Source of the DNA: Ptychodera flava
Taxonomy: Eukaryota > Hemichordata > Enteropneusta > Ptychoderidae
Assembly (NCBI RefSeq): GCF_041260155.1
Contig: NC_091932.1
Coordinates: forward strand, 32,560,338-32,624,337
Direction: 5' to 3'
Length of the DNA: 64,000 nt
In this document: in pieces, positions 1 to 64,000 of the stretch
Layout: the number at the start of each line of letters is the position of its first letter
How positions within the stretch are numbered: the first letter of the stretch is position 1
The notes under the pieces: model-generated
The model's database searches: none
Seen by the model: only the letters and a program-made list of their open reading frames with translations
Told to the model about the DNA's origin: nothing
Position numbers and translations under genes: made by a program

Positions 1-20
1 GTATTGCACAATTCACATTT

Positions 21-75
21 TGTGTGTGTGTGTGTGTGTGTGTGTCTGTCTGTCTGGCTGTGTGTCTGTCTGTCC
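21..75. repeat. (TG)n / (TCTG)n microsatellite
   Basis: Uninterrupted TG dinucleotides run into TCTG tetranucleotides. The short open frames here on both strands are repeat artefacts. The stretch lies in the intron upstream of the first recognisable protease exon. Confidence 0.95.
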
Positions 76-393
76 AACACTTTTGACATTAGTGAACCAT
101 GTCATAAAATGTACCATGTTTTCTTTTCCAATGCAACAAGTCTGGCTTAATATGTATGGTAGAAAAATGCAAATAGCAATTTTCCATGGCAAACAGACTT
201 GAATGACATGTGCTATTAAAGTCATATCTATTTGATTACTCAGCGAAAGAGCTGGTGCAATCTTTATTGAAAAAAATACTGTGTTTAAGTCATGATTTCC
301 ATACAGTAACATTAGATAAACAGTAAGTAATTCTGTTGCTGTAAATGTACTTGACATAATGTGGGCTGATTTCTCTTTTACATGTGATTGCAG

Positions 394-3191
394 TAAAGTG
401 CTGTTCATGGATAGTTTAATCCAGTCACAGACCATTGATACATACCAGTATGTGGCAAATAAATTTTGCAGGTAGGTTTATCTAACTTTGCCAGTTACCA
501 ATACTCATCTCTTCCCACATCAGCTGTCTCTCAGAGACAGGAGAGTAGCTCTCATACATCAACTTTATGGTTGTTACAGCCATGCATTCACAAAATAGTA
601 TTATTTTACTATTTCGTAAAAAATGCAACTATGAAAATGACACCCGTTTAATTAAAACTAAGAAATATATTTTCTGTTAAAAAAATGATGAGACTCATAG
701 TTAGCTACTTTGCAACACTCTAATGTATTTTAGTGGTTGATTTCATATGGTATGGGTCAGAAAATAGCACTTGATCATTTTCCTAGACCAAGAGAAGTAC
801 ATTGAGATAATAGATTGTTTGTCATCTACTGAAATTTGTTGAATGTCACATTTGTAAATGACAGTGTGCAAATAACAAAAGTGAATTGTTTCCAAAATAG
901 TTTGCATAATATACATAGCAAAAAGAAAAATTCAATCTTCCTATCTTGCGTAGCAGACTTTCCCTATCATTACCATGTTAAACATTTTCATTACATTGAA
1001 AGGTTATGTGAATGGTTGTTATCATGTAGCAGTGAAATAATAATACATTCTGTATTGTACATGTTGATTATGTAAAATAACACTTCCATGGAAGATGTTG
1101 TACATATCACCATGAATTGCATTTTTTTCCAGTTATATGAAGTGGAATGCAATTCCGATCACAGTAGCAAAGGTACATCTACTGTCTTTTTGGGATTTAA
1201 TTTGATGTTGTGATATTACCATTTTGGAGACCTATGGCAATTATTTATATCTTCCTTGTTGTCACACATTCTTTTATTTCTACCAATTAACCCTTTGAGT
1301 GCTGTAATTTTTCCAACCAGAATTTTAGTGCAACATTTTAACAATTTTTTTGAATTTTTCTGTAATTTTTTTGATAATTTTGGTCCGAACGGACACAACA
1401 TTTCATTGACAAATTTTAGCGAAAATCTGGAAAAGTGGACTTTGGTACATTTTATAAAGGCGACAAAAATTGACTTGGCACTCAAAGGGTTACGGGTTCA
1501 TGGACACATATATTTTTCACTAACAATTTTCACATAAAATATGGGGTTACACACCCAACATGCGGTATATTTTCTGTAAGGTGTATATTTGATATTGATC
1601 CCAAGGTTAAAGCAGGCCATAAAATTTGAAAATAGGAGAAAAGCTAAAATAAAAGACACGCAGAAATTGGCCTGTTTGTATAATGTTTAGTGGAAAAGAT
1701 TGAGATAAAGTAAATATAATCGAAGTTTTTAACAATTTATTTCTGAATTGCTCTGTTTGATGATCTGTGGACATCAAATACATTGCAGTCAATATACATG
1801 CACCCATATTTTTATTTCTCTACTAAATAAAATGAGAATTAGTGGGCAAGCAAATGTAAAGCACCAACTTACATTTTTGATCAAGCAGAATATAACTTTC
1901 ATGTAAATTTTCCACTTGTCCCGTCAGGCAACCGGGACTAGCTTTTCACTTGCCCGGACGTGACTTTCCCTCGCCCCAGGCAACCTGACAACCCTTGTCT
2001 TTCCCTGTTTTATCCATTAAGATAATAAGATTGGATCACCAAAACTAAAAAGTCCAAAACAAAATAGTAAACCAACTTTGTCATTTAATATTTTTCAGCT
2101 TACTAAGTGTCAGCAGACAAACGTGCAAGATTGTGGAGTCTACTGCCTGTACTTCATGAACACTGTACTGAAGGTATGTACTTTATAAATTAGCTCAACT
2201 GTAAGTATTAGTTGATAAAGTATTTAGTTGGGATGGGGGAATATATCAATAATATACAGATTTATGTGAACATATTGTTTTCTATTAGACTTATACATTG
2301 TACATTTCTTGTGTGTTTGGTTAAAAAGAAGCTCAGACACTTTGTATTGATTTGTTTTACACAGATACATGTGCCTTGGACCTCTATGGGTATCTCAAAA
2401 AAACTTTGAACAGGGTCAGTGTATATTGACATGTATATTAAGATAAATTTGTTCTGTGAAGTTATCCAAAATGGATAAAAGGCACCTTATTTTTCAAATT
2501 TGACAATGTTTTAGCATGTGCATGAATTGATTTCCTTCAAACTTAAGGACAAATAACTATATTAGCTTACAGTGGCAAGTTTTTTTCATGATGTGATTTT
2601 CCGTACCCATCTGATAGCAATTCAGAAATGATTTGTTTTCTTTTCACAAGTAATTCCTTTGTACTGGTACTTTTTAAATTGTTGTGATGACTGGATTGGA
2701 AAATTCATGGCACAAACATTGCTTGTTTCAAATGAAAGTTCCCTTACACTCGTTTATTTCTAAGGATTACATCTTTCACGCAGTTGTATACAACTGTTGC
2801 CAATATATTAAAAAGTTACAAAAAGTGATATCATCCCAATATTAAAAATCAAGCTTTTCAAAAAGTGTACTTTGTCCAATATTTATGTGTTTCCCATGCA
2901 AGCAAAAGAACAGTAAATGAAACATTGGGTACAAGTTTACTAGATAATATAATCTATCATCAAGGTCTTCATTTTGAGTTCATATTCAACCTAAAAGATA
3001 GGTGTTAACATAAGTCTCCTCACATGTTTCTTTTTCAGTACTTTAGAAGAAGATCATGTGTGATGAATGAAAGATTCATTCAATACGTAGAGGAGAGAGA
3101 GCTGACATACAGAAAAGCTACTAATTTCAGAGGCTTCCTTCTAGATATTGTATTTGACAATCGTGAAAATGTGAGCAACACTACCCATTGA
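394..3191 (+). CDS. Ulp1/SENP-type (peptidase C48) cysteine protease, last four exons
   Basis: Four exons are inferred by eye: 394-471, 1133-1172, 2099-2173 and 3039-3191. Each is flanked by AG and GT, and each junction keeps frame (phases 2, 0, 0). The first exon reads KVLFMDSLIQSQTIDTY, matching the strand that carries the catalytic Asp in Ulp1/SENP proteases (the DS of the fDS motif). The second ends W-N-A-I-P. The third gives LTKCQQTNVQDCGVYCLYF, with the oxyanion Gln and the catalytic Cys in the QQ...DCGVY motif. The last exon supplies a charged C-terminal helix region and ends in TGA at 3189-3191. The exon with the catalytic His (HW motif) is not in the window, so the gene is cut at its 5' side. 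Family role: removal of SUMO or another ubiquitin-like modifier from proteins. The exact paralogue is not recognised, and an origin from a transposon-borne C48 gene cannot be excluded. The introns hold a piggyBac-like MITE (1291-1489). Confidence 0.8.
1291..1489. mobile_element. piggyBac-like MITE, about 199 bp
   Basis: The ends are CCCTTTGAGTGC and GCACTCAAAGGG, perfect inverted repeats of the piggyBac type. The left flank is TTAA (1287-1290). The right flank is TTAC (1490-1493), one base from the expected TTAA duplication. The interior is AT-rich and non-coding. It lies in the protease intron between exons 1133-1172 and 2099-2173. Confidence 0.75.
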
Positions 3192-4960
3192 TGATGGTAT
3201 TTTGTCGAATAGCTGTCTTGAACAATGGCAAATTGGAGATTTAACAAGTTATACACCAGTTTTCAAATGACACTTCTATAAACCATGTGTAACATCATAT
3301 GGAATATTGTAACTTTGCTTATAGTCTGTTTAAATATATATTGTGCGACAATATGCTTGTAGAGAGACAATAGACTTCTGGACAACTTTACTTGTGGTTG
3401 TAATATTGCATAAATATTTCTGGTATGTGATGAAGCTGAAGATATTACAGACAATTATACATGTATCCATGATGCTGTCACTTGTGCCCAATTTTTCACA
3501 CTTCCAGGAATTTTAAGAGGGTGTTCATGACATTTTAAAGGCCCATGAGCTGCAACTCTGCGAAATTTGTCAAACCTCAAGGTTCATCCAATTTCCTCAG
3601 ATATCCATGGCAATTTGAAAATTGAATGATACAGTTATTAACTATGCCTCAACAATGTTTGCTTGTGGTAGAATAGGCAAGAAATTTAGCAGATTATTGT
3701 TCATTTTGTTCATTGTTATGTGAAAAGTGGAGACCTTTTTGTCAAAGTGGACTGAATCCCTTTCCAGTCTTTTCAGAATTAAGTGGATTGCATCATGTTG
3801 TATTTGTAAAGATTCAAATGTGTACATGCCCCATTTGCGCTGTTTATCATGTAGTTGTATGGAGACGGCCATATTTGGGCGCTGCACCTATTTATTATCT
3901 GTCATACTGAAACCGCCCCATGCAGTCTCACTCAGTGTATAATTATGCTTGAGTAAACATCTTTGAGTAAGAACATTTCTATTAACTAATTTTAATCTAA
4001 ATATAAAATCATGAAAATAATGCCAAAAGTTGCAGCCCATGTGCCTTTAATGCTGTCTATCTAATTGCCTCTGAGTAATTAGCTTTTATCATGTTGCCGA
4101 TTACTATACAGAAGGGGCTACATGACCACACACAGTGAGTAAGGTTTCGCAAAAGCTGATTCCTCCAAAATAATATTGTTGTGCATTTATTGATGACAAA
4201 TATTTTACACGAAAAAGAGCACAAGAAGTTTTCTTTTTATGCAGCTTATAAGCAAATGCTCAATATTTGGTAATTTGTTTCAATATCTTTGACATGTACT
4301 CTGCCAATATTGTTACAAATTCACTACAGCAACGGCTGATCTTGTTCATTGGTGCTTAATTTTGTGGTTAAATCTGTTTGGTTGGTTTCTCCAGATCAGG
4401 ACATTTAATTGGTACATCAAGACATTGATGGTCAGCTAATGTCACTTTTACATCTTTCTAATTTTGCCATAACTCAAAACTTTGAAGATCACTAAGTTTA
4501 AGGACTAGTACAAAGAAGTTAGTTTAAAATAAAAAATGACTTAAAATTTAAACATTCAATTTGCTGAATTTTAATCATGGTATTCACCCTGATGTCATTG
4601 GTGTAGTTGGTTTTTATTCTGTTATTTTGTAAGGTAAAAGCAGTTGATTTCCCTTGTTTACTGTAATTTTGTAGTTTTTTTCGGATTGATCCAAACAATT
4701 ACTTTAACATTACAGTGCATAGCTTGTCATACAGTATTCTACAGTATTCCACTTTGATTGCACTTAGTCTTTGCCTTACATTTGACACATATCACCAGGA
4801 ATTGTGAAATGTAGAAGTGTTTAAAACTTCAATGTGATTATTTTAGTTATTAAAGATTTGTTTACATTGTTTTCAAAACAGAGTATTTGTTATTCTTGAT
4901 TATACTTGTCTGTGCATGTAAGAACATAATCAGTCCTGGCTTTTCTTTTGTCCTATTGCA
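3192..4960. other. Non-coding, probable 3' UTR then intergenic
   Basis: AT-rich DNA after the protease stop codon. No open frame here has a recognisable motif or convincing splice signals, and no clear repeat family was seen. The first few hundred bases are presumably 3' UTR; no poly(A) signal stands out. Confidence 0.5.
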
Positions 4961-4974
4961 CCATTAATTCGGTA

Positions 4975-5375
4975 AATCATGTACAGTAACCTCCTGAATT
5001 CCCGTTCACATCCCCCCGGGTCAAGGTCTGAATGACCTTGATGATGAATCCATCCTGAGAGGCCAAAATGTGGGAAAGGAGTGGAATTCCCGAGAAATGG
5101 GGGTCAGGATGGAATCCAAAGCCCGAACACTTGAGAGAATGGGAAAAAGAGAGGAGGAGAAATGGATGGCGGTGGGATAGGCCGGGCTGGTATGACATGA
5201 GCCAAGCGGATGAATGAATGAATGAATGGGAGCGATTAGACAAGGGCGAATGATGCTGTGTTGTGTGCATAAGTGGCCGATTGCCCGGGAAGGAAGATTG
5301 ATAACGGTCACAGGTAGAAGAGCTGATTGGCTAAGGGAATTAAGGTGAAGATGTCGGGTAGGCAGATTAGCTAGG
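4975..5375. other. GC- and purine-rich island of unknown origin
   Basis: About 400 bp with composition unlike the AT-rich flanks: many GGG/CCC runs, an (AATG)n stretch near 5211-5228 and a CCCGGG site. A plus-strand frame from about 5028 encodes roughly 50 residues rich in Arg, Glu and Lys before a stop, and two overlapping minus frames are also open. No family is recognised. It may be a fragment of an unidentified mobile element. Confidence 0.4.
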
Positions 5376-6718
5376 TGTATTCACAAAACACATCTGTGAT
5401 AAAACACAGATTCCACTTTAAAATACCTTTTCTTGAATGTAACAGTGCGACAATGTCATAAATTTAACCATCCATATAAATGTAATATAACGGAAATTTT
5501 TGTAAGAAAAAAATTTCAATTCTCTTGATATGCTGCCATTTTACATTTGTTTCTACAAACATCCCGTCCCGAGGTTCTAACTGATGAAATTTCACAAAAT
5601 GCAAGGGATGATATGATATATCACCACAGCTATTTCCTGCCTCAGGAGATTTCATTTTCATAAATGTAACAATTGTAACAAAATGCAACCAATTTTATCT
5701 GAAATACATCACATACAACAATAAATTCAACACTATTAACATGTGTTCAGGAGAAAAAATTGTGAATACCAGTGTGACGCTGACTTAGATAACAAGTGTA
5801 GTACTATACTCTGCTGTCGGTTGATGATGGAAGTAATGATAAATAAGTAGAAAAGTGGGACACCATCAAAGAACTATGGTGTAAGTTGTCCAAAAGTACA
5901 GAAATTAGTGAGCATGTAGTTATCTGCCAATTCAGAATGATAAATTATGAAAAGCTTCCATTTCTATGTACAAGAAAAAAATCTACTCACATTAAAGACA
6001 TTATATCGGTGACTTTGGGCCATTTTTCTTTATTTTTTGTTCTGTGGGATTTCCATTACACTCCTTGGCATTCTACTAGCATGATAAATTCCAAGTCTCA
6101 AGATGAAACATAGCTTTCATATGAATGACTACTGTTATTGTTGACAGATACGGTACATGAAATCGGAACTAGTATTTTGTTTGCAATATTGATATTGATG
6201 TTTGTACACTAAACAGGTAAACGGCTGTGTTGAGAACTTGTGCATCATGCTTTTGGGAATCGTACAAACACTGTAGGTAACTACTGAATGGGACCGAAAT
6301 ACAGAAACTATCCTAAAGTTATTGTTCCTGCGATCACAAGGCAATTGCCAGCTGATATCATGGTTAAATTTCATGATTACCTGTAACATTACATAAAAGA
6401 ATACAATCACCTTTAATTTAATATTCGCATATGATTAACAAGCATGTCTAAGTCTTCTATGTTGTGGCGCACTTCTTTACATTGCTACCCTATAAAATTT
6501 GTGATTGGCTATATTCCCATTTTCCATGGTAACAGAGGCTAAATTTGCATATGTGACCGTATGCCTTCAAGGATGAGAGGTACCTTTAAATATACTTACA
6601 TGTTTATATTTTGAATCCAGTATTTTTTGTGAATGTGTTTGTTTTCCAATATATCTGTGCGTGTCTTTGTTTTGGTCAAACACGTTTTTGAGGTTTTACT
6701 AAAAATAGTCTATAATTA
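5376..6718. other. Non-coding, nothing recognised
   Basis: AT-rich sequence. The open frames are short and lack motifs, and no inverted or tandem repeat was noticed. Confidence 0.4.
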
Positions 6719-6815
6719 CAGAGGAGTGTGCCGATTGGTTATCTGTAAACAGCAATCAACAGTAGGGTACCTTAGGGATAAAACCGAGTCTCAGAATTTT
6801 TAAATTCTTTCCGTT
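6719..6815. repeat. Dispersed repeat, copy 1 (relative of 10530-10630)
   Basis: Aligns by eye over about 95 bp with 10530-10630. The shared words are GTGTGCC, CTGT(A/G)AACAGCA, ACAGTAG, TTAG(G/A)GATAAAAC and CTCAGAATTTT. No coding potential. The second copy is part of a foldback structure at 10604-10740. Confidence 0.6.
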
Positions 6816-6879
6816 TTTGTGCAGTAAATGGTAATGATAACGAACGGTAATTTATTAAACAAACACAGGATAGTCACTT

Positions 6880-8790
6880 TCACACCCTATTGTACAAAAA
6901 TCGAAGGCATAATTTAAAAACTTGAATACGGTGGCCGTGAAATGTCATTGATAATTGACCGGGCTTTATAGTGAAGCAAGAACTTGTGCAGATCAGACAG
7001 ATCACGGCGTTGGGTTCGTCTTTTTCCGATTATTTTCCCTGTCATATTAACAATAACAATGAGTTCAGTTCTATAGTAGCCAACACTTAGGTTGCCGTAG
7101 CACACGGAGATGTTAAAAGTGAGTATATTTGCAATGATGCTGTTGTAGACCTTTGCGAGAACATTTTACGCATTTTAACTGATACCAAAGCTTTTCAGCC
7201 TTCTCAACAAAGACATACGTTTTGTGGCCTTCTTAACTATGTAAAAAGTGTTGTCGTTAAAGTGTATCTATATGCGTCTCAAGGTATTTGAAACACTCAG
7301 CAATTTCAACGGTCTGCAGATTGTTCAATACAATCAATGCAGTACTGACATTCACGGCTATTATTAGTTTTACTAGCGTTCAAATCCATTAGACTTGACT
7401 TGCAGTAGTTTTGCAAAGTCGTTACATGGTCGAGATACACGGTTTTAAGAATTTGCTCTCACAGAAGACACACAAGCGCCATATCATCAAATTTACAACT
7501 GTGTTTGGGATTTGCATTTTATCTTTATTGAGATAACAGTGCAGTTGACAGAATGCAGCACCTGTAGTGTGTTAAAGACATCGACAAACGTGTCTGAAAA
7601 TTTGCCATCCTGCAACAATCTCTGTGGTATGTTAAGAAAATCCTGAATCAAGTGTAAGCTTATGACATACTCATTTACATTTCAAATTTCTTTAAAAATA
7701 TAAAGAAAACGTAAGGCTTCATTGTGTTAAAATAGGAGGTAACATCGATAAATAAAATACGCACATTCGTTTCGGGGTTTTTAAAATAATTTTCAATCGT
7801 GTTAAACTAGATGACAGTAGCGTCATCAGTGCCTGTATGTGCTGTATAGGCGAATTGCAAAGGATCAAACCGGGTCGACCATGAAGATCGTAGACGTTTG
7901 CTCGTTACCCTTTCCATACATTTTTCAAGAAGAGATGTAAGAGTTACTGGCCTTAAATCATTGAATGAATAGCTTTTGGACACAGGCATTACACTGGACA
8001 CTTTCAAAGAATTTGAAACAGTGCCACAATCGTAAGAGCTGTAAAGTTGTTTAAAAACTATACCGTTTCAGCAGTGCAACACAGACTTTTAACACTTTTC
8101 CCTGTAGGCCATCAGAACCAGGTGTTTTGCGTGAGTTACATAGCGATCTCATCCTCTGTCAGCTGTAAAAGGTGACACAATGGTGTATTCTCGCACAGCG
8201 AACTACAGTCCCTGTCCACAGTACCTCCACCCACCCTGTCGTAATCAATATTATCAAATCTGCAATGGGACCGATTCAAATCATTTGCAAAATTAAATTT
8301 GTAATGTAAAAGGTTTGTGTGTTGCTTTCGTTTCTGCTCCCAATCATATTTGCATTACCAAATGAAGACACTGCTCAAACTAATCATTGTGTCGAACGTT
8401 GTTGTTTGTTGTTAGGGAAAAATAAACTCTTTCTTAATAATATTACTTTCGCAAAATTGAATATAAGAATTTACTTCATCTGTCAGCTCGTGAATATCAC
8501 CACAAGAATAACATAATTATTAGCATTCTATTGACTCAAAACAGTATCTCATTCCGTCTATAGTCTTCTGTCAAAACTGCACAGGCACTGACTTTGTTTT
8601 GGGTTTACCATATTTCACTTTTTGTCTATATCTCGGTAATAGATGTATAACATTGAGGTCCGATTTTCCCAATGGAGGACTACAAAGTGTTTTATAAGCA
8701 TCGTTGATGGTGACATACTGTTGCAAAGATTACAAATGTCCGTAAATATCGCATGTCTTGAAGTCGCAGAGAATAAATACAAGCTGATCC
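6880..8790 (-). mobile_element. Decayed LINE (CR1/L2/Rex1-like), endonuclease end to RT C-terminus
   Basis: Minus-strand reading in broken frames recovers LINE landmarks in the expected order. These are an endonuclease end (PPLGKSD at about 8655), a linker resembling ELTDEVNSYIQFC (about 8470), RT start RKTPGSDGLQGKVL (about 8100), NDLRPVTLTSLLEKCMERV and DPLQFAY (7807-8007), a relic of the FVDFSSAFNT motif (about 7745), a DDMALV remnant of the catalytic YADD box (about 7490), and a C-terminal tail with YGNLSV and KARSIINDISRP (6914-7105). Many frameshifts and stops are present, so it is not functional. The clade assignment is from remembered motif similarity only. Confidence 0.85.
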
Positions 8791-9419
8791 ACTGGACGAG
8801 AGTGCATTGTTATTATCGCTGGCAACGTTCAAAACACGCACTTTTGCTCGTGAAAAAATTACTGTTCCGTTGTTTCCTAATTACGGATTTTCGAGTCATC
8901 GTATTTTTAAAATGTTCAAAACCGTTAAACTCTGTCAATTTTCAAATAATTATGATTTTGGTAAAATTATTGAAGCTATTGAGGAAAATATAGATAAGCA
9001 TGCGTTTCTAAAAATTCAGCACCGTTTATAAGATGTCGCCGGTTTCAAATTTTCTCAAAATTAATATTTGCTTTTTAAAAAAACCGTTTGTACTTCAAAA
9101 GACAACGGAATCAATGGTAGAGGCTCTTAACAGATATCTCAAATGTTAAATTTTGAAATAATGGACAGTTCTGTGAAAATTTGTAGGAGTTGAAACGTTT
9201 TAAAATAGAGCTGCGAACATTTTCATATGCATGTGTAACGTCACTGCCCAATGGAGCAAAAACTTGCGTCTTTTGAATTGTGTGGTCCTGTAATCTTTAT
9301 TATGCAAAGAAAATAATGATATATATTGAAAATTGCCCCTATTAACAGTTCCTTAGCAATTTGAATCCTTCTCATCGCCTTGAGCTTACATTAGTTTATT
9401 TGACAGAATTCTCGTGACA
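8791..9419. other. Non-coding, nothing recognised
   Basis: Possibly the fully decayed 5' part of the neighbouring LINE. The plus-strand open frames here show no motifs. Confidence 0.35.
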
Positions 9420-10345
9420 GATAAAATGGGATGAAAAATAATATTTCATAGTTCCTACTTTACCGATCCATATAGTCAAATAAATCTAATTTTCAAAGTG
9501 AATATTGTACAACCATCCCAGATTATCATATTTACTCATTATTAGTTATTAATTATTGGTATGTTTTTGTTTCAGTATGTACATTGTCAAGGTTCTTAAG
9601 TACTGATTTTCGTACCAAACATCAAGGTTCTTACTTTACAGACCCACACACACAAATTAACCCAATGCTCTAAGTGACTAAATTACACAGCCACCCCATA
9701 TCATCATATTCCTAAATGTAAATTATTATTTGTTATTATTATATTTTGCCCTTACAATGTCAAGGTTCTTAAGTACTGATTTCCATACCAAAAATCAAGG
9801 TTCTTACTTTACAGATCCACACAGACAAATCAACCCAATGTTCAAAGGTACAACGTTATACAACCATCCCATGTTATCATATGTACACATTATTAATTAT
9901 TAATTATCATACTTTTTCTCCATGATATTACCAAGGTTTTTACGGTACCCATTTTCATACCAAATATAAAGGTTCTTATTTTTACAGGCCTACAAAGTCA
10001 AATCAACTCAATGTTCTACGTTACAAAATCAAATTATAATCGATGTGATGATAATCATTCATTATTAATTATAAATCATCATATTTTATCTCCCTTATAT
10101 GATCAAGGTTCTTAAGGTACCCATTTTTATACCCGATGTCAAGATTCTTATTTTACATATCTACAGATTCAAATCAAGTACAGGTTTTATGTTACAAAGT
10201 TATATTTATATTCAATGTGATGAGAATTACTCATTATTAATGTTTAATTATCGTAATTATCTCCCCAATACCATCTACGTTCTTAAGGTACCTTCTTTCA
10301 TACCAGATATCAAGATTCTTATTTCACAGATCTACTAAGTCACAT
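9420..10345 (-). repeat. Satellite array A, about 190-bp monomers (inverse of array B)
   Basis: Four to five diverged head-to-tail units, each with AAGGTTCTTA, a GTACC/TTTTCATACCA segment, TTTACAGATCTAC, an AATCAA(C)CCAATG block and an ATTATTAATTATTAAT-rich block. The same monomer occurs in the opposite orientation at 16975-21190. Its inner edge (near 10345) stops at the same monomer phase as the inner edge of array B. Confidence 0.85.
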
Positions 10346-10529
10346 CATTTGAAAGTGTGAGAACTACAAGGCTGTGTTAGGCTGCATTCAAAAAATATGG
10401 CGAGGGGGACTCTACAATTTCGGTCCCCGGTACCTTTTTGCATTTTCTAATTTTAAGGTCTGTTGGTAATTTAGTAAAAAAATGTTAGTAATAATAAACA
10501 AATCTACAATTTTCTATAAAAAGTGTAAG

Positions 10530-10765
10530 GGTAGAATGGGTGTGCCAATTTGTATTCTGTGAACAGCATTCTACAGTAGAGTATCTTAGAGATAAAACTA
10601 TCTCTCAGAATTTTAAAATTCCTTTTAGTTTATATACAATGGGGTGTGAAATTACCAACCATGTTTTTTTAAATAAATACCGCATTTTTGAGCATTTTAA
10701 TTTACTTCACAAAAACTAAAAGGAATTTTAAAATTCTGAGACTTGATTTTATCCCTAATGCACAA
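10530..10765. repeat. Foldback repeat with 28-bp perfect arms (copy 2 of the 6719 repeat)
   Basis: 10604-10631 and 10713-10740 are exact reverse complements over 28 bp (CTCAGAATTTT...TAGTTT). The arms extend imperfectly outward through GATAAAA words and enclose an 81-bp loop. The left part matches 6719-6815. It resembles a MITE or palindromic repeat, but no clear target duplication was found. Confidence 0.65.
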
Positions 10766-10789
10766 GCACAAATTAATAAGTGTTAACCA

Positions 10790-11080
10790 ATAATAAAATA
10801 AATTACTCTTATGTTACAAAAGTAAGAATCAAATTTCATGAAACCTTAATCATCTCATTAGCAATTTAACTTAGACAATCAGCTGCTGCTAGAACACCAG
10901 AACACCACTGTCTGATTTATTTCTCATCACTGTTTGTATTTTAAATGTCCTGTTTTTCTGGTATACTTTTTACTGTATTGTTCACCACCTTAAGATGTTG
11001 TTTTTTGCATGGCATATGGAAGGCTTAATAAAAGAAATAAATTATTATTATTACTATTATTATTATTATTATTATTGTCA
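10790..11080 (+). mobile_element. Probable LINE-type 3' end with (ATT)n tail
   Basis: The sequence runs from TTTTTGCATGGCATATGGAA through AATAAAAGAAATAAA into an ATT trinucleotide tract (about 11040-11076). This is the form of a non-LTR 3' end. No coding part is recognisable upstream. Confidence 0.4.
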
Positions 11081-11289
11081 CTGACCAAAGTAATGCACGT
11101 CTATGTGAACTAAATCAAACACATGGTTTGACTCGCGTCATAATTTGTAACGATGAACCAGTGACTTCAAATTCTGAACGTCGAATCTTTATGACTTCTG
11201 ATTCTGTGATTTGAAAGAATTATCTCCTTGATTGAAGGTCTATTAAAATGCAAAAAAGCTACATATTTTTCTGATAGGCAAATCAATTT

Positions 11290-11690
11290 TCAACGTTATT
11301 CCCCACTTTGAAGTATTGTAATGGGAGGTTAGACGTTAGTAATCTAAATGGAACACAAATATCATGACTTCGTGCATTCTTTCTTGAAACTTGCATTTGA
11401 TTTCGCTGTGTTCTAATACATCCCATGTAAAGTTTCATCAATTTCGTTTCATTCCTAATATTGCTATAGGACCACAATAGCTTCCTCACCTACATTCTTG
11501 TGCTCAAAGGGATTTTACAATGAGATCTTTCTCTCACATCAACACGACTATATGGAATACTGTTCCTTATGATCTTCGTCATTCCAAGTCTCCAATATCT
11601 TGTCGCCATGCAATCAAGACTTACCTCTTTAAAACATGACTTTGTAAACAATTTTTTTTCAAATTGTATATTATCCAATGTCTGTGAATA
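11290..11690 (+). mobile_element. LINE RT C-terminal fragment, decayed
   Basis: The plus strand around 11520-11640 encodes RSFSHINTTIWNTVP, YDLRHSKSP and AIKTYLF. This matches the conserved LINE tail RSFS..AP.LWN.LP..LR...S...FK..LKTYLF of CR1/Jockey-like elements. A frame near 11290 gives VIPHFE, resembling the ...P.L.YC upstream block, but with stops. Confidence 0.7.
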
Positions 11691-12039
11691 AGATTTTTTT
11701 TTCTACAAGTTATTCCGTGTTTTATGCTAATCATCCTGCACGGTTCATTTATTTCTAAAATTATCAGTCTTGCATCTATACAGCTTGCATCAACATATTT
11801 ATGCATCAAAATTAATGTGAAAAATGAGTGACTCTGTTCCTTTAATGGTTGTTTTGTTTAGTACATTTACGGTTAAATTATAAAATTTATGGGTGTATTA
11901 CATTTTTGGAGATCAGTACATTTATGGGTTACACAGGACCACCTCAAAAATAGGATGGTGACCCATCCTTTTGTTTTTGGCTGTTGAAATAAACCAAAGC
12001 ACATCATTTGCAAAACTCATAAAAATGGAAATGTTCCCA

Positions 12040-12540
12040 ACTTTTTTTTGGTATTGTATTTTATTTATTAACGTTTCCTATGTGGACTGAAAGTATACAT
12101 ATGTGAGCAGACTTAATACAAATGTTAGTGAACCTTGTCACATCCAGCCCCTTGGGCTTGTACGACAAAAAACAAATTCATTGTGAAATAAACAGATAAA
12201 AAAATAAAATACATTTTGTAAGTGCGAGAAGTTTATCTTACAAATTATACATTATATCCTTTCTCTTGTTATAAGCAACAAGTCAGGTGTTTTGAGCATC
12301 AATAGTTCAATGTTATCGATGATATGAAGAGCAATGAATTCTGGGTATAAATCAGATACTTTTCCAAATAATGTATCTCTTTGGGAAATATACATACAAC
12401 AATCCAAAAGGAAATGTTTCTCAATTTCAATTTCTGACCCTTAACAAAAATTACAAGTTCTGTCTTTCACTGGCAACTGCTGAAGTCTGCCTGATCATCT
12501 TTCTACTTTCAAAGGTAAAATACCATTTTATACTTGAGCA
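12040..12540 (-). mobile_element. LINE C-terminus and 3' end, minus strand
   Basis: Minus-strand translation gives a zinc-knuckle-like tail (NFC...EIEKHFLLDCCMYISQR), comparable to C..C...E.E.HFLL.C..Y...R in LINE polyproteins. A typical 3' UTR follows: GTCGTACAAGCCCAAGGGGC, then an AATAAATAAAAT end near 12050. In-frame stops show decay. Confidence 0.65.
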
Positions 12541-12723
12541 ATAGTTGCAGTGAATAACAATTCTCTGTTCCATATTTTTTCTTACAATATACATATGTTC
12601 TTAACGTGGGTTTTCTACACACATCAGTAAACCACTTTTTCACAGTTATCTTTTAACTTACAAAAGGCATTATCCAAATTTACAGTTTAAAGATTTGAAA
12701 AGTTTGGACATGCGTTTACTGTA

Positions 12724-13203
12724 AACACGATTGAACTAATTTGGGATAATTGGATGGTGAAATAATGCCGATTCAATCTACAACTGTAATCTCATCCGCT
12801 TTTCTTTTTGCATTACACACTTGTTTTTCTGAGTAAGGCAAAAGTAATTAAATTCTTTCTTTTGCGTCCACCCTAAATGAGAAAAGGTACGCGTTGAAGC
12901 GGCTGAAAAACACACACAAGAAAATTAACACAATGTAATTTGATTGCAGCAAATAAAAATTTGTAACAAAATTTTAATTCAGAAAAGCTAAGCGGTCATG
13001 TCCTAAAATTTCCTATTCAAATAAATTGTGTCTGTTTTTCATGAAAACCTTAAAAACCTAAGCGGGTGGGAACGCAAAACAAAGAATTTAATTACTTTGG
13101 CCTAATTTGTATTATTGCAACATTCAACTATCTGGCATCTAACACTTTGAGAAATTTAAAAAATATGAAAATCCAATTGTCCCAAATTAGTTCCAATCGT
13201 GTT
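12724..13203. mobile_element. MITE family A, copy 1, with 4-bp target duplication (carries a nested MITE)
   Basis: The ends are AACACGATTGAACTAATTTG and its reverse complement, about 33 bp with a few mismatches. They are flanked by TGTA at 12720-12723 and 13204-13207. Without the nested insertion (12837-13102) it is about the size of copy 2 at 45001-45212, and its internal words (TTACACACTTGTTTTT, ATTGCAACATTCA) match. The superfamily is not assigned; a non-TTAA 4-bp duplication would fit a Chapaev- or Ginger-like transposase. Confidence 0.85.
12837..13102. mobile_element. Nested Harbinger-like MITE, 266 bp
   Basis: The terminal inverted repeats are about 31 bp: GGCAAAAGTAATTAAATTCT at the left, and the right end reads in reverse as GGCCAAAGTAATTAAATTCT. 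The direct flanks are TAA at 12834-12836 and 13103-13105. A GG(C)-type terminus plus a TAA duplication is the PIF/Harbinger pattern. Copies 2 and 3 of MITE family A lack this insert, which confirms the nesting. Confidence 0.85.
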
Positions 13204-13207
13204 TGTA

Positions 13208-14169
13208 GTCAAATAACAGTCAGAAAGAACATTGGATATGGCAGGACTGCCTACCTCAAAAAGTATGATGAAGAAATCTGGGTTTTTTTTAAATTTTTTT
13301 TTGTACAAAAATTGATCAGAGCACATCTTATGCACATATCAGAGAGATGGCAGTACTTTTGAGTAAACCATGATATTCTCTTTGAACATTTTTATCATGA
13401 CAGCCCTCATTACAAATAACTTGCCGTTTTTAACAAAATCAGATGTCTTCAAATGCATCACCTGTAAATTCCTGCCTTCATTGTGATTCAAAAAGCTCAA
13501 GAAAAAAAGCAAAACATAATGAAATTCCAGATGCAAAAAAGCCAAACACACACATTCAAACAAAAAGAATAATTGATAGAATGACTCCTACACTATCACG
13601 CAAATCAACATTGTGCTGGGTGCTTTTAATAAATGAAAGTCACCATAGGTTACAATACTTGAAAATTTTGTACAGCCATTACTCTATATTTTGAGTACAA
13701 AATTTCATAGTCTTATTTTGTGAAATTACTATAACTTGACATAAATTGACCTCTATATAAAAATAATGATGTAGTGTACTTGTCCTTAATACAGCTTGTT
13801 TTCAATCTCTGTATGTTTAGAGAAGTGAAAGTAACTGTTGTTAACTTGATGCCATCATTTCCCATTGACACAATATTGTAACATTGCAGAGTACATACAT
13901 ATTTAAAGTTGTTTCTAATCTTGGGCAAAAAACAAAGCTACTCATTCTGAATGACAACAATTCTTCACAGAAGTATTAGTGGGACAGGTCAAGGGTTGAG
14001 TATGTCTGAGACCAAGACCACAAGCATACTAAAAGGTTAAACACTTATGAAAATCAACCTCAAAAGTTCACCGACGATCAGTTAATACTAGCAGTTCATG
14101 CGCAGTCCTTATATTCAAATTTTGCCTTAACTTTCCCCAGTTTGTAGCCGGATCAATGCCTTACTTTTA
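13208..14169. other. Non-coding, nothing recognised
   Basis: AT-rich sequence with short open frames on both strands and no family signal. Confidence 0.35.
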
Positions 14170-14643
14170 TCATAGAAAAAAAAGTTTACAATGTGTCATA
14201 AAGTTTTGTGGTTTCATGTATGATAACATTGCTTTCAATTTCTTCACATGCGAATTGGCTTGTTCCACAACTTGGCTGTTGAGATGACGCCATTGAGGGT
14301 AAATATCCAAATTGTAAGCCTTAGAACAACCTGAAAAAAATGAATACAAAAAGTTACATAGACATGCCAATTATTTCAATGCCACATGGATAGTTTGTTA
14401 CAAAAGACAGCCCCTGTAACTTTTATTTTGAGCGAATAAAAGTTGCATGAGTTTAGATATGATTAATGAAACTAGTTGAAATTTATACACTAATTGTACC
14501 GAGACGACTTTATGTTTATTGTTATCCAGACATATAGATAATTTTCTAATCACACAGAAAATTTTAGTTACAGGTGGAAATTGAATGAGGTGAGGTGTGT
14601 CCGTGCCTTTCAGCTCATTAACGCAGATATATATATATAGATC

Positions 14644-14675
<32 letters not shown>

Positions 14676-14820
14676 TAGATATATATCTTACCCTTGGATA
14701 AGGAAGTGGTACATGTAATCCGGAAGCAATGGTATGTGGATCAAATAAAGTCCCATATTGATGATACCATCCTTGATACCATCATAACTGGACACAAAAG
14801 TACATTCCTTGTTAGAGCAC
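14170..14820 (-). pseudogene. Fragments of a Cys-containing transposase-like (KDZ- or HMGXB3-like) gene
   Basis: Two exon-like blocks are seen on the minus strand. The upstream one (about 14690-14819) follows TTTCTTTACAG and reads CSNKECTFVSSYDGIKDGII, then a stretch ending PDYMYHFLIQG before GTAAGA. The downstream one (14170-14328) follows TTTTTTTCAG and reads GCSKAYNLDIYPQ, then NSQVVEQANSHVKKLKAML, SYMKPQNFM and a stop. The Cys-rich start and the N..VVEQ.NS..K core recall KDZ-type transposases and their domesticated relatives; this is from memory and uncertain. The obvious donor and acceptor are out of phase, so the locus may be broken or the junction misplaced. A GATA microsatellite (14632-14690) abuts the upstream block. 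Confidence 0.45.
14628..14690. repeat. (AT)n / (GATA)n microsatellite
   Basis: ATATATATATAG followed by repeated GATA units and a short ATAT tail. Confidence 0.95.
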
Positions 14821-15465
14821 CTGTAAAGAAACACTGTTGTGAAGAAAAATATAATTCATAGTCAGAAGATATCAGTATGCTAGGTAAATGCAAAACTATC
14901 AACACTTCAACTTAGTGCATTAGAGCTCCACTAGCTGTAACTTTTGGGATTTTTTCAATTTCTTTTTATTGTCTGCTAATCCCTCATCAATCCAAAACAT
15001 CTACATTTTAGTATGCATATGTCGATATTGCACTGGATCAATTAATAAATGAAAGCAATACTGGGTATTTTTTCCCGTTTTTGTGCTGGACAGAAAAAAT
15101 AGCAAAGAATGTCCAAAAATTACAATATTGAAGGTTTTATTAAAATTAAAAATCCTTAACAACCTTCATTAAATTTCAAAGCAATTTGATATGCAATCTC
15201 AAAGAGGATGATTGTTTTTACCCAAATGGGAAAGAAGCCTGACAAAATATATAAACATATTTTTTACGACAATGTAAAGATACTGAAGTAAGGTTGCCCA
15301 AAGAAATATAACCACATGATGAACAAATTTGACAGAGGTCAAACCTTGGATAATGATGACCAAGTTTCAAAGCAGTTTTAGAGAAAACATTTTTTTAAAA
15401 AGTTTCCCAAAAATACAAAATAATGAAAATGTTGCCACATTTTGAGGGCACTAAATTATTGGTGA

Positions 15466-15522
15466 CATACATACATATGTACATATGTACATACGTACGT
15501 ACGTACATACATACATGTGACC
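15466..15522. repeat. (ACAT/ACGT)n microsatellite
   Basis: Tetranucleotide repeats of CATA/TGTA/CGTA type. The overlapping minus-strand open frame with many Tyr, Met and Cys residues is an artefact of this repeat. Confidence 0.9.
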
Positions 15523-16970
15523 AGTACAGACAGGCAGGCAGACAGATGTACATACAGATATACTGATGCTGCTGATGTACCATATATGTAAATCTATTAT
15601 GAATCAAAAATCAATTTAAGTTGTAATAATTTTATTCACAAATACAGAGATGGTTCAATATTTGACTAGCACAAGTTCATGTAAGGGGCCAGCGATAATA
15701 AAAGTTGACGCACAAGAAACGTAATTCCTTCATTTTACTTGAAACCCCCTCCCTCCCCCCTTAAAACGAAAGTTTGTATGCAAAATAAATTTCGTATTAT
15801 GATGCCGATTCTGACAAACCCACAAGTACCTCTCTGAACTGCATGCCCATCAAAAAATACCGGAAGTGCACATGAATTAATAAACCTTCACTTTACGCGT
15901 TTCACTTTTTGAGACATAATATTTCAATGTATTTCGTACGTAGGGAAACGTTTCACGTACTTGTTTCACTTTGAAAAAGCATACAAGTTTTTATTTCACA
16001 TTTATGTCTTTTCATTGTCTTTTTTGTCTCCGTATTTTGTGGTCATTTTGTTCTCGATGAACGCGAAGGTAGTATTGTGTTCTCGCCAAAGTCGCACTTC
16101 AAAAAACACTAGACGAAAATCCTTATGCGATTTTGCACACACAAAACGAAATGAGCTTTTACCTCTCCCCCCCCCCCTAAACGAACGAATTACGTTTGTT
16201 GTGCGTCAGCTTTTATTTTCGATGGCCCTTAATGTAAATGTGTTTGTTCCAAACAAATTAGAAAATGCCTTATTTACCCGATGACATAATCGGTTCGGCT
16301 GGAGCAATTGTGGCAACTTACTAATATCATATTCTGCTTGTCCACAAATCTGCACTTAATTTCTACAACTTGAAACCAGATCACACCTTGTCCTTTTCAT
16401 TACTATGTAAATAAAATTAGAAAATATTCATGTACCTGAAAAGTGCAGTGCTCATTACGTAGTTTAATTTATAAAATATACATGAACCTTCTGCTAAAAA
16501 ATGGGATTGCAACATTTCTGCCAAGAATACATAACTTAGGAATGGAACTTTGATGTACAAGTCAACAATCATCATTTATGTGATGATATGATGAAGGTGT
16601 AATTGTATGGATCAACTAACTATTAGTAAAGCAATGTATATTAAAGGATACTATTTGTAACTTTGGGTTATCTTTTTAGGGTCATCAACTGCAATTTCTC
16701 TTTCAGTGCCCTACAGAATAGTAAAATTCCCAATGTACCGTTTGCCTGTAAATGTGTGATAACCATTGTAACAGTAATTGTTATTGTTGTTAAAGTCCGG
16801 ACAGTTTTTCACAAAAAATATGCCATTGTACAAATGCCATCTCAATTGAAGAGCTAAATACTGGGAATTTCATCCTGACTCAGGGAAATGAAAAAGAAAG
16901 TGCCGGTAACACACAATACAGAAATAATGAAAAAATAGCGTATGTTACAGATGAAAAAACTTTAAGAGAT
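15523..16970. other. Non-coding, nothing recognised
   Basis: AT-rich with short pyrimidine runs (CCCTCCCTCCCCCC near 15750 and a C10 run near 16170). The open frames are short and show no motifs. Confidence 0.35.
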
Positions 16971-16974
16971 GAAT

Positions 16975-19900
16975 AGATATTTACTTAAATTTATTTGACT
17001 TTGTAGATCTGTAAAGTAAAACTCTTGATATCTAGCATGAAAACAGGTACCTCAAGAACATTGATGGGATCAGGGAGGTAAACTATGATAATTCATAATT
17101 AATAATGAGTAATTATCATCACATTGAATGTTAATGTGACTTAATTTGTAGTTAACCTAGAATCTTGAGTTGATTTGACTTTGTGGACCTGTAAATAAAA
17201 ACCTTGATATCTGATCTGAAAAAAGTACCCTAAGAACCTTGAGGATTTTGTGGAGATAAAATATGATAATTCATGATTAATAATGAGCGATTATCATCAC
17301 ACTGAAACTACATATGACTTTGCAACCAAGAACTTTGAGTTGATTTGACTTTGACCATCTTTACAAATTACAACCTCTTTATCTGGTCTGAAAAGGATAC
17401 CTTAAGAAACTTGAGGATATTGCTGAGATAAAATATGATAATTCAAAATAAAAAATGAGTAATTATCATCACATTGAATATAAATGTGACTTTGTAACTC
17501 ACAACCATGACTTGATTTGACTTTGTATGCTATTGTAAGGGTGTAAAAATAAGAACCTTGGTATTTGGTATCTGAGAAAATAAGAACCTTGGTATTTGGT
17601 ATCTGAGAAATTAAGAACCTTGATATCTGGTCTGGAAATAGGTACCTAAGAACCTTGATGATATCAGGGAGGTAAAATATGATAATTCCTAATTAATAAT
17701 GAGTTATTATCATAATTAAATATAAGTATTACTTCTTTGTAACCTAGAACCTAGAGTTGATTTGACTTTGTAGTTCTGTAAAAAATAAGAAGCTAGATAT
17801 ATGGTCTGGAAATCAGTACCTTAAGAACCATGATGGTATCAGGGAGATAAAATCTGATAATGCATAATAAATAATACGTAATCAGTAACACACTGAATAC
17901 AGGTATGACTTTTTGACCGGAAAACCTTGAGTTGATTTGACTTTATTGGTCTGTTAAATTAAGAATCTTGATATTTTAATGAAAATGGCACCTTTAGAAC
18001 CTTGATGGTGTAAGGGAAATGAAATATGATCATTAATAATTAATAAAAATTGATTATTAGCACATTGAATATAAATATGAATTTGTGTTTAAGAAAGAAG
18101 AGTTGATTTGACTTTGTAGGGCTGTAAAAATAAGAACCTTGGTATTTGGTATCTGAGAAAATAAGAACCTTGGTATTTGGTATCTGAGAAAATAAGAACC
18201 TTGATATCTTGTCTGGAAATAGGTACCTAAGAACCTTGATGATATCAGGGATATGATAATTCATAGTTAATTATAATGAATTATTATCATATTGGAATAT
18301 AAATATGACCAATCCGTAACCTAGATCCTTGAGTTGATTTGACTTTGTAGGTCTGTAAAAATAAGAACCTTGGTAATTGGTATCTGAGAAAATAAGAACC
18401 TTGATATCTTGTCTGGAAATAGGTACCTTAAGAACCTTGATGATATCAGGGAGGTAAATATGATAATTCCTAATTAATAATGAGTTATTATCATAATTGA
18501 ATATAAATATGACTTCTTTGTAAACTAGAACCTTGAGCTGATTTGACTTTGTAGTTCTGTAAAATTAAGAACCTTGATATATGGTCTGGAAATCATTACC
18601 TTAAGAACCTTGATGGTGTAAGGGAAATTAAATATGATCATTAATAATTAACAAAATTAATTATTAGCACACTGAATATAAATATGAATTAGTGTTTAAG
18701 AGAGAAGACTTGATTTGACTTTGTAGGTCTGTAAAAATAAGAACCTTGGTATTTGGTATCTGAGAAAATAAGAACCTTGATATCTTGTCTGGAAATAGGT
18801 ACCTAAGAACCTTGATTGTATCAGGGAGGTAAAATATGATCATTCATAATTAATAATGACTTATTTTCAAGTTGGAATATAAATATGACCACTTTGTAAC
18901 CTAGAACCTTGAGTAAACTTCACTTTGTATAAGAACCTTGATCTCTGGTCTGGAAATAGGTACATAAGAACCTTGACAGTATCAGTGATGTGAAATATGA
19001 TAATTCATAATTAATAATGATTATTTTCACATTTGAATACAAATATGACTACTTTGTAACCTAGAACCTTGAGTTAATATCACTTCGTATAAGAACCTTG
19101 ATATCTGATCTGGAAATAGGTCTATAAGAACCTTGACAGTATCAGGGAGGCAAAATATGATAATTCATAATTAATATTGAGTTATTATCATATTGGAATA
19201 TAAATATGACTTCTTTGTAAACTAGAACCTTGAGCTGATTTGACTTTGTAGTTCTGTAAAATTAAGAACCTTGAAATATGGTCTGGAAATCATTACCTTA
19301 AGAACCTTGATGGTGTAAGGGAAATTAAATATGATCATTAATAATTAATAAAATTAATTATTAGCACACTGAATATAAATATGAATTAGTGTTTAAGAGA
19401 GAAGACTTGATTTGACTTTGTAGGTCTGTAAAAATAAGAACCTTGGTATTTGGTATCTGAGAAAATAAGAACCTTGATATCTTGTCTGGAAATAGGTACC
19501 TAAGAACCTTGATTGTATCAGGGAGGTAAAATATGATAATTCATAATTAATAATGACTTATTTTCATGTTGGAATATAAATATGACCACTCTGTAACCTA
19601 GAACATTGAGTAAACTTCACTTTGTATAAGAACCTTGATCTCTGGTCTGGAAATAGGTACATAAGAACCTTGACAGTATCAGTGATGTGAAATATGATAA
19701 TTCATAATTAATAATGATTATTTTCACATTTGAATATAAATATGACTACTTTGTAACCTAGAACCTTGAGTAAACTTCACTTTGTATAAGAACCTTGATC
19801 TCTGGTCTGGAAATAGGTACCTAAGAACCTTGACAGTATCAGTGATGTGAAATATGATAATTCATAATTAATAATGATTATTTTCACATTTGAATACAAA

Positions 19901-21190
19901 TATGACTACTTTGTAACCTAGAACCTTGAGTTAATATCACTTCGTATAAGAACCTTGATATCTGATCTGGAAATAGGTCTATAAGAACCTTGACAGTATC
20001 AGGGAGGCAAAATATGATAATTCATAATTAATATTGAGTGATTATCATATTGGAATGTAAATATGTCCTCTTTGTAACCTAGAACCTTGAGAATTTCACT
20101 TTGTAGGTCTGTAATAATAAGAACCTTGATATTTGGTCTGGAAATCAGTACTTAAGATCCTTGATGGTGTAAGGGAAATGAACTATGATCATTAATAACT
20201 AATACAAATTAATTATTAGCACACTGAATATAAATATGAATTTGTATTTAAGAAAGAAGAGTTGATTTGACTTTGTAGGTCTGTAAAAATAAGAACCTTG
20301 GTATTTGGTATCTGAGAAAATAAGAACCTTGGTATTTGGTATCTGAGAAAATAAGAACCTTGATATCTTGTCTGGAATTAGGTACGTAAGAACCTTGATA
20401 GTATCAGGGAGGAAAAATATGATCATTCATAATTAATAATGACTTATTTTCATGTTGGAATATAAATATGACCACTTTGTAACCTATAACCTTGAGTTAA
20501 TTTCACTTTGTACAAGAACCTTGATCTCTGGTCTGGAAATAGTTACATAAGAACCTTGATAGTATCAGGGAGGCAATTATTTTAAAATATGATAATTCTT
20601 AATTAATAATGAATTATTTTCATGTTGGAATATAGATATGACCACTTTGTAACCTAGAACCTGGAGCTAATTTCACTTTGTATAAGAACCTTGATATCTG
20701 GTCTGGAAATAGGTACATAAGAACCTTGATGGTATCAGGGAGGCAAAATATGATAATTCATAATTAATATTGAGTTATTATCGTATTGGAATATAAATAT
20801 GACCTCTTTGTAACCTACTAACCTTGAGAATTTCACTTTGTAGGCGATCTGTAAAAATAAGAACCCTAGGTACCTGAAAAAATAAGAACCTTGATATCTG
20901 GTTTGAAAATGGTACCATAAGCACCTTCATGATATGAGGAAGATAAAATATGATCATTAGTAATTGATAACAAGTAATTATTAGCACACTGAATATAAAT
21001 ATGACTTTATGACTAAGAACCTTGAGTTGATTTCTTTGAAGGTCTGTAAAAATAAGAAACTTTACATTAAAATGGTACCTTAAGGACCTTGATGGTATAA
21101 GGGAGATAAAATATTATAATTCATAATTAATAATGAGTGATTATTAGCACACTGAATGTAAATATGACTTTGATTTGACTGAAAATAATT
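16975..21190 (+). repeat. Satellite array B, about 160-240-bp monomers with higher-order structure
   Basis: More than 20 head-to-tail units built on AAGAACCTTGATATCTGGTC, GGTACCTAAGAACCTTGAT, ATCAGGGAGGTAAAATATGA, TAATTCATAATTAATAATGA and TTGATTTGACTTTGTAGGTC. Monomer length varies because the AAGAACCTTGGTATTTGG sub-unit is duplicated in some copies. A block near 18530-18840 recurs almost unchanged about 697 bp later, showing higher-order duplication. The minus-strand open frames across the array are repeat shadows. Confidence 0.95.
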
Positions 21191-22960
21191 ACCTTGAAAT
21201 CTGTAGCTTTCGAACCTCGATATCAGTAAGATAATAGTAATACTGGTTGTCTATATGGTTGTCTTAGGAATCTGTGTACGACACGACAATAGTATAAAAA
21301 GAAACAAAGTCAATATCATGATATTGTTAATACTTGGTGATAGATGCAGATGACTGTATGTGATTGGCAATCTGGATAACGAAAAGCAAGGTATATTACC
21401 GTGTATGGGCCGCTCACACTGTCCTATGTGCTTATCGACCTTGTAGAATCAGTCACAGGATGGTCACATGACACGTTAGCTGTCATTTATTGAGTGAGCT
21501 AGAGGTTCTTAATATATCCTCAACCAATCAGAGCGAGTTTCTAAATGGAGTGTACAGACCGGAATATGGTAGGTATCATACCTCAATAGCTGGGTGAGAG
21601 CGAGGGAATGCTCTGTCCTTCTACCTCCGGCCTCCATGTCATAACAAACTGGCGTCTTTTTATGTTAACGTACTGTCCTTTGACACAGCGATTCCTTTTA
21701 GTTTTCTGTTGCTTATTTTGGTAATTTCGACAGTTGTGCATTGATTTTGACATCATTTTTGACTTCGATCGCTAAAGTGTGTGCTTTTAAAGTTTTATGT
21801 TGACCGATTTACCAAGGAAGTACGCGCACTTCAGAATCACGGCATAATCCGACATGGTAATTTGGCATGATCATCAGATCATACATGATCCGAGATTGCA
21901 CTTTAGCAAGGTCACGATAAATAATGTTGTTTGTTTCACTGTCGTTCAATACCTATATTTCCACTAAAAGACCATTAGAATTTCCTCCTGGCTACTTTGA
22001 AATCGTGCACTGGCATGCATGTAGTTATCAACATCACTATGCTTGTTTGTGGCGAACAAAAACCCATCGGCAATCGCCACGATCTCAAAAGCGTGGCGAC
22101 AGCTGATTTCGTCGAAATTGATAAAACTAAGCAGTCCAAATATATGCTAAAGCAAAATAAAAAACTCTTTATTTAAAGCGCTTACTTGAAATTGTAAAGG
22201 AAGACAAAATATTACAATTACATTCTTGCGATCTTCATGAACTGGCCTTCCGATCACGCTGATACTGAGATCATGGAGGTAGTGCTGAGATAGACAACCA
22301 TAGCCAAAAGCAGCAAAACTCAGCGACAATTCTGAGCTTTATTGACACAATATTTCATATCGCAGTATCAATCAAACTGATTACAAAATCCCTGGATCAG
22401 CGATATTTTAGTGAAATTTCCACATTAATCATAACTTGTTGTGAAAAGTAAACGTGAAACAAAGACGTCGTGTATGCTGTCGATCGACAGCATTGTGTGA
22501 ACCATAAAACCAGCTGGCATGGCATGTGCATTGACTGCACATGATAAAAGCAAGTCGACATTGCAATATCAAACGGTCTACATCTTGTGAAAACAACGAC
22601 GTAGCAGTGAAAGTTGTAATAGTCATCGGTAAAAACTCTTCACTGATGAACTGATAATAGCGTCAAACAAATGAAATTGCATATTTAGAGAAGGAAAACC
22701 AACGTCTCATCGTGGCCTTGAAACAATGGCGGATGTGCGGAGTGGGACTATTCTATTTAGGTAACGGGGGTACGGAGGGACACAGATTCATGAAGGTACT
22801 GGCAAAACGTGCCATTTTCCTAGCGATGCTGTCGCGGGAACTTCAATGTCCCATTGTTGTAACACCTTTTCAATAGTTTTTCTGATCGGAAAAGTAATTT
22901 TATTAACTGTAATGATGTATTATACGCTCATCACCTTTCTGTATCGGGGTTTAACCAGGG
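21191..22960. other. Mostly unique DNA, no gene demonstrated
   Basis: Less AT-rich than the array beside it. One candidate first exon is the ACAATGGCG at about 22724-22731, followed by 12 codons and GTAACG. No matching downstream exon was found before the convergent lectin gene. Confidence 0.3.
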
Positions 22961-22964
22961 TAAG

Positions 22965-23070
22965 AGCACATAAAGTAAAGTGAAGTAAGCCTTTATTGAA
23001 ATCCTATCCCCATTGGGGATCTTGATCATAAAGTGCAATACAGGTTTTGCAAAATCAACAACAAAAGAGT
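22965..23070 (-). mobile_element. Probable retroposon 3' end
   Basis: Read on the minus strand, GATCCCCAATGGGGATAGGA leads to TTTCAATAAAGGCTTACTTC. A short hairpin plus a terminal AATAAAG is typical of LINE or SINE 3' ends. No coding part was recognised. Confidence 0.35.
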
Positions 23071-24168
23071 ATATATAGATGAGGATGTAACATGTTCATC
23101 AATATTTTACTCTTTTTCATTTTTATTTTGGTCTGAGTTCAAACAATTTTCCCAAATCACATAATGATGATTTGTCTGTTCTTGAAAAATGTTTATAAGG
23201 TCTTGTGTGTCTCTGAATGTGTTTTTACAAATGTTTTAATTAGTTTACTTAAACATCATGTCTACTGTGTGGCTAATGAAAGTTGCGTGTGGCTAATAAA
23301 ATTAGGACCAAATTAGCCACACTGAGTAAGTGTGGCTACTAACTTGAAAATCCTACCGCTAACCCTGATTGTATGTCCTTTCCTGCACTACATAATTCAA
23401 AATTAAATATTGTTTTTGGCCTATTCATACTTGAGGGGTAAGCTTATTTAGTCTCATACATTAAAGATGCACTGTTGACCTACAGAGTCCAAACTTTTTA
23501 TCATTGTATTGTAGATAGGTGTACACTCCAAATACTAAGTACAAGTGTGGTGAGTGTAACAAGCAAATGTTTTTTAGTCAATGGTTCATATCAAGGTTGT
23601 TGATACTTAGAATCCACACTTGAACTTATGCTGGAGCGGTAACCAACCAGTTCAAATAACTTTCATTTATGTCAAAACAATTTGACATTTTGCCAAATTT
23701 CACATTTATGGCAATTAATAAACAGTAAGGAGGTACAAAGGACGTCGGTGCCCCGGGCCCCATGTTCTGTACAATGGTTGTCTGTGGGACGCATGATGAC
23801 CCTAGTGTTATATACCAAGATGTACTGCACTAACTATGATGAAACTTGCCATATAAATTGTAATATGCAAGAAATGATAATATTTGGAGCATCATGCCAA
23901 TTAAATGCTAATTTGAATATTGTAATTAGTGAGACAATTCTGAAATTGGTTCACCAATTTTGATAAAACGTGCAAATATTGAAGTGACAGACATTTGGCT
24001 GTGCTGTGAGACATTCAGCAGAGCCATGTTAATTAACAGCTTCGCAGTATTGATGGTATAATCTGAACCAGTGAAGGAAAGGACTGCTGAGTACTTAATG
24101 CCGGATTTGTCATGCCTCTGTCACCTCAGTCCTGTGGTGAAAGAGGTTAGTGATAGCGCCTCCCCTGT

Positions 24169-24640
24169 GTGGAGTGGGAATATGTTAGTAAAACGATAGT
24201 TTGGCCGTTTGAGGGCGCTCTAAATACCATGTACATGTATGAGTGTGACTTGACAGAGACTTTGAATATTAATTGGGATAACATTAAAAAGTCTTTGTTC
24301 CAGCTTTTAAATTCAGATAAAATAGTCAGCAATGTGGTAAATGACCTAAACTGGAAGGTGGTGTATCATAGAGATTTAGTCACAGAAAGTTTGGCAAAAA
24401 TTTTCAAAGTTAGTGATGGGAAATGCCACATCTGTGGGGACGAAGAGACCATTGAACATGCAATTTTTGATTGCAGATATGCAAACGAACCATGGGATAA
24501 ATGCAGATTGTTCTTATCACTTAAAAAAAATGTCAGTAACTGGAGCAGACATTGATGATTCAATCTCAGAAATAATATTTAGTACTTCTTATGTTGAATA
24601 CACTAGCTGGAATATACGAAACTCTGTGTTTTGATAAGAT
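24169..24640 (+). mobile_element. LINE RT C-terminal zinc-knuckle fragment
   Basis: A 128-codon plus-strand frame (24169-24555) contains DLNWKVVYHRDLVTES, then KCHICGDEETIEHAIFDC and a Trp-containing tail (PWDKC). This C-x2-C-x7-H-x4-C pattern is the zf-RVT-like end of L1/Jockey-type polyproteins. A second frame continues with VEYTSWNIRN (compare ...YIW..RN), so a frameshift separates them. The upstream RT is absent, suggesting a 5'-truncated insertion. Confidence 0.75.
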
Positions 24641-25144
24641 AAAGGTTACAATCAGTGCATAAACTCATCAGCCACTATTACCATATCCTGTAATCAATCA
24701 CAAAATTATTGAAACTTGCTACTTATGCTTGCATACCACTCTATGATAAAGACTAGTTAAACTAAATGACAGCCCTGACTCCCTACTACACACGTAAGCA
24801 TGTTCAGTTCATATCTGGTTTTCAATCATGGTCCAAAGATGAAAGAACAGTAGTCTATGAATTACAGAAATTGACTTAAGAGGTAAAGCATCTTTATCAA
24901 CACGTAAGTCGTTTAGACGAATGAGTGAGTACATTAAGCATTGATAGAGGGGAGGATGCAATTTGTTAATGGTTTGGCTTACTGACAAACTACTCTGTTG
25001 CACAGATGTATTTATGATCAGAACAGCACATTCTACGATTTAAAAAACATATTTATGAAATATCAGTAATGGCCGAACTCGTCAATCGAATTCTACAAGT
25101 GTTTTTTTTTTTTTGAACTTGTGTCACCACATTTATAGTTAAAA

Positions 25145-25150
25145 TTTATT
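25145..25150 (-). promoter_or_regulatory. Candidate poly(A) signal of the mosaic lectin gene
   Basis: TTTATT on the plus strand gives AATAAA on the gene strand, about 400 nt beyond the stop codon. It is the nearest AATAAA noticed downstream; use is not proven. Confidence 0.35.
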
Positions 25151-25547
25151 TCTTCGAGATGTATGGAATGTAAAATTGATCATGATCCTCATTGTCATTG
25201 TACCAGGGTTAAAAGGTGATGTAAATTCGGCTCTTACTGTGATATATCCTTGGGTGTTTTCATGCGCTAAAATTCATTTATAGAGTCACCGGTCTGTAAG
25301 TCTATTTTTACTACTGTATTTCTGGAAAGTTGGCTTTTTGTACGATTTGTGTGGGAAGTACGTCAACAGTTACGAAAAATGCGAGGGTGTTTGGGTTAAA
25401 TTGTTATTGAGTGTCAGTTTTTCCAGGTTCATAAAAAAGAAATAGAACTACTGATAATGTCATTTAGAAGGGGCTCGCACCATTCATTTCAGATCAGAGC
25501 TGTTGATCACACAGTAGTTGGCCTGAGACTATATTCACATTTCAAAA

Positions 25548-25828
25548 TCAGTATTGATCAAGCTCAAAATATTGAAAGCCGTGTTCATAGATAAAATCTT
25601 CTCCTTCTACATCGTACATCGAGTCACTGAGTTCACAGAGATACCTTCCCCCTGACTCGCGCTTCATGTTCACTGACACGCATCCGCTTGTCGCCAAACA
25701 GCTTGAAGTACACTCCAGGGCGTTGCGCTCGGTGGATGACGAGATGACGTGATTGTTGAGGGCGTGATTCGGCACACGAGGATGGACAAACACAGAGAAA
25801 TGACCAGGACCAATATCTTTGGGTTCAG
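25548..25828 (-). other. Lectin gene exon 47: PAN/apple-like C-terminal domain and stop
   Basis: [20 protein letters not shown] and [17 protein letters not shown] show the C..C....C.S.N.......CEL pattern of PAN/apple domains. The chain ends FELDQY then TGA. No hydrophobic anchor or GPI-like tail follows. Confidence 0.85.
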
Positions 25829-26257
25829 CTGTGAAGTGAAGATATAAAATATCGTATATCAGGCAAACTACCTAAAATAACTGAAAATTATTGAGTGTCC
25901 TGATTTCTCAGATTACTCTTTGTAAAGTGTTATTGTGATGGTCATGCAAATTGAAACTACATATTTTTGTTAGTATCAAAAAACAGGCTTATCAAGCGCA
26001 CTTACATAGACATTTGTATGTGACTTCCAAATATTTGAAAATCCCCGGACAAGGTTCGTGGTTGACGTAGAAGGACCATTGTATCGGAACAGGGCAGCTG
26101 TTGCGGTTCGTACAGAGACCGCGGACTGTTGGTAAAACCTCAGTTGTAACACAATCTGTTCTCGATGCCATCGCAGTTACTCCACTTCGAGAGGCACACA
26201 CTGTGTTGCCTGGGGAATACAAAAAGATTAAATCATTTGTGAGCACAAGTGTAATTG

Positions 26258-26306
<49 letters not shown>

Positions 26307-29300
26307 AGAAACAGCACAGTCTCCTTCGGTCCAACAAATAAGACAATAATAACGATGACCTGTATGGTATCTGATATACATTACCTTCTGTTCGTCCGTA
26401 GTTGGCATCAGTAACTCTGACAAGATAGCCAACTGGGCATGATAGTAACAGGTCATCCTGATCTTCGCACGAGTAAAGTGAAAGGTCACCATGCGGGCGG
26501 GTATCTGTAGAATGCAACATTTGTAGAGATGATTGCGTCGCCTTGCTTACATGTACTTGGTCGCTATATCCCTATATATCATTGCTTTCGATTGGCTCTG
26601 ATACCTGGTGCAATGCCTCCGCTTTCGGATGGTTTCCTTCACTAACTTCGTTCAAGAGAAATACGCAAAAATAATGTAGATGACCAATGCATGTCGCAGA
26701 CATATCAGATTATATCTGTCTGTACATTTCTGAAAAGTCACAAACACGCTTCAAAATACATTGCCCTAAGATTATGTTTTTTATTATCTTAAACCTGAAT
26801 TGAAACATTTAATTACTAGTATTATACATGTGCATGCCATAGATAAAGGAAACTGAACAAGTTTTGATAAAACTGCTCTTGCTATCAAGTGAACGGATAA
26901 TACAAAGATACACATAATCCAAACACCACACAGCCAAGAGACGTATTGTACTTGTAAGCTATCACAAAAGCTGTTGTTTTAATGGATCCAATATTGTTAT
27001 TTATACGTCTGCATGCCGGAACAAAGCTTTTTGGCGCCGGTTATCTAGCTTTTGTGAGAAGACAGCGGTCTTTATCGACATGTTTCACTCGCTGTATAGC
27101 TACAGCAAATTAATCGTGTGCTAACCTGTGCAGTCGAAGATGACGCGAAGATATTTTGAAACACCAGGACAGGGATCCCCGCCTAAGATGCTGGCATCAA
27201 CCTGGATTTAAATTGGAAAGTCCAAAATTACAAAAATGATAACAGAATGGTGTTAATCAATTAAGAAGATGCAGTTTTAATTCATCCCACAACACTTGGC
27301 AATATATTCGCGGCTATGAATGCATTTTGACAAATTACAAGTGGTACCTACATGCACTTGTTTGCTGTCATAGCATACCTGAAAACGCGAATAAAGGTAA
27401 AGAAATCGCTCTCTGACATTGATGTGATTAATACCGATTAACTTTGTCCAGAAAGAATTACGTCCCGTATTCTAGCAAGGACTCTGCTAGCGGACTTACC
27501 TGAATTGTGCAGTGTCGTTTTCCATCACAGTATTGCTTAACAAGGGTTAGAGTGTTAGCATTGACACAAGTTGTACTACTTGTATTATACAGGTCAATTC
27601 TGCAGAGGGTACTGCTCGTACGACCGTAGTTGGCATCTGCGATGACTATATACTCGTCATCATTACACCCAAAAGACAGAACGTTTTCATATTCCTCGCA
27701 GGCATAGACTTCTAGGCTACCATTGTTTATTAGTTGATCTGCAAATATAAGGAGGTATTTAGTATACGATGAACTTTATGAGACGATGTTGTTTAACACG
27801 TACTTAAACCAAGACATGCATAGATGGAACTTAATTTTAATGGCGTTTACAAGTTCTGACTTTAAACATTTACTGCGCATTTCAACGAATGTTACACATC
27901 AATGCTTCATATTCATTCATTCATTCATTCATTCTAATTCAAATTTTACTATTTGATCAAACCTGCAGTATTGACGACAGAAACATACCACTGCATGTAA
28001 ACTCCACATCCAAGTACTTCTCTTCGTCCTGTCCACATGGTAGTTCCTCCAAGGCGGAGTCACTAACTCCAACGCTGCAACTATGTTTAGAGTTGCACTG
28101 ATCTTGAATAACGTCTGATACGTCTATTGAGGAACAGTTGTAGTCTGAAATAAAGTAAAATCAGCAATTTAGAAGCTCGTACGATTAGGTAATCACATCT
28201 ACCTATTGAACTAAAATCACTTAGTTATATGTTTGTTTGGTATATCATAATATGTAAAATTATTGGCAAGTCACTCATGTCACACGATGATAAAGCCATC
28301 GACTTCTTGCAATAATCATGCTAAAGTTCAGTTTAGGTTTATAATATTATACGTTCCTTTAGAAATGAACTCACCACTGTACACTTGAACTTCACACACT
28401 TGTAGTGACGTCGTTCTATGGAGAACTTGTAGGCTAACATAAAGAGCTTGGATGGCACCACCACAATATACATCGACCGTAGTGTTAGCTTCCATCAAAC
28501 TTATGACGTCACCGCAACGATCGTTTTCATCAATAGATGAATGCTTCCCTGCCCTCACTTCCAAACCATTCATGCTGTGACCTTCAAGGTTTCAAGTTAT
28601 AAACATGTTTGTGGATATTGAATCAGAGTCTTTGCAAACGTATACCACACACTGAGCGGCCTCCCTTTTAAGTGTATCCTTTTAAAAGTTGTTTTAAAAT
28701 GTTTCAAATGACAAATATTTCAGTTTCATTTCGCGTTAAAGTTGTGGCAAGGCATATCCACTACACTGAGAATGAAATACTGTTAGTCCAGACTATATGA
28801 TCTGTTTATTGGAAAGTTATATGCAAACATTTTTGCTGTGTGCTGTACATAGCAGTGGAGCAAACAGCATACAGAGTACAACTGTAAGTTGTTGTGGGGG
28901 ACTGACTGTATATAGGTGGTTTGCACCTGTACCCAGTCACCAAATCCTCAGCGGACTCTTTTTTCAGTTGTTTACTGCGGATAAATCTTAATAGCTAAAA
29001 ATCAATAAAAAAATAAACTGATACAAGATGTATTAGGGCATGTTCTCACCATTCAGGTTTTCCGGAATTGTGATCGCCACCCTTGTCACAGGGTAAAGGT
29101 CACCAAGATTAACCTTCCACCAGGGCTGCCATTCAGTCTGTGTCCTAATACATGTATGGTCAGTCCAATAGCTTGATGTAAATCCATCCACTGCTTTATC
29201 TGCTGATGTCGACCCATCGTATACACTGCTCTGGGTTGCCGGTTTTCCCTTTGCAATATTGTCTGCTGGAATGCCCACGTTTACATTGTTATTTCAAGTG

Positions 29301-32300
29301 AAATAGTTTTATTGACTTGTTCACAAACCAACTTGTTCATAAGTTTCACTTAAAATCAAATGAGTAAACTAGTCAAGTATTTTTTAATATGTCTTGCCCT
29401 GCTATTAGTTGGTACATCATAAAAAGAACAGCTTTATATGAGCATACAAATATACGACATACTGAGCACCTTCATGCTTTGAGATTCAACCATTTCTCCT
29501 ATGCAATGTGATTCTTCATGATAACTGTCTGATATTTACCTCCGTACAAGTCACTTCTATTATTGGACTCTTTCAGCCAATACCAGACAATTCCAGGGCT
29601 TTCTTCAAATGACTTTATCCAGTGTGATGATGTCTGACTACAATTTGGACAAATCACCGCTCCCCACTGACTATCACTGTCAGAAGACGTCGTCAAGATG
29701 ACTGAGCTCCCGTCACTGCTTATCCATGGCAGGTAATCTTGCAGACTTGTATTCGTAGTTGTCCAGTTTCCGAAGCGTTCTGTCAGGGTACTGGCTTGAG
29801 GTGAGCTTCCCGTCAAGGTGGAGTTATCGGACGCTTTCCAGATACCTCCCCAGTAACCGCGGCTACTGGCTTCCAGACGATACTGAGAAAGTGGAACATA
29901 GTGTGGAATAGGATAAATAACTAGTATTGGTTTTCTCTCAAGGAGATTAATAGCAAGGTCATGTGATCAATGTTTGAGTCTTTGGCTGCAAAGATGAATG
30001 GCTTCCACGTCCTATCATGTGTATAATGATGTTGCAGTTGGTTTTTGTCAAATCTTTCAAACATTGTTTATTATAAACTGTATTTCTAGTTTATAAACTA
30101 TACCTTCCTTATCAGATAGATATGAGGTTATAAGCAACGCAATTTTAATCGCTCCAAAATATGGAAACATTTTTTCCGTTATGTTTATCGTTTTTAGGTT
30201 TTTAGGGTTTTGTTTGCTTCCTCTGATTTTTTTCTGACAGATTCCTATTCCCTGTTTTCAAAGGATCATAATTTTTGGGTCTTGTGGAAATTACGGTGAC
30301 GGTTCAAAGAATGGTTTCATTTTACTCTCAAGTTTAAAATGAACACTGCTTAAGATCGTACGTGATTAAAGAAATCGACTCTCACAAAGTACAACAATCT
30401 TCAGGAAGCCCTTGGTTTTTCACATTTTCCATTTGTTTGCGTAACGTGTTAAATCGATCTACACCGGCATTGCATTAAAAGGAATGTATATCAATGGGTA
30501 CCATAAATGTGTTTCCTGTTCCAGCAGCTGCAATTATGGAGTCCCCGTAAGTCAGAATCGAGTAATCACTGTCCATTGAGGGCGTATCAGAGTTATGCAG
30601 CAAAACTGAGTATTCTGCCCACGCTGATTGGTTGACAGTTGTCAGCAGTAAAGTCCAACCACCTCCATTCCTCGTCATATCACAGTACACATTCATCAGT
30701 TGACCTTCGACCTCGATTTCATAAATCCCATCATTAACAGCCTCACCAAGCGACCGCCTCTCGATAAAGTGTTGTTGGCAGGATAATTTGGGGCTTGACA
30801 TGCTGTAGCTTTCTAAAGAAAAAGAGTTTCCACACTGTAAGTTCCTGTAACACCACGCATGCATGACTACAGTATAAAACCTTTGCATTATAGGAAATTG
30901 GAAAAATATCAGCCAAAACCTCAGCAAACTCTGTCTTACCAAAACCGCTTTACATTCTTACCTTTCACCACAGAGCACTCTTTCGAATAGCTATCAGAAA
31001 CCTGGTAAGTTGCTTTGGTTACATTTATGAAGTGGTTCTGTCCTGTGCAGGCAAATGCAAGGGTGTGTCCACTGCAGCTTCTGCCAGATTTAGACGCCGT
31101 TCTTGAACCTGCGATGATGAAAGTAAACGTGATATCGCCTGTTGAGAACACAATGATGGACCCTAGGTCCTGAAAACGTTTGCATTCATGCTTCAACTTG
31201 CTAAAAGCATCGACTGTTGTAGGTTTAAGAAAAAAAGAATCTGGTTGATGAATGCCAACAATTACCTTTCTATTATCATTTATCGAAATAGCTTAATAGT
31301 AAAATTAGTATATAATTAAGACATACCTCTGATTTCGGCAATGCACGAAAAGGTGATGGTCAGGTATTTGTATACACCAGAACACGGGTCAGCCAAGTCG
31401 TTCTTTATATGCGACGCAACATCGATCACACACTCCTTGCTATTGTCACACAGCAAAGTAACAATGTTCATGGCTTCAGAGCCGCTTCCGTTACAGTTGT
31501 CGTCATAGTTGTGCCCAGGATAGCTGGCTGGACATACATAGCCACCCTCACTACGTCCATAGGTGGCATTTATCACATTGATGTAACCATGGCCACACGT
31601 TATCTCTATCTGTTCATCTTCACACGCTACGGCTGTCTGTTGAAGGTCTAGATCTAGACAAAAGTGGAAAGACCCTATGCATTAGGTAGACAGAAATATG
31701 TTTGAACGAACATTCATATCTTCACCTGGACAAAGTAACCAAAATCATGTTTGCAACAATTTTAGTCTGAAATGCTTCTCATGAAAATATTTATTTCAGA
31801 GTAACATTTAAAATACTAAATTTGTTAATTTGCCAACAAGGCATTTTCTGTCTTCTCCAGTTTTTTTATTTGTTCAAAATATATGAAGAAAGTAATCCGT
31901 GTATCCAGTGAACATCACTTGGTAGAAAACATGCTGAATTCGGTAATCATCTGAAAAAATATTGACGTGCAATATTCCACCAATAAATCTCGATATGAAC
32001 ATCATGTGCGCCCTCACCATAATGCACTTGAACTTCACAAAGACTCAAAGCATCATTGGTGTGAATGCTGACGTAGCGTCCAGACAATGGTGTCAGGCAG
32101 TAAACATCTATCACACTGCTTGAAGAATTAATGACGCCACAAAGTGCATTCTGGGATATATTGGTATCCACACCGATCCTTATGGAGGAACCAACGAGGT
32201 GCTGGCCTAAAACAGGACAATACTGAAAACATCAGTGAAACCGCAATGATTTAAACAAAACATTCGATTCGGTTCAGTTCAGTACAATTTTTCCTGGTCA

Positions 32301-32825
32301 AAGATATATTTTAGCTAAAGGAAACTGACTACAATTCTCATGAGGTGGAACATCAATTGATTTTTACATTTTTGAAAGACATTTTAAAGTTGATGCAGGC
32401 CTAAGTTATAATATCTTACCACAGCAATCATTCCCATTTATTATGGTTACCCTGGTGACATCAAAAGCGACGCCGAGATCAATCATCAACCACAGCTCGC
32501 TACCTGTCGTCTGATTGGTTTGATTTGTCGAAATACACGTGTTGGGCAGCCATGTTGATGACGTCACGCCATCGACTACAACAGACGGATCAGTTCCAGC
32601 TACTGGAGAGAAGCTCATAGAAACCTGTCTGTAGAGGGCCCAATTTCCTCCTACAAAGACGAGTTGAAAGAGAACATGTAAGCTTATTGTAACAAAAACT
32701 AAAACACGAATTTACATCACATGTGGAATAAACTTTTAAGTTTAAATTCATAGAAAGTTAAAAATAGCAAGTGAAACAGTACTTGTCACATTGTAAATAT
32801 ATTGTTTGATTGGTTGGTCGGTTGG

Positions 32826-32873
<48 letters not shown>

Positions 32874-35800
32874 GAGATAGAAAGATCACGGATATTGGTC
32901 TTAAACTATACCGTCTTTGGACGATGGACAGTAAGCTGAGTTGTAAACTGTAAATTAAGACAGTGATAACAGATAAAGAGATAAAATGAACAAGACACGA
33001 TATGCATGACGATGTTTTTCCGTCTTCAAAAAGCAGATGATTTTCTTAAAATCTGATATAATTTTGTTTTACATTTATATCATCCTCATATTGATCAAGT
33101 GTAACATTCCGTTACGTACCGAACGATTCACAGGTGTAGGCTATGTCGATATACTTGGCAACGAATGGACACGGATCGATGGTGACGTCATAGAATAAAG
33201 TGTTCAGCATGCATGCATGTTTGTTGTCACAATTCTGTTGGATGATTGCCAAGAATGAATCGTTGTCACTGAGCGTACAATTTGTTTCATTCTGTAGATG
33301 CTGACCCTCAGTGTAGCACAGACCTAAATAAACATAAATAATATTTAATGAACAATGACAATATCATTGAAAATTCAGTGGTGTGGTAAATTCATAAATT
33401 TAGATATTTAAGAAGACTGAAGCAATAGACAGTTAAAGTTGTGAAAGAAACAACATCAGCAGTAGTAAAATATTGATAGGAAACAAACTGAAGACCAAGA
33501 TGGGTTAAAGGTTGTTTCAAAGGTATTGGCCATACTGTGCTCTACAACTGGTACCTGCCATGTATCTCCGATATTTTAATTTATAATGTGAAGTGATCAC
33601 ATCATAAAGGCATATGTCGTCATTTGTTCTCCTTGCAAGAAAGGTATTTGAATGCACAATGGACGTTAGATGTCATGACAAGATCAGTTTGGTTTCCTCA
33701 GTATCATGTCAGAAAATTATTGCATATAGCACCAACGGCAACGAAAATAATAATTATGTCAGATTGCCTGCAAATATCCCATAAATAATATTTGACAGAG
33801 TCATAGGGTTAGAGTTTAGGAAAATCACTGTGAGTGTTATCCTACCCATCACTCACCTTTCTCTGATCTACCATAAGCGGCGCTGTGTACCTTGATGTAA
33901 TGATTGTCTTGACAGCCGAACTCAATAGTTTCATTATCACAACCAATAACTTGATGGACTCGATGAGCTGGTAGGTCATCTTTGACACACAATGGTAATT
34001 TTAAATTGAAAGGGTGTGAGTCAATTTCATTGTTAGTATGCAGTAGAGAAGATTTTTGAATAAACTTACAAGATCTGAAAATGTACTAAACTGTAAACAT
34101 CATGCATATTGTTTTGATGACTATTTTACCAAATATTTGTGTCATCTGCGCACCGTTAAAATTGTGTATCGTGAAATACTGGTACGAGATCATAAATGAC
34201 AAATGGCAATATTCGGTGTCTAAAACATTTGATTTCCAATCCAGGGAGAATGCCGAATTTCATGTTCTGCGGAAAGCATGAGCAGTGTATGGAGTCATTA
34301 TAGGTGCTGATGAATATTGATGAGCACGAATATTAATAAGCATGAATAATAAATGAACGAATATATTAGATTAATTTGTATTTATTATGATGAGAGTGAA
34401 AAGCGAATGAGTAAATATATTATACAGATGAACTGACATTAAATTCACCCTAAGGTGTTAATGAGGTATTAAATATGTTGGTAATATTAAATAGGGGGTA
34501 GGTACCAAAAGGTTTAGGAATATTTTATCATATTGAGGCGTATGGCACTATCACATAACTGTAAGTAAAAGTTAATCGTCTCTTACTTGTACACCTATAA
34601 TTGACGGCTAGATACTTATGAATACCGGCACAAGAAGCAGAACCATCGTAGTTTAGGTCAATGTCCAAAAACGTTTCGGAGACATGAAGTTCGCAGTTTC
34701 GTTTGTTTCCACATTGTCGAGACAATCGATCCAACAAGGCGTCCTCATTGTATGTACAGTCTGTATAAAATGATAACCAAACAACATGAATGAGAACATT
34801 GTTGACCTAGAAAACGCAGTACATGTGAGTTATATACTTAAGCTTACATACACCCTTCCCAATCTCTGGTTCAGGCATTAGTGGATATGTGAAGTGCTAG
34901 CTAATACTTTGTCAATTTTCATTTCTCCATGGAAATTTTTATCAAGTGGATAAATTTCCTATTAGATAAATCTTGTGAGAACGTAGAACTTTTGAATTGT
35001 TTGAAATACTATGGCAACGCGGAGGAACATGTAACATTATTTCAGGTGGTACACAATGTGCCACGTCTATCATGATATTACCAGTATTATATGTTTACGA
35101 TAATTGTGCATTATATCGTTTGTAATTTTTTTAATAACCGAAATATACCGCTTACTAAGTGTGTGGTCATCACCAGCAGTGGTACACACTTCACTTCGAT
35201 GGCTACCATAGAATGCCCTTGTGATTTCTACGTATAATCCTCTTGGACAGCTGAATTTTAAGACATCGCCTTCACAACCTGTGACACTTCCATCTTCTTC
35301 AGTAGCTGCAAATCCTGAATTAAACCATGAACACAAAAGCTAAAAATTCGTAATAACGAAAGGGTCAGTATTTACATGTGCTTTGCTTTACTTTCAGATA
35401 TAGGAATTCGAGTCACGGTATGTTTGGATTTAGAGAAGTCAACAGTATATTTTCAGAGTGAACTCCATCTGGTGTTAAAAATGTGCCTGAAATCGCAAAT
35501 AGGCCAAAAATGAAAATTGCAATGCATTGCAATTGATGCATAACAATTAAAAATCAAAATACTGGGTCACGGAAGGCAAATCAAAGTATGTTTTTACATT
35601 TAAGAAAGCTAAGGACACTTCCATTTATAAGCACCATTCTGAAAACTTTCAGCCTCTCTCGAGATACCCCGTCAACTGTCGTGAATATCACTATTAATTT
35701 ATAATTTCTTTCAGGCATACAGAAGAAATGCATCTGTAACATACCTTCCTGTTCATGAAATGTCTTTGAGACGAACCCATTCTCCAAATCACCGACTACG

Positions 35801-38800
35801 CATGTGTAGTAGCCACTGTCATTTAACAAGGGACTGAAATTGATTGTAGAAGTTATGACGTATGCTGACGTATTAAAATTCTGGACTATCGCATTATTTG
35901 GAGGTGTGTATGGTTGACCATTTTTCTCCCACGTGATGCTTGGTGTTGGAAACCCCGCCGCCATGCATGATAGTGACCCATTCTGGTTGTACTGGTTGTA
36001 GCTTGTATTCCCAAGAAAGTGGATGAAATAGTCTCCAGCTGAAAAGGGGCGAATTGAGTGAAGTTTTACCACTTCTGAATAGAAATAATATACCTGATGT
36101 GCAGGAAAAAAATTATTTCCAAACAGTAGTTTTTGACTGACTTTGAAAATTAACTGACTTAAACGATAAAACTCATATGCACAAAATGATGAGTCACGCT
36201 TGCGTCCTGAACTCGTAAGTTAGTACAGAAATATAATCAAACACTTCATGTATCTGATATTACTTTATGAAATTGAAATGAATTCATTTACCTGTTTGTG
36301 TGCAGCCATAGAATTCAGCCCGTAGAGCAATGCTGTCGTTCCAACTCAGTGGATTAATTCGAACGTGGCTAGCAATCATGGGATCTGTGATGTAATTGTA
36401 CACGATGGAATCTTGGTCGGTGTTACCGCTAAATAACTGAAAAAATGTACAACATGTGCACTTTGGTAAATTTAATTTAGGATTTCGACTAAAAGTTTAT
36501 ATTCACAAGATGCAGAAAATTATATGTCTGTTTTACTTTTACGAACATGATGTTTACAATATTTTGCTCAAGGTTTATTATGTAAGTTGTGTCACAAAAG
36601 ACTTAATTAAAACAATAGTACAATGTCTTCGGTGAAACTTAAACATACAAAGTTATCCCTCTATTTGGCATAAGTTAATTACTGTTACGATAACAAACAT
36701 TACATATGTGCAAAATCATAATTGCCTTATTAAATTCATGGTTTAGAATGCATTTCATTGTGCATACTTCTTTCTCATTTGTTGGAAGTTTTGCTAAGAT
36801 GAGACATTAAGCAATTTTAAAAAGTGCAAAGCTATACGATTCGAACATAAAACTTGAAGCAAGAGCGAATTATCGAACAAAAAAGAAGGATATCGTCACT
36901 CACTCGTTCGTGTCCATCTTCTATGTACACTTGCCACGGGTAACCCGGGACTTTGGACAGTAACTTGTACTTTTTGACCCAGCTGTGGCGTATAGGGTGA
37001 CCCTGTGTGGCTATTTTCCTGATCCTAACGATGCTATCGAAGTCAAACTGTATCCATTGTTGGTCGTTACTGACAGCGGGCATCCACGCACCATAGACGT
37101 TACGAAGACGGGCATAGTGAACGAAAGCATCTAGGTTGAGTTTAGTCGAGCTGGCGGTGATCTGACTGTCTAAGACGAAGCCTCTCTCAACGCCTAAGCG
37201 ATCAGCACAGTCTGCAAAACCCAAAAACAATTTCATATGGCGACGTCTGGAACTTCTGATAACTCATCATTATCAATGACTCATTAAAAATAAACGCATC
37301 AGGATTCTTTCGAAAGACGAACGGAGGATATTGGAAATGTTTCAAATTAAACTGGGATCAATACTATGGAAAGTGAAAACAGTAATCGTTGAAGAAAGTA
37401 TTATATGAGGAGGTCATATTTTGAGGATTACTGCAGTGTTTCTCTGAAATAATATGTGAGTTTTCAGCAAATTTAAACGGAAGTGAAGGAGGGCGCTTCA
37501 CTTAGAGAGTGGCTTGTACAACAGTACTGGCCAAAAGAAATACATGCAATGCTTTTGTTAAACTTTATCCCTCTGATCGAGTATGGATGGACAACGGTCA
37601 AAGTTTCATAAAAAGTGGATATGTACCAGACTCCAAAGGGCAGATATTCTCAATACTTCATCATACCTTGGAAACAAATAAAGTTGTTGGTATCTTGGCA
37701 CGACGTTGTTGACCACTGGTATCCATGGTTACTACTCAATACCATGCATTCGTCACTCGAATCAGTTACACTGCCAGGGTTGTAGTCAGTGAAGTTAGAG
37801 TTTGTGCCGTCAGTCCACTCACAGAGCCCACTAAGCTGATTGATTTTACAGCCAATGTAGAAATCGCTGTTGCCATAGTTACCGCCTTGTTTCATGAGAA
37901 AAGTAGCTGAAGCAGAAGGTCGCATTCATTGGTCAATGCACATGTTTCAACCACAATTGGAATCAGACAAAGATCCCTAAAGTTGGTAGAGATAACCAAA
38001 ACCTGTCCAACTGCAGTGCAAATGCTACGGCTTGGCTGCATGAGACATGGACATGAGAAAAGTAGTTGAATTCGAAGAAGATGCAAGTTCCTTTATCTAT
38101 TACGGTTAGAAAAATCTAGATTTACCAACGTTTCGACTCCGCGCAGGGCATCTGCAATAATTGTAGCCCTTGGTTGGTGGGGATTGGGCTTCTGTCGTGC
38201 GGCTCGCGCCTTGCCCCAACCAGGGCTACAATTTCTCCCTATACTTGCTAGTGTAAAAGCTGCAGTGCGGATCTACACTGCATGGTCAAGGCACACACGG
38301 GGCCGCATTATTAGAGAATCTCGCCTTACCGTGTGCAAATTTCACTATAATCCTGCTCCCGGATAATGTTAGAGCCTTTGTAACTCCTATCGATGGTCAA
38401 CTTTACTCCTTGCAGCTGAAAAATGACAGTTTAATGACTCAGGCGCGAAGTCAATTCGAACTGGACCGCCGTCGTTGAACTCTGTACCCAGCCGACTTGT
38501 ACCATTACATTTTAGGGGTGGCCGACAGGTGTGAGGGAGCTGAATGAGCATGCTAACGGGTAGCCCTTCACTGCCTCCGGAGCCAAAGCCGGACACTCTT
38601 GCCATACTCGTAGGACTAGTTTATGGGATTGAAAGGGGTGGGTAATTTTCATGACAATATATAACTCTTGGTGAATAAAGAGAGATACTTTTGCCGAAGT
38701 TCAACTACGCATTTTAATTAGTTCAATAAATCCTGTGATCTATCTTCCCAACTTTCTCAAATATGTTACGTACCAATAAATCCTACACGGGAACGGGTCA

Positions 38801-41800
38801 TTTGAAGCAGTTAGAACTTTGTGTCCATGCACATTGTTCAGAGGCGTGTGCCTAAGTTAAACTCCATAACTAGTTCAACTTTCACAACTAAGTTCAACCA
38901 TCCACCTCCATGGTACAACTACATTTACAAGATGCCGCTGTTGTTCAATGTGGAACGACTTCCTCCAATCTGATTAAAATCAGATGTAGAGTACGGCGAC
39001 GTCTTCTTATGCGTACGCGGTATTCTCTCGCTGTCGCGTAGTGAGAGGCGACAGCGACTCGGAGAGAATACCGCGTACGCATAAGAAGACGTCGCCGTAC
39101 TCTACACCTGATTTTAATCAGATTGACTTCCTCCATCCGTTTGCTCATGACTACTTCAATAATGCAGTGTTTATCAATTTAAAATTTCGGCATTTTCTTG
39201 TCTGTCAACATACATCTTAATGATGAAGTAGGCCGGGTTGTATGAGGATTTCTTTACAGCATTTTCACATCTGTGCTTTTTCATGGATACATCTTTCTTT
39301 TTGTAACAAATTCCTTGTAATCAGCATGTTTTACATACATGCTTTGATATTGACCTCAGCAGTTTTTGAATAAATCTGATAAAATTTGAAGCACCGAAGT
39401 AGTAGTAGTCACAGTACAGTAGTAGTATCTATTTAAAGCTTCCCATTTTTACACAAAGTTGAGAATGTTCCAGACTAATTAAACTCATGTCATGATGAGT
39501 GTGGGGGAAAATGACATACATAACATGATCAAAAACAGAAGTGGACCAAAAATGGACTCCTGAGATACACCGCACCAATCGACAAAACATGAGCGTGTAC
39601 ACCTAAATAGCTAACATTGACTTCTTCCTGTAAGGTCTGATCGAAACCACTTCAGTGACAAATCAGAAAACATGTACACAGAAAGTTCGCTCAGCAAAAT
39701 GTTATGATCAACGATGAAAAAAATCTTTAAGTATATCTAAAAACAATTATCTTCATCTATATTCTGTAAAAGTATAGACCCTTGTCAGTTAACTTGTCTA
39801 AAGCAATGTGACAAGAGTGATGTTGTCTGATGATTGTGAGTTGTGACAAAAAAGATTAAATGCATAAAACTGTAAAAACTAATATAAACATGTTTTTCTA
39901 GTATTTTAGATAGAACTGGTAGAAGGGAGATAGGCCTATAGTTGTTAACATCACTCTTAGAGCCTCCCTTATGAATCGGAACTATTTTAGCACATTTGAA
40001 ACAGTCGGAAAATGTACCACTATAAGCTTCAAGATTAAAAAGAGTCGCGAATATTTGTCAGACATTTCACCACTTTACAGCTCTGGCAAGCGCTAGTCTG
40101 GCTCGAACTTCGCTACTAGATGATACTAGAGTTTGTTAATTAGGCGGGTAAATATCCGATATATATCGAAGATTTTATAGCCTTAGAGATCTATATCGTA
40201 TAGTATAGTAGCCGTAAATATCGATTGGATATTTTATAATTATATTGCGGTGTCCTCTTGTTGTCAGAGCATCTGTATAAAATGGCAAAGACGAGACGAC
40301 AGACTTTGCATTGCGTGAATATCTCTTTCACTTCTCAGGAAATAAAGATGGCAAGTTCTTCAATGGTCACTGGTCTCTCTTTGCTTTCAGCGATAGTGGT
40401 ATTCTAGCAGTAATTGAAAAGGAGCAAACAGTCCTATGACCTTTTTCAATCCTCCGAAAAGATAGCGTTAAAATAACAACAACTATACTGCCACTAGCGC
40501 GCTACTGTACTGCTAGTGCCACCGTTTTCATTAGTCCCTCACACCTGTCGGCCACCCCTAAAATGTAATGGTACAAGTCGGCTGGGTACAGAGTTCAACG
40601 ACGGCGGTCCAGTTCGAATTGACTTCGCGCCTGAGTCATTAAACTGTCATTTTCAGCTGCAAGGAGTAAAGTTGACCATCGATAGGAGTTACAAAGGCTC
40701 TAACATTATCCGGGAGCAGGATTATAGTGAAATTTGCACACGGTAAGGCGAGATTCTCTAATAATGCGGCCCCGTGTGTGCCTTGACCATGCAGTGTAGA
40801 TCCGCACTGCAGCTTTTACACTAGCAGGTATAGGGAGAAATTGTAGCCCTGGTTGGGGCAAGGCGCGAGCCGCACGACAGAAGCCCAATCCCCACCAACC
40901 AAGGGCTACAATTATTGCAGCTCCGCGCAGGGCATCTTCTTCAGGGTAGGAACTAATGAGACCCTTGTTTTAACCGCAGGCCAATCCATGGCCAGAAGTC
41001 GGGATTTTTTCATTTTAGACATTTTTACATTTTAGTAGTGCATGTTTGACACGTTAGGTCGGAACTACCGTGACCAAAAAAGCCAAACTTGCAAACCTAT
41101 CGTGTATCGTGCAGACCCGACATATCCGCACCTATCGTTTCTAAAATGTCTAACGTGTATGTCAGGTCGGAACTAACGTGTCTAAAATGCCAAACGTGCC
41201 AACCTATCGTGTATCGTGCACCGGGATCGTGCAGACCTAACGATAAAGAACCTATGTCCAACATGTATAGCATTTTAGGGCGTACAAATAAGTCCTATTC
41301 TATCATGCCAATCGTGCAAACCTATCGTGTATTGTGCACGCCAAACATAGATGCACCTATCGTGCCTAAGTGTCTAACGTGTATGTCATGACTACGACTG
41401 TGGTACCATTCGACTTATCTAGACATACATGTTAGACATTTTAGACACGTTAGGTCCGTACACGTTGGTTCAGCACGTTACACGATAAGTTTGCACGATT
41501 GGCATGATAGATTTTGACTGGTGGACAACCTAAAATGACATACACGTTAGACATTTTAGACACGTTAGCTACGTAAATCTAAGGTCGGCACGTTATACGA
41601 TATGTCTCAAGATTCACGTGATGGCCTACAAACATGGTAAGGTTTAACTCTATCATGCCAATCGTGCAAACCTATCGTGTATCGTGCAAACCTAACGTGT
41701 ACGGACCTAACGTGTCTAAAATGTCTAACGTGCATGTCATTTTAGGTTCTCGACATGGGTCAAAATCTGTCATGCCAATCGAGCAAACTTATCGTGTATC

Positions 41801-44800
41801 GTGCAAACCTAATGTGTACGGACCTAACGTGTCTAAAATGTCTAATGTGTATATCATGACTGTACCATTCAACTTATCTGGAGACCCTAAAATGACATAC
41901 ACGTTAGACATTTTAGACATGTTAGATCCGTACTCGTTAGGTATGCACGATACACGATAGGTTTGCATGATTGCCATGATAGATTTTGACTCGTGGACAA
42001 CCTAAAATGACATACACGTTAGACATTTTAGACACATTAGCTCCGTAAATCTTAGGTCGGCACGTTATACGATATGTCTCAAGATTCACGTGATGGCCTA
42101 CAAACACGGTAAGGTCTAACTATATCATGCAAATCGTGCAAACCTATCTTGTATCGTGCAGACCTAACGTGTACGGACCTAACGTGTCTAAAATGTCTAC
42201 CGTGTATGTCATTTTAGACTCTCAACATGGGTCAAAATCAATCATGCCAATCATGCAACCTATCGTGTATCGTGCAAACCTAATGTGTACAGACCTAACG
42301 TGTCTAAAATGTCTAACGTGTATATCATGACTGTACCATTCAACTTATCTGGAGACCCTAAAATGACATACACGTTAGACATTTTAGACAGGTTAGATCC
42401 GTACTCGTTAGGTATGCACGATACACGATAGGTTTGCATGATTGCCATGATAGATTTTGACTCGTGGACAACCTAAAATGACATACACGTTAGACATTTT
42501 AGACACGTTAGCTCCGTAAATCTTAGATCGGCACGTTATACGAGATGTCTCAAGATTCACGTGATGGCCTACAAACACGGTAAGGTATAACTATATCATG
42601 CCAATCGTGCAAACCTATCTTGTATCGTGCAGACCTAACGTGTACGGACCTAACGTGTCTAAAATGTCAAACGTGTATGTCATTTTAGGTTCTCCACATG
42701 ACTCCAATGTCTATCATGCCAATCATGCAAACCTATCGTGTATCGTGCAAACCTAACGTGTACGGACCTAACGTGTCTAAAATGTCTAACGTGTATGTCA
42801 TTTTAGGTTTTCAACATCGGTCAAAATCTACCATGCCAATCATGCTAACCTATCGTGTATCGTGCAAACCTAACGTGTACGGACCTAACGTGTCTAAAAT
42901 GTCAAACGTGCTTGCATTTTAGGTTCTCAACATGGGTCAAAATCTATCATGCCAATCATGCAAACCTATCGTGTATCGTGCACACCTAACGTGTACGGAC
43001 CTAACGTGTCTAAAATGTCTAACGTGTATGTCATTTTAGGTTCTCCACATGACTCCAATTTCTATCATGCCAATCATGCAAACCTATCGCGTATCGTGCA
43101 AACCTAACGTGTACGGACCTAACGTGTCTAAAATGTCTAACATGCAGACTTTTACAGTGTTTAGTCATGCACGTTTGCCTTACACGTTTGGGTTCTATAA
43201 TGTACAATGGCATACAACTCCCCATAGCACGATAGCTTCAACAATGTGAAACGTGCATTTTTACCAACTACTAGCCATAGCTCAAGAAACTTACTTATTT
43301 TAACAGAAAGATCCTTACTAGGTTAGAAGAAAAGGTCAAGATGATTGTGTCACCAGATGTACTGCACACAGAATCAATACCAATTTAAATTAATAATAAA
43401 TGCAAGGGTAAATCATATTGTCCTTCATCAAAATATTTGAACAGACAGATTTTGTTACACAATACTTCGGTATATTTGATTCCTTGAATTTATTTTGAAT
43501 AAGTTTACGTCGTCGACCTGACACCTATTTGTCAACTTGTGAGTCAAACTTTTTTGCATTACAATGATCACCTGTTTGGTTGTCCATAACGCTGGCGAGA
43601 CTCGCAGCTATGCCGTTACAGTATTCGTCAGCGCCGTCAAACGTCAGACTGGAGTCATTAACAAACAGGAAACAACGTCCGCCATTACTCAACCATCCGT
43701 CTTGACATTCATCTGAAAAGTGATGAAGAGAAGTATTACAAATATTCCTGCTCCTATATTATCGCTTTGGCCATGCAAAACAGTGTTCTGCCTAGTTATA
43801 GAGTACTGCTAAAACAAGCATGACTTGCGCGCCTGTTTTACCATATAAGCATATATGCAAATATGCGGTGACTGAATAACTTTAACACTACTTCTTCCAG
43901 CGATTAAAAACCATAGACCCTGGGACGAGATGTGGGATACAAATACCACATAATATAAACTCGTTCCCGGTAGTCTTGTAATGATATGACTGTCATAATC
44001 AAATAAATGCTAAAATCTTCATCATTGTCACCAAGCAATTGGTAAGCGATTTGCACAAACATGTTCAAGCATATAGCCCTGCACTTGTCTACACAAATAT
44101 GTTATTTTATTCAACACTAGCGACGAAGCAGATCAGTAAATACAGTATTGTGGTCAACAGTGCGGTCATTTTTGTTTGCTTGCATTCGACTGAATTTATT
44201 TACGAGGGCGTGCTTCGGTAATGGATGCTGGTCTACCGGCCACAAGTCCCATTCGTAATACGTTCAGATTTCACACCATGATGACATCATTCCTTTGTAG
44301 GATTCCTGTTTAAAGAGAGAAAATAGTCACTTTACCTGTGATTGTCATTTCTCGACACAAGTACTTTACGTCAAGATGCTTGTAGTGACCAGGACACGGG
44401 TCATTGCCGAACAACGATGTTTTGACTTGGAACCCACAGGAATGATGTCCCTCACATAACGCCTCTATGACATTGGTCGAATTTTCGATTGGCAAACTTA
44501 ACACAAAGGATATCATAATATTTAGAAAACACTTTAAAATGTAGAGTTGAACACACTAGACATTATTCGCTTTGCTATGAATGGCAGAACATATATTTTG
44601 TATAGATAACGTTGGCATAGATTATGATAATACACCCCTCGACTAGTTGATCTCTATGTATGCAATATACCAATATGGAATATATGTCAGTAGCTTGGTT
44701 GTTCGTATTGAAATGCTAAATAATAATGCGCAAATGACAACCAAAATGTCGAAGATGTTTGATTCGTTCTTGGGTTCATGTCAGCAGTTGTTGGGTCTTG

Positions 44801-47800
44801 ACGGCGTTTCAGCAAAAGTGCAACGTTGGCGTGTTGGGCAATAAGAATAAACAATTCTTTCGTGTAAAATGTAGATAATGAAACAATATTTTCATGAGTA
44901 ATCGGCGTTTGTGTTGTTTTATGTATAGGATAGACTCCGTAGCTGTATACTTATGATAGGTATTCAGTTTGTTAGTGTGAACATGAACAAAGTTGCATTA
45001 AACACGATTGGAAATAATTTGGGATAATTGGATGGTGAAGTAAGATCGTTTTAACCTGCAAATGTAAGCTCATCTGCTTTTCTTTTTAAGTTACACACTT
45101 GTTTTTATGAGTAATTTATAATATTGCAACATTCAGCTCTACGGCACCTAACACTTTTCAGAAATTTGAATATATGAAGATCCAATTATCCCAAATTAAT
45201 TCCAATCGTGTTATTATTTTCTAACAAGCTGTTCACCATTTGTGTATCCAATGATGATTTTTGCTTTGCATTATATTTAAAGAAGACATTTACTTACATG
45301 CAGCCAAAGGTGTTGTTTAGTTCGTTTTGAACGTCGTAACAAACAGAATAGTGAGTTGTTCTTCCATAAGACGCCGACATAATGTCCAATACTCTGTTGT
45401 CGTTACACGATAGTTCCATCATGTGATCTTCACAGGCTCTTTGATATCTGGCATTAGCTACAAAAACAAGAAAAACGAAAATTGCATCCAATCTATTCCA
45501 TTAAACAGTTCATTGAATTTACAACAACAAAGAGTATGTTTATGCCTGACCTTGATGTTTATTCACCTAAAATTGTTGGGAATAGGTTACTCTGAACATT
45601 CAGCTAAGAATTCCAACTTCTCAAATCGATCACAGTGCGTCAGAATGATTAGGTTTTTATCTGAAGCATCAAGACAAAACAATCCGGTTATTCATTTAAA
45701 AAATGGCATGAACCATACTGCTGTGCGACCGTGACCTCAAAAAAATAGGGTTATCCAAGGGACGGAATGATGTGTCCCTTGAATGATGTTGGAGTTACAC
45801 CTCGTAAAGTCCTGTAAAATATCTTACCAGTGCACTGATATCGTATTCTGCCATAGAAGTTTGTAGCATTGCACGGACTGCCAAATATGGAAGTATCAGC
45901 AGTGACGTCACATGAATTCACATTACTACAAGTTGACAACAAGTCGGTAACATCGCGAGTGCATTTGGTGAGATTTCTAGCAGTGACTTCGATTGATGGA
46001 CAAATGTTGCTTTCACTGGGATGTCCCCATTCAGCTGAACGAATGGTGACGTTATAATTGTCAGGACAACCGATCTGTACTGTGTCGCTTTGGCAAGCAA
46101 TGTCAGTTTTCAACTCTGTGCAACAAAGAGAAAACGAATATAGCATCAGTAAAGATATGGCATAACATAATTGATGATTGAACTGCTATTCTGTATCGGT
46201 ATAGCATCCAGATTGTGCCCTGCAAAGCATGATAAATCAGCAAATATGTAGACCTAGACATTAAATTTATACAGATGTTCTAAAAGTATACATAAGGGTA
46301 AATTCGGCAGTTCGTAGAACACTTATCAAGCAGTCACTTGTTCACCAGCTGACATTAATAGCTAGTATTTGTAATTTGCTATTTTTGAAAGCTAAATAAA
46401 CTAAAATTGCACACGAAAGGTCTGATCTCATTTACAGACTTTAATCTCAGACTTGAAGGATTGTGGTCAACACTTTTGCCGAATGCAATCAACTAAAACA
46501 CTCAACAATTATTGTCTGACATTTAACAATTTTTGGGAAAAAAAACTATCATCCATTAAAATGCAACATACCAACATCCATTTCACAAATGTAGTTGAAC
46601 ATGGTACTGTCACAATCGGTCGTCTTCCATACCCACAATTCACCTGTGTTGTTCATAATGACACATTTATGTGATGCAGAATTCATTACAGGATGATGGT
46701 CGGCCCAGTTTGTGTACTCCATGAATGTACCATCTTCCCAGTCAAAAGCATTGTAACCATGTTGGTCGGTAATTCCAATTATAAATGTATCTGATAAAGA
46801 ACTCTCTGGCAGAGACTCGATCGATACTTCTTCTTTATGATTCCCGAATGATACCAAATGTGCACCTGGTGACAAACAAATAAGGGCCATGTTAAAATTT
46901 ACATAATGTTAGATTTATATGACACAGCAATGGCATCGTACAGCATTCCAGATACTACAGTAAGGCACGCTACTAGCTTCTACATGCTATTCATGTATTT
47001 GCAAAAAGTGCTGAGCTTTTGGATCTGATAGGTTAAGTACGCAAGATCAACTGTCAAGAAGCACTTTAGCGTCATTGTTTTTAGATACCTGCATAAGAGA
47101 CTTACACGTATAATTGCGACATACCATTATTTCGACATGCAGTGCTGGCATCCTGCCAAGTTTGGCTCGTATTTGTCATGACAAGGTAACATGACATCCC
47201 GTATGGAATCCATCCACTCGGACAATCGTCGTACTCTGTGCGAAATCATTAGAAATGTCTGACCGTCACTTGCCAAATACCAAATAAAATGTTACTGTTT
47301 AATTGGTACAAGGGATAAAACTTGCCATTTGCGTATTCATTGTAAAAAGTAGGCTGTTCTGTAAACAGGTCTTATATTTCAAAATTTCATGCTATAATAA
47401 AGTATTTCCTGGGACGAAAATCTCCCTTCTATAAACTGTAAAAGATCTTTCCATTTCATGTGGTAAAATCTGCGTTTATGGTGCAAAACTTGAAAAAAAA
47501 TATTCGAGAGGTCATGTTTACATCTTGCGGTATATATAGAATAAGATGCATTTTAGGAGTAATAAACGGCGATATGGTCTCCGCTATTCTGTCATTTTGT
47601 CGTCGTCAGTTTTATGCTTATATCAATCATGGACAGTGATACCGATTTCATGATTACGACCCTTTCGTGTTACCACATAACAGCCACCGGGGACATGACA
47701 CAGGAGAACAGTATTTACCGTCGGCAGAACACCCATAGGCTTCAATTCTCAGTCCCACTGAGTCGTTTGTCGTGACTTCTGATTTGATGCGTAAATATCT

Positions 47801-50800
47801 TGACATAAACGGGTATGTATCTGATTCATAAAAGTTTAGCCGTACAGTTTCATTGCTTGCCAACGGCCCGTGGAAAATCTACAATGTGAAGATAATGAAA
47901 ACGTCAGACTTTCATTACTTCCCCTATAGTTGATGGATTTGTCCAAGATTTCCACAATGGCCATACAGATTCAAAACATGACAGTACGTATCAAAAAATA
48001 CCAGAGAAATAATGGAAGCAGAAACTCGTAATACGACTTTGTAAAATCAAAAAGACTCTATATGTATGTACCCTTGCATTTGGATGCAATTCTCCTCAGA
48101 ACCACTTCTCACCATGGTCATTGGAGCTATGCTGGCTTGAAAACCCAGTTACTAAAACCTCGACTTCACAGATAAAAGCATTGTAAGGATATTTCCTTGT
48201 TTAATGAAATATCACCACCCTCTTAAAACGACGATCGTGGTGTTATAAACCTATTTATCAGCAGCTGTTGGAGAGTCCAGTTATTATCGTACGAGGAGGG
48301 GTTACCTTTACGCTATCGTTACTTCTAAAGTAGTTCCACTCAATTCCATTGCTGCTGTAGTACACGCTGAATCGAGACATTGTCTTTGTTCCATAGGCTG
48401 TGTTCACAGCTTGCAGTGCCAGTGCACTCACAGTTTTGGTGTGAAGAAAATCAATCTTTGAAGAAATAAAACAAAAAATTAAAATAAAAACACCATGAAA
48501 ACAGTGAAGAAGAAATTTATCTTCTATGTACCAGAGGATGACGTGACGAGAAACAAGTTTTTTTAAATATAAAGTACAATACACAAACGAGATATATTTT
48601 AACCCTATTTTGAAAAAACTGTATAATTATAACACACAAAGGCTGTCTGAGCTTCTGTTCAGCGAGGAAAGGAAGCCCATATATTCATCCAAAGAACTGC
48701 AATCAATTTGTTTGTCGTAAGACAGTATCAGACAAAGATAATCTGAATGCAGATCAATTTTTGAATTAAGAAAGGACACAAAGGGTACATAAAACAATCT
48801 TTCTGAAAGTTTCAAATATGTCAATTTTGAAATGATTCTGACCTTAAACGTACTGAAATTATAGAAATCATTACCTGTATGTATTGTTCTGTTAAGTTGA
48901 CGAGTGTTCCTGGTTCAGATACCCAGCCATTGAATCCCGACTCTTCACTCTCAGGGTTATTCAGCCGTGCAAAGTACGGCTGATATTTAGAACTTTCACT
49001 ATTGTTCCTTGTCAAGACACTGCTAGATGACATCTGATTATCTGCCAATTCCCCATCGCCGATGTGAAGAGGCTCGTAGCAATCTATAAATGAAATGTCT
49101 AGACGTCTGTGCTTGAAATACTTGTGACGTGAGGCCTTGGTCAAATGACAACGAAAATTATTTTCATTATTTTTTTCAGTCACAGATTCCTAAGTTTCGT
49201 TTGGTCTTACGTATTAAATATGAGGTCAGACTTACAATGATACTAATAACTTTCCTAAAAACATCATATAAATAAGAAAATAAAACATAATACACATTTT
49301 TCAAGAAAGTGAAATGTGAAGAAGAGTTCTTGATACTTCTTGTGAATTACAAAACAATGAGCAGCTATTGTATCGGCAGAACTGCCTGATATATTCAGCG
49401 CAGTGTTATTCAGAAAGCGTAGGGCTACAGGATGCCACAGAGTAAACTGTTAACTACAAGTTTTTTCAACCCCATTTTGTGTGTATTTGTCCGATAACAC
49501 CTTCGAAAACATTGAGGACTACACCATACCTAGTGATGCAAACAGGTACACTGCTTCAAATGTTTACCAACCTGCCCTTGGTGGACTTGACATTGGTGTT
49601 CTCGTCAAAGGACATCCATACACGGTGACATTGACGAGTGAAAGATCACCACTGTAGTCATTGGACAATGGTATGATCTTTACGTATCGACTATCAAACA
49701 TCTCTCTGAAGGGATTGGTAACTTGTGAGCTGATCTTGTTACCGATAAATTCCTTCAGGTAACAAAAGACGAAACAGCACAAGTTGAAGGAAGGAAGAGA
49801 GGTTATTTTGGGTTGGACTAATACCTTACAAAATTTTACATGCATGTTGGTCTCCTTTCAATTACATTCCAACTTTGCTTATCCTTTGGTAATACTTCTC
49901 TGATTTCCGGATGTATTAATGGCAATTCGCATATGATGTTTGCAATAAAAAACCATTGGACAAGTGTGAGACAGAACTTCCTCATTAAACATTCTAACGC
50001 ATTGGGCGCGCGGGGACAGCAAATGACCAATGAGAATTCGTCAAACGAAAACATATTTTGGTCGCGCGACAATACAAAGTGTAAGAATATCATGTTGTGG
50101 ACATTTCAAGCACACCAATGGTACATAGCAGAAGTGGCGTTTTTCCACTCGTCTGTAATCGCTCAATACATGTAAGTATGATATTTACCTTGATTCTACC
50201 ATTTTGTCTGTAACTTGCCCAGTCAACGCCGTTTTCACTGAACCATAAGAAGAAGTTGCCAATCCAGTGTACAGTAGTACCCTGTATTTCAACCATTGAC
50301 AGTTTGTAAAGCGACCCCAGATCAGCTGTAATGGTTGGTACATTGGCTTCGTTTACTGCTACCGTGAAAACAGACGAGTTTATCTTCTCGCCACATTCTG
50401 TGAAAATCACAAAAGCATGACAGCAATAATTGAGGTGTTAAAGCTTGGAGTTTTTATAAATATTTTCTTCACATTTTCAGTATATCCGTTTTTTTGTGTA
50501 TGTTATTATGAAACGGCACGATGGACTGTTTTCTCTAAACTTGTAAAATAATTGTATGTAATAACCTGCGGCTCTGGAAAACATTATCTTCCCACCACAT
50601 TCTGTCAAAATCACAAAATCGTGAGAGCAAAGCATTGAGGTGTAAAGCTTGGAGTTTTATGAACTTTTTCTTCACTTTCTCCAGTATATCCGTCTTATTT
50701 TGTGTGTTATTGTGAAACGGCACGATGGACTGTTTTCTCTAAACTTGTAAAATAATTTTTGTAATTACCTGCGGCGCCGTACAAACATTTCTGTTAGGAT

Positions 50801-53800
50801 GATAAAGACTGAGCCAATATTTTTGCGATTTAGCTGTCAGTATATTTTTGCAACGTTTTCTGAGGCAATAAGCGACTTAAGCTGGTGTCAATGACAAGAT
50901 AAAAAGTAACATTTGTTGAACCTGGGAAGTACACTCGATTTTGAATCGCTTCAGAGGTAAACCTCTTTATATACTACTCTTGATTTCTGTTCAACTGTTT
51001 AAACCATGATATTAAAATTAACCGTTCGGAATGGCATTATGTCTTTTCATCGATATAAGTTTACGTTCGTAATAATCCATTTACCGTTATCTAGACCTAA
51101 ATGGTTTCAACCGTGACAGACCGATATTCGGAGTGACATGCACGCAATTCGCAATACATTATTTCAGCCTATATAAAAGGTGCATAATTATGATATAAAT
51201 TACCCTACGCAAAAACACTGAACCAAAGACATACCTACCGTGCGGAATGTAGCATCCGTAAAGTTCAAGGCGACAGCTTGCATGGTTGACCCACTCCACT
51301 GGGTGTATACGAACTGAAGTGATGTTCTCCAGAGGGCCGATGGAAGATGCGATCAGTTGTGAAGCATTGAAGGTGCCTGCAAGGATCTTTCACAAGACAC
51401 AGGTACTATCTACGTTAGAATTAGTGTTCAGCTTGAGAAATACTTCAACGCCTTGATCAGAAAATACGACATTCAAAGAACCACTTGATCTAGATACAGA
51501 ATTTTCCAGATTGAGAGTAGCAATCATGACCATTTATAACCATAAAACATACCCTCAGTCGTGTATTTCCAAGCTAAAGTAGTGCGCGTCTGGGAAATGA
51601 CACTAACACTTTCATTCATACTCGCTCAAGGAAACTTTAAATCAATCGTCTTTCGTTATGAGAAGCGGAAATCACGTGTCATTCAGCAAACTTGTTGAAT
51701 ATGAAATATCTCGAATTTACCGGTATTTAAATTAAAAATGGCCGTAATTTTCTGATTCTCGATGACGACTTAATTTTCTATACATCTTTCCAAATATAAA
51801 TAAGTACACGTAAGCTTTTGAAAAGAAGGGAATAAGATTTCGAAAGTTCTGTCCTCATGGCGCACTCTGCCTTAAATAGGGCAACGCAGTGATCTTTCAA
51901 ATACGCAAATATAACACATGGGTAAATCTGCAGAATGAAACGTATACCCTTTTGTGCAGAAAAACTGGAAACGATGTGAGTTGTTTAAAAAGGAACCGAA
52001 TGGGTTTCCAAAGTTATCAAATACAGTTTAAAGTACTCCATAGTACATTTACTTGACGTCGTTTTGGCGTGCAACACTTGCATAATCAAGAAAGAACAGA
52101 ATATTTGCATAGGCGCCATGTTGTTCAAAAAGTGAGAGCAGCTTCAAAAACACAGTACCTGGGTTTGATTGTCCTGAGTGTAATTTCTCCAGATGTGATC
52201 GCCACCACTTGTGTAAGATATCCTATATTTTGTAACAAATTGATTTCCATGCGTTCTCCCTTGCAACCCGATCTGGGTTATTTTTGCGGGTGTTGTAAGG
52301 TCAACTTGTAACCACGGTTCATCATCGCCATCAGCCGCCATCCAGCACTTGTCTCCGACAGCGTTAGGTCGCCCCCACCAGGCCAACCAGGTAAGACTGT
52401 CGTTTCCATAGTTACTGCTACTTGTCATTTGGTTATTTTCAATACGAAAATCTTCAATTCCCAGTGCTTGGTAACACTCTACAGAAATTTATAAATTGAA
52501 CTTATTTCATATAGATGAATTGTGGTGCGAGAACAGTAAGTGGGGACACCACTCACTCGAAAATAGGGGTAAAGTTGAATACCTGTACCCTTCATTTTTT
52601 CTGCACAATAACCTGAAATACCACTCAGTAGTAATGCAACGATATGGTCTGAAGTTGCTTTCGCAGAGTATCGATTCAAACACACTAATCGACCGATAAA
52701 GACCGTGATTTTGCATATTCCGAAGTCGTGCTCCGTCCTAAGCGATATTTTGGATCTAAATAACTGATGCAATTGATGACATAATTCTTTTTATATCATG
52801 TTTATATTTTCATATTGTCACACACATATTTAGAATGGGTTTGTGTATTGCTAGTTACCATCGCAAGGCAAGTCAGCGTCACACAGCATGTAATCTGTAT
52901 CCTCTCCAACACACGCCGCTCCACCATACTGCGGTACGGGATCGCTGCATTGTCGCTGGCGGCTCTGAACACCACCGCTGCCGCAATCTACTGAACAATT
53001 CGACCAGCTTGACCACGCACTCCAACCACCATCAACTAAAAAATTGACAACAACGGGACAAGATATCAGCAATGTAATTAACTTGAACAGCACACTATGT
53101 CCACTAAAATTTGTAGTGCGTACTGTTTAATTTCTACAACCACGGCTGTTTAACGCTTATTTTAAGCAGTTAAACATTTTCTACATCTATATTCTCTCGT
53201 CATTTTAGTTGTTTAGGCCTATGCCACTTTACCGAAATAATTACTGTAAAAGGTAACGTATTATGTCAGGGTCTATTGGAAAATAAAGGGTAATTTCAGT
53301 ACAGACTCTGGCTAATTCACACTTACCTGGACAACTTTGGTTATTGCACGTTTGTGTTTCGCTGTAGTCACCGACGCATTCCAGTCCACCATGTTCAGGT
53401 ATAGGGTTACTGCAATAGCGTGATCGGGTCTGATTGCCGCCCTCACACGACACTGTGCATTCGCTCCATGGAGTCCAAGAACTCCACGACCCATTCACTG
53501 TGTGATGACACACAGGTATCATGTCAGAATATCTCAAAACAACAGAATCTTCATTATTTAAACTACAAGGTCAATTCTTGGTGTAAGAGATTACCAGTAA
53601 CTTGAGATAATATGAACAATGTTTGTCTTATTTTGACAAGAGAAACACTTGCAAAATGTGTTCTTTGACACTAATTCAGTTAAACTTACAGAATCGCCGT
53701 GACGCCAGAATCTTTCCACGTTTAAAGTCCTAGAAACTGAAATTGACCTTAGTATTAAAAGCAGTTGCTCTGTATTTGGCTTGTGAACAACTATGTGTAC

Positions 53801-56800
53801 AGTGTACATTTGTCGCATACAATGTTCTTGTTTACGATTGAATTTACGTCCGGACGTAAATTTGATTTTCTTTTCAATAATAAGAAAGCTGACCATACAA
53901 TGATAGGTTGTGTTGACCAGACAAATATCAGGTATTTTGATGTTCTTTTCAGAGTAGATCAAGAAATTGTAGTCGTTACACAGAAAAAATGATGGGAAGG
54001 TTGTTTAAGGTTACGATAACTGGATTTTTAATTTATGATAATGTAAACGATTGTGACGTTGAAGTTTTTTATGTTTTAGCGGTTATCATCCGATCGAATT
54101 ATTGCACACAAAACTCACAAAAACATCATGTTTCTGTTTTGTCATCATACATTCATATACTGAATAAGTATTGTTTTTGCTTGTCTGTGGTTTACTTTAA
54201 GATATTTTTATATTTTCTAGCGTGCAGTTGGTTATTTACCGGCAGGGCATGGTTCTGTGTCCAAGCCACAAACGATAGTTTCGTTTTCAAATCCGCTGCA
54301 TTCGTTGCCGCCATATTGAGGTGTTGGGTTGGTACAACTTCTGCTTCTGACCATCACGCCCCCAACGTGACTTCCGTTAGTCGATATTGTGTAACACGTC
54401 ACGGAGCAGGTCGAATTCTGCCAGTCAGTCCAACTACCGTTAACTGTGATAGTTAAAAATGAGTCAATAAGTGACATCCATGTAGGTAAACCCGCAGGTT
54501 CTGTCCAAGAATATTCGGTTGTCACCTACATTCCGCTTTTCTTGAAAGTGGAAGAACATTGCCTTCTATTTCAAAAAAAGATTACCTGCATCTCAATTAA
54601 AACATCTTTCTTATCAAGAAAATTATAAGACTCTTTAACTTTGCGAAAAGATTAAATTCAATGTCTTGGGCTTCCTATAAAACGCAGTACTGATAGCCTG
54701 CTTACGATATACAGTTTGTGACAAATAGAGAATGAATGTGTAGTGTGTAGTGTCCGCACGGATTTCATGATAGTGTCCATACCTGGTGGACATGGTTCCA
54801 AACTGCACACCTTGGTCTGATTGTTGGCGCCCCCACACTGTTGACCTTCTAATAGAGGCGATGGATTGGAACATAGACGTGATCGAGTCTGGGTTCCATT
54901 GCTACAGCTTGCACTACAGTCAGTCCAGTTACTCCACGATGACAAGCCACCGTCCACTGTTAGATAATAAGGACATGTCAATCAAGACAAATTGTTTGGG
55001 TCTTTTAGTTTCTAAAATTTACCCATGATTTTGAATCGGACTACATGGCATTTGAATGTTATGAAAAGGGAGTCTATAATATAGGATATTATTTCTGTGT
55101 ATTTGCAGCCCATGTTATCCAGGAATATTCCCGCCTTTGGAAGCGGGAGGAACGAAATCAGAAATGGAATTTGGAAAAGTTAGCAGTAATGGGGTTCGAT
55201 CTCTGTGACATTTGGAGTAAGGTTTCAGTAGAACCTGAATATCAGAGAAAATTTACCGATTCTTGAAGTCATATTACAAAGAATTTTTGTAATCGATTGA
55301 TACCCGAAGGCCTACCGGAATTGATTTCACAGATGAACCCTGTAGCCAGTGTCGCTTCTCCGTTTGTCCATTTCCAGCGATTGTCCTCGGAGTCATAGGT
55401 CAACAGTATCATTCCGCCGGTGGCGTTACCATAGTAACCATCTATCCATGGATATGACATATTTGGCGAATTGGCGTCATCAGAGAAATAAACAATGCCG
55501 TTTGTGGAGTTGACGGACATACCGGTCAGAAATATGAGTGACGTGTCATTCTGTAAATGTAAAAAAAAAACTTATACATCAATCCCAAGCGTCACTTGTC
55601 TCCAGAAAGACATTGTAAGTAATTTTACTCGTCAACTAAGGCATGGTTGTGGAGGGACTATAGCTGAGATAATCACATACAGTAACATTGCGATTTTCGT
55701 ATTCTTTTGTTTCTGTCATTATTTGAGTCATTCTAGTGTCGTTCTTCAACAACGCCACCCCACCCCACCCAGTCCTTTCGATTTACTGAAATATTGCATA
55801 AAAACTTTGTCATGGATAAACATCTCTGCATTTTACGCTCAAACTTGGAATCCAACTTGGTGACAAAAAATTACAAAAGTCAAAAAACGAGAGTTCATAG
55901 AGGTAAAAGTCCGGCACATCCTGTTATTTGTTCTCAACTTTGGGGAGGCATTATAATACTTTAATGAATTTAAGAAAGTTGAATATATCATCCTTTTTAC
56001 CTGAAGAAGTTCTTCAAGATATGTTTGCTCCTTGGCATCGTCTATATACACCACGTGACCAATGTCTTGGCTGCAGTTTGAAGCAGCAGCCGACAAATTA
56101 CCATTGAAGGAACGTTCTATTTTATAGCAGGTGTGCAGAGCAGGGATGTAGCCAGATGGACAGTTAACTGTGTGCAATAGACAACATTAAGATTCGTTGA
56201 TCAGCTTGTTTCAGATTATATCTTGCTATCGACTTAATTACAAATGTTATGTGCCAACGGACAACACATGGAAAGTTTGATAAATTAAAAAGGAACTTTC
56301 CGAAACTTTTATGTCGGGCCCGCACTGTTTATACCTGTTTGGCGTACTCGCGCAACGCATGTAAATCATGGGTGCTCAGAATTGCACTGATCTTTTCAAA
56401 GGGTGATCCGGATACCGTACTCTCTATCAGAAATCACACAACAGTGTTTCACGCACCATTCACTTTCTGTGACAGTATTTGCTTTATTTGAGTATGGAAC
56501 CGGCAGCACTTATGATATGGATAAATCATGTCACAGTACGACAAAAACTCTTTCGCTAAAAGACGCCTTCTGATGAGCATACCTGTAAACTGATCACACA
56601 ATGTACCTTCATAGCCATCTAGACACGTGCAGCTGTAGCCGTTGATGTGGTCTATACAACTTGCACCGTTTTGACAATCATGTGACGCGCACTCGTCTGT
56701 GTCGATTTCACAATCAGTACCTGATAATTATGAAGAAATCAGGCATTCAATTTATATGAATGACTATGTAAAGATTCATTTTAAAAGTCATTCATCATCA

Positions 56801-56815
56801 TTATCATCATCATCG

Positions 56816-56858
<43 letters not shown>

Positions 56859-59754
56859 GTCACCATCGTTAATTGCACTCACCACAATTACAAGAGCATA
56901 CACACTGTACATGTGTGTGGAATACAGTCGCTGCGGTCGATAGTGCGACGTTCAAATTACATTACCTTGGTAACCATCTGTACAGTTACATGTGTATTGA
57001 TTGACACCGTCTGTACAGCTGCCACCGTGTTGGCATGGTGATGACAGACACTCGTCTATGTCAGTTAGACATTGACTTCCCGAGTATCCCGGCGGACAGC
57101 TACAGTTATACTGTCCACTCACGGCGAGATTGGTACAGTTACCGTTGTTCATGCAGGGGTTACTCCAACAATTATCTAAATATGAAAACAAAGTTTCGCT
57201 TGAATGTAAAATTAAGAGTTCCAAAGAAACAAGTGTTTTGTGATGTCGTTGTGCACTTCATTAACGTAGCTTTTACCATGTTGCTTAAATAAATATATTC
57301 AAAGACAATGGGCATCTGGCGTCCCATTCTGTGCGTTCTTCACTGAAGTCATACATTTTAGTTTGGGAATCACAAAGTCAAGCTCTACATTGGGACATGT
57401 GGTGAAAACAGTGTTCCCGTAATATTTGTATAGGACGGTTTTGTATGTAATACACTCACTTGTACAGCCATACAGTTCGAGTCTGAGACATGGGTGAAGG
57501 TGATACTCTAGGATTTGGACACGGAGATGTCTAGTCGTTATCTCGGGGGATAATTCGTTGAAAACCGGTACCATGGATTGGTTGTTTCCGGTGAAAACCT
57601 TAAATAAAAAAGGTTTGTTTTTCTCGTCATCATCTTTTAAGTCCTGCATTCTTTGAGTCAATAAATATTCAGAACTTAATGGTTACATTTTCTCTCAATG
57701 CTATGATAATGGCACCTATGCCGGCGCTTCGGTTTAGTTGGTAAAGAGTTACTCTGACGACAATCTGAAATCATTTGAATGTACCTTGGTCATTCCACCT
57801 GTTTCGTACTGTACCCAGGGTCCACTGCTGGAATTGGAATGCTCCAGAATGTAAGACGTCACGTATGCGTCATACTTTTCGTTTCCCTGCGTTGTCATAT
57901 TGGTAATCACCTTGTCCTCGATGAAATCGATCTGTAAGAAGTGAAACAGAAAATTCAAAGCATCAAAGAACACCAAAATACTGTTCAAGAGATGTAATCA
58001 ACCACTCTGATAATCTAAATATAGTTCTCAAAATTCATTTTTCCCATTATAAGAAATCATTCTTCTATAGATCTACATGGCAAATCTGATAGAATAGGTA
58101 ATTTAATCCTGGCCAAAATTACGAAGAATCTACAGTCGGCAATTGATATAAAGGTTATTATTTGAGTTGTAGGGATAACCTTTATTTCGATTACAAGAAA
58201 ACAGAAAACTATTCAGGAAATTCGAGTAGGCCCGGTACCGTTAAGATACGGTTATCTTTTTTATTTTATTCAAGAGGCCTTGTTTGTTTGTACGATTCAT
58301 TGCTGATAAAGCACAGAACAATTGCCTCCTTAGGCTAATGAACAAAGTTTGGTTTTAGGTTTTGATATATTGCTTTCCGTTGATCTTCTCTATCTTTTTT
58401 CCCTTTGACGCACGCGTGATCCTGCTGTGACGATGATCTCGCGTCACGTTACGTTCTTCCTAAAATTTACATTGGAACTTTTGAACAACTGTTATCACTG
58501 TTAGAAACATTGACGTAATCAGCCAATAGAAATAGGTTTCGTCCTCCATTAAAGCCTCATTTGCATAATCGAATTTTCCTCTTATTCATTCAAATATATT
58601 TGTACTAATTACAGCATTACAACAATTACTAATATTGGAGGAATGGATAACAGTTCGCTATAAAAAATCAAATTACTTTAAAAGTAAATAAGGCTTTCAT
58701 GTACAAACCAAAGCGATTGTTATTCTCTGGTGCCTGAATATTCGATGTTATTCTTTAAAAAGGCTGAACATGTCGTTATCTGTAGAAGAAGTAGGCAGCT
58801 TTCGTATTTTTTAAGATTACATTAAATATTCTGTTAAAAGCTATCTATCTTGCAAACTATGTAACGTAAAAGTACTCGCCAGGCTGTAGTGCGACATGCA
58901 CGGAAAATGAATTAAACGGCTCCTTAATCGCTAGTATCGCCTATTACGTTTGTGTTCAAGACGCCCTGGACTCACTAGCAACTTACCGGTAGTAAAATAA
59001 AAAGCATGAAACACATAATATTCTGCCTATTTGTATTGGGAAATAATTCTTTTGAAAAATGCATTTTCCTCTGGACAAAATCAGTATGAATTCGAATATG
59101 TATTGCTTAGGCACGAGTATATGAAAAAAGCTGTAATAAAACGTGCAATACAGATTTAAAACTTTATTACATTCTGTCCAGTTGCGATATATTTACTTTT
59201 TTACATCGTGTCATGGTATCTATTTCTTTATTGAGAGAGCGAAAGGGGGACAGAGGTAGGCAGACAATGAATTTTTAGTCAACGCCTCACCTGAACATAT
59301 TCGTCTATCGATACAGACTCGGAGTCTGCGCACCAAGATCCATCAGAATCGAGGCGAATGTTATACTTTGATATGCCATCAATGAATGCGTTAGAACTCC
59401 CGCCAAAATATGACGACATGCTTATCCGGTTGTCTTCAACTGCTGGCGCGTGCGCCGTTCCAATCAGAGGCTCATTGCAAACTACAACGAGGAGAGAAAT
59501 ATAGGTTATCAGAAATTGTGATCATATATATTACTTTTATATATTACTTTTCCTAAGAGGTCAGAAAAGCATAATATTATGTTTAGAAAATCATGAAAGT
59601 CTGGACAAAAATATGGAAAGTTGTCGATTAACTGATAGACTAAGTATAATACGTTGAAGTCGTCTTCATTCGAATGAGCTTTTCCACAGTAGTTGGTGAT
59701 GGCAACTGCTACAGCCACCACACTAATCATTTTTAAAACTGATAGTACGGTCAT
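25548..59754 (-). CDS. Giant secreted mosaic lectin (SUEL, FTP, discoidin, C-type lectin, TSP1, EGF, Ig, fibrinogen-like, PAN)
   Basis: Forty-seven exons were placed by eye, each with AG/GT borders. All 46 junctions keep frame and the lengths sum to 9246 nt: 3081 residues plus TGA at 25548-25550. The start ATG (59752-59754) has an in-frame TAA directly before it and begins a signal peptide ([18 protein letters not shown]). Domain order by residue: discoidin 23-181; EGFx3 182-297; C-type lectin 298-431; TSP1x4 432-673; discoidin 674-829, 830-959 (short), 960-1132; C-type lectin 1133-1267; SUELx2 1268-1470; C-type lectin 1471-1597; discoidin 1598-1748; Ig 1749-1846; SUELx2 1847-2066; FTP 2067-2206; SUEL 2207-2315; SUEL N-half 2316-2364; fibrinogen-like 2365-2582; FTP 2583-2723; SUEL C-half 2724-2775; SUELx2 2776-2988; PAN-like 2989-3081. 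No transmembrane segment is visible, so it is inferred to be secreted or matrix. The role is unknown; binding of glycans or microbes is a family-based guess. The join of exon 1 to exon 2 is the weakest. Separate adjacent genes are possible but are argued against by the unbroken phase chain and single stop. Confidence 0.85.
26006..27738 (-). other. Lectin gene exons 43-46: SUEL domains 7 and 8
   Basis: Domain 7: exons 27500-27738 and 27126-27201 ([28 protein letters not shown]), late phase-0 split. Domain 8: exons 26385-26504 and 26006-26209 ([24 protein letters not shown]), phase-1 split. Both keep YGR; domain 7 keeps DPC. A (TC)n microsatellite lies in the intron inside domain 8. Confidence 0.9.
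26260..26303. repeat. (TC)n microsatellite in a lectin gene intron
   Basis: Pure CT dinucleotides between exons 45 and 46. The Glu/Arg-repeat open frames here are artefacts. Confidence 0.95.
27911..27934. repeat. (ATTC)n microsatellite
   Basis: Six tandem ATTC units in the intron between exons 42 and 43. Confidence 0.9.
27989..28144 (-). other. Lectin gene exon 42: C-terminal half of SUEL domain 6
   Basis: [25 protein letters not shown], and KYLDVEFTC. This is a SUEL second half with no first half beside it. It complements exon 37 at the same split point as SUEL 3. Confidence 0.8.
28375..29265 (-). other. Lectin gene exons 40-41: fucolectin-type (FTP) domain 2
   Basis: Exons 29050-29265 and 28375-28581. 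[39 protein letters not shown] and [19 protein letters not shown], then [12 protein letters not shown]. The ligand His (DHT) is kept, but the Arg-x-Asp segment is lost (PENLNGG). The acceptor was set by frame to GTCACAGCATG; the next AG would give a stop. Confidence 0.88.
29540..30812 (-). other. Lectin gene exons 38-39: fibrinogen-like domain
   Basis: Exons 30502-30812 and 29540-29882. [20 protein letters not shown] and [16 protein letters not shown] match the start of fibrinogen-related domains. The second exon ([29 protein letters not shown]) is less typical, resembling invertebrate fibrinogen/intelectin-like C-terminal regions. Confidence 0.75.
30962..31108 (-). other. Lectin gene exon 37: N-terminal half of SUEL domain 6
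   Basis: [37 protein letters not shown]. It stops where the phase-1 intron lies in SUEL 3, and the next coding exon is fibrinogen-like, not the lectin's second half. The 150 bp between the exons holds no candidate second half. The missing half is exon 42. Confidence 0.8.
31327..31653 (-). other. Lectin gene exon 36: SUEL domain 5 (single exon)
   Basis: [31 protein letters not shown] and [16 protein letters not shown]: both YGR and DPC..KYL are intact. It is one of the most canonical copies in the protein. Confidence 0.9.
32018..32650 (-). other. Lectin gene exons 34-35: fucolectin-type (FTP) domain 1
   Basis: Exons 32420-32650 and 32018-32206. [34 protein letters not shown] and INGNDCC, then [10 protein letters not shown] and [10 protein letters not shown], follow the eel-fucolectin/tachylectin-4 layout. 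The family motif His...Arg-x-Asp is not kept (N-T and N-G-N-D here). Confidence 0.87.
32825..32873. repeat. (GATT)n microsatellite
   Basis: Twelve or so GATT units preceded by degenerate GGTTGGTT, in the intron between exons 33 and 34. Confidence 0.95.
33120..35314 (-). other. Lectin gene exons 30-33: SUEL domains 3 and 4
   Basis: Domain 3: exons 35156-35314 and 34587-34760, phase-1 split after [13 protein letters not shown]. It has YGS instead of YGR and ends [14 protein letters not shown]. Domain 4: exons 33857-33979 and 33120-33323, phase-1 split after AAYGRSEKG, ending [16 protein letters not shown]. Confidence 0.88.
35745..36038 (-). other. Lectin gene exon 29: immunoglobulin domain
   Basis: Single phase 1-1 exon. 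[20 protein letters not shown] and [12 protein letters not shown] give the two Cys, the core Trp and the DSGxYxC motif of an I-set Ig domain. Confidence 0.9.
36292..37211 (-). other. Lectin gene exons 27-28: discoidin domain 5
   Basis: Exons 36904-37211 and 36292-36436. [37 protein letters not shown] and ALRAEFYGC are the domain hallmarks. Confidence 0.9.
38967..39124. mobile_element. 158-bp near-perfect hairpin MITE, 10-bp target duplication (Mutator-like)
   Basis: The 63-bp arms are reverse complements with one mismatch. The short centre contains a further GCTGTCGC/GCGACAGC pair. Direct flanks GACTTCCTCC lie at 38957-38966 and 39125-39134. The outer end ATCTGATT..AATCAGAT is itself palindromic. 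A 9-11-bp duplication points to Mutator-like elements. It lies inside the 2.77-kb element, so it is younger than that insertion or was carried in with it. Confidence 0.9.
39470..40050 (-). mobile_element. Decayed LINE RT fragment inside the 2.77-kb element
   Basis: Minus-strand reading gives [20 protein letters not shown] and [17 protein letters not shown], then [32 protein letters not shown] and [14 protein letters not shown], the successive RT blocks of CR1/Jockey-like LINEs. Stops and frameshifts are present. It has no LINE ends of its own here. Confidence 0.85.
41030..43240. repeat. Complex tandem array of ACGTG / ATCGTG words with 471-473-bp higher-order repeat
   Basis: Built from 9-15-bp words (CCTAACGTGT, CCTATCGTGTATCGTGC, GTCTAAAATGTCTAACGTG, TATGTCATTTTAGG) in both orientations, so much of it is imperfect palindrome. 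The landmark GTCTCAAGATTCACGTGATG recurs at about 41603, 42076 and 42547. Open frames on both strands are repeat artefacts. It lies in lectin intron 25, beside the 2.77-kb element. Confidence 0.95.
44336..45457 (-). other. Lectin gene exons 23-24: SUEL domain 2
   Basis: Exons 45298-45457 and 44336-44496, split by a phase-2 intron. [23 protein letters not shown] and [19 protein letters not shown] are present, so both YGR and DPC are kept. The intron contains MITE family A copy 2 (45001-45212). Confidence 0.88.
45001..45212. mobile_element. MITE family A, copy 2 (212 bp)
   Basis: The ends are AACACGATTGGAAATAATTT and its inverted partner, flanked by ATTA at 44997-45000 and 45213-45216. The interior matches copy 1 without the Harbinger-like insert. 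It lies in the intron inside SUEL 2. Confidence 0.9.
45828..46115 (-). other. Lectin gene exon 22: SUEL domain 1 (single exon)
   Basis: It reads [20 protein letters not shown], then [12 protein letters not shown] and [18 protein letters not shown]. The rhamnose-site words YGR and DPC are replaced by WGH and SPC. Phase 1-1. Confidence 0.85.
46572..47235 (-). other. Lectin gene exons 20-21: C-type lectin-like domain 2
   Basis: Exons 47125-47235 and 46572-46865. [15 protein letters not shown] begins the domain; [26 protein letters not shown] and FNYICEM complete it. The EPN/QPD position reads HHP. Confidence 0.88.
47719..49083 (-). other. Lectin gene exons 17-19: discoidin domain 4
   Basis: Exons 48875-49083, 48306-48455 and 47719-47878. 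The start is [20 protein letters not shown] and the end is [12 protein letters not shown]. The three-exon layout (phases 1-0-0-1) equals that of discoidin 1, suggesting duplication. Confidence 0.85.
49572..50397 (-). other. Lectin gene exons 15-16: shortened discoidin domain 3
   Basis: Exons 50189-50397 and 49572-49752. The first begins [18 protein letters not shown], so it lacks most of the usual first strands before [16 protein letters not shown]. The end is VNVTVYGCP followed by a Pro/Ser linker. A duplicate of the exon 15 acceptor lies upstream at 50583-50775. Confidence 0.8.
50378..50775. repeat. About 204-bp tandem duplication spanning the exon 15 acceptor
   Basis: The blocks at about 50378-50576 and 50583-50775 align throughout (CCACATTCTGT.AAAATCACA, AAACGGCACGATGGACTG, TACCTGCGGC). 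The upstream copy, in gene sense, repeats the acceptor and the first codons of exon 15 (ECGGK versus ECGEK) and is followed by GCAG|GTTATT. Confidence 0.85.
51239..52478 (-). other. Lectin gene exons 13-14: discoidin domain 2
   Basis: Exons 52159-52478 and 51239-51386. They run from [14 protein letters not shown] through [20 protein letters not shown] to CRLELYGC. This is a full-length discoidin domain with an internal phase-0 intron. Confidence 0.9.
52859..54956 (-). other. Lectin gene exons 9-12: four TSP1 repeats
   Basis: Exons 54783-54956, 54240-54443, 53327-53497 and 52859-53035, one domain each, all phase 1-1. The motifs are [41 protein letters not shown] and [15 protein letters not shown]. 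Each carries the TRSR..C or QSRQRQC strand and a PC end. Repeat 2 has a longer insert after its first cysteines. Confidence 0.93.
55316..56167 (-). other. Lectin gene exons 7-8: C-type lectin-like domain 1
   Basis: Exons 56001-56167 and 55316-55550. The start is [18 protein letters not shown] and the end is RWKWTNG...TGFICEI. The Cys and WxW positions fit the fold, but no EPN or QPD sugar motif is present, so Ca-dependent sugar binding is doubtful. Confidence 0.8.
56583..57175 (-). other. Lectin gene exons 5-6: three EGF repeats
   Basis: Exons 56966-57175 and 56583-56720, both phase 1-1. The first EGF starts [13 protein letters not shown]. The second has the calcium-binding start [16 protein letters not shown]. 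The third has [16 protein letters not shown]. The second EGF crosses the exon junction (YQG|TDCEI). Confidence 0.9.
56792..56858. repeat. (CAT)n microsatellite
   Basis: TCATCA trinucleotide tract in the intron between exons 5 and 6. Confidence 0.95.
57460..59481 (-). other. Lectin gene exons 2-4: discoidin (F5/8C) domain 1
   Basis: Exons 59291-59481, 57785-57931 and 57460-57598. They begin [20 protein letters not shown] and end in the paired Cys motif LRLELYGCT. The phases are 1-0-0-1. Discoidin domains bind phospholipids, glycans or collagen; the ligand loops cannot be judged here. Confidence 0.85.
59688..59754 (-). other. Lectin gene exon 1: start codon and signal peptide
   Basis: Encodes 22 residues with a hydrophobic core VVAVAVAI and a likely cleavage shortly after. 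An in-frame TAA precedes the ATG. Exon 2 requires a phase-1 donor. The only suitable one is T|GTGGAA, a weak site, so the true donor or even the true first exon could differ. The open frame continues past it for about 60 codons. Confidence 0.55.
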
Positions 59755-60340
59755 TTATTTTGCCGACTTTGAACTTCTCTTCTTGGAAACTAAACAGGCC
59801 TCTTGGATTGCAAAGTCAAGTGCATACGGTATGGGCAGTGAATTCTATTCGATATAGATTTACCCTTTTACGACACGAAAGCGGTTAATATACATTCTAC
59901 CGGATCAGCTAATTTATACATATCTCGAGAGTCGAAGAATTACGGACTCAAATTGTGACATACAGAAGTCAAAAGTAACATGCTTCCTAAAATTTACGAA
60001 AATACAATAAAGGAAATCTTGAAAAGGCAAATGATTTCATCTTGAACAGTATATCTGGCTACGAGTTGCATTTTGTGTTGAGGTAAGGGATGAGGTTTGA
60101 ATAAGAGTGAGAAATTTTTCCACCGACACGATTTGACAGATTTTTCTTGAGCATTGACAGACTGTGAATTTTTTGGGGTGTTACTAGATTGTTTTACCCC
60201 TTGAATCTTACAATATTTTACTTTCAGGTCACATGAATATATTTCCCAACAGCAGGGAGGGTGCATAAAACGACAATCATATTGTTTTCGTTTTCGATCA
60301 TCTCCACGGAACTGGTTGCATATCATCATTGTTGTTGCTA
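59755..60340. promoter_or_regulatory. Upstream region of the lectin gene, no motif proven
   Basis: This should contain the 5' UTR and promoter, or an upstream intron. No convincing TATA box or initiator was identified; the TATATC near 59860 on the gene strand is only suggestive. Confidence 0.25.
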
Positions 60341-60343
60341 AAA

Positions 60344-60555
60344 AACACGATTGGAACTAATTTGGGATGATTGGATCTCTATATTTTTCAAATTCTCAAA
60401 GGTGATAGGTGCCCTATAGCTGAATGTTGCAATATTACAAATTACTCATAAAAACAAGTGTGTAACTTAAAAAAGGAAAGCAGATGAGCTTACATTTGTA
60501 GATTAAATCGACATTACTTCACCATCTAATTATCCCAAATTAGTTCCAGTCAGTA
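60344..60555. mobile_element. MITE family A, copy 3 (inverted relative to copies 1 and 2)
   Basis: The left end is AACACGATTGGAACTAATTT. The right end is partly eroded (TTAGTTCCAGTCAG). The interior is the reverse complement of copy 2 (GAATGTTGCAATATTAC, AAAACAAGTGTGTAAC). The target duplication is not clear. It sits about 0.6 kb upstream of the lectin start codon. Confidence 0.85.
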
Positions 60556-60747
60556 AATTATTTTATTGTTGTCCTACCTGATTCGCTAGCTCTTACACAG
60601 ATCACCAACGTCTGAAGAAGAGTGAAAATTAGACCTTGGTAAGATTTTATTTGTTGTTATCGATGTTTTATCGCGAATTTTCAACTTGACATTATTTTTC
60701 ACTCATTAATTTGTTTTTAAAGTCAGCAACGACATCAATTTTGTGAG

Positions 60748-60832
60748 ATTTTTTGCCGAGCGGTTTTGTCTGTGGCCTCTGCCGCTTGGTGATTGGGTAC
60801 CGTGCGTTGTGGGTTCGAGTCCGATCGAAAAC
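60748..60832 (+). repeat. tRNA-derived (Leu/Ser-like) SINE head or tRNA relic
   Basis: The A box TTGCCGAGCGG and the B box GGGTTCGAGTCC are spaced as in a type II tRNA with a long variable arm. The acceptor arms pair poorly and the T stem has a mismatch, so a functional tRNA is unlikely. The downstream sequence would be the SINE body; its end was not found. Confidence 0.6.
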
Positions 60833-60849
60833 CATCGTATTCCTTGTAG

Positions 60850-63257
60850 ACCGTTTATGCACATGAAATGTTCTCCTGTGTAAGAAAATTTTAAGGATTG
60901 ATCATCTTATGCAAGCTATTATCAATGAGCAGTTCCTGCAACATTTATTCAATCGAGGGAGCTGTTCTGAACCAGTCAAGAAGGACAGAACTCATTTCTG
61001 TTAATAATTCTAGATAAAGTCACATCTAAGATAATATCGCTGACTAATTAATTTGTAAAATAGCTGAACTTACTGTAAGAACAACGATAACATTATGTAC
61101 GGTGGCCATTTTCGATTATCATTAAACTCTTCTCGGATCCGACTGAACTGTCCGAAGTGGAAAACCAATTCAAAACCTCCAGGACGAGGGTTTCCTACGT
61201 AATGTCAGCGTAGTACCTGTACTCTCTATGTACACTTGAACTTTATCAATTTGTATTTCAGATCAATACGAATTATACGTCAGTTTAGCCATCGAACTTC
61301 ATCCCTGTCCTCGGAAAGATTCCATCTGGACTCTATTCCTGGAGTTTTCATTTATCGACAGAGAGTGCTTTTTGGCTTATAATCTTGGGGTCTTGTCCGA
61401 GCGTGTATGACAATCTTTAATTTTTAAAATTGAAGAGAATATATATTTAGGGCTGAAATGGTCTTTCAACATATTTTAGGACATTCTGAATTTCAGCGAA
61501 CGTCCACGTACTTAAAAATGTGGCAAATTAGTAATAATGTACACATATGAAGAAAGTGTATTTAGATAAATTACGAGCAAGTCGCCACGTGTTTGCTTTC
61601 AGTATTGTCGAGCGTTACATCTGTCCTTGTGGACAAATTTCTCATGCACTCCCGTCCTGGACAAACCTATCGGTGTATGTTCCCTCACATCAAAGATATA
61701 ACAGTCGTAAGTAAATGTAAATATTGATGCTAAGTAGTAATTAAGTAGAGGATCGGAGGGTTTAAAGTCATGTATATGTGCTGTGAAAAATCTGAAGTGA
61801 GTGAGAAGAAACTGTAGGTAGAGGAAGATAGACAGTTTTGACTATAGAGGGAGCGCTCTCTGATGGTACGTGGATAGCGCCATCACACGACAAGGTTATC
61901 AATCACTGCTGCATCAGCGATACTTTGACACAATGTTCACCCAAACAACTCCCTATGCTACACACATAAGTTATATAGAAACCAAAAAGCAATGTTGGTA
62001 GAAACAGGAAGGAACAAGAGATTATCTTTCATAGGCTTTAGAATGAAATTCAAAACCTAATACAAATGCATTCCAAGTACTGTAAGTATTGATATTAATA
62101 TTTTATTCCAAAAAATGGTATCATGTCTACATTTATAAGTCTATGCTATAAAATCTGTCAACTACCATACTCTTTTTTGAGTTGCTATAGCAACTGAGAT
62201 TACAAAACACTATGTTTCTGAAAACACACGCACCGTAACGTTATTCAGCACTGGACAGCTATCCATGTCACATAATTTTGTCTTGGAACAGAACTTAAGT
62301 ACAAAAAATACAAGCCACAAAACCTTTGCTATCTAGACACATTTCTGTTGCACAATAAATTTCTCAACAACTCAAGCCAACACCAACAGGGTTGATTCCT
62401 GGTGACATCACAATGACCAAGTAATACGCACAAATAAATAACTTTAATATTTTGATAAGATTCTTGAAAATTATGCATAAGCATGGACAAAATGGTACTC
62501 TATATTGAAAAGGCACACAGAAAACAATCTGTATGTACTGATTTGATTCACATTTTCACTGCTTTCACCGTTCATGTCATTCACAGTTAGTCCCAGTTTG
62601 AGGCTAACGTAATAGCAATGACCACTATCGTAGCTTTGTAACTAAAGATTGGAATAAATTACACGACATAAGCTTCTCCTAAACAAATTTTTGAAATCAG
62701 CCCTAGCTCTGAAAATATAGTTGTTTCTGCTGTGGCTTAATTTGCAGTTGTTTCTCTTACTTAAGCTGTGTGCACTTACAATTCTCATTCCATCTTTGAC
62801 GGCCTCAATGTTGGCCATACTGACTTTTCTGTTGGTCAGAAGTTGTCATAAATTGTCATCAATACTGCCCTTGTTTCCAGTCAATTGCTGTCGTTAAACA
62901 GACAAAAGCAGTAACTTTTGATTACACTCTCATCGTTTTTGTTCTCCTCCCTAAATTATATCGAAATGGAAAGGATTTAGTTTTGACAGACATTACATTG
63001 TTTACAATATGCAATGTTATACTAGATGAATAAATTCTAGTCCAAATGAAATTTCAATTGTCAACAATAACATTGGGCATCACACACATACAGGCCATGT
63101 TGATGAGCTGAACACAAGGCATTTAAACACAATTTTGGGAGTAGAGCGAGAAACTATGTTATCACAGACAGAACAAAAATAACAGCCAGGTAAAAGGTAT
63201 TGGAGCTTTAGTGGTGCTATCACTATGGTTATAAAATTATCACTCTGTCTTAAATTG
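60850..63257. other. Intergenic and probable MED23 3' UTR
   Basis: No coding or repeat signal recognised apart from AT-rich tracts. The part just below 63258 is expected to be 3' UTR of the minus-strand MED23-like gene. A TTTATT at 62102-62107 (AATAAA on the gene strand) is a remote poly(A) candidate. Confidence 0.4.
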
Positions 63258-63676
63258 CTATTGCTGTGCTTGTTGCTGTTGTAGTGGCTGCTGTTGTTGC
63301 TGTTCGTGTCCTTTGCTGATATGTGTGATGAATCGCAGTCTCATCTGCATGGGCTGTTTCAGATTCTTGATGCATCTCTCAACTTCATGCTTGACCAGGT
63401 CACCAGTGAACATGTACTTGATATGATATCTACATCCGTTGTTAAGCAATATACAGTTATCATCTTTTACTATTGTGCAATTCCAACATTATACTAACAA
63501 GTATATTTAATAATCCAAGGGCAAGATTTCATGTTAATTTATGTGAGAATAAAATTAGGTAAAACAGAATGTGATCATAGCTGTTTTCTCCGTCTCTGTA
63601 TCTCTACCATGTTCCTTGTTCTCGGTGCATCTATGTACACTTTTATATGTCCACCTGCATCTCACTGAATGAGAAT

Positions 63677-63739
<63 letters not shown>

Positions 63740-64000
63740 CCACACACAATAAAGGATACAAGAAATCGCTGATTGAATCCATGTGGTTGAGCACTTTGAC
63801 ATTCTTGTCCACTTGTTCCAACATCTCATAAAGCTCTATAGTCAACTGAAATAGAAAAATCATGACATCATATGCAAATATACCAAACACATTGATATGA
63901 TGACACTGAGAGCATGCACTGCAAGTTCAAGGCAGTGGTTATGGCCTTCTCAACAGATTCAGGGAAATAAACTCTGAGAAAGTCAGTCCTAAGCAGCCTG
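63258..64000 (-). CDS. MED23: Mediator complex subunit 23, C-terminal exons (gene continues beyond the window)
   Basis: Two exons are clear. 63760-63845 reads LTIELYEMLEQVDKNVKVLN and HMDSISDF. 63258-63429 reads YHIKYMFTGDLVKHEVERC, NLKQPMQMRLRFITHIS and a Gln-rich end before TAG (63258-63260). They join in phase 2 to give DFLYHIKYMFTG. This matches, from memory, the human MED23 tail (DFLYHMKYMFTGD...LRLRFITHIS). The Gln-rich end replaces the human Pro/Ser-rich tail. A further upstream exon may lie at about 63908-64000 (RLLRTDFLRVYFPES..), with an uncertain donor. Role: a tail-module subunit of Mediator that relays signals from activators to RNA polymerase II, in the nucleus. Just inside the intron after 63760, the gene-strand sequence is TG- then GA-repetitive. 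Confidence 0.85.
63680..63749. repeat. (CT)n(CA)n compound microsatellite
   Basis: Pure CT then CA dinucleotides, with slight interruptions, lying about 10 bp inside the MED23 intron from its donor. Confidence 0.95.

Follow-up and report, generated by a model that had tools for sequence, protein, structure and literature searches.

The SUEL (rhamnose-binding lectin) superfamily, whose domain is about 95 residues long with eight conserved cysteines, has multidomain members, and its architectures include TSP1, C-type lectin, F5/8C, VWD and PAN modules in the portion of PMC3269628 available to us. The Hydractinia rhamnospondins are secreted modular proteins of 726 residues with a serine-rich start, eight TSP1 domains and one C-terminal SUEL domain, and latrophilins and polycystin-1-like receptors carry an extracellular SUEL domain (PMC3269628, same portion). 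Lectin, F5/8C, EGF or TSP1 modules also occur, as far as excerpts of their descriptions go, in other secreted proteins of large size, namely the sea star footprint protein Sfp1, sea urchin nectin, flatworm Mlig-ap1/2 and the limpet adhesives; Sfp1 and Mlig-ap1 contain vWD and C8 domains, and nectin consists of six F5/8C domains. Snail FREP and CREP proteins combine Ig or C-type lectin domains with a fibrinogen-like domain in one protein (excerpt of PMC8878817).

Exon-shuffled extracellular lectin mosaics are already known as a type, and the window analysed here (64,000 nucleotides of Ptychodera flava DNA) holds one with an unusual arrangement. We put the probability at roughly 55% that a single gene, assembled by phase-1 exon shuffling, encodes a secreted mosaic that acts as a multivalent cross-linker and in which the sixth SUEL domain (SUEL 6) is discontinuous. 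The predicted product has eight SUEL domains, and the structural model of the one encoded by exon 36 matches CSL3, SUL-I and latrophilin lectin domains. It differs from multidomain members of the superfamily in its far larger number of modules and in one SUEL domain apparently interrupted by two others. No SUEL domain with inserted domains was found among the literature matches listed, nor by a term search in the available text of PMC13114784. With rhamnospondins it shares the combination of TSP1 and SUEL domains, but it has four TSP1 domains, eight SUEL domains and a C-terminal PAN domain; C-type lectin, F5/8C, Ig, fibrinogen-like (FBG) and PAN modules are absent from the account of rhamnospondins in the available portion of PMC3269628. 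In contrast to Sfp1 and Mlig-ap1, no vWD or C8 domain was detected and the modules follow another order; the vWD-C8-TIL set typical of Sfp1 or alpha-tectorin did not appear in Pfam searches of the product (E up to 0.05). Unlike in FREP and CREP proteins, the Ig and fibrinogen-like domains lie far apart, and the latter is not C-terminal and only partly recognisable. The product also differs from latrophilins and polycystin-1-like receptors, as Pfam gave no match to olfactomedin, GAIN, REJ or PLAT, and past the N-terminus no window resembled a transmembrane segment. This module order was not seen among the literature matches listed.

The gene occupies positions 25548-59754 on the minus strand, has introns throughout and is eukaryotic in character. 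It was modelled with a small hidden-Markov gene finder that learned its codon table iteratively from the window and used generic animal splice-site weights. The start (59754) and stop (25548) were fixed from a first-pass annotation, and the repeats in intron 25 were masked. With these settings, the minus strand gave 45 exons. Inspection of 27.5-26.0 kb revealed that a 499-nt exon running through a (GA)n repeat had hidden three exons (27201-27126, 26504-26385 and 26209-26006), which complete SUEL domains 7 and 8. The corrected model, whose exon count depends on separating exons by hand around the (GA)n repeat, has 47 exons and encodes 3,091 residues with one terminal stop. All 46 introns are bordered by GT-AG. 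Their phases 1/0/2 are distributed 35/10/1, and their median length is 419 nt, the longest (intron 25) measuring 5,665 nt. The first-pass annotation, which supplied the two ends, had likewise described 47 exons joined in frame to a single stop; its estimates of about 3,081 residues and about 27 modules are here revised to 3,091 and 28. The product has a mass of about 341 kDa, a pI of 4.6, 158 cysteines (5.1%) and 73 N-glycosylation sequons.

Run freely on the masked stretch 59754-25548, the gene finder predicted a single 45-exon gene with a score of 523.2. Lower scores came from the plus strand of this region (21.3) and from 30 unmasked dinucleotide shuffles (maximum 6.8), and the four runs on the two strands of each flank scored 0. 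Since the codon table had been trained on the gene itself, each exon was held out in turn; 46 of 47 scored as coding, the exception being exon 1 (−0.4). Unforced runs recovered the stop at 25548, and an AATAAA or ATTAAA signal is present at 25150, beyond the stop codon end of the gene. By these sequence criteria, the animal gene is real. An initial unforced model with three genes was rejected, because its exons included the transposon, the minisatellite, the (GA)n repeat and ORFs far out in the flanks. Elsewhere in the window, tandem arrays at 9451-10347 and 16993-20842, about 6.6 kb apart, consist mostly of 160-204 bp units that appear by eye to be related but in opposite orientation. A plus-strand ORF at 24157-24555, just downstream of the 3' end of the gene, matched zf-RVT (31.6 bits) and is probably a LINE remnant. 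Scans of the window for tRNAs and Rfam families gave no matches.

The exons encode the following features, listed from the N-terminus to the C-terminus:

59688..59754, minus strand: exon 1, weak candidate signal peptide with the most hydrophobic 19-residue window of the product (2.36)
57460..59481, minus strand: exons 2-4, F5/8C (discoidin) domain 1 (PF00754, 58.8 bits)
56583..57175, minus strand: exons 5-6, three EGF domains (PF00008, 77.3 bits in 3 stretches; EGF_CA in 2 stretches)
55316..56167, minus strand: exons 7-8, C-type lectin-like domain 1, divergent (PF00059, 24.1 bits, cut-off 22.6)
52859..54956, minus strand: exons 9-12 (54783-54956, 54240-54443, 53327-53497 and 52859-53035), four TSP1 domains, one per exon (PF00090, 138.9 bits in 3 stretches; PF19028 in 4 stretches)
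51239..52478, minus strand: exons 13-14, F5/8C domain 2 (PF00754, 62.0 bits)
49572..50397, minus strand: exons 15-16, F5/8C domain 3, N-terminally short (PF00754, 43.5 bits, profile 29-118 of 127)
47719..49083, minus strand: exons 17-19, F5/8C domain 4 (PF00754, 48.0 bits)
46572..47235, minus strand: exons 20-21, C-type lectin-like domain 2 (PF00059, 61.0 bits)
45828..46115, minus strand: exon 22, SUEL domain 1 (PF02140, 44.5 bits)
44336..45457, minus strand: exons 23-24, SUEL domain 2 (PF02140, 66.2 bits)
37667..43712, minus strand: exons 25-26 (43572-43712 and 37667-37906), C-type lectin-like domain 3, split by intron 25 (PF00059, 54.9 bits joined)
37907..43571, minus strand: intron 25, 5,665 nt, lengthened by an inverted-repeat element (38152-40920) plus a minisatellite at about 41072-43151
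36292..37211, minus strand: exons 27-28, F5/8C domain 5 (PF00754, 76.9 bits)
35745..36038, minus strand: exon 29, immunoglobulin domain (PF13927, 44.0 bits)
34587..35314, minus strand: exons 30-31, SUEL domain 3 (PF02140, 56.1 bits)
33120..33979, minus strand: exons 32-33, SUEL domain 4 (PF02140, 55.9 bits)
32018..32650, minus strand: exons 34-35, F-type-like (FTP) domain 1 (PF22633, 46.1 bits; PF00754, 29.3 bits)
31327..31653, minus strand: exon 36, SUEL domain 5, the whole domain in a single exon (PF02140, 51.1 bits)
30962..31138, minus strand: exon 37, putative N-terminal half of SUEL domain 6, Cys 1-3 (17.7 bits with an HMM of the gene's own SUEL domains)
29540..30812, minus strand: exons 38-39, fibrinogen-like domain inside SUEL 6, N-terminal end of intelectin/tenascin type (PF00147, 21.5 bits, cut-off 22)
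28375..29265, minus strand: exons 40-41, F-type-like (FTP) domain 2 inside SUEL 6 (PF22633, 42.9 bits; PF00754, 38.1 bits)
27989..28144, minus strand: exon 42, putative C-terminal half of SUEL domain 6, Cys 4-8 (PF02140, 36.5 bits, profile 33-80 of 80)
27126..27738, minus strand: exons 43-44, SUEL domain 7 (PF02140, 76.8 bits)
26006..26504, minus strand: exons 45-46 (26385-26504 and 26006-26209), SUEL domain 8 (PF02140, 64.0 bits)
25548..25828, minus strand: exon 47, PAN/apple domain and stop codon (PF00024, 22.4 bits alone and 19.1 in a longer piece, cut-off 21.4)

Pfam matches together with the exon structure gave 28 modules: five F5/8C, three EGF, three C-type lectin, four TSP1, eight SUEL, one Ig, two F-type-like, one fibrinogen-like and one PAN. 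The signal-like exon is followed by F5/8C, three EGF, C-type lectin, four TSP1, three F5/8C, C-type lectin and two SUEL domains. Next come C-type lectin, F5/8C, Ig, two SUEL, F-type-like, SUEL and the first half of SUEL 6, and then fibrinogen-like, F-type-like, the second half of SUEL 6, two SUEL domains, PAN and the stop. Pfam recovered SUEL, C-type lectin, F5/8C, TSP1, EGF, Ig, F-type-like and PAN domains, with the fibrinogen-like module just under the cut-off; no complete fibrinogen C-terminal domain scored above it (21.5 vs 22). The weak modules are the first C-type lectin, the fibrinogen-like and the PAN domain.

Phase-1 module borders are a mark of class 1-1 exon shuffling. All 26 boundaries between the 27 exon blocks are in phase 1, the blocks having been drawn by hand from the domain matches and the gene finder having required only a consistent frame, not a particular phase; inside the blocks, 8 of 19 introns are in phase 1. 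The uniform boundaries point to class 1-1 shuffling, and phase-1 exon shuffling is the best explanation for the exon structure of the predicted mosaic. Two of the eight SUEL domains (26006-46115) have no internal intron, and the other six are cut at differing alignment columns in phases 0, 1 and 2, so that a simple, recent tandem duplication does not seem to be their origin. For F5/8C domain 3, whose first half is missing, visual inspection of intron 14 in three frames showed no further exon. A 204-bp tandem duplication in this intron (50380-50789) spans the acceptor of exon 15 together with its first codons and creates a second potential acceptor.

A weakly supported part of the gene model is its beginning, where the first-pass annotation had placed a signal-peptide ATG. 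Exon 1 is hydrophobic and signal-like; the six most hydrophobic 19-residue windows of the product all begin at residues 1-6, and no transmembrane-like window occurs beyond the N-terminus in a hydrophobicity scan of the 3,091 residues. Against this start stand a poor donor (score −3.3), the non-coding held-out score and the unforced runs, which began at 62266 instead of 59754. Among the best 20 other starts with an ATG and a phase-1 donor up to 64 kb, the top scorers were unconvincing, as they fell near 63.7 kb in sequence of low complexity. Position 59754 was kept as a weak choice. Apart from this doubtful first exon, the earlier anatomy was accurate.

Intron 25 owes its length to a 2,769-nt inverted-repeat element and an adjoining minisatellite. 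The element (38152-40920) is transposon-like, with near-identical inverted arms (271 + 119 nt, the first 93 nt perfect), and is flanked by a 15-bp target duplication, CTCCGCGCAGGGCAT. This duplication is longer than those usual for common DNA transposons. An ORF within the element (39785-40057, minus strand) resembles a reverse-transcriptase fragment by eye; two ORFs from the element and one from the flank matched no Pfam family at E up to 0.01. The minisatellite (41072-43151) is made of units of about 117 bp with a higher-order period of 471 bp and has copies in both orientations.

The interrupted SUEL domain, which went unremarked in the first-pass annotation, is the most unusual part of the gene. 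SUEL 6 appears to be split between exon 37 (first half, 3 Cys) and exon 42 (second half, 5 Cys). The insert between them, exons 38-41, encodes 359 residues; its length of 1,077 nt is divisible by three, and both its borders are in phase 1. Exon 37 alone had no Pfam match. Joined to exon 42, it matched PF02140 with 43.4 bits over profile positions 3-80 of 80, and the join matched the solved SUEL lectin SUL-I along its length (E 1.8e-10). An HMM built from the other seven SUEL domains scored exon 37 at 17.7 bits, compared with at most 4.1 for non-SUEL exons, and gave 47.8 bits for the join. When the last 42 residues of exon 37 were shuffled, none of 500 joins reached this value (maximum 38.8), and exon 42 joined to the best non-SUEL exon scored 33.8 bits. 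Higher scores, up to 89.0 for the split domains, were obtained for exon 42 with the first halves of other SUEL domains, which belong to the HMM's own training set. In the uncut product of exons 37-42, the Pfam SUEL match begins at profile position 20 and takes in about 12 residues from the end of the F-type domain instead of reaching exon 37. The cysteines agree with a split domain: the seven contiguous SUEL domains have eight each (Pfam 44.5-76.8 bits, all above the cut-off), and the cysteine count is even in 25 of the 27 blocks and odd only in exons 37 and 42, which together contain the canonical eight. SUEL disulfides pair 1-3, 2-8, 4-7 and 5-6 (PMC3269628, available portion); the predicted 2-8 bridge would therefore tie the two halves together across the insert.

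In the alignment, the SUEL 6 junction, itself in phase 1, is offset by two columns from the phase-1 intron in SUEL 3. On the model of SUEL 5 (exon 36), it maps near residues 49-50, between a strand (22-34) and a helix (57-68), within the least confident block of the model (41-50, pLDDT 61). Of the inserted modules, the fibrinogen-like one matched only positions 15-51 of the 221 in PF00147, near the N-terminal end. Against the PDB, it matched XEEL/intelectin (E 3.7e-5) and tenascin-R (2.4e-4), with all 24 matches within its first 73 residues. A scan of viral contigs, which finds close relatives only, gave one pattern match and no close relative of the exon 37-42 product. We propose that the half with Cys 1-3 and the half with Cys 4-8 fold together, locked by the Cys2-Cys8 bridge, and that the 359-residue fibrinogen-like/F-type pair would form a side arm projecting from the loop that links strand 3 to helix 1. 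The simplest origin would be a 1-1 fibrinogen-like/F-type cassette shuffled into a phase-1 intron of a SUEL domain. Inserted domains are normally smaller than their hosts (PMC13114784, available text); here the relation is reversed, with a 359-residue pair in a domain of about 100 residues.

Further readings of SUEL 6 and of the whole locus have to be weighed beside the discontinuous domain in a single gene. Exons 37 and 42 might be relics of two SUEL domains that each lost one half. The SUEL domains on either side of the region make exon loss from two neighbours conceivable, and exon 37 is weak alone and SUEL 6 lacks the YGR and DPC motifs; such relics would, however, require two independent losses that left complementary halves, matching phase-1 borders and 3 + 5 = 8 cysteines, which makes this unlikely. 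Exons 38-41 might instead be an alternatively spliced cassette, with skipping yielding a continuous SUEL 6 and inclusion the fibrinogen-like/F-type arm. Skipping 1,077 nt with phase 1 on both sides restores the 43.4-bit SUEL match, but this frame-keeping is non-specific, because all internal blocks of the gene are phase 1-1, and we regard the cassette as rather improbable. Equally improbable in our estimate is a bolder combination, in which a Cys2-Cys8-bridged, discontinuous SUEL 6 carries an insert more than three times its size and splicing toggles the arm. As a frame-neutral 1-1 cassette, the insert could then switch the region between a plain SUEL tandem and one with a fibrinogen-like/F-type side arm, and since phase-1 introns flank every internal block, combinatorial splicing across the whole locus could generate recognition arrays. 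Finally, two adjacent genes could be present, with the end of the first and the start of the second both within 37.9-43.6 kb. Unmasked, the whole minus strand was indeed read as two genes (62266-38925 and 38605-25548; 29 and 21 exons; score 537.1), as it was with only the inverted-repeat element masked (62266-41097 and 37925-25548; 27 and 20 exons; score 531.1); these scores are not directly comparable with the 523.2 of the fully masked one-gene run, which was on a shorter stretch. Intron 25 is also by far the longest and contains four AATAAA/ATTAAA signals beside the transposon-like element. The break would, however, halve the third C-type lectin domain, which scores 54.9 bits when exons 25 and 26 are joined (PF00059, profile 2-105 of 107), against 31.6 bits for exon 26 alone (profile 37-105) and only a sub-threshold Xlink match (17.4 bits) for exon 25. 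Moreover, the extra exons around the break in the unforced split model fall in the minisatellite and the element. When the 46 introns were scanned for start exons resembling a signal peptide, a single candidate passed the thresholds; it lies in intron 2, within F5/8C domain 1, and not in intron 25. This is a partial test, and other weak starts are possible, because the candidate exon 1 itself fails the donor threshold. Since intron 25 lies inside a domain, a single gene is favoured, and two genes seem very unlikely.

The canonical calcium/sugar motifs of C-type lectins are EPN or QPD plus WND. None of these occurs in any of the three C-type lectin-like domains. The fucose motif of F-type lectins, HX24RXD (PMC5712786, excerpt), is absent from both F-type-like domains, although the fold family itself matches PF22633. 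In the SUEL domains, YGR, D/EPC and the KYL-type motif occur together in five of eight (2, 4, 5, 7 and 8), with EPC, KHL and KYI taken as variants; they are lost or altered in SUEL 1, 3 and 6. A YGR in SUEL 1 was not counted, as it lies at the C-terminal end and not at the motif position. SUEL 5, the one of the eight that was modelled, gave an AlphaFold2 structure with a pLDDT of 82.3 that agrees with the family's alpha/beta fold. Its top 12 Foldseek matches were all SUEL lectins or latrophilins (E 5.9e-7 to 2.2e-5; TM (query) 0.64-0.69), among them CSL3 (best), latrophilin and SUL-I. Galectin, R-type, H-type, C1q, jacalin and pentraxin models did not appear in the Pfam tables of the product. 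The description of the protein in the first-pass annotation as combining nearly all invertebrate lectin folds was thus too strong. The lectin claim is weaker than first stated because the C-type and F-type modules lack the canonical motifs. Sugar binding is plausible mainly for the SUEL array, and lectin activity, if any, most likely resides in SUEL 2, 4, 5, 7 and 8.

The exons, the reading frame, the identity of the modules and their phase-1 borders can be read from the sequence. The function is an inference from the modules, according to which the protein is probably a multivalent cross-linker. The multivalent secreted recognition (or adhesion) scaffold suggested earlier remains the best reading, with 28 extracellular-type modules and a signal-like start in its favour and the weak signal exon against it. 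The motif-keeping SUEL domains would recognise glycans of the rhamnose or galactose type, while F5/8C, TSP1, EGF and Ig modules would attach to further components of surfaces or matrix and keep the array spaced, and the degenerate C-type and F-type-like domains may serve as structural or protein-binding spacers. Two narrower versions of a cross-linker are each possible, but we hold them only tentatively. The protein may be a glue, used for temporary adhesion or in mucus, of the kind represented by sea star footprint proteins, nectin and limpet adhesive proteins. The combination of EGF, vWD, SUEL and F5/8C recurs in temporarily attaching animals (PMC10057474), limpet adhesive proteins contain C-type lectin-like, EGF, TSP1 and galactose-binding domains (PMC7333891), and the cysteine content of 5.1% is near the 5% reported for Sfp1 (PMC6410801), all according to excerpts of these sources. 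Yet no Pfam match to vWD, C8 or TIL (E up to 0.05) was found in the 20 pieces that cover the product, whereas both vWD and C8 are described for Sfp1 and Mlig-ap1, and the pI of 4.6, a value for the whole product and not by region, is unlike the strongly basic regions of Mlig-ap1. The other version, a soluble innate-immune molecule aggregating microbes like rhamnospondins or humoral SUEL lectins, is just as tentative. Rhamnospondins, which are secreted and combine eight TSP1 domains with SUEL, are predicted to act in immune recognition (PMC3269628, available portion), and the sugar-site motifs are kept in five of the eight SUEL domains here; the C-type and F-type domains without canonical sugar motifs speak against it, and a scaffold of the matrix or cell surface would account just as well for the size and for the presence of F5/8C, Ig and EGF modules.

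The gene clearly illustrates how phase-1 exon shuffling can build a giant extracellular lectin mosaic. SUEL 6 suggests that this shuffling has also acted inside a domain, near the phase-1 intron site of a sister SUEL domain. If its halves pair, the domain would be a natural test of whether a lectin rich in disulfides can accommodate a large insert, and of cassette splicing.
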